Of a stretch of 64,000 nucleotides of DNA, positions 1 through 64,000 are shown piece by piece. Within the stretch, counting starts at the first letter, position 1, and each line of letters opens with the position of its first letter. The stretch is from Brachionus manjavacas (Eukaryota > Rotifera > Eurotatoria > Ploima > Brachionidae), in assembly GCA_019054805.1 (NCBI GenBank), contig JAHQIY010000007.1:5895501-5959500 (forward strand), given 5' to 3'. Position numbers and translations under genes: made by a program. The notes under the pieces are model-generated. The model did not search any database, was not told where the DNA came from, and saw only the letters and a program-made list of their open reading frames with translations.

Positions 1-753
1 ATTGTTAGTAAATATCAAAAAAGTAACTAATTAGATTAATTACTAATTTTTGTTTTGCTTTTTTGAATATTCTTTAAAATTAATTAATAAAACTAAATTT
101 CGTTGACTTACAGTTTTCAATTCATTTAAATTATATGAAAAATAAAAAATTCTAATCGTTGAACCTTGAAGTGCTTCACTAAAATTTTGAAACTATAGTT
201 TTTTTTACATCGCCTACAAGGCTTTTATTAAATAAAAATATATTAAAATAAAAAATAAATACTACTTTTTTTTAAAATAACCTTTGAAAATACTTATATT
301 TTTAATTCCGAAAATTATTTTTCATTTAAATTGAAGTCAAACTGATTTCTTAAATTATAATTTGGAAAAATTATATGTTAAAAATAACTTGAAGTCAGGA
401 ACTTGGTTTTAGGAATGAGTCATTTCCTTTAGAAGAAATTTTTTAACAAAGTCATTGAAATATTGTGGTCATTCATTTCAGTCTTAATTTTTAATTTTGT
501 AATTCAAAAACTTTTTTATGAATAATTCTTAATTTAAAAATATAAAATAAAATAAATTTTCTATTATTAGAAAGAAAATTGCTAAATAAACTGAATATAA
601 CTCTTTTTTTTTAATTCGTTTGTTTATTTTGTTATCTTTATTTTTTTTTAAAATTATTTATCATTACCTTAGTGGTTTTTACTATAAATTATAATAAATA
701 ATAATAATAAAATCAATTCAACTTCATTTATTTTAATCATCACTTAGACCATC
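1..753. other. AT-rich DNA without recognisable genes
   Basis: This stretch is AT-rich with many homopolymer A and T runs. I see no open reading frame, RNA gene or repeat that I can support. It lies downstream of the stop codon of the small minus-strand gene that follows, so part of it may be that gene's 3' untranslated region. Confidence 0.5.
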
Positions 754-1724
754 TCAAGATTTTTCAAAAATCATAATTTTTTTAACTCTAATTGTAACTT
801 TAAGATTACTCGTCTTATTGTTCAGTCTTTTTAGTGTTTCATCTAGATCATGATTTATTATCGCACCCATAAGAGCATCCTTTTTGCTCATTATAGCCAC
901 AAATATTTTTTCTTTGCATTCAGTCACATTTGCCAAGTGACTTTTGATCCAGCTGGAAAACGTTCTATGTTATGCAAGTTATCACAATTTCATTTTTAGA
1001 GAATCCAACCAAAGTAAATTGCTTATTGTTGTAGTTTGCTATGAATCTTTAGATTTTTTATTTCAAAAATTGTTTAATTTCTCATTTTTAAAATATATAA
1101 ATTAAATATCAATAAAAAAGGTGTAGTTCATAAATGAGATCAGTACAATGATTTGAATTTGAAGAATATGAAAGTTGCTGATGAATTTATTAAATGAAAA
1201 TAAATTAGAATTTAATAATTTACAAAATTGAAATAGCAAAAATTGGCGCTAAAAATTTAAAAATCTTCAAAGAAAACTATTTTTAAATAACCTGATTACG
1301 ATTTCGTATTTTGCTTTCTAAAATTTATTAAAATAACAGGCAGTAAAAAGTATACAAACGTGAAAATCAGGCTTACTAGAATTATCAAAGTGATAGTTGT
1401 GAATAGAAAAAAAGATTTTTTTCGACTTAGAATTTTCCCTTTTTTAAACAGATTTCGTTTGGAATTTGTTGAAAAAAGCGAAGAATCAAACGATGATGAA
1501 TTACTTATTGTTGACGATGACGATGTTTGTTGCGAATCGTTTGAAAAACTTTTTTCACTTGTTGGATAATTTGTAGATTCTTTTGACTGAGTTTGGCACT
1601 CTGATGTACTGCTAACTGATGTATTTGACACAAAAGAATTTGACAAAGCCGAGCTATTAAGTGATTTAGTAACTTTCAATACACAGAAGCTATTTATCAT
1701 ATCATTGGATTTAGAATTCGACAT
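754..1724 (-). CDS. Two-exon Ser-rich single-pass membrane protein, family unknown
   Basis: Two minus-strand segments join in frame. Exon 1 (1300-1724) starts at an ATG and ends AAA TC before GTAATC. Exon 2 (754-952) follows a TTTTCCAG acceptor and begins C TGG ATC. The phases match, giving 207 residues and a 347-nt intron (953-1299). Residues 1-100 are Ser/Thr/Asn-rich and probably disordered, then comes a basic stretch (KKGKILSRKK, about 94-103) and one hydrophobic segment at about 105-134. The positive residues before the segment suggest cytosolic N-terminus and outside C-terminus (type II). The roughly 70-residue C-terminal part carries two N-glycosylation sequons, NVT near 150 and NKT near 187, and one Cys, which fits that topology. 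I do not recognise the family. Further exons are possible, and the splice model rests only on phase and consensus sites. Confidence 0.5.
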
Positions 1725-1934
1725 AATCAGTTTTTAATTTTAAAAAATTAAATTGATTGTTATTTAAAAAAATTGAAAACTTGATGATCAATTAAAACTT
1801 CCTTGGAGATTTAGCTATCAAATATTCAAAAATTATTTATAATTTGATCGTAATTCAAAAGCTGTCTCTGCGCGTCTTTACTGATCAATTTTATAAATTA
1901 GAACTACAGTACATCCTAAAACTAACTTCATCGA

Positions 1935-2060
1935 TTTCTTTCCTTTCATCTTCCTTTCATCTTCCTTTCCTCTTCCTTTCCTCTTCCTTTCCTCTTCCTT
2001 TCCTCTTCCTTTCCTCTTCCTTTCCTCTTCCTTTCCTCTTCCTTTCCTCTTCCTTTCCTC
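1935..2060. repeat. Homopyrimidine 11-bp minisatellite
   Basis: About eleven copies of a C/T-only unit close to CTCTTCCTTTC; the first copies carry CATCTT variants. The plus strand is almost purely pyrimidine for about 125 nt. Mirror-like polypyrimidine tracts of this kind can adopt triplex (H-DNA) structure. Open frames across it are by-products of the repeat. Confidence 0.85.
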
Positions 2061-2067
2061 TGAAACT

Positions 2068-2130
2068 AATAATACATATGCAATAATACTAATAATACAT
2101 ATACAAAAAAAAATAATAATACATATGCTA
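2068..2130. repeat. Short AATAATACATATGC repeats
   Basis: Three imperfect copies of AATAATACATATGC or AATAATACATATAC lie immediately beyond the pyrimidine tract and before the LINE target site. No function is evident. Confidence 0.5.
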
Positions 2131-2158
2131 AAGATCCTAACCGGGATGACGAAATTTT

Positions 2159-2176
2159 CGAAATTAGAAAGATAAA
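2159..2176. repeat. Candidate LINE target-site duplication, 3' copy
   Basis: CGAAATTAGAAAGATAAA here is identical to 8940-8957. The similarity continues with a one-base gap (ATGCTG versus TGCTTG). It abuts the AT-rich tail of the minus-strand LINE, where a target-site duplication is expected. The sequence is AT-rich, so chance cannot be fully excluded. Confidence 0.5.
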
Positions 2177-2221
2177 ATGCTGTTAATTATTTATTTATTT
2201 TATTTATTTGTTTTCTGTTCC

Positions 2222-2233
2222 GAGCTAAAGCTC
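2222..2233 (-). other. Small 3'-terminal stem of the LINE
   Basis: GAGCT and AGCTC form a perfect 5-bp inverted repeat with a 2-nt loop about a dozen nucleotides inside the tail. Its position matches the 3'-end hairpins recognised by several LINE reverse transcriptases. Role inferred from position only. Confidence 0.45.
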
Positions 2234-2401
2234 CTTCAGAATAAATTAAAAATAAAATAAAAAATTCAATAAAAATAAAATTAAAGTTAATAAAATTAGA
2301 TAAAAAAAAGAATCAAAATAGAGTAAATAAGCTAAAAAAAATTAAAGTTGAAAAGACATAAATTGGAAAAGATTGTTTCATGTGGCACATGTTAAAATAG
2401 T

Positions 2402-5166
2402 TCAAGTTTCAGGAAAAAAAGAAGAAATAGTAAGGTAGCAATTGCACAATGGAGTTGGGTATTCAATATATCTTGATTCGAAACCTTCTTTGTATTCTTT
2501 CACCAGTCTTTCAACCAATGGAATAGAATGACTCAGTCCTGTCCCAACATATTTCTCACTCAACTCAAAAAGACGATTCGAGACTGTTAGTAATTTTAAT
2601 TTATTAAAAGCTTCATGTTGCACGATGTTGGAGGGAGTATCATATTTTAACTTAAGGATAGATCTTACTGCTGTATTCTGAATTGCTTGTAGTTTTTTGA
2701 TATTATTTTCTGAAAATGAATTTAAGCAAGCAAAAGAATAGTCTAAAATCGATCCGACTAAAGATTTATATAAATTTCCTAGTGTGTTTTGATTGAGACC
2801 CCATTTTTTGTTTTACAATATCTTAATAATATTTAGCCTTTTGTTGCAGCGTTCTTTAATTTCGTCTACTAGTATATTAAAGTTTAACTTAGAATCAAAT
2901 TTAATACCAAGAAACTTGATTTCTTTTTGGCTCACTATTCTGTCTCATAGATTTTTAAGTTTAGATTATCACCCTCTTTTTTGTACCTAGAAAAGACTAC
3001 TGAACACGACTTTTCAACTGATATCTTCATTTTCCATTTAATAAGCCATTGTTCTAATTCGTTGGTGTATTTATTAATCTTATTTTCTAGGTTCCCTTTC
3101 TTGTTATAAATGAAGAATGTAACTAGATCATCTGCGAAAAGCAGAGAGTATTCATTATTTGTTTTGTTTCTTTTGGGAATGTCATTAATATATTTACTAA
3201 ATAAAAGAGGACTAATTACTGAGCCTTGAGGAACACCTGCAGTTATTTGATATTCGTCGCTCAATTGGTCACTCACATTTACCTTAAATGTCCTACTATC
3301 TAAAAAGGATCTAATCCAGTTAGTCAAGTAATGAGGTGGATTCATTTTAATCAATTTAAAAAGTAGACCTTCATGCCAAACCCTATCAAAGGCTTTAGAA
3401 ATATCAAAAAAAAGGCCACAAACTCTTTTTTTTCTATTAAATGATTCTACAATTTTTTGAATTAAAAAGAAAATATTATCTGATGTTCGCCGGTGTTTCC
3501 TAAATCCAGATTGCTCCTGGATAAGGAGTGAATTTTGTTCCAAATAATTGTATAATCTTGAAAATACTATGCGTTCCAGGAGCTTTCCTAAACAACTCGT
3601 TATACTAATTGGTCTATAATTTAAAGGATCTTGCAAAGAAGAGGCTTTTCTTTTAATCATAGAAATGTTCGATGTTTTCCATGCTTTAGGGACTCTACCT
3701 TCTCGAAGAGATATATTAAAAAGTTCTATAATTTCTATTAATGAATTTCTAGGTAAGTTTTTTAACATTAGATTATGAATTTGTCAGATCCTGATGCCGC
3801 TTCATTTTTCAATCTTTTTAAAGCCATAATTAATTCATTTATGCAAATTGGATCATTAAAATTAGACTGATCATAATTTCTAAAGATTTCAGAGTTAGAA
3901 TTAAGTATTTCGAAATCTTTATCACGATCTATTAAATCAGAATTAGGACTAAATATTGAAGATAGGAGTTCTCCAAAGCATTTTCCCTTTTCTTCATTAG
4001 TTTTGAATTCCTTGTCATTTAAAAACAAATTTGGGATTAAATTTGATCCTTTTTTGATCTAAATTTATTTATTTTTTTCCAGAATGGTCTACTTGTCAGT
4101 GGGTTTTTTCCCATTTTCTCAATAAAATCAAACCAATTTTGATTCCAGAATTTTTTTAAAGAGGCCTTTAACTCGAACGTAAGTTGATTAAATTTTTTCT
4201 TGAGATTTTGACAGCTAGTTTTTTGAAAGTTTATTCTTACTTTCCTGCGTTCTTTTTTCAGAATAACAATGATCGGGGGAAGACTGGTTTTGTAGATTTT
4301 CTGCGAATGATAAGGAATGCTTTTATGTGAAGTAGAAATAATTTTTTCTGTAATTTTATCATTTAGTTGATCTATTGTGAGGGAACTTTCAGTGATATTC
4401 ACTATTTGAGAATTTAAAATCTCGCTGAATAATTGCCACTTTGCTTTCTTATAGTTAAAATTTTTAAATGCTGATTTTTCTAATTGATAGCCCATAGAAA
4501 TCGATGCTTCGATTGGGAAATGGTCACTAGTCATGTCTTGACTATTTAGGACACAAAAGTCGGAAATTTTCTCAATTAATGAAGATGAAACTAAAAAAAA
4601 AAATCAAGAATTTCAAAGTAATTCCTATTAAAAATATTGAAAGTAGGACGCTTATCATTGATTACTGAGAAGTCTAACTCATTGATTATTCTTTCCAACA
4701 TTATGCCGTTTTCATTTTCCCTTAGGCAGCCTTTTTCTCTGTTCTGGCGTTAAGATCACCACCTAAAATGTAGTTTCTACATTTTTTATTAACAGTTTTA
4801 AAAAAATCAAAGTTCAGAAGCATATTGGGTAGATTATAAAGACTGAATATAAACAATTCATTATTCTTTCCTAAGTTCATTTTTATACAAAGGAGTTCGG
4901 AATTGAATTCCTCATAAAAGAAATCTTGTATAAATTCAATTCCTTCTTTAAATAAAATAGCTACTCCTCCTCCATACTTGTTGCGTGGTTTTGTTATGAA
5001 TTGATAATTGTGAAAATCAAGATAAATATTTACATTTTTGAACTAAAAAATTGGCTCAGAGATGAACCCTACTAGGTAAATGAAGACAATTCCAGTGTGT
5101 AATTATTAACCTTGTTTTATTAAGAGGTTTTGTTCTTAAAGTTGATTTATTTATCTTCTTGTTCAT
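2402..5166 (-). pseudogene. LINE ORF2: endonuclease and reverse transcriptase (broken)
   Basis: Decayed polyprotein that nicked target DNA and reverse-transcribed the element RNA. It starts at ATG 5166-5164 with a basic segment followed by an HWNC motif equivalent to the first catalytic Asn of APE-type endonucleases. YGGGVAILF (about 4950-4980), GGDLNAR (about 4742-4765) and SDHFPI (about 4512-4532) are further endonuclease motifs. The reverse transcriptase part (2935-3768) has NYRPIS, FFDISKAFDRVWHEG (motif A), GVPQGSVISPLLF (motif B) and FADD (motif C). The remaining C-terminal part ends at 2402. There are several internal stops and frameshifts, one near 3770 and others near 4030 and 4540-5060. 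Motifs and architecture fit the jockey/CR1 group; the exact clade is not determined. Confidence 0.85.
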
Positions 5167-6313
5167 TCTAAATTTTCTTCAATGCTGTTTTGACTGGCAG
5201 TTTGCTGACCAATTTCATTAGATGATTGATCTACTTGAATTGAACATTCAGTTGTTGAACTGTTTGATTCAGACTCGAAGGTACTGTCGTTTTGATTTTC
5301 TAAGACAACTAATGGTTTCTTTGATTCATTTTCGGTGAGCTCTTTTTCATTAGGATCAGATTCGGGAAATCTCTTGGTTTGATTTTTGGTTTGGAAAAAA
5401 TTCTCAGTCTCATTCTGATCATTTGAGCGTACATTGACAGGTGACTGGCATTGTGGTAGAAAATCGTTTAAACGACTTACCTAAGCTTCTTCTAAAACTG
5501 GAGTTTTAAGGTCTTATGGGCTAATTTGGGATATTACGTCATTGAAATTTGTTGGCTGATATCCAGGTGTTTTTGGCATCACATTTTTATCATTATCTTT
5601 TTGGTCAGCTTCAAATAATGATTGCGTTTCTTCTTGGTCTATGTAATTTTATTGTCAAATGTCCTTTCTGATGACAATTTTCGCATAGTGTTTCTTTGAC
5701 CGGGTATTTAGCAATGTTGTGTTCTTCATCATCACAAAAATAGCATTTCTGCTTTTGTCCAACAATTGACACAATACACTTAAAAACCATACATTATTGT
5801 GGGGCCTGACAGGCTTCCAATAATATTCTCAACTTCTTTTGGAAATGATATTCTCACCCTTCTGACACCATTTTTCCTCTCGGGTCTATCTTTATATTTT
5901 TCTTCGGTAATGTGTTCAAAATTGAGTCCATCAATTCGAACAGCATTAAAGAAGGCTTCAAGTCTATGATTCTCGAAATCAGAGGGCAAGAAGTGAAATC
6001 AAAAAGTACAATACCTTCTGAGATCCGGGACTTTATTTGCATCTTCAAGTCTGAAAATGGTTCCATTGATATTGATGTCACGATCTAAAATTTTGGCAAC
6101 ATTAAAAGCAGCATTAAACTCTATTATCCAAACTTTTTTTGAAGAGAAATTGTAGATACTTGTGATCGCATCATTTTCCACTTGGTTCAGGACGACATCA
6201 AGTGCACTAAATAAGACTTTATGGCTAATCGGTTTGTCTAACCTCTTCAAGTTTAGCTTGACCGAATTTTTAAATATCCACCGTCGGTTTTGGTTTGTTT
6301 TGTTGAGCGACAT
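5163..6313 (-). pseudogene. LINE ORF1, gag-like with degenerate zinc knuckles
   Basis: The best start is ATG at 6313-6311 (MSLNKTNQN). The upstream half reads through three frames because of frameshifts near 6000 and 5850. Then come two zinc-knuckle-like motifs at about 5650-5740: CYFCDDEEHNIAKY and CENCHQKGHLTIKL. Each is a C-x2-C-...-H motif in which the last Cys has been replaced (Tyr and Leu). The C-terminal part (5163-5620) is acidic and Ser/Gln/Asn-rich. ORF1 proteins of this class bind element RNA. The stop TGA (5165-5163) overlaps the ATG of ORF2 as ATGA. Confidence 0.7.
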
Positions 6314-6440
6314 TGCCAACACACAACTTTCAACGGTTTTTAAATCACGTGATGACGCTATTTATTAAATTTTGGTTTTTCAAATTAGTTAAGCCAAACA
6401 ACAAATTTTCAAAATATCAAAGTTCAAAGTTAAAATCAAA

Positions 6441-7300
6441 GGGTCGTATTTATCCGGGCTCATCTAGCTACTGAAATGGGCTCATTACACATTAACAATA
6501 ATTACTAAGTTGGTCTCATAATTTAATTAAAATGAATAACTATTTACTTATTCTATAATAATGATTACTATTCATGTCCTCAACTCATTTTCGGTCTCAA
6601 TTATTACTTAAATGAACTTATTAATTACTTATATAATATACACAAATTAATTAAAGTGGACCAGATTATTGATCCAAAATGCTTTATTAGAAAAAAAATA
6701 AATTTTTCCATATATCTATTTTCCAAACAAAATTAAAATATAACTTTAACATGACAGAACTACAAGATAGTGAGTTAAATTTAAGATCAATTCAACAATA
6801 TGAATCTGATGAATCTGAAGCAGATGATCAAGAAAGTCTTCCAGTAATCAAACAAAAGAAAAACTGGATAATTGCAGAAACTTTCAACTACACAAGAAGT
6901 TAAAAGACAGAGAGGTAGACCTAAGAAAACTGCTTTAAAGTTACTTCATTATCTTCTCAATTTTACTCAAAAATTTACTTTTACTTTGTTAATAAATTTC
7001 TTTATTATTTTACTTTATTCAAAATATAATTTTTTTAATTTAATCAAAAAATTCTTTACTTGCTTAATAAAATTATTATTGAAATTTTATTTTTTTTATT
7101 TCATTTAAATTAAATAAAAATTAAAATAAGAATTGTTATCGTTTAAGAACGTAACTCTTATTTAGTAATTTTAGAGGCCAAAAATAATTAAAAAATGAGT
7201 CCAAAGTAGTAAATATATATCCCATAATTAATTAACTATTGAGTCCAAAATAATTATGAGCACGTTTCAGTAATAGAATGAGCCTATTTAAATTATTCCC
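6441..7300. mobile_element. MULE-like non-autonomous DNA transposon (860 bp)
   Basis: The ends are imperfect inverted repeats of about 50 bp. The left end begins GGGTCGTATTTATCC, then GGGCTCAT..TACTGAAA. The reverse complement of the right end begins GGGAATAATTTAAAT, then AGGCTCATT..TACTGAAA. The 9-mer AAAATCAAA flanks it exactly at 6432-6440 and 7301-7309. A 9-bp duplication is characteristic of Mutator-like elements. Inside, an ATG at 6751 opens a short relic (MTELQDSELN..) ending in a frameshifted AT-hook-like KRQRGRPKKT. There is no transposase core, so it is a deletion derivative. It sits in the 5' region of the LINE and is therefore younger. Confidence 0.75.
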
Positions 7301-7408
7301 AAAATCAAATTCTAAGTGCTTCAAAGAAGTTACAGCTTAATAATTACATAGAAAAAACAGATAATTAAACTATTCTTTTTTATTCTTTGATTTTCATTTT
7401 CAATTTTA

Positions 7409-7465
7409 TATAAAATAAATCAGAACTGAGTAATGAATATGAACTCAGTTCTGATTTATTTTATA
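7409..7465. repeat. Perfect 23-bp inverted repeat (hairpin)
   Basis: Arms 7409-7431 and 7443-7465 are exact reverse complements around an 11-nt loop. The arm core is AATCAGAACTGAGT. The stem ends sharply on both sides. It lies in the LINE 5' region and could be a fold-back relic or an RNA hairpin; nothing else indicates its role. Confidence 0.85.
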
Positions 7466-7469
7466 AATT

Positions 7470-8939
7470 ATTTGACAAAAAATACATATTAAATTAGTTA
7501 TTTTTATCATCTAAATAATTATATAGATACCCATTTAATAATAATCCTTTTCTTTTGGAATTTTATTTCTTTGTTTGTTTTAGTCTTTGACAGAATGCTA
7601 AAGATTTGTCCATTATTAGGCCGTTTTAAGAACAAAAACGTCTAAAAGTAAAAGAAATTTTTTTTAACAAAAAAATTATTATACTATAAATTTAGAGAAA
7701 AAATTCAAGGAGAATAAAAATTTTAAATGATGTTTCAGTCAAACAGAACAAAAACAAAAAGTCAAAAGCTCTTTATAATTTTTTTGGCACAATTTTGATT
7801 CGACTAACTGCCAACAGCCATACAATTAAAGTAAATTTTTAAAATTACATAACATTTAAATATTTACCGAATTCCTTTGATCGATATTGCAGCCTCATAA
7901 ATCGAAGCATTGCTTTTGACAAAAACATATTAAACTTAATCTTAATGCTCTTAAGACGTGTTTTGAGTTTCCATTAAAATCAGGTTTTTTAAGTTTAATA
8001 TGGCATTAAAGCTTGAGATTTTTGCAAAAATTAAAAATTATTTTTTTTAATTTTTGATAAATTGATATTTTGTCAATTATATTTTATAGTTTGAAAAAGT
8101 AAACGCCATTTATCGTCAATTATTTTTTATTTTAGTCAATTTAAAAAAAAATTGTCAATGTATTATAATAGAAAATTTAAAAAAAGCTGTCAAATAAATT
8201 AATGGTTTTTCAGAAATACAGAAGCTGCAATGCTTTTGACATATTACGTGGTCGGCCAACGCTCGCAACAAGCCCTATTGTCCAGGCTTCTTTTTGAAAT
8301 TCTGTAGATAAGCTTTCTCGATATGTAATTATGAATATGTGTAATATGGAAATCATTTAAGAAAATATTTTCCGCTCTGAACAATTGCAGGCTCGAAACT
8401 AAAAAAAAAGATCAAATTTGAATGAATTTTAAATTTTAATAACGATTTGATTTTTTTTTATAATTTAAATTCTGAAAATGCTCTTTTCATCTCAAAGATA
8501 TTTTTAACAAATATTTATTAAATTTGAGAATTTTTTGGAATTTTTGGAAATGAAAAAAAAATTTAGATTTACTAAAATTTTATTCAAATAAAAAAGACAA
8601 AGGAACAAATCGGGCTACTTACTGCAAATTTATTTTATATTATTTTTTTTCATAAAACTAAACTATTTTTTTATTTATTTTAATTATAAAAACAAAAAGG
8701 TTATTTTCCAAAAGTGAAATAAACGCAAAACAAAAACCCGACAGTGTATAATTAACTTGATAAATTAAAATTGAACCGCTAAAAATTGGCTAATACACCG
8801 GTCGGATTTATTTATCATCATCACAACTTATCGAATAGGCCGATGTAAAAATATTCAAAAAAGTTTTAAATATAGCACGCAATTCTGAGAAAAAAAAGAA
8901 AAAAACAAAAGACAAGATTCTATTTTAACAAAGTAGACT
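7470..8939 (-). other. Presumed LINE 5' region, no supported gene
   Basis: AT-rich DNA between the hairpin and the candidate 5' end of the LINE. On the minus strand a 48-codon frame (about 8215-8358) reads ..ESLSTEFQKEAWTIGLVASVGRP.. and looks somewhat protein-like, but nothing supports expression. A short direct repeat GCATTGCTTTTGACA / GCAATGCTTTTGACA occurs near 7906 and 8228. Confidence 0.35.
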
Positions 8940-8957
8940 CGAAATTAGAAAGATAAA
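8940..8957. repeat. Candidate LINE target-site duplication, 5' copy
   Basis: Identical over 18 nt to 2159-2176. Its place relative to the minus-strand LINE is that of a 5' target-site duplication. Confidence 0.5.
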
Positions 8958-9473
8958 TGCTTGTTTTAAATTTGAAAATAAAATAACAAAAATAACTGAA
9001 CGTATTTTAAAAAAATGGTTAAACACATAAAAACATTTAACTCAGAAAAGAAGAGACCAGATATTTGATTCCAAGAGCCTTCTTGATTTGCAATATACAT
9101 TGGTTTTAATACCATTTAACATTAAATCTATAATTAATTTTTTTTTAAATAAATAAATAAGAAACACAAATTTGAATAATTGAGTAAAATTTCTGATGAC
9201 TCATCTCAGTCCAATCAAACAGCTATTTCTGCACCTACATTTATCCATTTTCCCAAGTCAAAATTATTTTAGCTCAAAATCCAAAGTCTGATTTAAACAA
9301 GCACTTTTTTCTAATCTTTTTATTCTCTTTTTATTTATGATTTGTATGATTCTTTAACTTGTTTGATATTTAAAAAATTTTTTAAATATTTTTTCCATTG
9401 ACATCTACAGATAAGAAAATTGATTATACAAACACACGTTTAAGTTAGCTGTTTATTTTCACTGATTGGACAC
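8958..9473. other. Non-coding DNA downstream of the giant gene
   Basis: This holds the 3' flank of the giant minus-strand gene. AATAAA hexamers on the minus strand occur at 9457-9452 and 9335-9330, 17 and 139 nt past the stop codon. Either could serve in polyadenylation, but such hexamers are common in DNA this AT-rich. No other feature is seen. Confidence 0.4.
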
Positions 9474-11003
9474 TTAAAATAGGCAGCATTTCCATCCTGA
9501 AAGTTTGCCACTAGAATTAGCCTTCGATTTTCGTAATTTGGCAACTTCTTTTGGAGAAATGTCTTTAGTTGCATCATATTTTACTTTGGTTTCCTTGCTC
9601 TTAGTCCACGGCAATTTACTTTGACCACTCTTAATGTCACTAATCGTAAAAACCTTTATTTCCTTGTCTTCATCTTCGTCATCGCTGGAAATTAGTGATC
9701 GCTTAAATTCTTTTTGTTTGGATTTTTGATTTGATTTATTTTTGTCAGAGCTTTTAAAAGGTGCTTTGAAAACATTAATAATTCTATTAAAAACAGAAAA
9801 AAATCCATTTTCTTTCTTGCTTTTTGAGTTCTGCTTTGATTTTGTTTCATTGTTTTTTTGCCTGGGGGCTGAACGATCTGTTTCTGAAATATTTCTGAGG
9901 TGTTTTATTTCGTCTAGATTATCTCGAAATAGTAATTCATCGTCACTCTTATTTAAATTTTTTACTAGCTGAGCTCGACGTATTTCCGATGGTCTTTCAT
10001 GAGATCGTTGTTTGCATTCATCTGTTATTTTGATCTCGGTAGAATTTTCAATTTTTATAGTTTTTGCATCACTTTGATCGATAGGAATTGAGATATTCGG
10101 GGAGAAAATTGGTACCAAAGATTTTTGCTGCTGTTTACCATCTGTATTGTTACCAACAACTGGGTGAATATTAACTAAATTCTGAACAGAAAGTGGTTCT
10201 AATGGTTTGACAACATCATCTCTAAAAGGATTGTTCGAGGAAAATTTATAATAACTGGAATTTTCAGTCTGACCTTGTGAAGTTTGTAAATGTTCATAAA
10301 ATGGATTATTAAAACGAATGTATCTCGATTCAGATATCTTTTTCGATCGAGAATCATAAGAAATATTATTTAATTCGCGGGTTTTAAAGAGATTGAGACT
10401 ATAATTAGTAAATTCGTAATCGTTTGAAATAGATGGGTCTAAAGATGAAAAACGTTTGGAATCTGAAAATTCGTCATTGGTAGCAAAAGATTTGTCCATG
10501 TAATGTTCTTCATCACTAATAAAATCGGCTTCAATTGACAAAGGCCTCTTATTAACAATACTAATTTTAACCAATTGTAAAGGAAGCATATTTTTTTCAA
10601 GTTGTTGAGAATTAGATGAGGAAGATGATGAATAAACTTCAGGGCTAGTATTGGAAACTTTATGACAAGAAGAAAAATTAGAGGCACGCTGGCAATCAAT
10701 TAAAGAACTAAAAAATTCATTTTTAGATGAGAAATTAGAGATAGTCCCATCAAAGTCATAAGATTTTGACTGAAAAATATTTATATCGGAATTGTTAACT
10801 TGCTTGTTAACAAGAGAATCAACATCAAAATTCATTCGATCTGATAACTGATTCATGTGATTTTGATGTTTTAAAGATATAAAAGCTGGGTCACAAAATG
10901 GTTGGATATAAATTGGAATCTCATAATCAAGATTAACTTCTAAAAAGTCGTTGGTAAAAGATGATTTACAAGTGTTATAATGTGTATCAGCAAAATGTCT
11001 GTA
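9474..11003 (-). other. Unique C-terminal tail of the giant protein: NPF motifs and CCLF
   Basis: This is 509 residues of non-repetitive, Ser/Asn-rich sequence after the last repeat. It contains two NPF motifs in similar settings, NNPFYEHL (about 10290-10315) and NNPFRDDV (about 10212-10236); NPF is the ligand of EH domains in endocytic adaptors. Near the end is an amphipathic hydrophobic/basic stretch, GFFSVFNRIINVFKAPFK (about 9755-9810), then Lys-rich and SSDDEDED segments. The final residues are WKCCLF. CCLF matches CCaX-type prenylation motifs such as RalB CCLL and the brain Cdc42 form CCIF. Together these suggest membrane association. The motifs are seen; their use is inferred. Confidence 0.65.
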
Positions 11004-14000
11004 TTCTTCAGATGGTTCTTGTTTAGCTTCAACGATTGGAACCTCTTGCTTAACAGCGATTGATTCATCTTCTTTAATTTCTTGTGATTGTTCAGCAGGA
11101 GTCTCAATAACGCTTTCGACCGAAACTGGTTCTTTACTTTCTACAACACTAGTATCGACAATAAATTTATCGACCAACTTGTCAAATATTTCACTTGATT
11201 CGACTTTTTGTTCTTCGACTTGTAGTGGCTCTTCTTCGCTAGGAGATGGCTCAGTCTTGATGAACGAATCAATAATGTTGATAAATTTATCGATTGAAGC
11301 TTGGTCTGGTTGTTCGACAACAGTTTGTTCAATCGAAGCTTGCTTATCTTCTTCAGATGGTTCTTGTTTAGCTTCAACGATTGGAACCTCTTGCTTAACA
11401 GCGATTGATTCATCTTCTTTAATTTCTTGTGATTGTTCAGCAGGAGTCTCAATAACGCTTTCGACCGAAACTGGTTCTTTACTTTCTACAACACTAGTAT
11501 CGACAATAAATTTATCGACCAACTTGTCAAATATTTCACTTGATTCGACTTTTTGTTCTTCGACTTGTAGTAGCTCTTCTTCGCTAGGAGATGGCTCAGT
11601 CTTGATGAACGAATCAATAATGTTGATAAATTTATCGATTGAAGCTTGGTCTGGTTGTTCGACAACAGTTTGTTCAATCGAAGCTTGCTTATCTTCTTCA
11701 GATGGTTCTTGTTTAGCTTCAACGATTGGAACCTCTTGCTTAACAGCGATTGATTCATCTTCTTTAATTTCTTGTGATTGTTCAGCAGGAGTCTCAATAA
11801 CGCTTTCGACCGAAACTGGTTCTTTACTTTCTACAACACTAGTATCGACAATAAATTTATCGACCAACTTGTCAAATATTTCACTTGATTCGACTTTTTG
11901 TTCTTCGACTTGTACTGGCTCTTCTTCGCTAGAAGATGGCTCAGTCTTGATGAACGAATCAATAATGTTGATAAATTTATCGATTGAAGCTTGGTCTGGT
12001 TGTTCGACAACAGTTTGTTCAATCGAAGCTTGCTTATCTTCTTCAGATGGTTCTTGTTTAGCTTCAACGATTGGAACCTCTTGCTTAACAGCGATTGATT
12101 CATCTTCTTTAATTTCTTGTGATTGTTCAGCAGGAGTCTCAATAACGCTTTCGACCGAAACTGGTTCTTTACTTTCTACAACACTAGTATCGACAATAAA
12201 TTTATCGACCAACTTGTCAAATATTTCACTTGATTCGACTTTTTGTTCTTCGACTTGTACTGGCTCTTCTTCGCTAGAAGATGGCTCAGTCTTGATGAAC
12301 GAATCAATAATGTTGATAAATTTATCGATTGAAGCTTGGTCTGGTTGTTCGACAACAGTTTGTTCAATCGAAGCTTGCTTATCTTCTTCAGATGGTTCTT
12401 GTTTAGCTTCAACGATTGGAACCTCTTGCTTAACAGCGATTGATTCATCTTCTTTAATTTCTTGTGATTGTTCAGCAGGAGTCTCAATAACGCTTTCGAC
12501 CGAAACTGGTTCTTTACTTTCTACAACACTAGTATCGACAATAAATTTATCGACCAACTTGTCAAATATTTCACTTGATTCGACTTTTTGTTCTTCGACT
12601 TGTAGTGGCTCTTCTTCGCTAGGAGATGGCTCAGTCTTGATGAACGAATCAATAATGTTGATAAATTTATCGATTGAAGCTTGGTCTGGTTTTTCGACAA
12701 CAGTTTGTTCAATCGAAGCTTGCTTATCTTCTTCAGATGGTTCTTGTTTAGCTTCAACGATTGGAACCTCTTGCTTAACAGCGATTGATTCATCTTCTTT
12801 AATTTCTTGTGATTGTTCAGCAGGAGTCTCAATAACGCTTTCGACCGAAACTGGTTCTTTACTTTCTACAACACTAGTATCGACAATAAATTTATCGACC
12901 AACTTGTCAAATATTTCACTTGATTCGACTTTTTGTTCTTCGACTTGTAGTGGCTCTTCTTCGCTAGGAGATGGCTCAGTCTTGATGAACGAATCAATAA
13001 TGTTGATAAATTTATCGATTGAAGCTTGGTCTGGTTTTTCGACAACAGTTTGTTCAATCGAAGCTTGCTTATCTTCTTCAGATGGTTCTTGTTTAGCTTC
13101 AACGATTGGAACCTCTTGCTTAACAGCGATTGATTCATCTTCTTTAATTTCTTGTGATTGTTCAGCAGGAGTCTCAATAACGCTTTCGACCGAAACTGGT
13201 TCTTTACTTTCTACAACACTAGTATCGACAATAAATTTATCGACCAACTTGTCAAATATTTCACTTGATTCGACTTTTTGTTCTTCGACTTGTAGTGGCT
13301 CTTCTTCGCTAGGAGATGGCTCAGTCTTGATGAACGAATCAATAATGTTGATAAATTTATCGATTGAAGCTTGGTCTGGTTTTTCGACAACAGTTTGTTC
13401 AATCGAAGCTTGCTTATCTTCTTCAGATGGTTCTTGTTTAGCTTCAACGATTGGAACCTCTTGCTTAACAGCGATTGATTCATCTTCTTTAATTTCTTGT
13501 GATTGTTCAGCAGGAGTCTCAATAACGCTTTCGACCGAAACTGGTTCTTTACTTTCTACAACACTAGTATCGACAATAAATTTATCGACCAACTTGTCAA
13601 ATATTTCACTTGATTCGACTTTTTGTTCTTCGACTTGTAGTGGCTCTTCTTCGCTAGGAGATGGCTCAGTCTTGATGAACGAATCAATAATGTTGATAAA
13701 TTTATCGATTGAAGCTTGGTCTGGTTGTTCGACAACAGTTTGTTCAATCGAAGCTTGCTTATCTTCTTCAGATGGTTCTTGTTTAGCTTCAACGATTGGA
13801 ACCTCTTGCTTAACAGCGATTGATTCATCTTCTTTAATTTCTTGTGATTGTTCAGCAGGAGTCTCCATAACGCTTTCGACCGAAACTGGTTCTTTACTTT
13901 CTACAACACTAGTATCGACAATAAATTTATCGACCAACTTGTCAAATATTTCACTTGATTCGACTTTTTGTTCTTCGACTTGTAGTGGCTCTTCTTCGCT

Positions 14001-17000
14001 AGGAGATGGCTCAGTCTTGATGAACGAATCAATAATGTTGATAAATTTATCGATTGAAGCTTGGTCTGGTTGTTCGACAACAGTTTGTTCAATCGAAGCT
14101 TGCTTATCTTCTTCAGATGGTTCTTGTTTAGCTTCAACGATTGGAACCTCTTGCTTAACAGCGATTGATTCATCTTCTTTAATTTCTTGTGATTGTTCAG
14201 CAGGAGTCTCCATAACGCTTTCGACCGAAACTGGTTCTTTACTTTCTACAACACTAGTATCGACAATAAATTTATCGACCAACTTGTCAAATATTTCACT
14301 TGATTCGACTTTTTGTTCTTCGACTTGTAGTGGCTCTTCTTCGCTAGGAGATGGCTCAGTCTTGATGAACGAATCAATAATGTTGATAAATTTATCGATT
14401 GAAGCTTGGTCTGGTTGTTCGACAACAGTTTGTTCAATCGAAGCTTGCTTATCTTCTTCAGATGGTTCTTGTTTAGCTTCAACGATTGGAACCTCTTGCT
14501 TAACAGCGATTGATTCATCTTCTTTAATTTCTTGTGATTGTTCAGCAGGAGTCTCAATAACGCTTTCGACCGAAACTGGTTCTTTACTTTCTACAACACT
14601 AGTATCGACAATAAATTTATCGACCAACTTGTCAAATATTTCACTTGATTCGACTTTTTGTTCTTCGACTTGTAGTGGCTCTTCTTCGCTAGGAGATGGC
14701 TCAGTCTTGATGAACGAATCAATAATGTTGATAAATTTATCGATTGAAGCTTGGTCTGGTTGTTCGACAACAGTTTGTTCAATCGAAGCTTGCTTATCTT
14801 CTTCAGATGGTTCTTGTTTAGCTTCAACGATTGGAACCTCTTGCTTAACAGCGATTGATTCATCTTCTTTAATTTCTTGTGATTGTTCAGCAGGAGTCTC
14901 AATAACGCTTTCGACCGAAACTGGTTCTTTACTTTCTACAACACTAGTATCGACAATAAATTTATCGACCAACTTGTCAAATATTTCACTTGATTCGACT
15001 TTTTGTTCTTCGACTTGTAGTGGCTCTTCTTCGCTAGGAGATGGCTCAGTCTTGATGAACGAATCAATAATGTTGATAAATTTATCGATTGAAGCTTGGT
15101 CTGGTTTTTCGACAACAGTTTGTTCAATCGAAGCTTGCTTATCTTCTTCAGATGGTTCTTGTTTAGCTTCAACGATTGGAACCTCTTGCTTAACAGCGAT
15201 TGATTCATCTTCTTTAATTTCTTGTGATTGTTCAGCAGGAGTCTCAATAACGCTTTCGACCGAAACTGGTTCTTTACTTTCTACAACACTAGTATCGACA
15301 ATAAATTTATCGACCAACTTGTCAAATATTTCACTTGATTCGACTTTTTGTTCTTCGACTTGTAGTGGCTCTTCTTCGCTAGGAGATGGCTCAGTCTTGA
15401 TGAACGAATCAATAATGTTGATAAATTTATCGATTGAAGCTTGGTCTGGTTTTTTCGACAACAGTTTGTTCAATCGAAGCTTGCTTATCTTCTTCAGATG
15501 GTTCTTGTTTAGCTTCAACGATTGGAACCTCTTGCTTAACAGCGATTGATTCATCTTCTTTAATTTCTTGTGATTGTTCAGCAGGAGTCTCAATAACGCT
15601 TTCGACCGAAACTGGTTCTTTACTTTCTACAACACTAGTATCGACAATAAATTTATCGACCAACTTGTCAAATATTTCACTTGATTCGACTTTTTGTTCT
15701 TCGACTTGTAGTGGCTCTTCTTCGCTAGAGATGGCTCAGTCTTGATGAACGAATCAATAATGTTGATAAATTTATCGATTGAAGCTTGGTCTGGTTTTTC
15801 GACAACAGTTTGTTCAATCGAAGCTTGCTTATCTTCTTCAGATGGTTCTTGTTTAGCTTCAACGATTGGAACCTCTTGCTTAACAGCGATTGATTCATCT
15901 TCTTTAATTTCTTGTGATTGTTCAGCAGGAGTCTCCATAACGCTTTCGACCGAAACTGGTTCTTTACTTTCTACAACACTAGTATCGACAATAAATTTAT
16001 CGACCAACTTGTCAAATATTTCACTTGATTCGACTTTTTGTTCTTCGACTTGTACTGGCTCTTCTTCGCTAGGAGATGGCTCAGTCTTGATGAACGAATC
16101 AATAATGTTGATAAATTTATCGATTGAAGCTTGGTCTGGTTGTTCGACAACAGTTTGTTCAATCGAAGCTTGCTTATCTTCTTCAGATGGTTCTTGTTTA
16201 GCTTCAACGATTGGAACCTCTTGCTTAACAGCGATTGATTCATCTTCTTTAATTTCTTGTGATTGTTCAGCAGGAGTCTCCATAACGCTTTCGACCGAAA
16301 CTGGTTCTTTACTTTCTACAACACTAGTATCGACAATAAATTTATCGACCAACTTGTCAAATATTTCACTTGATTCGACTTTTTGTTCTTCGACTTGTAG
16401 TGGCTCTTCTTCGCTAGGAGATGGCTCAGTCTTGATGAACGAATCAATAATGTTGATAAATTTATCGATTGAAGCTTGGTCTGGTTGTTCGACAACAGTT
16501 TGTTCAATCGAAGCTTGCTTATCTTCTTCAGATGGTTCTTGTTTAGCTTCAACGATTGGAACCTCTTGCTTAACAGCGATTGATTCATCTTCTTTAATTT
16601 CTTGTGATTGTTCAGCAGGAGTCTCCATAACGCTTTCGACCGAAACTGGTTCTTTACTTTCTACAACACTAGTATCGACAATAAATTTATCGACCAACTT
16701 GTCAAATATTTCACTTGATTCGACTTTTTGTTCTTCGACTTGTAGTGGCTCTTCTTCGCTAGGAGATGGCTCAGTCTTGATGAACGAATCAATAATGTTG
16801 ATAAATTTATCGATTGAAGCTTGGTCTGGTTTTTCGACAACAGTTTGTTCAATCGAAGCTTGCTTATCTTCTTCAGATGGTTCTTGTTTAGCTTCAACGA
16901 TTGGAACCTCTTGCTTAACAGCGATTGATTCATCTTCTTTAATTTCTTGTGATTGTTCAGCAGGAGTCTCCATAACGCTTTCGACCGAAACTGGTTCTTT

Positions 17001-20000
17001 ACTTTCTACAACACTAGTATCGACAATAAATTTATCGACCAACTTGTCAAATATTTCACTTGATTCGACTTTTTGTTCTTCGACTTGTAGTGGCTCTTCT
17101 TCGCTAGGAGATGGCTCAGTCTTGATGAACGAATCAATAATGTTGATAAATTTATCGATTGAAGCTTGGTCTGGTTGTTCGACAACAGTTTGTTCAATCG
17201 AAGCTTGCTTATCTTCTTCAGATGGTTCTTGTTTAGCTTCAACGATTGGAACCTCTTGCTTAACAGCGATTGATTCATCTTCTTTAATTTCTTGTGATTG
17301 TTCAGCAGGAGTCTCAATAACGCTTTCGACCGAAACTGGTTCTTTACTTTCTACAACACTAGTATCGACAATAAATTTATCGACCAACTTGTCAAATATT
17401 TCACTTGATTCGACTTTTTGTTCTTCGACTTGTAGTGGCTCTTCTTCGCTAGGAGATGGCTCAGTCTTGATGAACGAATCAATAATGTTGATAAATTTAT
17501 CGATTGAAGCTTGGTCTGGTTTTTCGACAACAGTTTGTTCAATCGAAGCTTGCTTATCTTCTTCAGATGGTTCTTGTTTAGCTTCAACGATTGGAACCTC
17601 TTGCTTAACAGCGATTGATTCATCTTCTTTAATTTCTTGTGATTGTTCAGCAGGAGTCTCCATAACGCTTTCGACCGAAACTGGTTCTTTACTTTCTACA
17701 ACACTAGTATCGACAATAAATTTATCGACCAACTTGTCAAATATTTCACTTGATTCGACTTTTTGTTCTTCGACTTGTACTGGCTCTTCTTCGCTAGGAG
17801 ATGGCTCAGTCTTGATGAACGAATCAATAATGTTGATAAATTTATCGATTGAAGCTTGGTCTGGTTTTTCGACAACAGTTTGTTCAATCGAAGCTTGCTT
17901 ATCTTCTTCAGATGGTTCTTGTTTAGCTTCAACGATTGGAACCTCTTGCTTAACAGCGATTGATTCATCTTCTTTAATTTCTTGTGATTGTTCAGCAGGA
18001 GTCTCAATAACGCTTTCGACCGAAACTGGTTCTTTACTTTCTACAACACTAGTATCGACAATAAATTTATCGACCAACTTGTCAAATATTTCACTTGATT
18101 CGACTTTTTGTTCTTCGACTTGTAGTGGCTCTTCTTCGCTAGGAGATGGCTCAGTCTTGATGAACGAATCAATAATGTTGATAAATTTATCGATTGAAGC
18201 TTGGTCTGGTTTTTCGACAACAGTTTGTTCAATCGAAGCTTGCTTATCTTCTTCAGATGGTTCTTGTTTAGCTTCAACGATTGGAACCTCTTGCTTAACA
18301 GCGATTGATTCATCTTCTTTAATTTCTTGTGATTGTTCAGCAGGAGTCTCCATAACGCTTTCGACCGAAACTGGTTCTTTACTTTCTACAACACTAGTAT
18401 CGACAATAAATTTATCGACCAACTTGTCAAATATTTCACTTGATTCGACTTTTTGTTCTTCGACTTGTAGTGGCTCTTCTTCGCTAGGAGATGGCTCAGT
18501 CTTGATGAACGAATCAATAATGTTGATAAATTTATCGATTGAAGCTTGGTCTGGTTTTTCGACAACAGTTTGTTCAATCGAAGCTTGCTTATCTTCTTCA
18601 GATGGTTCTTGTTTAGCTTCAACGATTGGAACCTCTTGCTTAACAGCGATTGATTCATCTTCTTTAATTTCTTGTGATTGTTCAGCAGGAGTCTCCATAA
18701 CGCTTTCGACCGAAACTGGTTCTTTACTTTCTACAACACTAGTATCGACAATAAATTTATCGACCAACTTGTCAAATATTTCACTTGATTCGACTTTTTG
18801 TTCTTCGACTTGTACTGGCTCTTCTTCGCTAGGAGATGGCTCAGTCTTGATGAACGAATCAATAATGTTGATAAATTTATCGATTGAAGCTTGGTCTGGT
18901 TTTTCGACAACAGTTTGTTCAATCGAAGCTTGCTTATCTTCTTCAGATGGTTCTTGTTTAGCTTCAACGATTGGAACCTCTTGCTTAACAGCGATTGATT
19001 CATCTTCTTTAATTTCTTGTGATTGTTCAGCAGGAGTCTCCATAACGCTTTCGACCGAAACTGGTTCTTTACTTTCTACAACACTAGTATCGACAATAAA
19101 TTTATCGACCAACTTGTCAAATATTTCACTTGATTCGACTTTTTGTTCTTCGACTTGTACTGGCTCTTCTTCGCTAGGAGATGGCTCAGTCTTGATGAAC
19201 GAATCAATAATGTTGATAAATTTATCGATTGAAGCTTGGTCTGGTTTTTCGACAACAGTTTGTTCAATCGAAGCTTGCTTATCTTCTTCAGATGGTTCTT
19301 GTTTAGCTTCAACGATTGGAACCTCTTGCTTAACAGCGATTGATTCATCTTCTTTAATTTCTTGTGATTGTTCAGCAGGAGTCTCCATAACGCTTTCGAC
19401 CGAAACTGGTTCTTTACTTTCTACAACACTAGTATCGACAATAAATTTATCGACCAACTTGTCAAATATTTCACTTGATTCGACTTTTTGTTCTTCGACT
19501 TGTAGTGGCTCTTCTTCGCTAGGAGATGGCTCAGTCTTGATGAACGAATCAATAATGTTGATAAATTTATCGATTGAAGCTTGGTCTGGTTTTTCGACAA
19601 CAGTTTGTTCAATCGAAGCTTGCTTATCTTCTTCAGATGGTTCTTGTTTAGCTTCAACGATTGGAACCTCTTGCTTAACAGCGATTGATTCATCTTCTTT
19701 AATTTCTTGTGATTGTTCAGCAGGAGTCTCCATAACGCTTTCGACCGAAACTGGTTCTTTACTTTCTACAACACTAGTATCGACAATAAATTTATCGACC
19801 AACTTGTCAAATATTTCACTTGATTCGACTTTTTGTTCTTCGACTTGTACTGGCTCTTCTTCGCTAGGAGATGGCTCAGTCTTGATGAACGAATCAATAA
19901 TGTTGATAAATTTATCGATTGAAGCTTGGTCTGGTTTTTCGACAACAGTTTGTTCAATCGAAGCTTGCTTATCTTCTTCAGATGGTTCTTGTTTAGCTTC

Positions 20001-23000
20001 AACGATTGGAACCTCTTGCTTAACAGCGATTGATTCATCTTCTTTAATTTCTTGTGATTGTTCAGCAGGAGTCTCAATAACGCTTTCGACCGAAACTGGT
20101 TCTTTACTTTCTACAACACTAGTATCGACAATAAATTTATCGACCAACTTGTCAAATATTTCACTTGATTCGACTTTTTGTTCTTCGACTTGTAGTGGCT
20201 CTTCTTCGCTAGGAGATGGCTCAGTCTTGATGAACGAATCAATAATGTTGATAAATTTATCGATTGAAGCTTGGTCTGGTTTTTCGACAACAGTTTGTTC
20301 AATCGAAGCTTGCTTATCTTCTTCAGATGGTTCTTGTTTAGCTTCAACGATTGGAACCTCTTGCTTAACAGCGATTGATTCATCTTCTTTAATTTCTTGT
20401 GATTGTTCAACAGGAGAAAGTCTCCATAACGCTTTCGACCGAAACTGGTTCTTTACTTTCTACAACACTAGTATCGACAATAAATTTATCGACCAACTTG
20501 TCAAATATTTCACTTGATTCGACTTTTTGTTCTTCGACTTGTACTGGCTCTTCTTCGCTAGGAGATGGCTCAGTCTTGATGAACGAATCAATAATGTTGA
20601 TAAATTTATCGATTGAAGCTTGGTCTGGTTTTTCGACAACAGTTTGTTCAATCGAAGCTTGCTTATCTTCTTCAGATGGTTCTTGTTTAGCTTCAACGAT
20701 TGGAACCTCTTGCTTAACAGCGATTGATTCATCTTCTTTAATTTCTTGTGATTGTTCAGCAGGAGTCTCCATAACGCTTTCGACCGAAACTGGTTCTTTA
20801 CTTTCTACAACACTAGTATCGACAATAAATTTATCGACCAACTTGTCAAATATTTCACTTGATTCGACTTTTTGTTCTTCGACTTGTACTGGCTCTTCTT
20901 CGCTAGGAGATGGCTCAGTCTTGATGAACGAATCAATAATGTTGATAAATTTATCGATTGAAGCTTGGTCTGGTTTTTCGACAACAGTTTGTTCAATCGA
21001 AGCTTGCTTATCTTCTTCAGATGGTTCTTGTTTAGCTTCAACGATTGGAACCTCTTGCTTAACAGCGATTGATTCATCTTCTTTAATTTCTTGTGATTGT
21101 TCAGCAGGAGTCTCCATAACGCTTTCGACCGAAACTGGTTCTTTACTTTCTACAACACTAGTATCGACAATAAATTTATCGACCAACTTGTCAAATATTT
21201 CACTTGATTCGACTTTTTGTTCTTCGACTTGTACTGGCTCTTCTTCGCTAGGAGATGGCTCAGTCTTGATGAACGAATCAATAATGTTGATAAATTTATC
21301 GATTGAAGCTTGGTCTGGTTTTTCGACAACAGTTTGTTCAATCGAAGCTTGCTTATCTTCTTCAGATGGTTCTTGTTTAGCTTCAACGATTGGAACCTCT
21401 TGCTTAACAGCGATTGATTCATCTTCTTTAATTTCTTGTGATTGTTCAGCAGGAGTCTCAATAACGCTTTCGACCGAAACTGGTTCTTTACTTTCTACAA
21501 CACTAGTATCGACAATAAATTTATCGACCAACTTGTCAAATATTTCACTTGATTCGACTTTTTGTTCTTCGACTTGTACTGGCTCTTCTTCGCTAGGAGA
21601 TGGCTCAGTCTTGATGAACGAATCAATAATGTTGATAAATTTATCGATTGAAGCTTGGTCTGGTTTTTCGACAACAGTTTGTTCAATCGAAGCTTGCTTA
21701 TCTTCTTCAGATGGTTCTTGTTTAGCTTCAACGATTGGAACCTCTTGCTTAACAGCGATTGATTCATCTTCTTTAATTTCTTGTGATTGTTCAGCAGGAG
21801 TCTCAATAACGCTTTCGACCGAAACTGGTTCTTTACTTTCTACAACACTAGTATCGACAATAAATTTATCGACCAACTTGTCAAATATTTCACTTGATTC
21901 GACTTTTTGTTCTTCGACTTGTACTGGCTCTTCTTCGCTAGGAGATGGCTCAGTCTTGATGAACGAATCAATAATGTTGATAAATTTATCGATTGAAGCT
22001 TGGTCTGGTTTTTCGACAACAGTTTGTTCAATCGAAGCTTGCTTATCTTCTTCAGATGGTTCTTGTTTAGCTTCAACGATTGGAACCTCTTGCTTAACAG
22101 CGTTTGATTCATCTTCTTTAATTTCTTGTGATTGTTCAGCAGGATTCTCAATAACGCTTTCGACAGAAACTGGTTCTTTACTTTCTACAACACAAGTATC
22201 GACAATAAATTTATCGACCAACTTGTCAAATATTTCACTTGATTCGACTTTTTGTTCTTCGACTTGTACTGGCTCTTCTTCGCTAGGAGATGGCTCAGTC
22301 TTGATGAACGAATCAATAATGTTGATAAATTTATCGATTGAAGCTTGGTCTGGTTTTTCGACAACAGTTTGTTCAATCGAAGCTTGCTTATCTTCTTCAG
22401 ATGGTTCTTGTTTAGCTTCAACGATTGGAACCTCTTGCTTAACAGCGATTGATTCATCTTCTTTAATTTCTTGTGATTGTTCAGCAGGAGTCTCAATAAC
22501 GCTTTCGACCGAAACTGGTTCTTTACTTTCTACAACACTAGTATCGACAATAAATTTATCGACCAACTTGTCAAATATTTCACTTGATTCGACTTTTTGT
22601 TCTTCGACTTGTACTGGCTCTTCTTCGCTAGGAGATGGCTCAGTCTTGATGAACGAATCAATAATGTTGATAAATTTATCGATTGAAGCTTGGTCTGGTT
22701 GTTCGACTACAGTTTGTTCAATCGAAGCTTGCTTATCTTCTTCAGATGGTTCTTGTTTAGCTTCAACGATTGGAACCTCTTGCTTAACAGCGATTGATTC
22801 ATCTTCTTTAATTTCTTGTGATTGTTCAGCAGGATTCTCAATAACGCTTTCGACCGAAACTGGTTCTTTACTTTCTACAACACTAGTATCGACAATAAAT
22901 TTATCGACCAACTTGTCAAATATTTCACTTGATTCGACTTTTTGTTCTTCGACTTGTACTGGCTCTTCTTCGCTAGGAGATGGCTCAGTCTTGATGAACG

Positions 23001-26000
23001 AATCAATAATGTTGATAAATTTATCGATTGAAGCTTGGTCTGGTTGTTCGACTACAGTTTGTTCAATCGAAGCTTGCTTATCTTCTTCAGATGGTTCTTG
23101 TTTAGCTTCAACGATTGGAACCTCTTGCTTAACAGCGATTGATTCATCTTCTTTAATTTCTTGTGATTGTTCAGCAGGAGTCTCAATAACGCTTTCGACC
23201 GAAACTGGTTCTTTACTTTCTACAACACTAGTATCGACAATAAATTTATCGACCAACTTGTCAAATATTTCACTTGATTCGACTTTTTGTTCTTCGACTT
23301 GTACTGGCTCTTCTTCGCTAGGAGATGACTCAGTCTTGATGAACGAATCAATAATGTTGATAAATTTATCGATTGAAGCTCGGTCTGGTTTTTCGACAAC
23401 AGTTTGTTCAATCGAAGCTTGCTTATCTTCTTCAGATGGTTCTTGTTTAGCTTCAACGATTGGAACCTCTTGCTTAACAGCGATTGATTCATCTTCTTTA
23501 ATTTCTTGTGATTGTTCAGCAGGAGTCTCAATAACGCTTTCGACCGAAACTGGTTCTTTACTTTCTACAACACTAGTATCGACAATAAATTTATCGACCA
23601 ACTTGTCAAATATTTCACTTGATTCGACTTTTTGTTCTTCGACTTGTACTGGCTCTTCTTCGCTAGGAGATGGCTCAGTCTTGATGAACGAATCAATAAT
23701 GTTGATAAATTTATCGATTGAAGCTTGGTCTGGTTTTTCGACAACAGTTTGTTCAATCGAAGCTTGCTTATCTTCTTCAGATGGTTCTTGTTTAGCTTCA
23801 ACGATTGGAACCTCTTGCTTAACAGCGATTGATTCATCTTCTTTAATTTCTTGTGATTGTTCAGCAGGAGTCTCAATAACGCTTTCTGACCGAAACTGGT
23901 TCTTTACTTTCTACAACACTAGTATCGACAATAAATTTATCGACCAACTTGTCAAATATTTCACTTGATTCGACTTTTTGTTCTTCGACTTGTACTGGCT
24001 CTTCTTCGCTAGGAGATGGCTCAGTCTTGATGAACGAATCAATAATGTTGATAAATTTATCGATTGAAGCTTGGTCTGGTTTTTCGACAACAGTTTGTTC
24101 AATCGAAGCTTGCTTATCTTCTTCAGATGGTTCTTGTTTAGCTTCAACGATTGGAACCTCTTGCTTAACAGCGATTGATTCATCTTCTTTAATTTCTTGT
24201 GATTGTTCAGCAGGAGTCTCAATAACGCTTTCGACCGAAACTGGTTCTTTACTTTCTACAACACTAGTATCGACAATAAATTTATCGACCAACTTGTCAA
24301 ATATTTCACTTGATTCGACTTTTTGTTCTTCGACTTGTACTGGCTCTTCTTCGCTAGGAGATGACTCAGTCTTGATGAACGAATCAATAATGTTGATAAA
24401 TTTATCGATTGAAGCTGGGTCTGGTTGTTCGACTACAATTTGTTCAATCGAAGCTTGCTTATCTTCTTCAGATGGTTCTTGTTTAGCTTCAACGATTGGA
24501 ACCTCTTGCTTAACAGCGATTGATTCATCTTCTTTAATTTCTTGTGATTGTTCAGCAGGAGTCTCAATAACGCTTTCGACCGAAACTGGTTCTTTACTTT
24601 CTACAACACTAGTATCGACAATAAATTTATCGACCAACTTGTCAAATATTTCACTTGATTCGACTTTTTGTTCTTCGACTTGTACTGGCTCTTCTTCGCT
24701 AGGAGATGGCTCAGTCTTGATGAACGAATCAATAATGTTGATAAATTTATCGATTGAAGCTTGGTCTGGTTGTTCGACTACAGTTTGTTCAATCGAAGCT
24801 TGCTTATCTTCTTCAGATGGTTCTTGTTTAGCTTCAACGATTGGAACCTCTTGCTTAACAGCGATTGATTCATCTTCTTTAATTTCTTGTGATTGTTCAG
24901 CAGGAGTCTCAATAACGCTTTCGACCGAAACTGGTTCTTTACTTTCTACAACACTAGTATCGACAATAAATTTATCGACCAACTTGTCAAATATTTCACT
25001 TGATTCGACTTTTTGTTCTTCGACTTGTACTGGCTCTTCTTCGCTAGGAGATGGCTCAGTCTTGATGAACGAATCAATAATATTGATAAATTTATCGATT
25101 GAAGCTTGGTCTGGTTGTTCGACTACAGTTTGTTCAATCGAAGCTTGCTTATCTTCTTCAGATGGTTCTTGTTTAGCTTCAACGATTGGAACCTCTTGCT
25201 TAACAGCGATTGATTCATCTTCTTTAATTTCTTGTGATTGTTCAGCAGGAGTCTCAATAACGCTTTCGACCGAAACTGGTTCTTTACTTTCTACAACACT
25301 AGTATCGACAATAAATTTATCGACCAACTTGTCAAATATTTCACTTGATTCGACTTTTTGTTCTTCGACTTGTACTGGCTCTTCTTCGCTAGGAGATGGC
25401 TCAGTCTTGATGAACGAATCAATAATGTTGATAAATTTATCGATTGAAGCTTGGTCTGGTTTTTCGACAACAGTTTGTTCAATCGAAGCTTGCTTATCTT
25501 CTTCAGATGGTTCTTGTTTAGCTTCAACGATTGGAACCTCTTGCTTAACAGCGATTGATTCATCTTCTTTAATTTCTTGTGATTGTTCAGCAGGAGTCTC
25601 AATAACGCTTTCGACCGAAACTGGTTCTTTACTTTCTACAACACTAGTATCGACAATAAATTTATCGACCAACTTGTCAAATATTTCACTTGATTCGACT
25701 TTTTGTTCTTCGACTTGTACTGGCTCTTCTTCGCTAGGAGATGGCTCAGTCTTGATGAACGAATCAATAATGTTGATAAATTTATCGATTGAAGCTTGGT
25801 CTGGTTGTTCGACTACAGTTTGTTCAATCGAAGCTTGCTTATCTTCTTCAGATGGTTCTTGTTTAGCTTCAACGATTGGATTCTCTTGCTTAACAGCGAT
25901 TGATTCATCTTCTTTAATTTCTTGTGATTGTTCAGCAGGAGTCTCAATAACGCATTCGACCGAAACTGGTTCTTTACTTTCTACAACACTAGTATCGACA

Positions 26001-29000
26001 ATAAATTTATCGACCAACTTGTCAAATATTTCACTTGATTCGACTTTTTGTTCTTCGACTTGTACTGGCTCTTCTTCGCTAGGAGATGACTCAGTCTTGA
26101 TGAACGAATCAATAATGTTGATAAATTTATCGATTGAAGCTTGGTCTGGTTGTTCGACTACATTTTTTTCAATCGAAGCTTGCTTATCTTCTTCAGATGG
26201 TTCTTGTTTAGCTTCAACGATTGGAACCTCTTGCTTAACAGCGATTGATTCATCTTCTTTAATTTCTTGTGATTGTTCAGCAGGAGTCTCAATAACGCTT
26301 TCGACCGAAACTGGTTCTTTACTTTCTACAACACTAGTATCGACAATAAATTTATCGACCAACTTGTCAAATATTTCACTTGATTCGACTTTTTGTTCTT
26401 CGACTTGTACTGGCTCTTCTTCGCTAGGAGATGGCTCAGTCTTGATGAACGAATCAATAATGTTGATAAATTTATCGATTGAAGCTTGGTCTGGTTTTTC
26501 GACAACAGTTTGTTCAATCGAAGCTTGCTTATCTTCTTCAGATGGTTCTTGTTTAGCTTCAACGATTGGAACCTCTTGCTTAACAGCGATTGATTCATCT
26601 TCTTTAATTTCTTGTGATTGTTCAGCAGGATTCTCAATAACGCTTTCGACCGAAACTGGTTCTTTACTTTCTACAACACTAGTATCGACAATAAATTTAT
26701 CGACCAACTTGTCAAATATTTCACTTGATTCGACTTTTTGTTCTTCGACTTGTACTGGCTCTTCTTCGCTAGGAGATGGCTCAGTCTTGATGAACGAATC
26801 AATAATATTGATAAATTTATCGATTGAAGCTTGGTCTGGTTGTTCGACTACAGTTTGTTCAATCGAAGCTTGCTTATCTTCTTCAGATGGTTCTTGTTTA
26901 GCTTCAACGATTGGAACCTCTTGCTTAACAGCGATTGATTCATCTTCTTTAATTTCTTGTGATTGTTCAGCAGGAGTCTCAATAACGCTTTCGACCGAAA
27001 CTGGTTCTTTACTTTCTACAACACTAGTATCGACAATAAATTTATCGACCAACTTGTCAAATATTTCACTTGATTCGACTTTTTGTTCTTCGACTTGTAG
27101 TGGCTCTTCTTCGCTAGGAGATGGCTCAGTCTTGATGAACGAATCAATAATGTTGATAAATTTATCGATTGAAGCTTGGTCTGGTTGTTCGACAACAGTT
27201 TGTTCAATCGAAGCTTGCTTATCTTCTTCAGATGGTTCTTGTTTAGCTTCAACGATTGGAACCTCTTGCTTAACAGCGATTGATTCATCTTCTTTAATTT
27301 CTTGTGATTGTTCAGCAGGATTCTCAATAACGCTTTCGACCGAAACTGGTTCTTTACTTTCTACAACACTAGTATCGACAATAAATTTATCGACCAACTT
27401 GTCAAATATTTCACTTGATTCGACTTTTTGTTCTTCGACTTGTAGTGGCTCTTCTTCGCTAGGAGATGGCTCAGTCTTGATGAACGAATCAATAATGTTG
27501 ATAAATTTATCGATTGAAGCTTGGTCTGGTTGTTCGACAACAGTTTGTTCAATCGAAGCTTGCTTATCTTCTTCAGATGGTTCTTGTTTAGCTTCAACGA
27601 TTGGAACCTCTTGCTTAACAGCGATTGCTTCATCTTCTTTAATTTCTTGTGATTGTTCAGCAGGAGTCTCAATAACGCTTTCGACCGAAACTGGTTCTTT
27701 ACTTTCTACAACACTAGTATCGACAATAAATTTATCGACCAACTTGTCAAATATTTCACTTGATTCGACTTTTTGTTCTTCGACTTGTACTGGCTCTTCT
27801 TCGCTACGAGATGGCTCAGTCTTGATGAACGAATCAATAATGTTGATAAATTTATCGATTGAAGCTTGGTCTGGTTGTTCGACTACAGTTTGTTCAATCG
27901 AAGCTTGCTTATCTTCTTCAGATGGTTCTTGTTTAGCTTCAACGATTAGAACCTCTTGCTTAACAGCGATTGATTCATCTTCTTTAATTTCTTGTGATTG
28001 TTCAGCAGGAGTCTCAATAACGCTTTCGACCGAAACTGGTTCTTTACTTTCTACAACACTAGTATCGACAATAAATTTATCGACCAACTTGTCAAATATT
28101 TCACTTGATTCGACTTTTTGTTCTTCGACTTGTAAAGGCTCTTCTTCGCTAGGAGATGGCTCAGTCTTGATGAACGAATCAATAATGTTGATAAATTTAC
28201 CGATTGAAGCTTGGCCTGGTTGTTCGACAACAGTTTGTTCAATCGAAGCTTGCTTATCTTCTTCAGATGGTTCTTGTTTAGCTTCAACGATTGGAACCTC
28301 TTGCTTAACAGCGATTGATTCATCTTCTTTAATTTCTTGTGATTGTTCAGCAGGAGTCTCAATAACGCTTTCGACCGAAACTGGTTCTTTACTTTCTACA
28401 ACACTAGTATCGACAATAAATTTATCGACCAACTTGTCAAATATTTCACTTGATTCGACTTTTTGTTCTTCGACTTGTAGTGGCTCTTCTTCGCTAGGAG
28501 ATGGCTCAGTCTTGATGAACGAATCAATAATGTTGATAAATTTATCGATTGAAGCTTGGTCTGGTTGTTCGACAACAGTTTGTTCAAACGAAGCTTGCTT
28601 ATCTTCTTCAGATGGTTCTTGATTAGCTTCAACGATTGGAACCTCTTGCTTAACAGCGATTGATTCATCTTCTTTAATTTCTTTTGATTGTTCAGCAGGA
28701 GTCTCAATAACGCTTTCGACCGAAACTGGTTCTTTACTTTCTACAACACTAGTATCGACAATAAATTTATCGACCAACTTGTCAAATATTTCACTTGATT
28801 CGACTTTTTGTTCTTCGACTTGTAGTGGCTCTTCTTCGCTAGGAGATGGCTCAGTCTTGATGAACGAATCTATAATGTTGATAAATTTATCGATTGAAGC
28901 TTGGTCTGGTTGTTCGACAACAGTTTGTTCAATCGAAGCTTGCTTATCTTCTTCAGATGGTTCTTGTTTAGCTTCAACGATTGGAACCTCTTGCTTAACA

Positions 29001-32000
29001 GCGATTGATTCATCTTCTTTAATTTCCTGTGATTGTTCAGCAGGAGTCTCAATAACGCTTTCGACCGAAACTGGTTCTTTACTTTCTACAACACTAGTAT
29101 CGACGATAAATTTATCGACCAACTTGTCAAATATTTCACTTGATTCGACTTTTTGTTCTTCGACTTGTAGTGGCTCTTCTTCGCTAGGAGATGGCTCAGT
29201 CTTGATGAACGAATCAATAATGTTGATAAATTTATCGATTGAAGCTTGGTCTGGTTGTTCGACAACAGTTTGTTCAATCGAAGCTTGCTTATCTTCTTCA
29301 GATGGTTCTTGTTTAGCTTCAACGATTGGAACCTCTTGCTTAACAGCGATTGATTCATCTTCTTTAATTTCTTGTGATTGTTCAGCAGGAGTCTCAATAA
29401 CGCTTTCGAACGAAACTGGTTCTTTACTTTCTACAACACTAGTATCGACAATATATTTATCGACCAACTTGTCAAATATTTCACTTGATTCGACTTTTTG
29501 TTTTTCGACTTGTACTGGCTCTTCTCCGCTAGGAGATGGCTCAGTCTTGATGAACGAATCAATAATGTTGATAAATTTATCGATTGAAGCTTGGTCTGGT
29601 TGTTCGACAACAGTTTGTTCAATCGAAGCTTGCTTATTTTCTTCAGATGGTTCTTGTTTAGCTTCAACGATTGGAACCTCTTGCTTAACAGCGATTGATT
29701 CATCTTCTTTAATTTCTTGTGATTGTTCAGCAGGAGTCTCAATAACGCTTTCGACCGAAACTGGTTCTTTACTTTCTACAACACTAGTATCGACAATAAA
29801 TTTATCGACCAACTTGTCAAATATTTCACTTGATTCGACTTTTTGCTCTTCGACTTGTACTGGCTCTTCTCCGCTAGGAGATGGCTCAGTCTTGATGAAC
29901 GAATCAATAATGTTGATAAATTTATCGATTGAAGCTTGGTCTGGTTGTTCGACAACAGTTTGTTCAATCGAAGCTTGCTTATTTTCTTCAGATGGTTCTT
30001 GTTTAGCTTCAACGATTGGAACCTCTTGCTTAACAGCGATTGATTCATCTTCTTTAATTTCTTGTGATTGTTCAGCAGGAGTCTCAATAACGCTTTCGAC
30101 CGAAACTGGTTCTTTACTTTCTACAACACTAGTATCGACAATAAATTTATCGACCAACTTGTCAAATATTTCACTTGATTCGACTTTTTGCTCTTCGACT
30201 TGTACTGGCTCTTCTCCGCTAGGAGATGGCTCAGTCTTGATGAACGAATCAATAATGTTGATAAATTTATCGATTGAAGCTTGGTCTGGTTGTTCGACAA
30301 CAGTTTGTTCAATCGAAGCTTGCTTATCTTCTTCAGATGGTTCTTGTTTAGCTTCAACGATTGGAACCTCTTGCTTAACAGCGATTGATTCATCTTCTTT
30401 AATTTCTTGTGATTGTTCAGCAGGAGTCTCAATAACGCTTTCGACCGAAACTGGTTCTTTACTTTCTACAACACTAGTATCGACAATAAATTTATCGACC
30501 AACTTGTCAAATATTTCACTTGATTCGACTTTTTGTTCTTCGACTTGTAGTGGCTCTTCTTCGCTAGGAGATGGCTCAGTCTTGATGAACGAATCAATAA
30601 TGTTGATAAATTTATCGATTGAAGCTTGGTCTGGTTGTTCGACAACAGTTTGTTCAATCGAAGCTTGCTTATCTTCTTCAGATGGTTCTTGTTTAGCTTC
30701 AACGATTGGAACCTCTTGCTTAACAGCGATTGATTCATCTTCTTTAATTTCTTGTGATTGTTCAGCAGGAGTCTCCAATAACGCTTTCGACCGAAACTGG
30801 TTCTTTACTTTCTACAACACTAGTATCGACAATAAATTTATCGACCAACTTGTCAAATATTTCACTTGATTCGACTTTTTGTTCATCGACTTGTAGAGGC
30901 TCTTCTTCGCTAGGAGATGGCTCAGTCTTGATGAACGAATCAATAATGTTGATAAAGTTATCGATTGAAGCTTGGTCTGGTTGTTCGACAACAGTTTGTT
31001 CAATCGAAGCTTGCTTATCTTCTTCAGATGGTTCTTGTTTAGCTTCAACGATTGGAACCTCTTGCTTAACAGCGATTGATTCATCTTCTTTAATTTCTTG
31101 TGATTGTTCAGCAGGAGTCTCAATAACGCTTTCGACCGAAACTGGTTCTTTACTTTCTACAACACTAGTATCGACAATAAATTTATCGACCAACTTGTCA
31201 AATATTTCACTTGATTCGACTTTTTGTTCTTCGACTTGTACTGGCCCTTCTCCGCTAGGAGATGGCTCAGTCTTGATGAACGAATCAATAATGTTGATAA
31301 ATTTATCGATTGAAGCTTGGTCTGGTTGTTCGACAACAGTTTGTTCAATCGAAGCTTGCTTATCTTCTTCAGATGGTTCTTGTTTAGCTTCAACGATTGG
31401 AACCTCTTGCTTAACAGCGATTGATTCATCTTCTTTAATTTCTTGTGATTGTTCAGCAGGAGTCTCAATAACGCTTTCGACCGAAACTGGTTCTTTACTT
31501 TCTACAACACTAGTATCGACAATAAATTTATCGACCAACTTGTCAAATATTTCACTTGATTCGACTTTCTGTTCATCGACTTGTAGAGGCTCTTCTTCGC
31601 TAGGAGATGGCTCAGTCTTGATGAACGAATCAATAATGTTGATAAAGTTATCGATTGAAGCTTGGTCTGGTTGTTCGACAACAGTTTGTTCAATCGAAGC
31701 TTGCTTATCTTCTTCAGATGGTTCTTGTTTAGCTTCAACGATTGGAACCTCTTGCTTAACAGCGATTGATTCATCTTCTTTAATTTCTTGTGATTGTTCA
31801 GCAGGAGTCTCAATAACGCTTTCGACCGAAACTGGTTCTTTACTTTCTACAACACTAGTATCGACAATAAATTTATCGACCAACTTGTCAAATATTTCAC
31901 TTGATTCGACTTTTTGTTCTTCGACTTGTAGTGGCTCTTCTTCGCTAGGAGATGGCTCAATCTTGATGAACGAATCAATAATGTTGATAAATTTATCGAT

Positions 32001-35000
32001 TGAAGCTTGGTCTGGTTGTTCGACAACAGTTTGTTCAAACGAAGCTTGCTTATCTTCTTCAGATGGTTCTTGTTTAGCTTCAACGATTGGAACCTCTTGC
32101 TTAACAGCGATTGATTCATCTTCTTTAATTTCTTGTGATTGTTCAGCAGGAGTCTCAATAACGCGTTCGACCGAAACTGGTTCTTTACTTTCTACAACAC
32201 TAGTATCGACAATAAATTTATCGACCAACTTGTCAAATATTTCACTTGATTCGACTTTTTGTTCATCGACTTGTAGAGGCTCTTCTTCGCTAGGAGATGG
32301 CTCAGTCTTGATGAACGAATCAATAATGTTGATAAAGTTATCGATTGAAGCTTGGTCTGGTTGTTCGACAACAGTTTGTTCAATCGAAGCTTGCTTATCT
32401 TCTTCAGATGGTTCTTGTTTAGCTTCAACGATTGGAACCTCTTGCTTAACAGCGATTGATTCATCTTCTTTAATTTCTTGTGATTGTTCAGCAGGAGTCT
32501 CAATAACGCTTTCGACCGAAACTGGTTCTTTACTTTCTACAACACTAGTATCGACAATAAATTTATCGACCAACTTGTCAAATATTTCACTTGATTCGAC
32601 TTTTTGTTCATCGACTTGTAGAGGCTCTTCTTCGCTAGGAGATGGCTCAGTCTTGATGAACGAATCAATAATGTTGATAAAGTTATCGATTGAAGCTTGG
32701 TCTGGTTGTTCGACAACAGTTTGTTCAATCGAAGCTTGCTTATCTTCTTCAGATGGTTCTTGTTTAGCTTCAACGATTGGAACCTCTTGCTTAACAGCGA
32801 TTGATTCATCTTCTTTAATTTCTTGTGATTGTTCAGCAGGAGTCTCAATAACGCTTTCGACCGAAACTGGTTCTTTACTTTCTACAACACTAGTATCGAC
32901 AATAAATTTATCGACCAACTTGTCAAATATTTCACTTGATTCGACTTTTTGTTCATCGACTTGTAGAGGCTCTTCTTCGCTAGGAGATGGCTCAGTCTTG
33001 ATGAACGAATCAATAATGTTGATAAAGTTATCGATTGAAGCTTGGTCTGGTTGTTCGACAACAGTTTGTTCAATCGAAGCTTGCTTATCTTCTTCAGATG
33101 GTTCTTGTTTAGCTTCAACGATTGGAACCTCTTGCTTAACAGCGATTGATTCATCTTCTTTAATTTCTTGTGATTGTTCAGCAGGAGTCTCAATAACGCT
33201 TTCGACCGAAACTGGTTCTTTACTTTCTACAACACTAGTATCGACAATAAATTTATCGACCAACTTGTCAAATATTTCACTTGATTCGACTTTTTGTTCA
33301 TCGACTTGTAGTGGCTCTTCTTCGCTAGGAGATGGCTCAGTCTTGATGAACGAATCAATAATTTTGATAAATTTATCGATTGAAGCTTGGTCTGGTTGTT
33401 CGACAACAGTTTGTTCAATCGAAGCTTGCTTATCTTCTTCAGATGGTTCTTGTTTAGCTTCAACGATTGGAACCTCTTGCTTAACAGCGATTGATTCATC
33501 TTCTTTAATTTCTTGTGATTGTTCAGCAGGAGTCTCAATAACGCGTTCGACCGAAACTGGTTCTTTACTTTCTACAACACTAGTATCGACAATAAATTTA
33601 TCGACCAACTTGTCAAATATTTCACTTGATTCGACTTTTTGTTCTTCGACTTGTACTGGCCCTTCTCCGCTAGGAGATGGCTCAGTCTTGATGAACGAAT
33701 CAATAATGTTGATAAATTTATCGATTGAAGCTTGGTCTGGTTGTTCGACAACAGTTTGTTCAATCGAAGCTTGCTTATCTTCTTCAGATGGTTCTTGATT
33801 AGCTTCAACGATTGGAACCTCTTGCTTAACAGCGATTGATTTATCTTCTTTAATTTCTTGTGATTGTTCAGCAGGAGTCTCAATAACGCTTTCGACCGAA
33901 ACTGGTTCTTTACTTTCTACAACACTAGTATCGACAATAAATTTATCGACCAACTTGTCAAATATTTCACTTGATTCGACTTTTTGTTCTTCGACTTGTA
34001 GTGGCTTTTCTTCGCTAGGAGATGGCTCAGTCTTGATGAACGAATCAATAATGTTGATAAATTTATCGATTGAAGCTTGGTCTTGTTGTTCGACAACAGT
34101 TTGTTCAATCGAAGCTTGCTTATCTTCTTCAGATGGTTCTTGTTTAGCTTCAACGATTGGAACCTCTTGCTTAACAGCGATTGATTCATCTTCTTTTATT
34201 TCTTGTGTTTGTTCAGCAGGAGTCTCAATAACGCTTTCGACCGAAACTGGTTCTTTACTTTCTACAACACTAGTATCGACAATATATTTATCGACCAACT
34301 TGTCAAATATTTCACTTGATTCGACTTTTTGTTCATCGACTTGTAGTGGCTCTTCTTCGCTAGGAGATGTCTCAGTCTTGATGAACGAATCAATAATGTT
34401 GATAAATTTATCGATTGAAGCTTGGTCTGGTTGTTCGACAACAGTTTGTTCAATCGAAGCTTGCTTATCTTCTTCAGATGGTTCTTGTTTAGCTTCAACG
34501 ATTGAAACCTCTTGCTTAACAGCGATTGATTCATCTTCTTTAATTTCTTGTGATTGTTCAGCAGGAGTCTCAATAACGCGTTCGACCGAAACTGGTTCTT
34601 TACTTTCTACAACATTAGTATCGACAATAAATTTATCGACCAACTTGTCAAATATTTCACTTGATTCGACTTTTTGTTCTTCTACTTGTAGTGGCTTTTC
34701 TTCGCTAGGAGATGGCTCAGTCTTGATGAACGAATCAATAATGTTGATAAATTTATCGATTGAAGCTTGGTCTTGTTGTTCGACAACAGTTTGTTCAATC
34801 GAAGCTTGCTTATCTTCTTCAGATGGTTCTTGTTTAGCTTCAACGATTGGAACCTCTTGCTTAACAGCGATTGATTCATCTTCTTTTATTTCTTGTGTTT
34901 GTTCAGCAGGAGTCTCAATAACGCTTTCGACCGAAACTGGTTCTTTACTTTCTACAACACTAGTATCGACAATATATTTATCGACCAACTTGTCAAATAT

Positions 35001-38000
35001 TTCACTTGATTCGACTTTTTGTTCTTCGACTTGTAGTGGCTTTTCTTCGCTAGGAGATGGCTCAGTCTTGATGAACGAATCAATAATGTTGATAAATTTA
35101 TCGATTGAAGCTTGGTCTTGTTGTTCGACAACAGTTTGTTCAATCGAAGCTTGCTTATCTTCTTCAGATGGTTCTTGTTTAGCTTCAACGATTGGAACCT
35201 CTTGCTTAACAGCGATTGATTCATCTTCTTTAATTTCTTGTGTTTGTTCAGCAGGAGTCTCAATAACGCTTTCGACCGAAACTGGTTCTTTACTTTCTAC
35301 AACACTAGTATCGACAATATATTTATCGACCAACTTGTCAAATATTTCACTTGATTCGACTTTTTGTTCATCGACTTGTAGTGGCTCTTCTTCGCTAGGA
35401 GATGTCTCAGTCTTGATGAACGAATCAATAATGTTGATAAATTTATCGATTGAAGCTTGGTCTGGTTGTTCGACAACAGTTTGTTCAATCGAAGCTTGCT
35501 TATCTTCTTCAGATGGTTCTTGTTTAGCTTCAACGATTGGAACCTCTTGCTTAACAGCGATTGATTCATCTTCTTTAATTTCTTGTGATTGTTCAGCAGG
35601 AGTCTCAATAACGCTTTCGACCGAAACTGGTTCTTTACTTTCTACAACACTAGTATCGACAATAAATTTATCGACCAACTTGTCAAATATTTCACTTGAT
35701 TCGACTTTTTGTTCTTCGACTTGTAGTGGCTCTTCTTCGCTAGGAGATGGCTCAGTCTTGATGAACGAATCAATAATGTTGATAAATTTATCGATTGAAG
35801 CTTGGTCTGGTTGTTCGACAACAGTTTGTTCAATCGAAGCTTGCTTATCTTCTTCAGATGGTTCTTGTTTAGCTTCAACGATTGGAACCTCTTGCTTAAC
35901 AGCGATTGATTCATCTTCTTTAATTTCTTGTGATTGTTCAGCAGGAGTCTCAATAACGCTTTCGACCGAAACTGGTTCTTTACTTTCTACAACACTAGTA
36001 TCGACAATATATTTATCGACCAACTTGTCAAATATTTCACTTGATTCGACTTTTTGTTCTTCGACTTGTAGTGGCTTTTCTTCGCTAGGAGATGGCTCAG
36101 TCTTGATGAACGAATCAATAATGTTGATAAATTTATCGATTGAAGCTTGGTCTTGTTGTTCGACAACAGTTTGTTCAATCGAAGCTTGCTTATCTTCTTC
36201 AGATGGTTCTTGTTTAGCTTCAACGATTGGAACCTCTTGCTTAACAGCGATTGATTCATCTTCTTTTATTTCTTGTGTTTGTTCAGCAGGAGTCTCAATA
36301 ACGCTTTCGACCGAAACTGGTTCTTTACTTTCTACAACACTAGTATCGACAATAAATTTATCGACCAACTTGTCAAATATTTCACTTGATTCGACTTTTT
36401 GTTCTTCGACTTGTAGTGGCTCTTCTTCGCTAGGAGATGGCTCAGTCTTGATGAACGAATCAATAATGTTGATAAATTTATCGATTGAAGCTTGGTCTGG
36501 TTGTTCGACAACAGTTTGTTCAATCGAAGCTTGCTTATCTTCTTCAGATGGTTCTTGTTTAGCTTCAACGATTGGAACCTCTTGCTTTACAGCGATTGAT
36601 TCATCTTCTTTAATTTCTTGTGATTGTTCAGCAGGAGTCTCAATAACGCTTTCGACCGAAACTGGTTCTTTACTTTCTACAACACTAGTATCGACAATAT
36701 ATTTATCGACCAACTTGTCAAATATTTCACTTGATTCGACTTTTTGTTCTTCGACTTGTAGTAGCTTTTCTTCGCTAGGAGATGGCTCAGTCTTGATGAA
36801 CGAATCAATAATGTTGATAAATTTATCGATTGAAGCTTGGTCTTGTTGTTCGACAACAGTTTGTTCAATCGAAGCTTGCTTATCTTCTTCAGATGGTTCT
36901 TGTTTAGCTTCAACGATTGGAACCTCTTGCTTAACAGCGATTGATTCATCTTCTTTTATTTCTTGTGTTTGTTCAGCAGGAGTCTCAATAACGCTTTCGA
37001 CCGAAACTGGTTCTTTACTTTCTACAACACTAGTATCGACAATAAATTTATCGACCAACTTGTCAAATATTTCACTTGATTCGACTTTTTGTTCTTCGAC
37101 TTGTAGTGGCTCTTCTTCGCTAGGAGATGGCTCAGTCTTGATGAACGAATCAATAATGTTGATAAATTTATCGATTGAAGCTTGGTCTGGTTGTTCGACA
37201 ACAGTTTGTTCAATCGAAGCTTGCTTATCTTCTTCAGATGGTTCTTGTTTAGCTTCAACGATTGGAACCTCTTGCTTTACAGCGATTGATTCATCTTCTT
37301 TAATTTCTTGTGATTGTTCAGCAGGAGTCTCAATAACGCTTTCGACCGAAACTGGTTCTTTACTTTCTACAATACTAGTATCGACAATATATTTATCGAC
37401 CAACTTGTCAAATATTTCACTTGATTCGACTTTTTGTTCTTCGACTTGTAGTGGCTCTTCTTCGCTAGGAGATGGCTCAGTCTTGATGAACGAATCAATA
37501 ATGTTGATAAATTTATCGATTGAAGCTTGGTCTGGTTGTTCGACAACAGTTTGTTCAATCGAAGCTTGCTTATCTTCTTCAGATGGTTCTTGTTTAGCTT
37601 CAACGATTGGAACCTCTTGCTTAACAGCGATTGATTCATCTTCTTTTATTTCTTGTGTTTGTTCAGCAGGAGTCTCAATAACGCTTTCGACCGAAACTGG
37701 TTCTTTACTTTCTACAACACTAGTATCGACAATATATTTATCGACCAACTTGTCAAATATTTCACTTGATTCGACTTTTTGTTCTTCGACTTGTATTGGC
37801 TTTTCTTCGCTAGGAGATGGCTCAGTCTTGATGAACGAATCAATAATGTTGATAAATTTATCGATTGAAGCTTGGTCTTGTTGTTCGACAACAGTTTGTT
37901 CAATCGAAGCTTGCTTATCTTCTTCAGATGGTTCTTGTTTAGCTTCAACGATTGGAACCTCTTGCTTAACAGCGATTGATTCATCTTCTTTAATTTCTTG

Positions 38001-41000
38001 TGATTGTTCAGCAGGAGTCTCAATAACGCTTTCGACCGAAACTGGTTCTTTACTTTCTACAACACTAGTATCGACAATAAATTTATCGACCAACTTGTCA
38101 AATATTTCACTTGATTCGACTTTTTGTTCTTCGACTTGTACTGGCTCTTCTTCGCTAGGAGATGGCTCAGTCTTGATGAACGAATCAATAATGTTGATAA
38201 ATTTATCGATTGAAGCTTGGTCTGGTTGTTCGACTACAGTTTGTTCAATCGAAGCTTGCTTATCTTCTTCAGATGGTTCTTGTTTAGCTTCAACGATTGG
38301 AACCTCTTGCTTAACAGCGATTGATTCATCTTCTTTTATTTCTTGTGTTTGTTCAGCAGGAGTCTCAATAACGCTTTCGACCGAAACTGGTTCTTTACTT
38401 TCTACAACACTAGTATCGACAATATATTTATCGACCAACTTGTCAAATATTTCACTTGATTCGACTTTTTGTTCATCGACTTGTAGTGGCTTTTCTTCGC
38501 TAGGAGATGGCTCAGTCTTGATGAACGAATCAATAATGTTGATAAATTTATCGATTGAAGCTTGGTCTGGTTGTTCGACAACAGTTTGTTCAATCGAAGC
38601 TTGCTTATCTTCTTCAGATGGTTCTTGTTTAGCTTCAACGATTGGAACCTCTTGCTTAACAGCGATTGATTCATCTTCTTTAATTTCTTGTGATTGTTCA
38701 GCAGGAGTCTCAATAACGCTTTCGACCGAAACTGGTTCTTTACTTTCTACAACACTAGTATCGACAATAAATTTATCGACCAACTTGTCAAATATTTCAC
38801 TTGATTCGACTTTTTGTTCTTCGACTTGTAGTGGCTCTTCTTCGCTAGGAGATGGCTCAGTCTTGATGAACGAATCAATAATGTTGATAAATTTATCGAT
38901 TGAAGCTTGGTCTGGTTGTTCGACAACAGTTTGTTCAATCGAAGCTTGCTTATCTTCTTCAGATGGTTCTTGTTTAGCTTCAACGATTGGAACCTCTTGC
39001 TTTACAGCGATTGATTCATCTTCTTTAATTTCTTGTGATTGTTCAGCAGGAGTCTCAATAACGCTTTCGACCGAAACTGGTTCTTTACTTTCTACAACAC
39101 TAGTATCGACAATATATTTATCGACCAACTTGTCAAATATTTCACTTGATTCGACTTTTTGTTCTTCGACTTGTAGTGGCTCTTCTTCGCTAGGAGATGG
39201 CTCAGTCTTGATGAACGAATCAATAATGTTGATAAATTTATCGATTGAAGCTTGGTCTGGTTGTTCGACAACAGTTTGTTCAATCGAAGCTTGCTTATCT
39301 TCTTCAGATGGTTCTTGTTTAGCTTCAACGATTGGAACCTCTTGCTTTACAGCGATTGATTCATCTTCTTTAATTTCTTGTGATTGTTCAGCAGGAGTCT
39401 CAATAACGCTTTCGACCGAAACTGGTTCTTTACTTTCTACAACACTAGTATCGACAATATATTTATCGACCAACTTGTCAAATATTTCACTTGATTCGAC
39501 TTTTTGTTCTTCGACTTGTAGTGGCTCTTCTTCGCTAGGAGATGGCTCAGTCTTGATGAACGAATCAATAATGTTGATAAATTTATCGATTGAAGCTTGG
39601 TCTGGTTGTTCGACAACAGTTTGTTCAATCGAAGCTTGCTTATCTTCTTCAGATGGTTCTTGTTTAGCTTCAACGATTGGAACCTCTTGCTTAACAGCGA
39701 TTGATTCATCTTCTTTAATTTCTTGTGATTGTTCAGCAGGAGTCTCAATAACGCTTTCGACCGAAACTGGTTCTTTACTTTCTACAACACTAGTATCGAC
39801 AATAAATTTATCGACCAACTTGTCAAATATTTCACTTGATTCGACTTTTTGTTCTTCGACTTGTACTGGCTCTTCTCCGCTAGGAGATGGCTCAGTCTTG
39901 ATGAACGAATCAATAATGTTGATAAATTTATCGATTGAAGCTTGGTCTGGTTGTTCGACAACAGTTTGTTCAATCGAAGCTTGCTTATCTTCTTCAGATG
40001 GTTCTTGTTTAGCTTCAACGATTGGAACCTCTTGCTTAACAGCGATTGATTCATCTTCTTTAATTTCTTGTGATTGTTCAGCAGGAGTCTCAATAACGCT
40101 TTCGACCGAAACTGGTTCTTTACTTTCTACAACACTAGTATCGACAATAAATTTATCGACCAACTTGTCAAATATTTCACTTGATTCGACTATTTGTTCT
40201 TCGACTTGTAGTGGCTCTTCTCCGCTAGGAGATGGCTCAGTCTTGATGAACGAATCAATAATGTTGATAAATTTATCGATTGAAGCTTGGTCTGGTTGTT
40301 CGACAACAGTTTGTTCAATCGAAGCTTGCTTATCTTCTTCAGATGGTTCTTGTTTAGCTTCAACGATTGGAACATCTTGCTTAACAGCGATTGATTCATC
40401 TTCTTTAATTTCTTGTGATTGTTCAGCAGGAGTCTCAATAACGCTTTCGACCGAAACTGGTTCTTTACTTTCTACAACACTAGTATCGACAATATATTTA
40501 TCGACCAACTTGTCAAATATTTCACTTGATTCGACTATTTGTTCTTCGACTTGTAGTGGCTCTTCTCCGCTAGGAGATGGCTCAGTCTTGATGAACGAAT
40601 CAATAATGTTGATAAATTTATCGATTGAAGCTTGGTCTGGTTGTTCGACAACAGTTTGTTCAATCGAAGCTTGCTTATCTTCTTCAGATGGTTCTTGTTT
40701 AGCTTCAACGATTGGAACATCTTGCTTAACAGCGATTGATTCATCTTCTTTAATTTCTTGTGATTGTTCAGCAGGAGTCTCAATAACGCTTTCGACCGAA
40801 ACTGGTTCTTTACTTTCTACAACACTAGTATCGACAATAAATTTATCGACCAACTTGTCAAATATTTCACTTGATTCGACTTTTTGTTCTTCGACTTGTA
40901 GTTGCTCTTCTTCGCTAAGAGATGGCTCAGTCTTGATGAACGAATCAATAATGTTGATAAATTTATCGATTGAAGCTTGGTCTGGTTGTTCGACTACATT

Positions 41001-42109
41001 TTGTTCAATCGAAGCTTGCTTATCATCTTCAGATGGTTCTTGTTTAGCTTCAACGATTGGAACCTCTTGCTTAACAGCGATTGATTCATCTTCTTTTATT
41101 TCTTGTGATTGTTCAGCAGGAGTCTCAATAACGCTTTCGACCGAAACTGGTTCTTTACTTTCTACAACACTAGTATCGACAATAAATTTATCGACCAACT
41201 TGTCAAATATTTCACTTGATTCGACTTTTTGTTCTTCGACTTGTAGTTGCTCTTCTTCGCTAAGAGATGTCTCAGTCTTGATGAACGAATCAATAATGTT
41301 GATAAATTTATCGATTGAAGCTTGGTCTGGTTGTTCGACTACATTTTGTTCAATCGAAGCTTGCTTATCATCTTCAGATGGTTCTTGTTTAGCTTCAACG
41401 ATTGGAACCTCTTGCTTAACAGCGATTGATTCATCTTCTTTTATTTCTTGTGATTGTTCAGCAGGAGTCTCAATAACGCTTTCGACCGAAACTGGTTCTT
41501 TACTTTCTACAACACTAGTATCGACAATATATTTATCGACCAACTTGTCAAATATTTCACTTGATTCGACTTTTTGTTCATCGACTTGTAGTGGCTCTTC
41601 TTCGCTAGGAGATGTCTCAGTCTTGATGAACGAATCAATAATGTTGATAAATTTATCGATTGAAGCTTGGTCTGGTTGTTCGACAACAGTTTGTTCAATC
41701 GAAGCTTGCTTATCTTCTTCAGATGGTTCTTGTTTAGCTTCAACGATTGGAACATCTTGCTTAACAGCGATTGATTCATCTTCTTTAATTTCTTGTGATT
41801 GTTCAGCAGGAGTCTCAATAACGCTTTCGACCAAAACTGGTTCTTTACTTTCTACAACACTAGTATCGACAATAAATTTATCGACCAACTTGTCAAATAT
41901 TTCACTTGATTCGACTTTTTGTTCCTTTACTATTTTTTCTTTTTTTCTTGTGTCTTTATATTTTTCCGTTTCTTCGTACACCTTAATTTTATTTATTGTT
42001 CTTAATTCGATATTTTTTAGTTGATTTTCAACAACATTTATTTCGATTTCCTTGTTTTCATCATCTTTGTCATATTTTTCTTCTTGTCTTTGCATTTCAT
42101 TTGTGTTTT
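9474..42109 (-). CDS. Giant 115-aa tandem-repeat protein with CaaX C-terminus, main exon
   Basis: The minus-strand frame opens at ATG 42095 (in-frame stop at 42113-42111) or, if spliced to the exons at 44-47 kb, at an acceptor (AG at 42111-42110). It ends TAA at 9474. From the ATG there are 57 Lys/Glu-rich residues, 89.6 copies of a 115-residue unit (11004-41924) and a unique 509-residue tail, together 10,871 residues if the small indels are errors. The unit has no Cys, Gly, His, Arg, Trp or Tyr in its consensus. It carries about 31 acidic and 10 Lys residues (net about -21) and is probably mostly disordered, with two short amphipathic stretches, IFDKLVDKFIVD and SIDKFINIIDSFIK. The frame is broken at about 15450, 15728, 20417, 23887 and 30775, and intact between. 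No known family is recognised. A membrane-tethered scaffold is my inference. Confidence 0.75.
15450..15728 (-). other. Paired compensating 1-bp lesions in the array
   Basis: A run of six T at 15450-15455 replaces the usual five (+1). At 15727-15729 the usual AGGAG has become AGAG (-1). Between them the minus-strand frame is shifted and meets a stop at 15627. Both are typical homopolymer or dinucleotide-level errors, though real mutations cannot be excluded. Confidence 0.85.
20410..20420 (-). other. 4-bp insertion in the array
   Basis: AAAG is inserted at about 20417-20420 relative to every other unit, with a nearby G to A change at 20410 that turns PAEQ into PVEQ. This is the only lesion longer than one base and the one that looks most like a genuine mutation. 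It shifts the frame by +1. Confidence 0.8.
23886..23888 (-). other. 1-bp insertion in the array
   Basis: The usual GCTTTCGACC reads GCTTTCTGACC, an extra T at about 23887, shifting the coding frame. Confidence 0.85.
30771..30780 (-). other. 1-bp insertion in the array at a known variant site
   Basis: The sequence GTCTCCAATAACG combines the two common variants GTCTCAATAACG (Ile codon) and GTCTCCATAACG (Met codon) and is one base too long. A consensus built from mixed repeat copies would produce exactly this. Confidence 0.8.
35987..37700 (-). repeat. 690-bp higher-order repeat within the array
   Basis: Successive units alternate between two types. One has DKY with EQSQ, QPDQ and EEEPLQ. The other has DKF with EQTQ, QQDQ and EEKPLQ or EEKLLQ. 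At DNA level the CTTGCTTTAC variant recurs at 36581 and 37271, exactly 690 bp apart. About two and a half dimers are visible, so a two-unit block was duplicated as a whole. Confidence 0.7.
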
Positions 42110-44049
42110 CTTAATTTGAATTTTTATTTAAATTATAGTTTTAAATATTAAAATAAGTTTTTCTCTTTGTTCCCTTTTTATATTATTTATCCTTTAATTT
42201 TTTTTTGTATTTTTCCTTTTTATTTACCAAATTAATACCAAAATATTAAAAAAGCAATTATTCTAATTCCTAAATTTTTTTAAAAATTTATTGAAAATTT
42301 TTTTTTAATTTTCAGACTTTTATTAATTACTTTTTTCTTATTCTAAATTTTTTAAATCACTTAATTTTGTGTTAAATTTAAAATCATTGACTAATTGAAT
42401 TATTATTAATTTAAATGAGAGCCATTTCAAATCTGAAAATTTAGCTTTTCATTTCTTGAGTTTGAAAATAAACAAATCATTCGAGCCTTATTTTACTTGA
42501 ATATTTTTTTCTGTTTTTTGATGAAAAATTGAGTTTTTATTTTTTTAATTATTGTTCATTTCCTTAATCATACTTTTCGAAAAATAATTATTCCAAAGTA
42601 ATTTTTTATCTTGAAAACTAATTCAACTCTTAAATTTGAAGCATAGCTGAACTTTAAATATTTAAAAAATAAAAACATATTAAGCTAGAAATATTTTTAT
42701 TGTTACATAAAATTTTATTTGAATCAAATTAATTTAAATCTTGAATTTTTTATCTTATTTCTGAATCATTTATGTATATAAATTTTGTCTTTATGTACCT
42801 TTATTTTTAAACTTAATTGCCCTAAATGATGAAAAAAGTTTTTTTACTGATAAATTTTAATTTAATATTTCAGTAATGGCTTCTCTTTATTTGTTAATTC
42901 AATATTTTTGCTCTTTTCTAATTTCGTGCAGACTCAGAATCTCAATTTCTTTCTTGTTGCTTTTCCAAATACTAGCTTAAGAACTGCTGTCAAAAACAAG
43001 ATAGCAAAAAATAAATAATAATTTTAAAATTACAATCAACTTTGATATGTTTACAGCTAACTAGGCCATTTATTAATTCAACTTAGATTAAAATTCTTGT
43101 TATTTATGCTTTAAATAAAAACTCATGGAATAAAACTTATCTCTCATTTGGTTTCATATTGATTTTGTTAATTTTATCGCACATTATTTGACGATATGCA
43201 AATAGAGAATTTTAGAAGAGATGGGAAATCAACCGATGTATATTATAGAAACCCATTCAAACTATAATGAACGAACTTAGAACGCATTAGACACAAAATA
43301 ACTAATCTCTGATTTGGAGCTTAGATTCATTTATAATGTCAGGATATGGGTAAGCATAATTTTGTAAAAACCCGATTCCCTTGATTCAAAACTCTCTTAT
43401 TGATATAAATTTTTGCTGATTAAATTTTGAACTAACCAAACTTTGTTTTAAATTTCTTGTTACAGATCATTTAAAAATGACGGATATTCTTGTTTGATTA
43501 ATGATCTCACTAGCCAAGTTAATAAATTCTGAGTTTTGTTTTATTAATAGAATATGAATTATTGATTAGAAATTTAAAAAATTCAAAAATGCTAGAGAAA
43601 TACTAAACAAATTTAAATGACTAATAGCGATTTGAAAAAATATTATGCAATTAGTAAATAATACAAAATTTTAGAAGTTCTCTTCTGTTCCTCTATTAGT
43701 CAGCAAGGACAAACAAACTCTAAATTATACTATTTTTTTTCGACTGAACTTATGATTCAAATTTTTTTCTGTTTGTCAAAATAAAACTTGAATTTTTGTA
43801 CGATCTTTCGTTTAAAAGTGCGAATTATCATTTTTTTGTATTTTTCCTTTTTTAAATGTTTTTGCTTCATTAAAATAAAAAATGAAAAAAATAAAAAAAT
43901 TCTAAAAAATTCTAATCAATATAAAATTTTTCCAATTGATTTTATTAACAAAAAAGCAAATAAAATAAAATCTGTTAATTTTTTGAAATTTATTCCAACT
44001 GAGCACAATTTTCCTAATTTATGATTATTTCAATAAAAAATTAGCTTAC
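42110..44049 (-). other. AT-rich intron or intergenic spacer
   Basis: 1,940 bp without a coding frame of note. It begins, on the minus strand, with GTAAGC at the end of the AKAP-like exon 2 and ends with AATTAAG before the giant exon. It can be read as one intron. The acceptor lacks a good pyrimidine tract. If not an intron, it is the spacer between two genes and the first must have another small 3' exon here. Confidence 0.45.
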
Positions 44050-44538
44050 CGTTTTGAATTTCACACGATTCCGGCTGATTGTAATTATTGAAATTGATTT
44101 TTTGGGCATAACCTTTATTCATCTCGATGTTAAATGATTCCGTAAGCTTACAATCCAAATTTTCTGTGGAAGCCAAGTGCTGACTAGTGTCGAGCAGAGA
44201 ATTTCGAGTCCTTTCTGACTTGGTGTGCGCGAGAGGCAAATTAGTTTTTTTTATGATAAACAATTCATAATTATCATGGCTTGGAACGTCACTGGAATCG
44301 CTCAAATTAAACACTTGTGCACCACTCCTCTCAGTCAATTCATTAGCTGCACTGCCCGAGGAAGCACTTCGGCCCAATCGATTCTCAATTAGTTGTTTAT
44401 CATCCATTTGCTTGTTTGTTTGCCTTGCTGTTTGCATAGCCTTGTTTATTACTGACTTAACTAGATTGATGGCAGCTTCTTTTACAATTTCATCACTGCT
44501 TGGTGCAGTATTTTTATCATCAGAAAAATTCTCCTCGG
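44050..44538 (-). CDS. Exon 2 of AKAP-like gene, RII-binding helix
   Basis: A minus-strand exon bounded by TTTTGTTTTAG and CAAAACG/GTAAGC. It joins the 44701-46930 exon across a 162-nt intron (44539-44700, GTAGGT..TTTTAG) in phase: A plus CC makes Thr 744. It encodes 162 further codons. Residues about 760-777 of the joined protein read EIVKEAAINLVKSVINKA, an amphipathic helix. Its hydrophobic positions (I, V, A, A, L, V, V, I, A) match the classic AKAP RII-binding helix, for example the Ht31 pattern LIEEAASRIVDAVIEQV. Such helices dock the dimerisation domain of PKA regulatory subunits. The rest is polar and low complexity. It ends one base into a codon, so at least one more exon must follow. 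Confidence 0.6.
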
Positions 44539-44700
44539 CTAAAACAAAAATTGATTTTTAGCTTGATATTTGTTTAGCTAGCAAAAATGTTGACAATATA
44601 GCTCGTAAAATTTATGATTAAAATTATAAATGCCTAAAACAATAAAAAGGGACTAATAACCTTTTCCTAAAATAACTTTAGCAATTAAAAATAAACCTAC

Positions 44701-46930
44701 TAGTTGCCGATGACGATTCGTTGATATTAGTAAAAGATTTGGACCTTTGTGTATCTTCGTAAACTAAATTTTCATTTCTAGTTTCATTGTAGTTGTAAAT
44801 GTCTACTATTTGGCTTTTGGAAACCGATTTGGTCAATGTCTTGCGAATAAACACTCGCTTCTCGTAGAACATTTCAGCTTTGATTTTCAGGTTTTCCTCG
44901 ATTAGAAATTCCTGCACCGGGCTTTCTTCATTTGGGGCTTCATTCCACTTTGTAATCTGAATTGGCTGGCGAAATTTTGACTCGCCACTGTTTTGCCATT
45001 GTTTATCATCGCTTTTATCTAGTGGTTCGTTTGGCTTCTCTTTTTGTTTATCATCTTGAAAAGGCTTTTTGCTAGCTTCTTCAGCAATCAGGTCTTCTGG
45101 CACTTGATGCTCTTGGGCAGTTTTTTCAATTAGTAGCTCGGTGTCTTCACTTGTTTGAGAGTGCCAGGTTTTTTCAATTCCAATCTCTTCCCATCTGAGC
45201 TCTACACTATCTGAAAAAGTCTGATTAACCAGAGAACTGGGCGACTCAGATTGACTACATGCTACTCCCTGGGTAAGCTGCTCAATTTCTAGTTTAGTTC
45301 TGTCCAAGTTTTGCATTATTGTGCTGCACTTGGTTGTGTCTTCTAAAGTCCTGCATGCATCATTACCAGGCTGAACACCGCTACTTGGCGCATTTATTTC
45401 CGTATCTCTAATGTCTAGTTCAGACATCGCTTTATCAGCATCATCTGGTTCTTGTTTAGAATCTTGTTTATTTTTTGTTTCTGCTGCTAGGATAGCAATT
45501 TTTTTTCGCCTACTTTTCTTTTTACTCGAATTGGTCTCGTTTTTTTCTTCAGTATCTTTTTTTTGAATTTTCTCACTCAAGTTTTTTTCCTTGCTTTTGA
45601 CTGCTTCCAAATTCGATGCTTTTTTCGTGCTGGATTTTTGTCTTTTTTTAATTTTCCTATCTACTGATTTAGAACTTTCGTCAGTGCTGAGATTTGCGAC
45701 TGGCTTAGGCTTTAATTTATTTCCCGATTTATCTGCAGTGTTTGTCAATTTATCAGTGGTATCAGCTTTCTTCTCTTCAATTAGCATGCTAGTTTTGTTT
45801 TTGGTAGCGGAGTCAATTTTTGCATTCGAATCAGTGTCACTTTCTTTTTTCCTCTCGTTTTTGACAGACTTATTTTTGCACTTTTTTTTCTTCTTCTTTT
45901 GCGGACTCAATCTCAGAAAAGCCATGCTTCTCAACTCTTTGGCGTCATCCGAAGGTTTTTGTTTTTCCTTTGCACTCACCTTAGCACTTTCCTTTTCAAC
46001 CAGAGGTTTTTCTTCTAATTTAGCCAAAATTTTGTCGTCCTGCAATTTTTTCTCCTCCTGTGTGACCGAACCAGGCAATGGTTTGCTCTTTCCTTCATCT
46101 AATTCTAATTTTTTTTTATGCTCACGTTTTTCCGATTCGGATTTTTGAGCTGCTTCCTTAACTTTTTCTTTATTTTTCTTTTTTTTGGGCTTTTTTTTTG
46201 TCCTAATTTTATCTACTACTAAAATTTCTGGCTCGTTACTAAAAGAAACTGGGTCTAACGATGCTGAACTTGAGGCTGCTAAATCCTTAGCGACTGTAAA
46301 ATGCATATTTCCTGACTTATCCTCGCTAGTCTTCTCAAAGTCACTACTACCCTCTGGTATAAAATCAGTGTCGTCTATGAGAGTTGAAAAGCTAGCAATA
46401 CTCTTTTCTGTGACGGGACTTTTCTGAGAAAAAGCGCTCAAAAATTCATAAGCATCTGAACCAACTAGTTGATAGATTTCGTCAGTGACACATTTTAATC
46501 TTTGCTGAGTTTCTCTATCCAGATCGCTGATTTGAGTTTGCTGTCGGATGAAATCTAGAGAATGAAACAATTCCGCGGCTTTGTCGGTTCTAGTTGACAA
46601 GTTTGAGCCCCTTGACTTGGATCGCTTGGCTTTTGTCTGAGTATTTAAGCTAAAATTGTAGAAACCATTCTTTAAGTTGGCTAGTAGCCTAACTGAATCG
46701 TGGCTGGCAATGTCACCGTTGTCATATATAAAGCTCACTCTTTCCATTTGTCCATAATCTTGGAATTCATGTCTGACAAGAAAGTGGCGCATGGACTCGC
46801 TCGTTTGATTTTCGCTCAAGTTCGCATTTCTTCTGTAGCGGCGTCGGCGAACAGTGCCTCTGCCGCCTAATTGTGTCGTTGATGCATGTAAACTAGATCG
46901 CTTTGAATCATGTTTCGAATTATCGCTCAT
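44701..46930 (-). CDS. Exon 1 of AKAP-like gene, Lys/Glu-rich
   Basis: ATG at 46930-46928 with an in-frame TAA nine nucleotides upstream, so this is the likely start. It encodes 743 codons plus one base, then donor GTAGGT. The N-terminus is basic (GTVRRRRYRRN, residues about 25-35), followed by a partly hydrophobic segment (MRHFLVRHEF.. to about residue 100). A helical-looking part (about 118-170) comes next, then long Lys/Glu/Ser-rich tracts with several basic clusters (KKKPKKKKNK, PQKKKKKKCK) typical of disordered nuclear or scaffold proteins. The frame runs on 23 nt past the donor to a stop at 44678, so unspliced translation is also possible. No known domain is recognised in this exon; the functional hint comes from exon 2. 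The plus-strand frame at 45591-46148 is a shadow. Confidence 0.65.
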
Positions 46931-47050
46931 TTTTTTTTACAATTTGATAATGTACATAATATAACAAAATAAAATAAAATCTTAATAGAATCAATTTAAA
47001 AAAATTAGTTTTAAACAAAATTTAATTAAACATTATTTTTTTTCGGAACT
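46931..47050 (-). promoter_or_regulatory. Presumed 5' region of the AKAP-like gene
   Basis: AT-rich sequence directly upstream of the start codon. It presumably contains the 5' untranslated region and promoter, but I see no convincing TATA box, initiator or splice site, so only the position supports this. Confidence 0.2.
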
Positions 47051-47162
47051 TTTCTATGTGTTATGTGCAAGGAGCTTCCATATGTGACCTCCTAGTATGC
47101 CACCTCCGCAAGCTAGTCTTGCTGTAGCTTTTATATATTATTTTTATTATTATTATTATTAG
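47051..47162 (+). mobile_element. Short retroposon-like fragment with ATT tail
   Basis: A GC-richer patch (ATGTGACCTCCTAGTATGCC, then CACCTCCGCAAGCTAG) ends in TTATTATTATTATTATTAG. It stands out from the AT-rich surroundings and has the same kind of ATT-rich 3' tail as the fragments at 50.8 and 52.2 kb. It is probably a 3' end of a SINE or truncated LINE. The family is not identified. Confidence 0.35.
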
Positions 47163-48352
47163 TCAGAAATCAAAATTTTTGCATACAGACAAAATCTAAA
47201 ATTACTTGGAAACTGCCCGAAAAGGACTTGCATTTTGTTAATTAGCATCAGAGTTATTAGAAAAAGAAAAATTTTTCTTCAAATTTAGCAGTTGCTATTT
47301 CGACTAAAAAACTAAAAGGTTAATTAAATGTTTCAACAATACAACGCACATGAAAGAAAAAACTTGCTTTAAATTTAAGTTTATTATTCAGGTAAATTAA
47401 TTTTCTACTACGAGAGGAAAATCAATTTTCTGTTAATTCAATACACTTATGTACGTGAGGGAGAACAAATGTTTAAAATGAAAATACATTCAACTACTTT
47501 AATTCAGCCTCAGGACAACTTTTTTAACAGAAGATTATTTGCATCAATTCATTGTATATGCGAGAGTGACTCTTTGGAAGCTGAAGGCCTGGTAAAAATA
47601 ACTTTGATTCCTTCTATATTTAATTTGCTCAATGTATCTAGTTAAATCTAAACAAATAAAATTTTTAAAAATAAAGTTAAAGTCACTTTTGGAAAAAAAT
47701 TCTAAAAGTGCTCACATCTAAATTGAAATCAAGGTTCTCAGATTTAGAAGAAAAAAAACTTCTAGTAGTTTGAAATACTTATAGAAAAAAACCCTAAGGA
47801 TTCAGCAAAAAACATCATGAAAATTTTTTGATTATTATTTCAAATAATAATAATAACAATTTGTAAAAAATCATTAATTTGTCTAACTAATAATAGAAGT
47901 GGAGTCCGCTTATTTGAGTTCAGGAATAAGAACTATTAAATTAAACTTAATAAATAATTTATAATTGATATTTTTAGTTCATGAGAATTTTTTCTGTGGT
48001 TATTTGACTTTTTTGTTAGGTCTCTTGGTTAAAAAATAAATCGATAAAAATTCAATCAAAATGTCAATATTCCTCTGAAATCATAACCCTCTGAACCCGA
48101 TTTTACTATTGCTGAAATTATCATATAGTTAAGTTATATCATAAATTTTGATTCTTTTTTGTTGTTTTAAACTTAAACCATTTTTCATGAACAATCGAAT
48201 TTGGTAAATCAAATTTTAGAAAATGCTATTTTATATTTTAATTTATTCCATCTAAAAAAAAAGAAAAGAAAATCCACTTTTAATAAAATTAAAAAATAAT
48301 CATTTTTTTATTTAAAACTTGAAATAAAGATTCCAAACTCCAGAATGCCTAT
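47163..48352. other. AT-rich non-coding DNA
   Basis: No open frame, RNA gene or repeat that I can support. Near the right end lie AATAAA-like hexamers that could serve the candidate exon at 48353. Confidence 0.4.
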
Positions 48353-48482
48353 TTAAAATTCTTTTTCGGATCTTGGTTTGACCTCATCAAAGTATTTACT
48401 CGGATTAGAATCGTTTGTTTGTAATTCATTTTCATAACAATCAAAACAACAATAAATCAAGTATGCTTTTAATTTGCTTCCA
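48353..48482 (-). CDS. Candidate terminal exon, unknown protein
   Basis: On the minus strand, TTATTTCCCCTAATTTTAAA then CAG is a good polypyrimidine acceptor. It is followed by an open frame of about 42 codons (GSKLKAYLIYCCFDCYENEL.. ending RSEKEF) with a protein-like C-terminus, a TAA stop at 48353 and an AATAAA about 40 nt further on (48312-48307). No upstream exon is identified in the next 10 kb, so this is a weak call. The frame also continues upstream to 48547, so it might be spurious. Confidence 0.25.
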
Positions 48483-48549
48483 CTGTTTAAAATTAGGGGA
48501 AATAAATTTATTGAGGTTTTTGTCGTCATAGCAAAAAAATAAAACATTC

Positions 48550-50635
48550 ACTATAAAATTCAAATTTACATTTGCACGTCAAAAATGCTGAGGCATATTC
48601 GCCAAACAAAGCCCGAATAAAGCTCATTATCTTTCTCGTTTAAAAAATCTAATGGAATCATAAACGTTTAATTCTTAACTCTATTATAATTTTTTATGAT
48701 TTATGTAATTTTTAAAGTATTTTATTGCAATAAAATCAAGAGAAAAAACTCTTCTTAAAGATTTTTATTTTATACTTTGCTAAGAGTAATTTTAACAGGT
48801 TGACTACAGAGAAGGAATTGAGCAAAACATCTTATTTACGATTCATTTTGGTATTTATTTATTGTTAGTTATTAAATATCAGATATTTGATCGAATGATT
48901 ACCTACTAATTAAAAGATTGTAAGTACAATTAATTTGATAAATGTGCCTCCAGTGTGGAACTTGGAAATTTGTGTGGCTTTGCAAAAATAAAAATTCAAT
49001 TTTAAACAAAAATATTCATTTTTAACATCATCTGAAATGCATGACAAATTAATTATAAGATATTTTTTGAAGAAAAAGAAAACAATCTAAAGTCAAATTC
49101 TAAATTTTCTAATTTGTGATGGTCACTAAACATTTGCCCATGCTATTTTAAATGTATGGGGCTTTGTTTAGATTAAGAACTTCTAGATACTAGGTCTTTA
49201 AACAAATAAAATGATTACTTGCCAAAACTAAGCTTGACTTACATTTCTATTATTTAGTAAAAAATGTTTATTTTGTTATCGTCCTATTGCGTAAGAAAAC
49301 ACCTCTCGCTATAAAAAAATTTTGTGATGTTTGCTTATTGCTTAACTGTTGATTTATGTGTTTGATAATGCTAAAATAATTAAAATATTGGTAAAATATT
49401 TGAGCTAAAAAAATCATAATATTTTTCTTCCAAAAATCATTAAAACAAGCTATCAAATAGCGGACTAATTGATCTATAGAAATTTTTGAAAAATAATATT
49501 TAGATTTATGCTAGAATGAAATTAAATATTTAATCCTTTGATATAGAGTCATTGAATACAGGTGCTATGAACACTTGATTATTTTATTCGAATTCAAACA
49601 AATAAAATTTTCAAAAACATTCGAAATAAAAATTTCGATTCAAATTAAGATAATTAAATTTGAATGTTATACAAAAATTGTAAACATACAACTACTGTGA
49701 TTTGTCTTAGATTAGATAATTTATACTATCTTTAAATAAGATTTGTATTAAAGCTTATGCAACAAGTTCTAATATTTACAAAAATTATTTCAATATTTCC
49801 TTATAGCATTTTTGCATTGTTAATAAAATTTCTACAAACTAAATTTTAGATTCAACAAAAATCTTATGCAATATTACCCAAAAAAAAAATCTTTTTTTTT
49901 AAACATTTTTCAAGTTGTTTTTCGAAACGAAAATTTTATTAGCTTGCATTCACATTTTCGCAAAGAATTCCAAAATCAGCTTATGAAAGTTTAAAATACT
50001 AGATGCATTAGGCATCTTTTAAACCAAAGTGGCATTTAATCTCTAATAGAAAAAATAAGTTATAAATTTAAAATATATCTTAACTTTGCATTTGTTCAAG
50101 CTTGTAGATTTCAGATAAAGAATTTGTATTGCCTAATTGAAAAAAGAGCCTTCAAACTAATAAATCCAAAATCTTGTTCAAATATAATTTGAATGAAGAA
50201 ATATTTGAGTAAATACGAAATATTTTTCTTATTAAGGCGAAAGAAAAAAACTTGTTTTTAAAAGATTCTAAATCAAGAATAAAGGTAATTTCTTTTATCT
50301 TAAACTAAATGCCGTTAAGAGAAATGTTTATCTATTCTCGAGGAACATGTATCTTAAAAAAAAGTAGGAAAATTGTTGACTTTTGTATTAGAAAAATAAT
50401 TCCTAACCAAATTTAATTTACAAACATATTAAAAAAAAGATTAGGATTGAAATTTAACTTAAACTTTTAATTTAATATATTATATTGATGAGTTTTTACA
50501 AGATTACAAATTAATTTGTTTGTTCATTAAAAAAAAATTTAGAAAAGTTTTTATTCAAAACAATATAAACAGCTGGTCTACTATTTGAAATTTAAAAATT
50601 TAATTTTTCACTGATATTTAAACCTCTTTGATCAT
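48550..50635. other. AT-rich non-coding DNA
   Basis: Only short AT-driven frames occur (for example 49268-49456 on the minus strand, with a Phe/Asn/Ile-rich translation). No feature can be supported. Confidence 0.4.
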
Positions 50636-50817
50636 AAAAATAGGGGGACCAGCTTCGACTGGGTAATAATTGCGGTGTGGATGATCACTTCGATGTAGTA
50701 GCCTCTGTGTCAGATCGAAGCCGTTGCTCAAAAAGGTACTTGAAAAGGAGATGAGCGCCTCCCCATTATCCACTAGGATATAAAAGATACAATTATTATT
50801 ATTTTTATTATTATTTA
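50636..50817 (+). mobile_element. Retroposon fragment with ATT tail, copy 1
   Basis: A GC-richer segment containing GCCTCTGTGTCAGATCGAAG and AGCGCCTCCCCATTATCCAC ends in ATTATTATTATTTTTATTATTATT. A second, internally deleted copy is at 58740-58833, which proves that this is a dispersed repeat. The 80-codon minus-strand frame over it is a by-product. It is probably a LINE 3' end or SINE; no promoter boxes are visible. Confidence 0.6.
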
Positions 50818-52164
50818 CTGATAATGTTTGAAAATTTGAAAAAGAATTAAAAAAACTCAAATATGCTATAATTTAATGTTATGTTTTCTTTTTATTTTAA
50901 TTAAATCTAATCTATTACCAAAATCTAAGTGTAAAAAAAATTTGAAGTAAAAAATTTTAGATTTTAAAAAACAATATGGAAAAAGTTGCTAGAAAATATA
51001 ATAAGAAATAGTTATGTTTTCTAGATTTTTTATTTTTTTGTTGTTAAAAGTTGATATAATTAAGTTCATAATAATGTAGTATTTTTTAAATTTTTTCAAG
51101 GCTCATTAGAAAAAGATTCGATTAAATGAAAATGTAAAAAATTTGAAAAATTGCTGATGAGCTATAAACAAATGACTGAATCTTGTTTTTATGTTTTTAA
51201 TTGTTCAAAAGAAAATTTACAATTTTACGCTTGAAATTTTAGCGATTTAATGAAATAAAAGCAAAGTGTGTTGTGTTTTTTTTTGCTCCTTTTATTTCAG
51301 AAATTAAATGCAATTTCAATTTCGGTAATTAATTTCGTGGTCACCCTACTTGGTAATTGATATTTTTAATGGCAACGAATTATTTGATAAAGTTAATGTA
51401 CAAAATGAGTAAGAAAAATGAAAACTTTTTCTAGCTAAATTATTTTTAATCATTAATTATTTTAAGTCTTGTTATGTGATTTTTTAATTACACTTCAAGT
51501 AATCACTTAGAATGCTTTTTTGAATATTTTTTGTTGTAACACCAGTTAAGTAATATTTACTTTTTAACAAAAAAACTTCAATTGAATAAACATGAAAAGT
51601 TCATAAATATTTTTATTTTCGAAGCTTCTTTTCAAACCTAGACTTTTCGAAATAATGGCTTCTTAAACGCTCGAGTTATAACTTCTCTTAACTTAATTCC
51701 AATTAATTTAAAAATCTGAGAAAAAAATCAAATTTTAGATGACTTAATGGGCTCTTTATCAAAAAGCTATTTATAAAAATTAATGAAGGCTAGCTAACTT
51801 TAAATTATTGTAGTATAGTGACATGATCAGACTATAAATATAATGTGTTACTTCAATAGAAAAAGTTCAGTTTGTTATTTCTAAACTAATTCTAAATAAA
51901 GTGTTTAACCAAATACTAAGCTTATCATTCACACACTCGGCCTATACAACATTATGAATAAAATCATAATTTTTTAAGATAATGTCTCATAAATGCCCCG
52001 AGCCATTGCAATAAAATTAAAAAAATTCTGTTTGGCAAAATAAATAAATTATAATCCTTCCAATTTACAATAGTTTTGCTAATTGGTTTAATTTATTTTG
52101 AATTTGGGAAATTTTATATATTTTTTTATATAAAAGATATTATTTAATAATCAAATAAGAACAA
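50818..52164. other. AT-rich non-coding DNA
   Basis: No supported gene or repeat. Confidence 0.4.
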
Positions 52165-52262
52165 TGTATTAGCAAAGAGCTGACATAATGTGTATGCCAC
52201 ATTCCATGTATTTCCGGGAACCGGAATAAATAAAACATTACGATTATTATTATTATTATAAT
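52165..52262 (+). mobile_element. LINE 3'-end fragment with ATT tail
   Basis: The segment AGCAAAGAGCTGACATAATG..ACATTCCATGTATTTCCGGG ends in ATTATTATTATTATA. It is homologous, in opposite orientation, to 58045-58145, where it follows remnants of a LINE reverse transcriptase C-terminus. It is therefore the 3' untranslated end of that LINE family, extremely 5'-truncated. Confidence 0.65.
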
Positions 52263-55200
52263 AACTAATAATCCGAGGGGTTGTTACCATTAATCGAATC
52301 TACCACAAAAAATAAAATTTTCCCTCCTTTAAAGAGTTTGAATCTACAATTTGAATCGACTTAAAATGAAGACTTAAGAAAACGAAAATAAATGGTTTCA
52401 AAGTAAAAATTGACCAAACTCATTCCTAATTGAATGATAAATTTAGAGAATTCAGAGTTAAACTTAAGCCCGGAATTTAACTTCAGATTAAATAAAATGC
52501 ATCCTATTAAGTTCTTTAAATATTTAAATTATTTAGCTTGGTTAAAAATGAGAAGAAGTAACTTAAAAATATGAAAATCTAAGGTTTTTAAGAGGTTTCT
52601 TAATTAAAATACAAGAGATTTTTGTCAACCGAAATTTAGTAGCTATGTGACTATTTTATTAATTTTTTGAATAACCCAGGAACCTTCTGAATGTAAAATA
52701 TATTCGTTTAATGATTGCTTTAAATTAATCTTAAAAAAAAGTGAATTAAGAATATAAATGAGGTAAAATATTTCAAAAATTAACAATAATTGAATGGCTA
52801 TGTGACTACGTATCTAAAAAAATAACCAATTTCTATTAACTCTCATGTCCGTTTTTATTAATGGAATATGTAAATGGAACACAATTTCGTATCTAGGATT
52901 TCAACTGTAGAAAAATATTGAACTATTTAAGGATTTTTTGATTAAGATTTTTTTAAAAAAAATACCATAAAATAAAGTTATTAGAAACATATTAATAAAT
53001 TGTTGGTTATTAGTATTATTTTATTATAATCAATATGAATGTTAAAATTGATTAGAATTTTTAATAAAATAATCTAATATTCAATTGAAACATACTTTTT
53101 CATTGAAAAAAGATTTTAAATATTTTTGTTAGTTCCTTTTTACTTTAATTCATTTATTATTTGTCATAATTTAAACTGGTGCTTTATTTTATATTTTTTT
53201 TACTAAATAACAGTTCCTAATAGTTCATCCTAAATATCAAAATTTTATTCTGAAAAATTGTAAACAATCTGAAAAGCTGAACTTTTAATTAAAAATAATT
53301 ATTAATTTATTCTTTTCCTTTAATTTATTATTGATATAATTTTTTTAAATAGAGATTTCAATACTCCTTAGTTTAATGCAAATAATAAAAAGTTAATGAA
53401 ATAAATTATTTCTATTTTAAAAAAAAATTTAAATTTAACCACCTTAATCGAACTTAAATTTAAATTAAAATAGGCTCACCCATAATGTGTAATTGATTTA
53501 CTCGACATGCTTCATAAAATACTTAATATTAATTTATTAAAAGCGTTTGTAAAAACTTACATAATGAATTTTGAATGACTTTAATAACTTGAAAAATCCT
53601 AAGTAAAAGTATTATAATACAAGTTTCAAGGCTTCATGGAAGTGAAGCAAAATGAATTAAGAAACGTGTTTTCATAATTACTGGGTAATTATTTGGATAT
53701 GGGCACAAAAATGCAAAACAATATCAATGTACTTAAATTTTTTATTTAGATTTTTACAAAAATTTAATTTTAATTATATAATTAAAAAATATCTGTTTGT
53801 TACGAGATTAAAAAAAAATAGTATGATACGAATTGTATTTTAAATGTTTAAAGTTTTAAAAAAATCTGTTTGACTTGTTATAATATAAAGTGATGTAATG
53901 AAAAATTATTAAAAAAATCCCTTAATTTAAATTTCATGAGTAATCGTAAAAGTGAATAATAAATGACTCAATTTTTTTGTTGATACGAAACTTAAAACTT
54001 GTAAGTAAAAGAATTAGTTTAAAGATTTTATCTTTTAAGATTTTATATCAATCTGTCTTCGACATATTCAAGCTGACAAGTTAAACAACTAAAAATATTT
54101 TTATATATTGAAATACAAATAGACCGTCCCTAACCATCTATAAATAAATGAGACATTAATTTGATGGATTTTGACAAAGTATTGTATCTACCAATTTATA
54201 GGTATGCTTTATCTGCACTGATTGATGCATTAATTTAAAGCGATTTACGAAAATAGATCAAAATAGCTTTATTTTGATTGTACTAGGTTTCAAAATGAAT
54301 TATTTTGTAGTTTGTGATTGACAAACACCCAAACTCTCTTATTTTGAGATGATTCATACAAATTAATTGCCACAAGACTAAAACTATTGCCACTTAATTT
54401 CTCTTTTCTTTTCACTTGATCTTTTTTTGTTGAATGTAATTAGAATGAAATAGCCAAAAAAATTCATAAAAAATACAAAGCTGATTTTTTAGCTAAGATA
54501 AAAATATTTTGAGTCCCAAAATTTAAATCATGTTGGCCTTTCGTTTTCCATTCAAAATTTTAAAATGAAAATTTTAAGAAACAAATTTTATATTTTTTTC
54601 TTTAATTCTTTAAAAAATTAATTAAATAAAAATTCATCAAAAATTTAATGATAAATTAGACTTTTTACCTAAAAATTCTAAAAACTGATTTAATAAATGA
54701 TAAAATTAACAAAATTCTTTACATTAGCTTCAAAAACCTTAAAAAAATTTTAGTGTTATTTTAAAAAACATCTTATAGATATGATTTTTGAACTGTTAGT
54801 ATTTACATAAAACTAGAAATTTTCAGTTTTATCAAAAATTGTTTTTATTTATAAAATCTAGGAGTCTTACTATGCATATTCCGCCATATTCAATGGGATA
54901 AAATACAAAATTGTTTTTTAAATTTTACTTAAATATAAAAAAAATTTAAGATTTTAAAACAATAACAAAATCCTGATCTAAGAGATTATTTTTTTCTTTC
55001 GTAATCACATTGTTTTATAATTAAGTTTCAGATTTTGCGAAACTAAGCTTTATCAAATTATTTAAGGATTATTATTTTATAGCCTGAATATTACTGATGA
55101 AAAATTTGTGATTTTTGTCTTGATATCGTTTTAAAGTTAAATTTTTAGTTAAATAATTGCGTATTTTTTTTTTAAATTTTATTTTTTGTAAATTTTTGAT

Positions 55201-56939
55201 TACGTTGATACATTTTAATTGTGTGTAACAAAAATTAAATAAAAAAGATTTTATTTTTTAGTTCATTTCAAGAATGGAGCTAGACTTTAGAATCTGATAA
55301 ACTAATTAAACTAAGCATTTTTTCTATTATTTAGCGAAATTGTGAAGATTTTTAATTGAAGAAAGTCGTTCTAAAATTTTTTTTGTAAAAAAGTCTTCTG
55401 TTTTTTTTTATTTATCAGATTAATTTACAAAAATTGGTCTCCTAAAAACAACTTTTGTGTTATAAAAAAAATTCATTTTCAGAGAATTAAAATTTTTTTC
55501 AAATGTACTTTAATTTTTTTTTATGTATGAAATAAATTAATATTTTAAAAAATTATTTACCTGATAATTCAGACAAGTCGAATTTATGAAATTGATATTT
55601 ATGAAATAATAGGTATTTCATTACTTTCTGAATTCGCTTAGTCATAGGGCATTGAAACCGATCGAATTTCATGAAATTTTCTCCCACGACTGATATACTA
55701 AATCGAAGTTTCTTGAGCTCTGACTTAGAAAAAATTTGATTAAGCTATTTACAATAATGTTATCAAAAAAACTTAAGTATTTAATCATTTAATAAACTAT
55801 TTTGTATTTTTCGATGATACTAATTAGTATTTAATATTATTAAAATAAATTTACTCAAAAAAATGATAAAAACAAGTATAGCTTCCTTTAAGTTTTTCTT
55901 TAGTGATGAGTTTAAATCTAAAGCTATTAATTTGAAAATAAATTATGAATAGTCTAATTTTGTTAAGCAATATCTAACTTGGATAGATTAAATATTTGTT
56001 AAAATAAATCAAAATTTTTTACTGGGTTCTCAATGGTTTATCGACTTGGATCCCAGTAAGAGATACTTTAGGCAAATTAGAAATGTATTCTGTTTTAAAA
56101 ATAAAACAAAATTGGACTAATTGAAGTTGAGCCATTAAAATTGCGAAAATTAGCATAACTTTTTTTGGGTTTGTTCTAAATTTTATTAAGAATTTTTATT
56201 TATTCGGAAAGGCTTCATTTTTATAAAATAAAAGCGTTTTTCTAGAAAAAAATCTCATTGTTTTTAATTTTCTATCGTAAATTCTTTTTCATAACAATAA
56301 AGATTCAAATGAACAAAAGGCAAACTATAGCAAACAAATACTAGTAAAACGAGAATTTTAAAATCTCTGATTCAAATTAAATATTTAATTATTAACTTAA
56401 AAAATTTATCACTAAAATTGCACAAATATTTTTGAAAATGAAAATAAAAAATTGCACTTTATTTTTGAATTAAATTTATTTACTTTCGCCAAAAAATAGC
56501 TTTGATTAAATGTAATTTCATATGATGCAACATTTTCAATAATTTTCTGTTTATTTATTATTTTCGTATTAGTCTAAAACATGAGAATGTAACCGAGTTA
56601 TTAAATAGTAAAATTGAAAAATTTATAATTTCAAGTATTTAAGATAAAAAATTAAATTTTCAAGTCAATTAAAATATTATTTTTTCAGGCAACACTTAAC
56701 GTGCCAAAAATTTAAATGTTGTAACTTTAATAATTAGTAAATTAAATTTCACAATATTTTAGTCCTAATGAAAAATCTTCTTAATTTTATTTCAAACCTA
56801 TTTTCAAAAAATCATCATTCAATTATTTTAATATTGAACTTTGACTCAAAAAAATGCAACAAAAAGAGAAATTTGTTGATTAAAAAAACTATGCGGTTTT
56901 ATGGAGCACCTAGCCTAAAAAAAAAAGAATGAAAATAAG
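52263..56939. other. Long AT-rich gene-free stretch
   Basis: Almost 4.7 kb without an open frame over 60 codons, dominated by A/T runs. I see no RNA gene, element end or tandem repeat that I can defend. Intron of an unseen gene or simple intergenic DNA are both possible. Confidence 0.4.
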
Positions 56940-57250
56940 AAATCACACCAATTGAGCTTCCGATTAAATTTCATCTCTTCCAACCAAGATTATTTAAAGT
57001 CTTCTTACATTCCCTTTACTTGAGGTGTCCAAAATAATGAAATTCCGTCTAATGGTATCCTTAGTACATCTCCATGTCAATCAAGTCTTCTTCTGTGCAT
57101 CATGGTGCATTTTGTTTCAATCTTCTCCGTATAAAACCACGTTTTTTTCCCAAAAAAAGTTCAAATTTCCTAAATTTCCTCTGAGCGTCTTCCATGAAAT
57201 ACTTAGATTTGATGGAAGCTGTTCCTGGTCATTGTCCAACGTTCGGACTG
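56940..57250 (-). mobile_element. Degraded LINE C-terminal fragment
   Basis: The minus strand reads KIETKCTMMHRRRLD, a stop, HGDVLRIPLDGISLFWTPQ, then further broken sequence. This matches the conserved C-terminal part of RTE-type LINE proteins (RRRLxWxGHVLRxP..WTPxGKR), also seen at 63449-63754. It contains stops and frameshifts. The open frame on the plus strand (57025-57261) is a shadow. Confidence 0.5.
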
Positions 57251-57544
57251 AAATAGCATAAAATAATAATAAAGTTTTACAGCCATTTAATTTAATCTAG
57301 AGCTGCAATGAAGTCATTTTCATTATAAGAGGTGTTTATAAACACTTTTATAACCAATTATTCCAACTTTTTTTAAACTTATGATCTTTTTGTAAAACCA
57401 GTTATTAATTAAATGCGAAATGAAAACAAATTGCTAACCATTCTTAGCTTTCTGAGTTCAAAAAATTAATAAATATTTAAAGATTTTACCAATTACTAGA
57501 TTTGGGTTAGCTCAATTAAAAACTTGTGCTATATGCTCATCCAT

Positions 57545-57765
57545 TCCATTCCAGGTTAATTCGACCAGCTCAAAAGCAAACAGACTATTAGGTTCTTCTA
57601 AAGGACCCTTCACTTACAAAGTTTCTAAAAAATTTGAAAAATTTGTAGTACCTGCCAAGTGCTTATTTATTGGAAAACATATACCTCGAAAAAATTCAGC
57701 ACAGAGCCACAAAAGTATCATATAAAAACAGGCTAGATAAAATAAACTGGCAAATTTTCTTTATT
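57545..57765 (+). mobile_element. Degraded LINE reverse-transcriptase C-terminal fragment
   Basis: The plus strand, with frame changes, reads SSKANRLLGSSKGPFTYKVS and then YLEKIQHRATK. This resembles the thumb/C-terminal region of jockey/CR1-type reverse transcriptases (SKANRxLGxIKRTFTYK..LIEKVQRRATK). No intact ORF remains. Confidence 0.5.
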
Positions 57766-58044
57766 TTATCTAAAACTATAGTAGCAATATTTCTTATAAG
57801 AATTTCACCAATTTTTTTAAAAAAAATTTCAATTTTATTTTAATTTTATCACTACTTAATGGGAATAAATATTATAAATTGATAATTTTCAAATGTCTAA
57901 GGTTACTAATGATTAATTCAATAGCTTGATCATCTTTTTGATAATAAAGAATTAATTTGTTTACAGATTTTTGTCTTTTCTTTTCGCTAATATGCCCAAA
58001 TTTTTAATTCTCTTGAAATACATTCACAGTATGGTAAAAGTTTA

Positions 58045-58735
58045 AATAATAACAATAATGTAAGCTATTATGTATTCCCGTTCTCGGAAGTATATGGAAT
58101 GTGAGACACGCATTATGACAGCTCTTTGCTAATATATTGCTCTAAGCAATTCCAGCTTAATCTTGTCCAACTTGTTCTTGAACTAATTTACAGTTTTAGA
58201 GTGAATCATTTCTTTATCATTTCCAAATTTTGATTCGCTTTGTTGGTCAAAAAATTAAGTCTTCTTCTGTGCATCATGGCTAAAGATGCATTCCATTCAT
58301 TCAATATAAATTTTTTATTGAATGAATATATTGTACAACTTTTTAATCTTTTTAATCTTTCTGGTCTTGATTTTCCCACTTTAAATCATTAGATATAACA
58401 ATATCTAGATCACACTCAATACTGGTCTCTTCTAGTTCATGTATTCGATTGACTCCATGACCAAGATTTATCCCTTTCTTCTTTCCAAAATGCATTAACT
58501 CAAATTAATGATTCAAAATTAGCGTTAGAGCTCATTAACCACTTGAAAGAATAATTATCGAAAGAATCTATATCACTCTGAAGTTTTTGAGTTCTGACGT
58601 CATTGTTAACTTTTGCCAAAATCTTAGTTTCATCAGCAGAGAGTAAACACTTGTTCCTTATACCATCTGGCATATCATTTATTTAGACCACAAACAGGAT
58701 AGGGTCTAGAACCGATCCTTGCGCTACATCATTGT
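58045..58735 (-). mobile_element. 5'-truncated decayed LINE (RT motifs B-C to 3' end)
   Basis: On the minus strand the fragment begins within motif B (GSVLDPILFVV, about 58690-58725). It continues INDMPDGIRNKCLLSADETK, in which the catalytic YADD has decayed to SADE, then LQSDIDSF..KWLMS. It becomes broken and ends with FKNKLDKIKLELL (about 58150-58195) and a 3' untranslated part homologous to 52165-52262, with an AATAATAACAATAAT-type tail at 58045-58059. It is a typical dead, 5'-truncated insertion. The stretch near 58257-58279 shares 23 exact bases with 57083-57105, suggesting a mosaic of two LINE families. Confidence 0.65.
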
Positions 58736-58739
58736 GAAC

Positions 58740-58833
58740 TTAGCGTTGTAGATGATCAACTTGATGCAGCATCTCTGTGTCAGCGCCTCCCCATTATCCA
58801 CAAGGATAGAAAAGGGACCAATATTATGATACA
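58740..58833 (+). mobile_element. Retroposon fragment, copy 2 (internally deleted)
   Basis: TAGATGATCAACTTGATG..CATCTCTGTGTCAG followed by CGCCTCCCCATTATCCACAA matches 50672-50795, but lacks about 45 bases between CTGTGTCAG and CGCCTCC. It abuts the truncated 5' end of the neighbouring LINE fragment. Confidence 0.6.
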
Positions 58834-59094
58834 CTTTCAGAATTATTGTTTACCTCATCTGTAAAAGTATTTTCATTTTGAATTATTTTCTTCTGTACTT
58901 GTGTACTTGATTTTACATTAAAAATTGAAACCAATTTCACAATTTTTAATTTTCAATTAAAATTCAATGTTCAAAAAATTATTAATTTTATATTAGAAAA
59001 TATTCACAGGCAGTTTTATTTTTTTGGTGGATAAATGACTAATATTTTAGTTTTTTGCTACAGTAATGATTTGTTCTTATGGTTTTACCAAAAT

Positions 59095-59240
59095 TTACGT
59101 GAATCTAACAGAATTTTAGTAAATTTACGGGAATTTCGGTAATTTTACGTAAAATCGCAAAAGTGAAAAACAGTAAATTCCCGTAAATTTACCAGAATTT
59201 AACGCATTTTACGTAAAATTTCGTAAAAGCCAAAACGGCC
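59095..59240. repeat. Imperfect direct and inverted GTAAATTTAC/TTTACGTAAAAT repeats
   Basis: Two related blocks, each with GTAAATTxxCGGGAATTT-like and TTTTACGTAAAAT motifs, lie about 65 bp apart. Many of the motifs are themselves palindromic (TTTACGTAAA). It resembles terminal parts of a small fold-back element. Boundaries are not clear. Confidence 0.4.
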
Positions 59241-59915
59241 AAAAATATCCAAAAAAATTCCAAATTTTTGCAATTTTTTCACTTTTTTTAGTTTTTTTTC
59301 AAAATTAATAAAAAATTTTAAATAAAAAACATTGTATTTTTTTACGCAAATCTTTGTAAATTTTTATTGATTTTAGTGAAAAATAGTTAAAAAAAATAAA
59401 AATTTAAATTAAGTTTTTTAGTATTGAAATTATTAGATACATACAAGTCTAATGAAATTTATTGGAATCTAGTTTAATATGAAAGTTTAATTTTTGGTTT
59501 ATTATTTGGAACCTACCACAAAATAAATACCAAACAAATAAACAAATATTTACCCTTTTAATAGATTATATATTAAGATTTACTCTTCCATATTTGAAAT
59601 GTTGTCAGAATCTGATATGGTAAAGGGGATAAGAGATTTACTAAAACTAGGTCAAGCAGGCAAAAGTTCTCTTATTGCGCTCTTGAAACCAGAATAGATG
59701 AAAGAAAACTAATAACTGCTCAGCTATTAAATTTTGTAAATTTTGAATATTTTTTTTTTATATCAATTTTTACGTCGCCTTTTGGTATTTTTCTCGAATT
59801 AAATAAATAAAAAAAAATGTAATTGATAAATTCTGATATAATAATTAATAAACATGATATAAATATTATATACCGATGCTATAAAATTAAATTAGTAAAT
59901 TAATTGATAAAAGTA
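59241..59915. other. AT-rich non-coding DNA left of the pogo element
   Basis: Only a 37-codon frame (MLSESDMVKGIRDLL.., from about 59600, plus strand) looks mildly protein-like. Otherwise nothing can be supported. Confidence 0.35.
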
Positions 59916-62210
59916 CCGTAAAACCTTGCAAACTACCCCATGGGGTTCGAACGAGAAAATGGGGGGGTTATAATTTAACAGCAATTTATTCTGTAAAATT
60001 ATTTTAAAAAAAATAAATTAGAAGCCCGGGCTTATATTGAAATTATTTATTTAAATTGATAGGGTAATACGGAAAAAAGTTTAATTTTTGACTGGGCTTT
60101 TAAAGAAAATTTCGGTACTTTTGAAAAAAAATTAATAAAAAAATTAAAAAAAAATTTTAAAAAAAGAGAAATTATAACTATGTTTTAACAATGTTTTACA
60201 ATGTTTTAATATTTTACAAAAACTAAGCCATTTATGTGTCTGAATTATCTTCATCATCTTCATCATCGTCAAAGTCATCTAAATCTAAATCGTGAATGTT
60301 AGCTTCATCCCCTGAAATAAAAGCGTTCAAATCTTGCGCATTATCATCCTTTACATCATCAATAAATTCTTGATTAATAATAAAATGCCTAAGCTGTCTA
60401 TGAAATAGGTCGATAATGTTGGATGTTATTCCTGCTTGATCAAACGAGTTTTGAATAATCATTTTGTCGAATTGTTCCCAAATTGAACTCACCCATTGAA
60501 TAATTAGCGCATATCCTGGTGATCTAACATTGTTTGATTTTGTGTAGGTTTTATCCGAATTTAACAGCCAATCAGTCCAAAACTCATTGTATGATGATTT
60601 CAACGGTCGAAACCAAGCGATATCAGCTGGCTGCAATAGGTTGGTTAGCCTTTTTGGAACATATGTTACATCAATATTTGCAGCCTCAAAAGCATTCTTT
60701 ACTGTTGGTGTACAATGGCATGGTGCACAATCAATTAGCAAATTAACTTTTTCAAACCCGTTTACAATCATATATGGCTTTATAACCTTATCAATGTAAT
60801 GACTACTGATAACTAACTCATTAAAATTTCCATTTGTACCATAGACAACAACTACGTTATTTGGTGGCGTAAAATTTTTGAGCGGCTTTTTACGTGGAAT
60901 CAAAATCATAGGTTTCAATTTTTGGGACGAAGCGGCTGCTGAAAAAGCAACTGACACACGGGTAGCTTCGTTCCCAGTTGTAACTGCAGGTACGCGTTTC
61001 AATCCAGACTCCGAGTATGTTGTACTTCTAGGACTATCTAGATATATAGATGTTTCATCCATATTGATAATTAAATCTCGGCTTAGTTCTCTTAGAACAA
61101 AACGATCGCTACAAACCTTTAGATGATCCATTACTGTTTTACCAGCTTCTTTTGGTAGTTTACGTCCACTTGTGGTTACTCTACGCATGACCAAATTTTT
61201 TCTTCGTAAAAAATTATGCAACCAACCACTCGATGCGGTGAATTTTTCATGTGTGTTAACCATTAGTGCTTTAGTGATTATCATTCGTTTATTCATGCAA
61301 ATTCCATTTATTCTTCTACTCAAAATCCATTCATGTAGTTCGACTTCAAGTTCTGGAAATTGAGCGGTATCACCTTTAGATATTCTAAACTTGTTTCTCT
61401 TTTTGGCTTCTTCAAGTAATTCAGGTTTAGATCGGATCCAAGTTCTGATCGTTTTTCTGTCCACTTTATATTTTCTACTTGCTTTACTTATATCACAATT
61501 TTCAGCATGTCTTACTACATTAATTTTAAATGAGAGACGATAAGCATGACGATTTATTGGACTATTAGATTGGGTGTTTGGAGTTGAAGTAGTTGGGCTA
61601 ATTGATTGTGCACTTTGAATAGACGAGGATGAACTTGATTGAGCACCAACTTCAACAATAGTCGGTGCTGCCGAATGGGTAGTTGATGACAGTGGTTCAA
61701 TCAGACGATTTTCGTTGGCTGCATGAAGTAATGCCTGTCTTTCAGCTGCTTCTTCTTTAGTCGGCCTACCTCGTTTTCTTTTAGAAAGAGGTGGTAGTTG
61801 TGGACTTTTCATGTTAGTCTTTAAGTAAATTTATTTAAGTCAAAATTTTAGAAGAGAATTAAAATATTAATAAAAAAAATACGTCTATTTAACTTGACTT
61901 GACTTTAAATTTTGATGTTCAAAGCGTGGGTATGATGATGCAAATTTCTAAAAATTTTAAGCTCATGGGTGTGTATTATTTTTAATAATGCAATCCCATG
62001 AGACAATATCATAATTATTATAATTGTCTCATGGGGTTATACTGAAAATCTGTTAGTATTATTATAAGAATTTTAACTAATTTTTTAATACAACCCCAGT
62101 GTAATACAGAATTATTTTTTTAAACCCATGGGGTTATATCATATATTATGGTGGGGGGGCTATAGCAAATTACACACTATAACCCCGGGGTAGTTTGCAA
62201 GGTTTTACGG
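59916..62210 (-). mobile_element. Pogo/Tigger-type DNA transposon, apparently intact
   Basis: A 2,295-bp element. The termini 59916-59939 and 62187-62210 are perfect 24-bp inverted repeats beginning CCGTAAAACCTTGCAAAC. TA flanks both sides (59914-59915 and 62211-62212), the pogo/Tc1-mariner target duplication. Motifs like ATGGGGTTATA recur inside both ends (about 59938, 62030 and 62127), possibly subterminal transposase-binding sites. It contains one long uninterrupted transposase gene. Perfect ends plus an open ORF indicate a young and potentially mobile copy. Confidence 0.93.
60232..61812 (-). CDS. Pogo/Tigger-like transposase, 526 aa
   Basis: Cuts and pastes the surrounding element. The start is ATG at 61812-61810. 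Residues 11-18 (KRKRGRPT) form an AT-hook. A helix-turn-helix at about 91-126 (..ISKASRKYKVDRKTIRTWI) and a CENP-B-type second DNA-binding domain at about 150-215 (..GWLHNFLRRKNL) precede the DDE catalytic core. The catalytic carboxylates appear intact: D252 in INMDET, D361 in LLIDCAPCH, and D397 in LLQPADIAWFRPLK, 35 residues after D361. The C-terminal 60 residues are strongly acidic (DLDDFDDDEDDEDNSD). Length is usual for Tigger-like proteins. There are no internal stops or frameshifts. Promoter sequences would lie in the right-hand 375 bp of the element. Plus-strand frames here are shadows. Confidence 0.93.
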   Translation of the reverse strand: MKSPQLPPLSKRKRGRPTKEEAAERQALLHAANENRLIEPLSSTTHSAAPTIVEVGAQSSSSSSIQSAQSISPTTSTPNTQSNSPINRHAYRLSFKINVVRHAENCDISKASRKYKVDRKTIRTWIRSKPELLEEAKKRNKFRISKGDTAQFPELEVELHEWILSRRINGICMNKRMIITKALMVNTHEKFTASSGWLHNFLRRKNLVMRRVTTSGRKLPKEAGKTVMDHLKVCSDRFVLRELSRDLIINMDETSIYLDSPRSTTYSESGLKRVPAVTTGNEATRVSVAFSAAASSQKLKPMILIPRKKPLKNFTPPNNVVVVYGTNGNFNELVISSHYIDKVIKPYMIVNGFEKVNLLIDCAPCHCTPTVKNAFEAANIDVTYVPKRLTNLLQPADIAWFRPLKSSYNEFWTDWLLNSDKTYTKSNNVRSPGYALIIQWVSSIWEQFDKMIIQNSFDQAGITSNIIDLFHRQLRHFIINQEFIDDVKDDNAQDLNAFISGDEANIHDLDLDDFDDDEDDEDNSDT

Positions 62211-62365
62211 TAATGGAATTTTAACAAGTTAGAATTTAAATTAGAATTTTTCTTATAAGTTTGAGCTTCTAAAAATTACTAAGATGCTACAAAATCTTTT
62301 TTAATATATGATATCTTTCTTAGCTACTGTTCTTATTTTTATTACTATTTTATACTAATTTAACT

Positions 62366-64000
62366 ATGACTGAATCATTAACAATTTACGAGTTTGTTTC
62401 TCCAAACAACCAAAATATCAACCAAACTATTGAAAAGATGATCCAAAGAAAGGTCAATACACTTTAATTTTACAATTGATATTAATCTTCGTACATGGAC
62501 TAGAGCATGGCATTGGCAATGTGAAAACAATAATGTTAACATTCCAAAGAAAAGCGATCAGTCAAGTTTAACATATTTTATTGTTTCAAAGTTTTCAAAA
62601 AAACAACAACTCGTAAAAGAAGATCTCAGAAACCTTAAAAAAAAAGAAAATCTTTAAATCATGATGTTAAGAACTATTCAAAGTGGCTTAAATCTGTGTC
62701 TCAAAAATGGTCGGTCAAAATTGATTTACGTTAATGGAAAAATAGTAACTGTACATGCCCATTTTGGAAAAAAAATACATATGTAAAGCTAAGATATACG
62801 GGGCTATTCTATTCCAGACTTTGTTCTATGATGTTCCTAAGGGTAAATATCTGGTCTATGCATCCTCTATCTCGTCTAAATTCTGGTTGTTCTTCTCTAA
62901 GTATTCCAAGGAGTTCCTGATTCTTTCCAGTATTATGCAGCAGAACGCCTAGCTTGCTATTGGTAACAGTGTTATTCCTCGCCAATTGTCACAAATCATT
63001 TTGTTACCTTTCTTAGGGAGCTTGACTATTAGGCCTTTTGACCAATCCTCTGGTGTGATTTCTTACCGCCATATCTTGCTGAAGAGGTCTTGTAATATCC
63101 CTATTGTGAGCCTACTGTCAGCTTCATTGACTTCAACTTTGAAAGCCTACACAGAGAAACCTTGTGGGCCATATTAAGATCCATTGGCCTGCCACAGAAG
63201 ATAGTTAACTTGATAAAACTCTTCTATGAGAAATTCGAGTGTAGCGTGATTCTGGAAAGAGGACAATCTGAGAGCTTCAAAGTGTGTACATAAGTCAGAC
63301 AACGTTGCGTTCTATCTCCGACACTATTCCTAATACTGATTGACTATGTCATGAAGAAAACAACTGCCAGTGCAAGGAAAACAACTGTCTTAACACCTTC
63401 CACACGGGAAGCCTGTGGAGGATTCTCGGGATACACTGGTCTGAGACATTGTCGAATGCTGACCTATACAGAAGAACAAATTCAGAGCCATTAAGTCAAT
63501 TCATCAAGAACAAAAGACTGCAATGGCTCGGGCATGTACTTAGAATGAAAGAAACACGGATAACAAAAAGAGCCCTTCAATGGACAGCTAAATGGCGACG
63601 TAAGATAGGAAGACCAGCAGTAGCATGGAGGTCAACAATCACGAAAGAGCTCATCGAAATGGGAATGACATTGGGAGAAGCAAGGGTAAAGGCAAAAGAT
63701 CGACTTGAGTGGGAATCAAAAGTAATGACCCTTTGCTCCACAAGGAGTGAATAAGGAAAAAAAAAACATGCTTTAGCCTTAATTTGTCGCTTTCATGACC
63801 TTGATTGGCATTCTAACGCTAAAAATGTGCCTTTGGGAGCAAATAGAGAGAAATGAAGGCCTGGAAAAAATAAGAGTGCAATAGTGGTTCAACCTTCTAA
63901 ACTTCAAGATACAGACAAAAGTGAAGATGAAATGGATGATTCATTTGAAATATTTTTTAGTGAAGAAACTGTTGAAATAGCTAACAATGTTTTGGTTGAA
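62366..64000 (+). pseudogene. Degraded MULE-type transposase with SWIM finger, interrupted
   Basis: Relic running off the window. The part at about 62475-62655 reads TRAWHWQCENNNVNIPKK and then KKQQLVKEDLRNLKKKE. Next, with frame changes, come SKWLKSVSQKWSVKIDL and CTCPFWKK (62750-62773) followed by YICK (62776-62787). This is a SWIM zinc-finger pattern C-x-C-..-C-x-H, one adenine short of frame. The final His and the next residues (HALALICRFHDLDWHSNAKN) resume at about 63767, after an inserted LINE. Downstream is PLGANREK, RPGK and SAIVVQPSK, then an acidic segment to the window end. SWIM followed by a basic RPGK-type segment is usual at the C-terminal side of Mutator-like transposases. The ATG at 62366 (MTESLTIYEF..) may be an original N-terminal piece; this is uncertain. 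Confidence 0.55.
62789..63766 (+). mobile_element. 5'-truncated, 5'-inverted RTE-like LINE
   Basis: Two parts in opposite orientation. The left part (about 62789-63136) reads on the minus strand DWSKGLIVKLPKKG, CDNWRGITLL, EEQPEFRRDRGCIDQIFTL and ends NSPVYL at the outer edge. The right part (about 63137-63766) reads on the plus strand FESLHRETLWAILRSIGLPQ, VRQRCVLSPTLFLILIDYV and, from 63449, KRLQWLGHVLRM..GRPAVAWRSTITKEL to CSTRSE, then an A-rich tail. In an uninterrupted LINE, PVYL would directly precede the motif containing FxSLHRE. This arrangement is the hallmark of twin-priming. An internal deletion removes the palm C-terminus with the YADD motif. It sits inside the SWIM finger of the MULE relic. 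Confidence 0.75.

Follow-up and report, generated by a model that had tools for sequence, protein, structure and literature searches.

A predicted giant gene of the rotifer Brachionus manjavacas with a coding array of about 90 near-identical 115-residue units and two conserved helix motifs per unit

A tandem array of a 345-bp unit in the genome of Brachionus manjavacas is real and is coding on its minus strand. What is new here is that each 115-aa unit carries two conserved, predicted amphipathic helices that are spared amino acid replacement. The array was analyzed within a window of 64,000 nucleotides (the whole stretch of DNA under study; contig C7, positions 5895501-5959500), and similarity searches covered the 114-Mb genome, assembled in 61 contigs. 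From its sequence, we read the gene, with moderate confidence, as encoding a giant membrane-tethered cytoplasmic scaffold with repeated docking helices and an anchor for PKA.

11004-41924, minus strand: array of the 345-bp/115-aa unit, 89.6 units (TRF and anchoring on a common 15-mer)

The ~31 kb of 345-bp periodicity claimed in the original prediction was borne out. TRF reported 89.6 copies with 98% matches, and anchoring on one common 15-mer counted 90 units, of which 84 are exactly 345 nt long, five contain one indel each, and the final one is partial (210 nt). Among the 84 full units, 52 versions can be told apart at the DNA level and 47 at the protein level. Similarity between units declines with distance along the array (a mean of 3.6 differing sites between neighboring units, ~5 between units 20 to 40 apart), and variants are distributed across it as a mosaic. 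This pattern is expected from unequal crossing-over and counts against an assembler loop. Block means of the difference from the consensus drop from 3.3 to about 1 toward the 3' end of the gene, and this greater uniformity suggests a recent expansion there. We found no second locus for the array in the genome; among the best candidates scored, the best off-locus matches had E values of 0.12 and 8.7. Relic units were sought in ~5 kb of upstream and 3 kb of downstream flank, where only short word matches turned up (best E value, 0.04).

All 84 full units are free of stops in the unit frame on the minus strand, as had been claimed, but that claim was silent on the plus strand, which is also open over the array in seven ORFs of 748-2741 aa (10981-42024). 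With long open stretches on both strands, openness by itself decides nothing. Codon log-odds trained on 14 ORFs elsewhere in this genome gave +0.32 bits/codon for the minus unit frame (3335 codons), +0.17 and -0.18 for the remaining minus frames, and -0.06 to -0.13 for the plus strand. Coding on the plus strand, open as it is, was rejected on these scores. Its reading is interrupted twice by TGA away from any indel (at 28622 and 33798), and one of the 64 distinct single-base variants of the array makes a stop in its open frame. In the minus frame, the same 64 variants are 51 nonsynonymous and 13 synonymous changes with no stops, against 4.9 stops expected (P 0.006; P 0.03 under a uniform spectrum). 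The coding strand is the minus strand. Gene finders may nevertheless call the antisense ORFs at 10981-42024 (+), although codon use speaks against their coding.

The gene model that we propose around the array consists of three exons, all on the minus strand.

44701-46930, minus strand: predicted exon A, with ATG, a lysine-rich basic N-terminal region, 743 codons plus one base, and phase-1 donor GTAGGT (open frame, codon score, in-frame splice join)
44050-44538, minus strand: predicted exon B, with acceptor TTTTAG and donor GTAAGC after a G, both ends in phase 1 (codon log-odds +0.21, splice phase)
9474-42109, minus strand: giant exon C, from acceptor ATTAAG before AA to the stop codon (ORFs, splice join)

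Exon C starts with 62 unique aa and ends at a stop after a unique tail of 509 aa, so the in-frame unique N- and C-terminal segments announced in the original prediction are present. Its description as a single exon applies to the array, which sits in one exon; the gene itself probably has the two further 5' exons predicted here. Exon A scored +0.26 bits/codon, compared with at most 0.09 in the other five frames, and an in-frame stop precedes its ATG. A search of the genome with exon A at E values up to 1 returned only the self-match, and no second copy of exon B was found there (other matches, E 0.17 and 1.8). The exon C acceptor is weak. All A/B/C junctions are in phase 1 and read through, but the splice sites were picked by eye for matching phase, and the joins are therefore predictions. 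We predict a single-copy gene in which a giant 3' exon follows two ordinary 5' ones, a model that shares the moderate confidence of the whole scaffold reading. Its product would run from a basic stretch of 906 residues through a 62-residue linker and the array to a basic tail of 509 residues, for a total of ~11,780 aa and 1.32 MDa with a net charge of about -1860 (calculated with consensus units).

That no family had been recognized agrees with the Pfam searches, in which no model reached the cut-off in exons A and B, the opening 370 aa of exon C, the tail, or the unit. Matches below the cut-off were dismissed, namely Sp-DndD for exon A (E 0.003), Acyl-CoA_dh_2 for exon B (E 0.0085), PIP49_N for the unit (E 0.025), and weaker ones. 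Among solved structures, none matched the unit, and one weak match (TFIID subunit 13, E 0.065) covered a 57-aa piece of exon B. No relative was found in phages with one 1001-base array stretch as the query, and none of 57 candidate viral contigs was related. A single hit among 87 bacterial and archaeal candidates was set aside as, by eye, a PEP-utilising enzyme sharing KQEPSEED. A narrow search of titles and abstract openings in the literature found no description of such a gene.

Composition gives the unit the character of a disordered polyanion, with a charged fraction of 0.36, a net charge of -0.18 per residue, and P, E, V, and K making up 48% of residues; the strong acidity and compositional disorder in the original prediction are thus supported. 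The predicted absence of Cys, Gly, Arg, His, Trp, and Tyr holds for the consensus unit, but 28 of the 84 full units contain at least one of these residues. Two short segments of the unit stand out from this background.

41865-41906, minus strand: helix motif 1 in unit 1, SEIFDKLVDKFIVD, unit aa 7-20, recurring along the array (pattern, hydrophobic moment, variants)
41622-41666, minus strand: helix motif 2 in unit 1, ASIDKFINIIDSFIK, unit aa 87-101, recurring along the array (pattern, hydrophobic moment, variants)

All four Phe residues of the consensus unit lie inside these motifs, whose cores, FDKLVDKFI and FINIIDSFI, share the form F-x-x-(L/I)-(V/I)-x-x-F-I; two such motifs arise in 33 of 20000 shuffles of the unit. 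Motif 1 is exact in 71 of the 84 full units, the other 13 having Phe17 replaced by Tyr, and motif 2 is exact in 77. The 29 helix codons contain four nonsynonymous and three synonymous variants (omega 0.31), whereas the acidic linkers that form the rest of the unit contain 47 and 10, respectively (omega 1.37). Only 2 of 10005 random window pairs were equally poor in replacements, a figure that is optimistic because the helix boundaries were drawn after the variant list had been seen; such pairs made up a fraction of 0.022 when the boundaries were narrowed and 0.027 when they were widened, and with the widest ones, omega was 0.79, compared with 1.2 in the linkers. At the 13 hydrophobic helix positions, the only replacement is F to Y (P 0.011). 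Motif 2 has a hydrophobic moment (0.54) barely above the 95th percentile of shuffled-unit maxima (0.51), and motif 1 (0.42) falls below it, so that amphipathicity alone is weak evidence. Pattern, moment, and variant distribution together predict two amphipathic helices per unit. When one half of the unit was compared with the other for possible homology, 92 of 1000 shuffles scored as well.

Since the helices are spared amino acid change and the linkers are not, we read the array as a series of conserved docking helices joined by free spacers. Most simply, the helices would do the work and the linkers would space them. The array could instead be an entropic bristle or elastic spacer that supplies length and negative charge only, in the manner of neurofilament side arms, MAP1/Futsch repeats, or titin PEVK, with the helices incidental. 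The charge and P+E+V+K content given above and the freedom of the linkers to change amino acids fit such a chain, as does the account in PMC2821913 of fly and bee Futsch, which have different tandem repeats between conserved ends. This explanation does not account for two helix regions that are spared replacements and contain every Phe of the consensus unit, and we consider it possible but rather unlikely. We give somewhat less credence still to self-association, in which the helices would pair across units or chains into a sticker-and-spacer gel or filament without an outside partner. The Ile/Phe helices, with their 3-4 spacing, occur twice in each unit of a chain that is hydrophilic elsewhere, which would suit it, but at ~12-14 residues they are short for this purpose, and their strongly acidic surroundings would oppose pairing.

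The docking reading draws further on a candidate PKA-anchoring helix outside the array.

44438-44485, minus strand: AKAP-type helix VKEAAINLVKSVINKA, aa 762-777 of the predicted protein, in exon B (consensus match)

PKA-anchoring helices follow the consensus LxxxAxxIVxxAIxxA (PMC3682517), with which the exon B helix agrees apart from conservative substitutions at positions 1, 8, and 12. A regular expression that allowed conservative alternatives matched once in the 1478 unique aa. AKAP-type helices are degenerate, and 84 of 20000 shuffles matched too, so that the single match could be due to chance. Potential partners are encoded in the same genome. On contig C6, a PKA RII-type gene has a docking domain (at 3566982) as well as two stretches that bind cyclic nucleotides, and another docking exon (at 5019359) is RI-like by eye. 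The predicted scaffold would probably anchor PKA via the exon B helix. Homology between this helix and the repeat helices was not significant (1881 of 3000 shuffles were as good). In hydrophobic spacing, the repeat helices are similar to those of AKAPs, but they have Phe where the consensus has Ala (positions 5 and 12), and the strict pattern had no matches in two consensus units. Docking of PKA by the array is for that reason only a minor reading, and we consider it improbable that both repeat helices themselves bind PKA R-subunit dimers or a related docking/dimerization-domain protein. If they did, one membrane-tethered molecule could align well over 100 kinase dimers and so form a polyvalent PKA cable that would far exceed any AKAP known to us.

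A product of more than 1 MDa hinges on the nature of five small indels, since the minus frame taken literally is broken into five stop-bounded ORFs (3782, 2312, 1167, 1610, and 2050 aa). As assembled, the frame of exon C closes at 30762.

30539-30884, minus strand: unit 33, first single-copy indel (15-mer-anchored unit lengths)
23638-23983, minus strand: indel in unit 53 (15-mer-anchored unit lengths)
20184-20532, minus strand: indel in unit 63 (15-mer-anchored unit lengths)
15700-16043, minus strand: indel in unit 76 (15-mer-anchored unit lengths)
15354-15699, minus strand: indel in unit 77 (15-mer-anchored unit lengths)

Four of the indels are of 1 nt and one is of 4 nt, and the net of +6 nt confirms the earlier count. 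They are probably errors of the assembly, since short reads are unable to polish such a region. If they were real, the gene would encode a shorter protein (906 plus ~3780 aa) or be decaying, with the other units as a relic, and a change of homopolymer length does not describe at least two of them, those in units 53 and 63. However, all five are confined to single units, whereas 32 of the 64 substitutions are common to several units (Fisher P 0.039). Past the first break, units 34-90 have no stop in 39 distinct variants (P 0.046), and the tail past the last break stays open for 509 aa. Real frame breaks are therefore very unlikely. A noncoding satellite that is open by chance, for which the near-identity of the 345-bp units and the long open stretches on the plus strand might speak, is scarcely credible in view of the codon use, the lack of stops, the constraint on two motifs, the unique open flanks in frame, the single locus, and the two TGA codons outside indels in the plus reading, and this upholds the original view of one gene and not a satellite.

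Several features were noted in the C-terminal region downstream of the array.

9477-11003, minus strand: unique basic C-terminal tail, 509 aa (open frame)
10299-10307 and 10224-10232, minus strand: two NPF tripeptides in the tail (sequence)
9753-9806, minus strand: amphipathic helix GFFSVFNRIINVFKAPFK in lysine-rich context, of putative membrane-binding type (hydrophobic moment 0.66; type inferred)
9477-9488, minus strand: C-terminal CCLF, which fits a CaaX box (last residues before the stop)

NPF binds EH domains, and F as the X of a CaaX box directs geranylgeranylation. The C-terminus appears lipid-anchored. The codon score of the tail is only +0.13 (next-best frame, +0.08), and no second copy of the tail was found in the genome (best other match, E 0.17). 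Another tail motif, FNRIINVF, was unremarkable (793 of 5000 shuffles).

Other loci in the window include an uninterrupted 532-aa pogo/Tigger-like transposase frame at 60235-61830 (-), with DDE_1 and a Tc5-type HTH, which possibly belongs to a recently active element. A decayed non-LTR retroelement at 2402-6361 (-) has a reverse transcriptase, an endonuclease piece just under the Pfam cut-off, and an ORF1 piece that is CCHC-like by eye with no Pfam match. Fragments resembling reverse transcriptase by eye lie at 58500-58682 (-) and 63096-63494 (+), and an 11-bp minisatellite, TTCCTTTCCTC, occupies 1940-2061 (11 copies, 99% matches by TRF). Among other genes seen, we take a SPRY-domain exon to be part of a ryanodine receptor, and a kinase has a PKK domain, presumably as in SLK; together with the PKA R subunits, these are genes of an animal type. 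A candidate rotifer spliced-leader sequence and an 18S core each had 0 matches. The arthropod cuticle family PF00379 and nematode cuticle collagen PF01484 likewise had 0, but their controls were silent too, so these two zeros do not prove absence. Contig C21 (1,221,242 bases) contains a cyoABC-like quinol-oxidase run (COX1 family by Pfam, its neighbors by eye; 34% GC nearby) and is probably the genome of a bacterial symbiont or contaminant, its size being typical of intracellular bacteria.

According to the scaffold reading, the basic N-terminal region would present one PKA-anchoring helix. The center would be a polyanionic chain of ~90 units, each with two short amphipathic helices (~179 in total) separated by freely evolving acidic linkers, and these helices may serve as docking or association sites for many copies of a second partner. 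The basic C-terminus would grip the membrane via its amphipathic helix and a prenylated CaaX cysteine. The protein would thus form a long flexible cable, with a contour of ~3.7 µm, that keeps PKA and the partner near the membrane, while unequal crossing-over would homogenize the units and set their number. Of the elastic or scaffold-type polymer envisaged originally, the scaffold is favored; a simple spring or featureless chain is disfavored by the conserved helices, the basic tails, the AKAP-type helix, and the lipid-anchor-like C-terminus.

If transcribed as predicted, the gene would rank, by comparisons familiar to us, among those with the largest animal proteins and coding exons. Its highly uniform units would also document clearly which parts of a giant disordered chain selection preserves, chiefly two short helices per 115 residues. 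The scaffold, if it exists as read, would be a rare case of binding sites multiplied by unequal crossing-over, and copy number differing between individuals could tune its length.

The original prediction called such uniform giant coding arrays rare, which is fair, although giant-exon repeat arrays are known from AHNAK and AHNAK2, and Futsch has tandem repeats too. As outlined in PMC10682155, AHNAK and AHNAK2 combine a giant exon with small exons, have central repeats of ~128 aa and 24 x 165 aa, respectively, between unique ends, and have the cell membrane as one of their locations. The rotifer gene shares with them the giant exon and repeats of more than 100 aa between unique ends. Unlike AHNAK, it is about twice as long, its units are ~98% identical and acidic with helix motifs, and it has a CaaX-like end; the PDZ domain at the AHNAK N-terminus had no Pfam match in exons A and B, the tail, or the opening 370 aa of exon C. 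Futsch repeats vary by species, with 66 repeats of ~37 aa in the fly and ~50 of 42 aa plus 25 of 18 aa in the bee, as given in PMC2821913. Long tandem repeats between unique ends are common to Futsch/MAP1B and the gene described here, which differs from Futsch in its 115-aa unit and CaaX-like end. Pfam includes MAP1 models, and the conserved MAP1 N- and C-terminal regions had no match at cut-off in the parts scanned.

Titin PEVK is a disordered chain rich in P, E, V, and K, whereas these residues reach only 48% here, and Pfam detected no Ig or Fn3 domains in exon A, exon B, or the tail; exons beyond the window may exist. A-kinase anchoring proteins, such as AKAP13/Ht31, AKAP2, and those of the MAP2 type, are matched by the exon B helix, which fits the consensus. 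The gene differs from them in that no other AKAP domain was found and the array helices are off the strict pattern. Paralemmin has a CaaX lipid anchor and occurs in vertebrates as a fusion with an RII-binding protein (PALM2-AKAP2), and its invertebrate form was found in lancelet only, according to the excerpted text of PMC3405040, which mentions no long array. The CaaX-type end and putative RII-binding helix are features that paralemmin and PALM2-AKAP2 have in common with the predicted rotifer protein. With a build shared with AHNAK and Futsch and, in the parts scanned, no match to the defining domains of either, the gene is better placed as a variant of a known architecture than as a member of either family.
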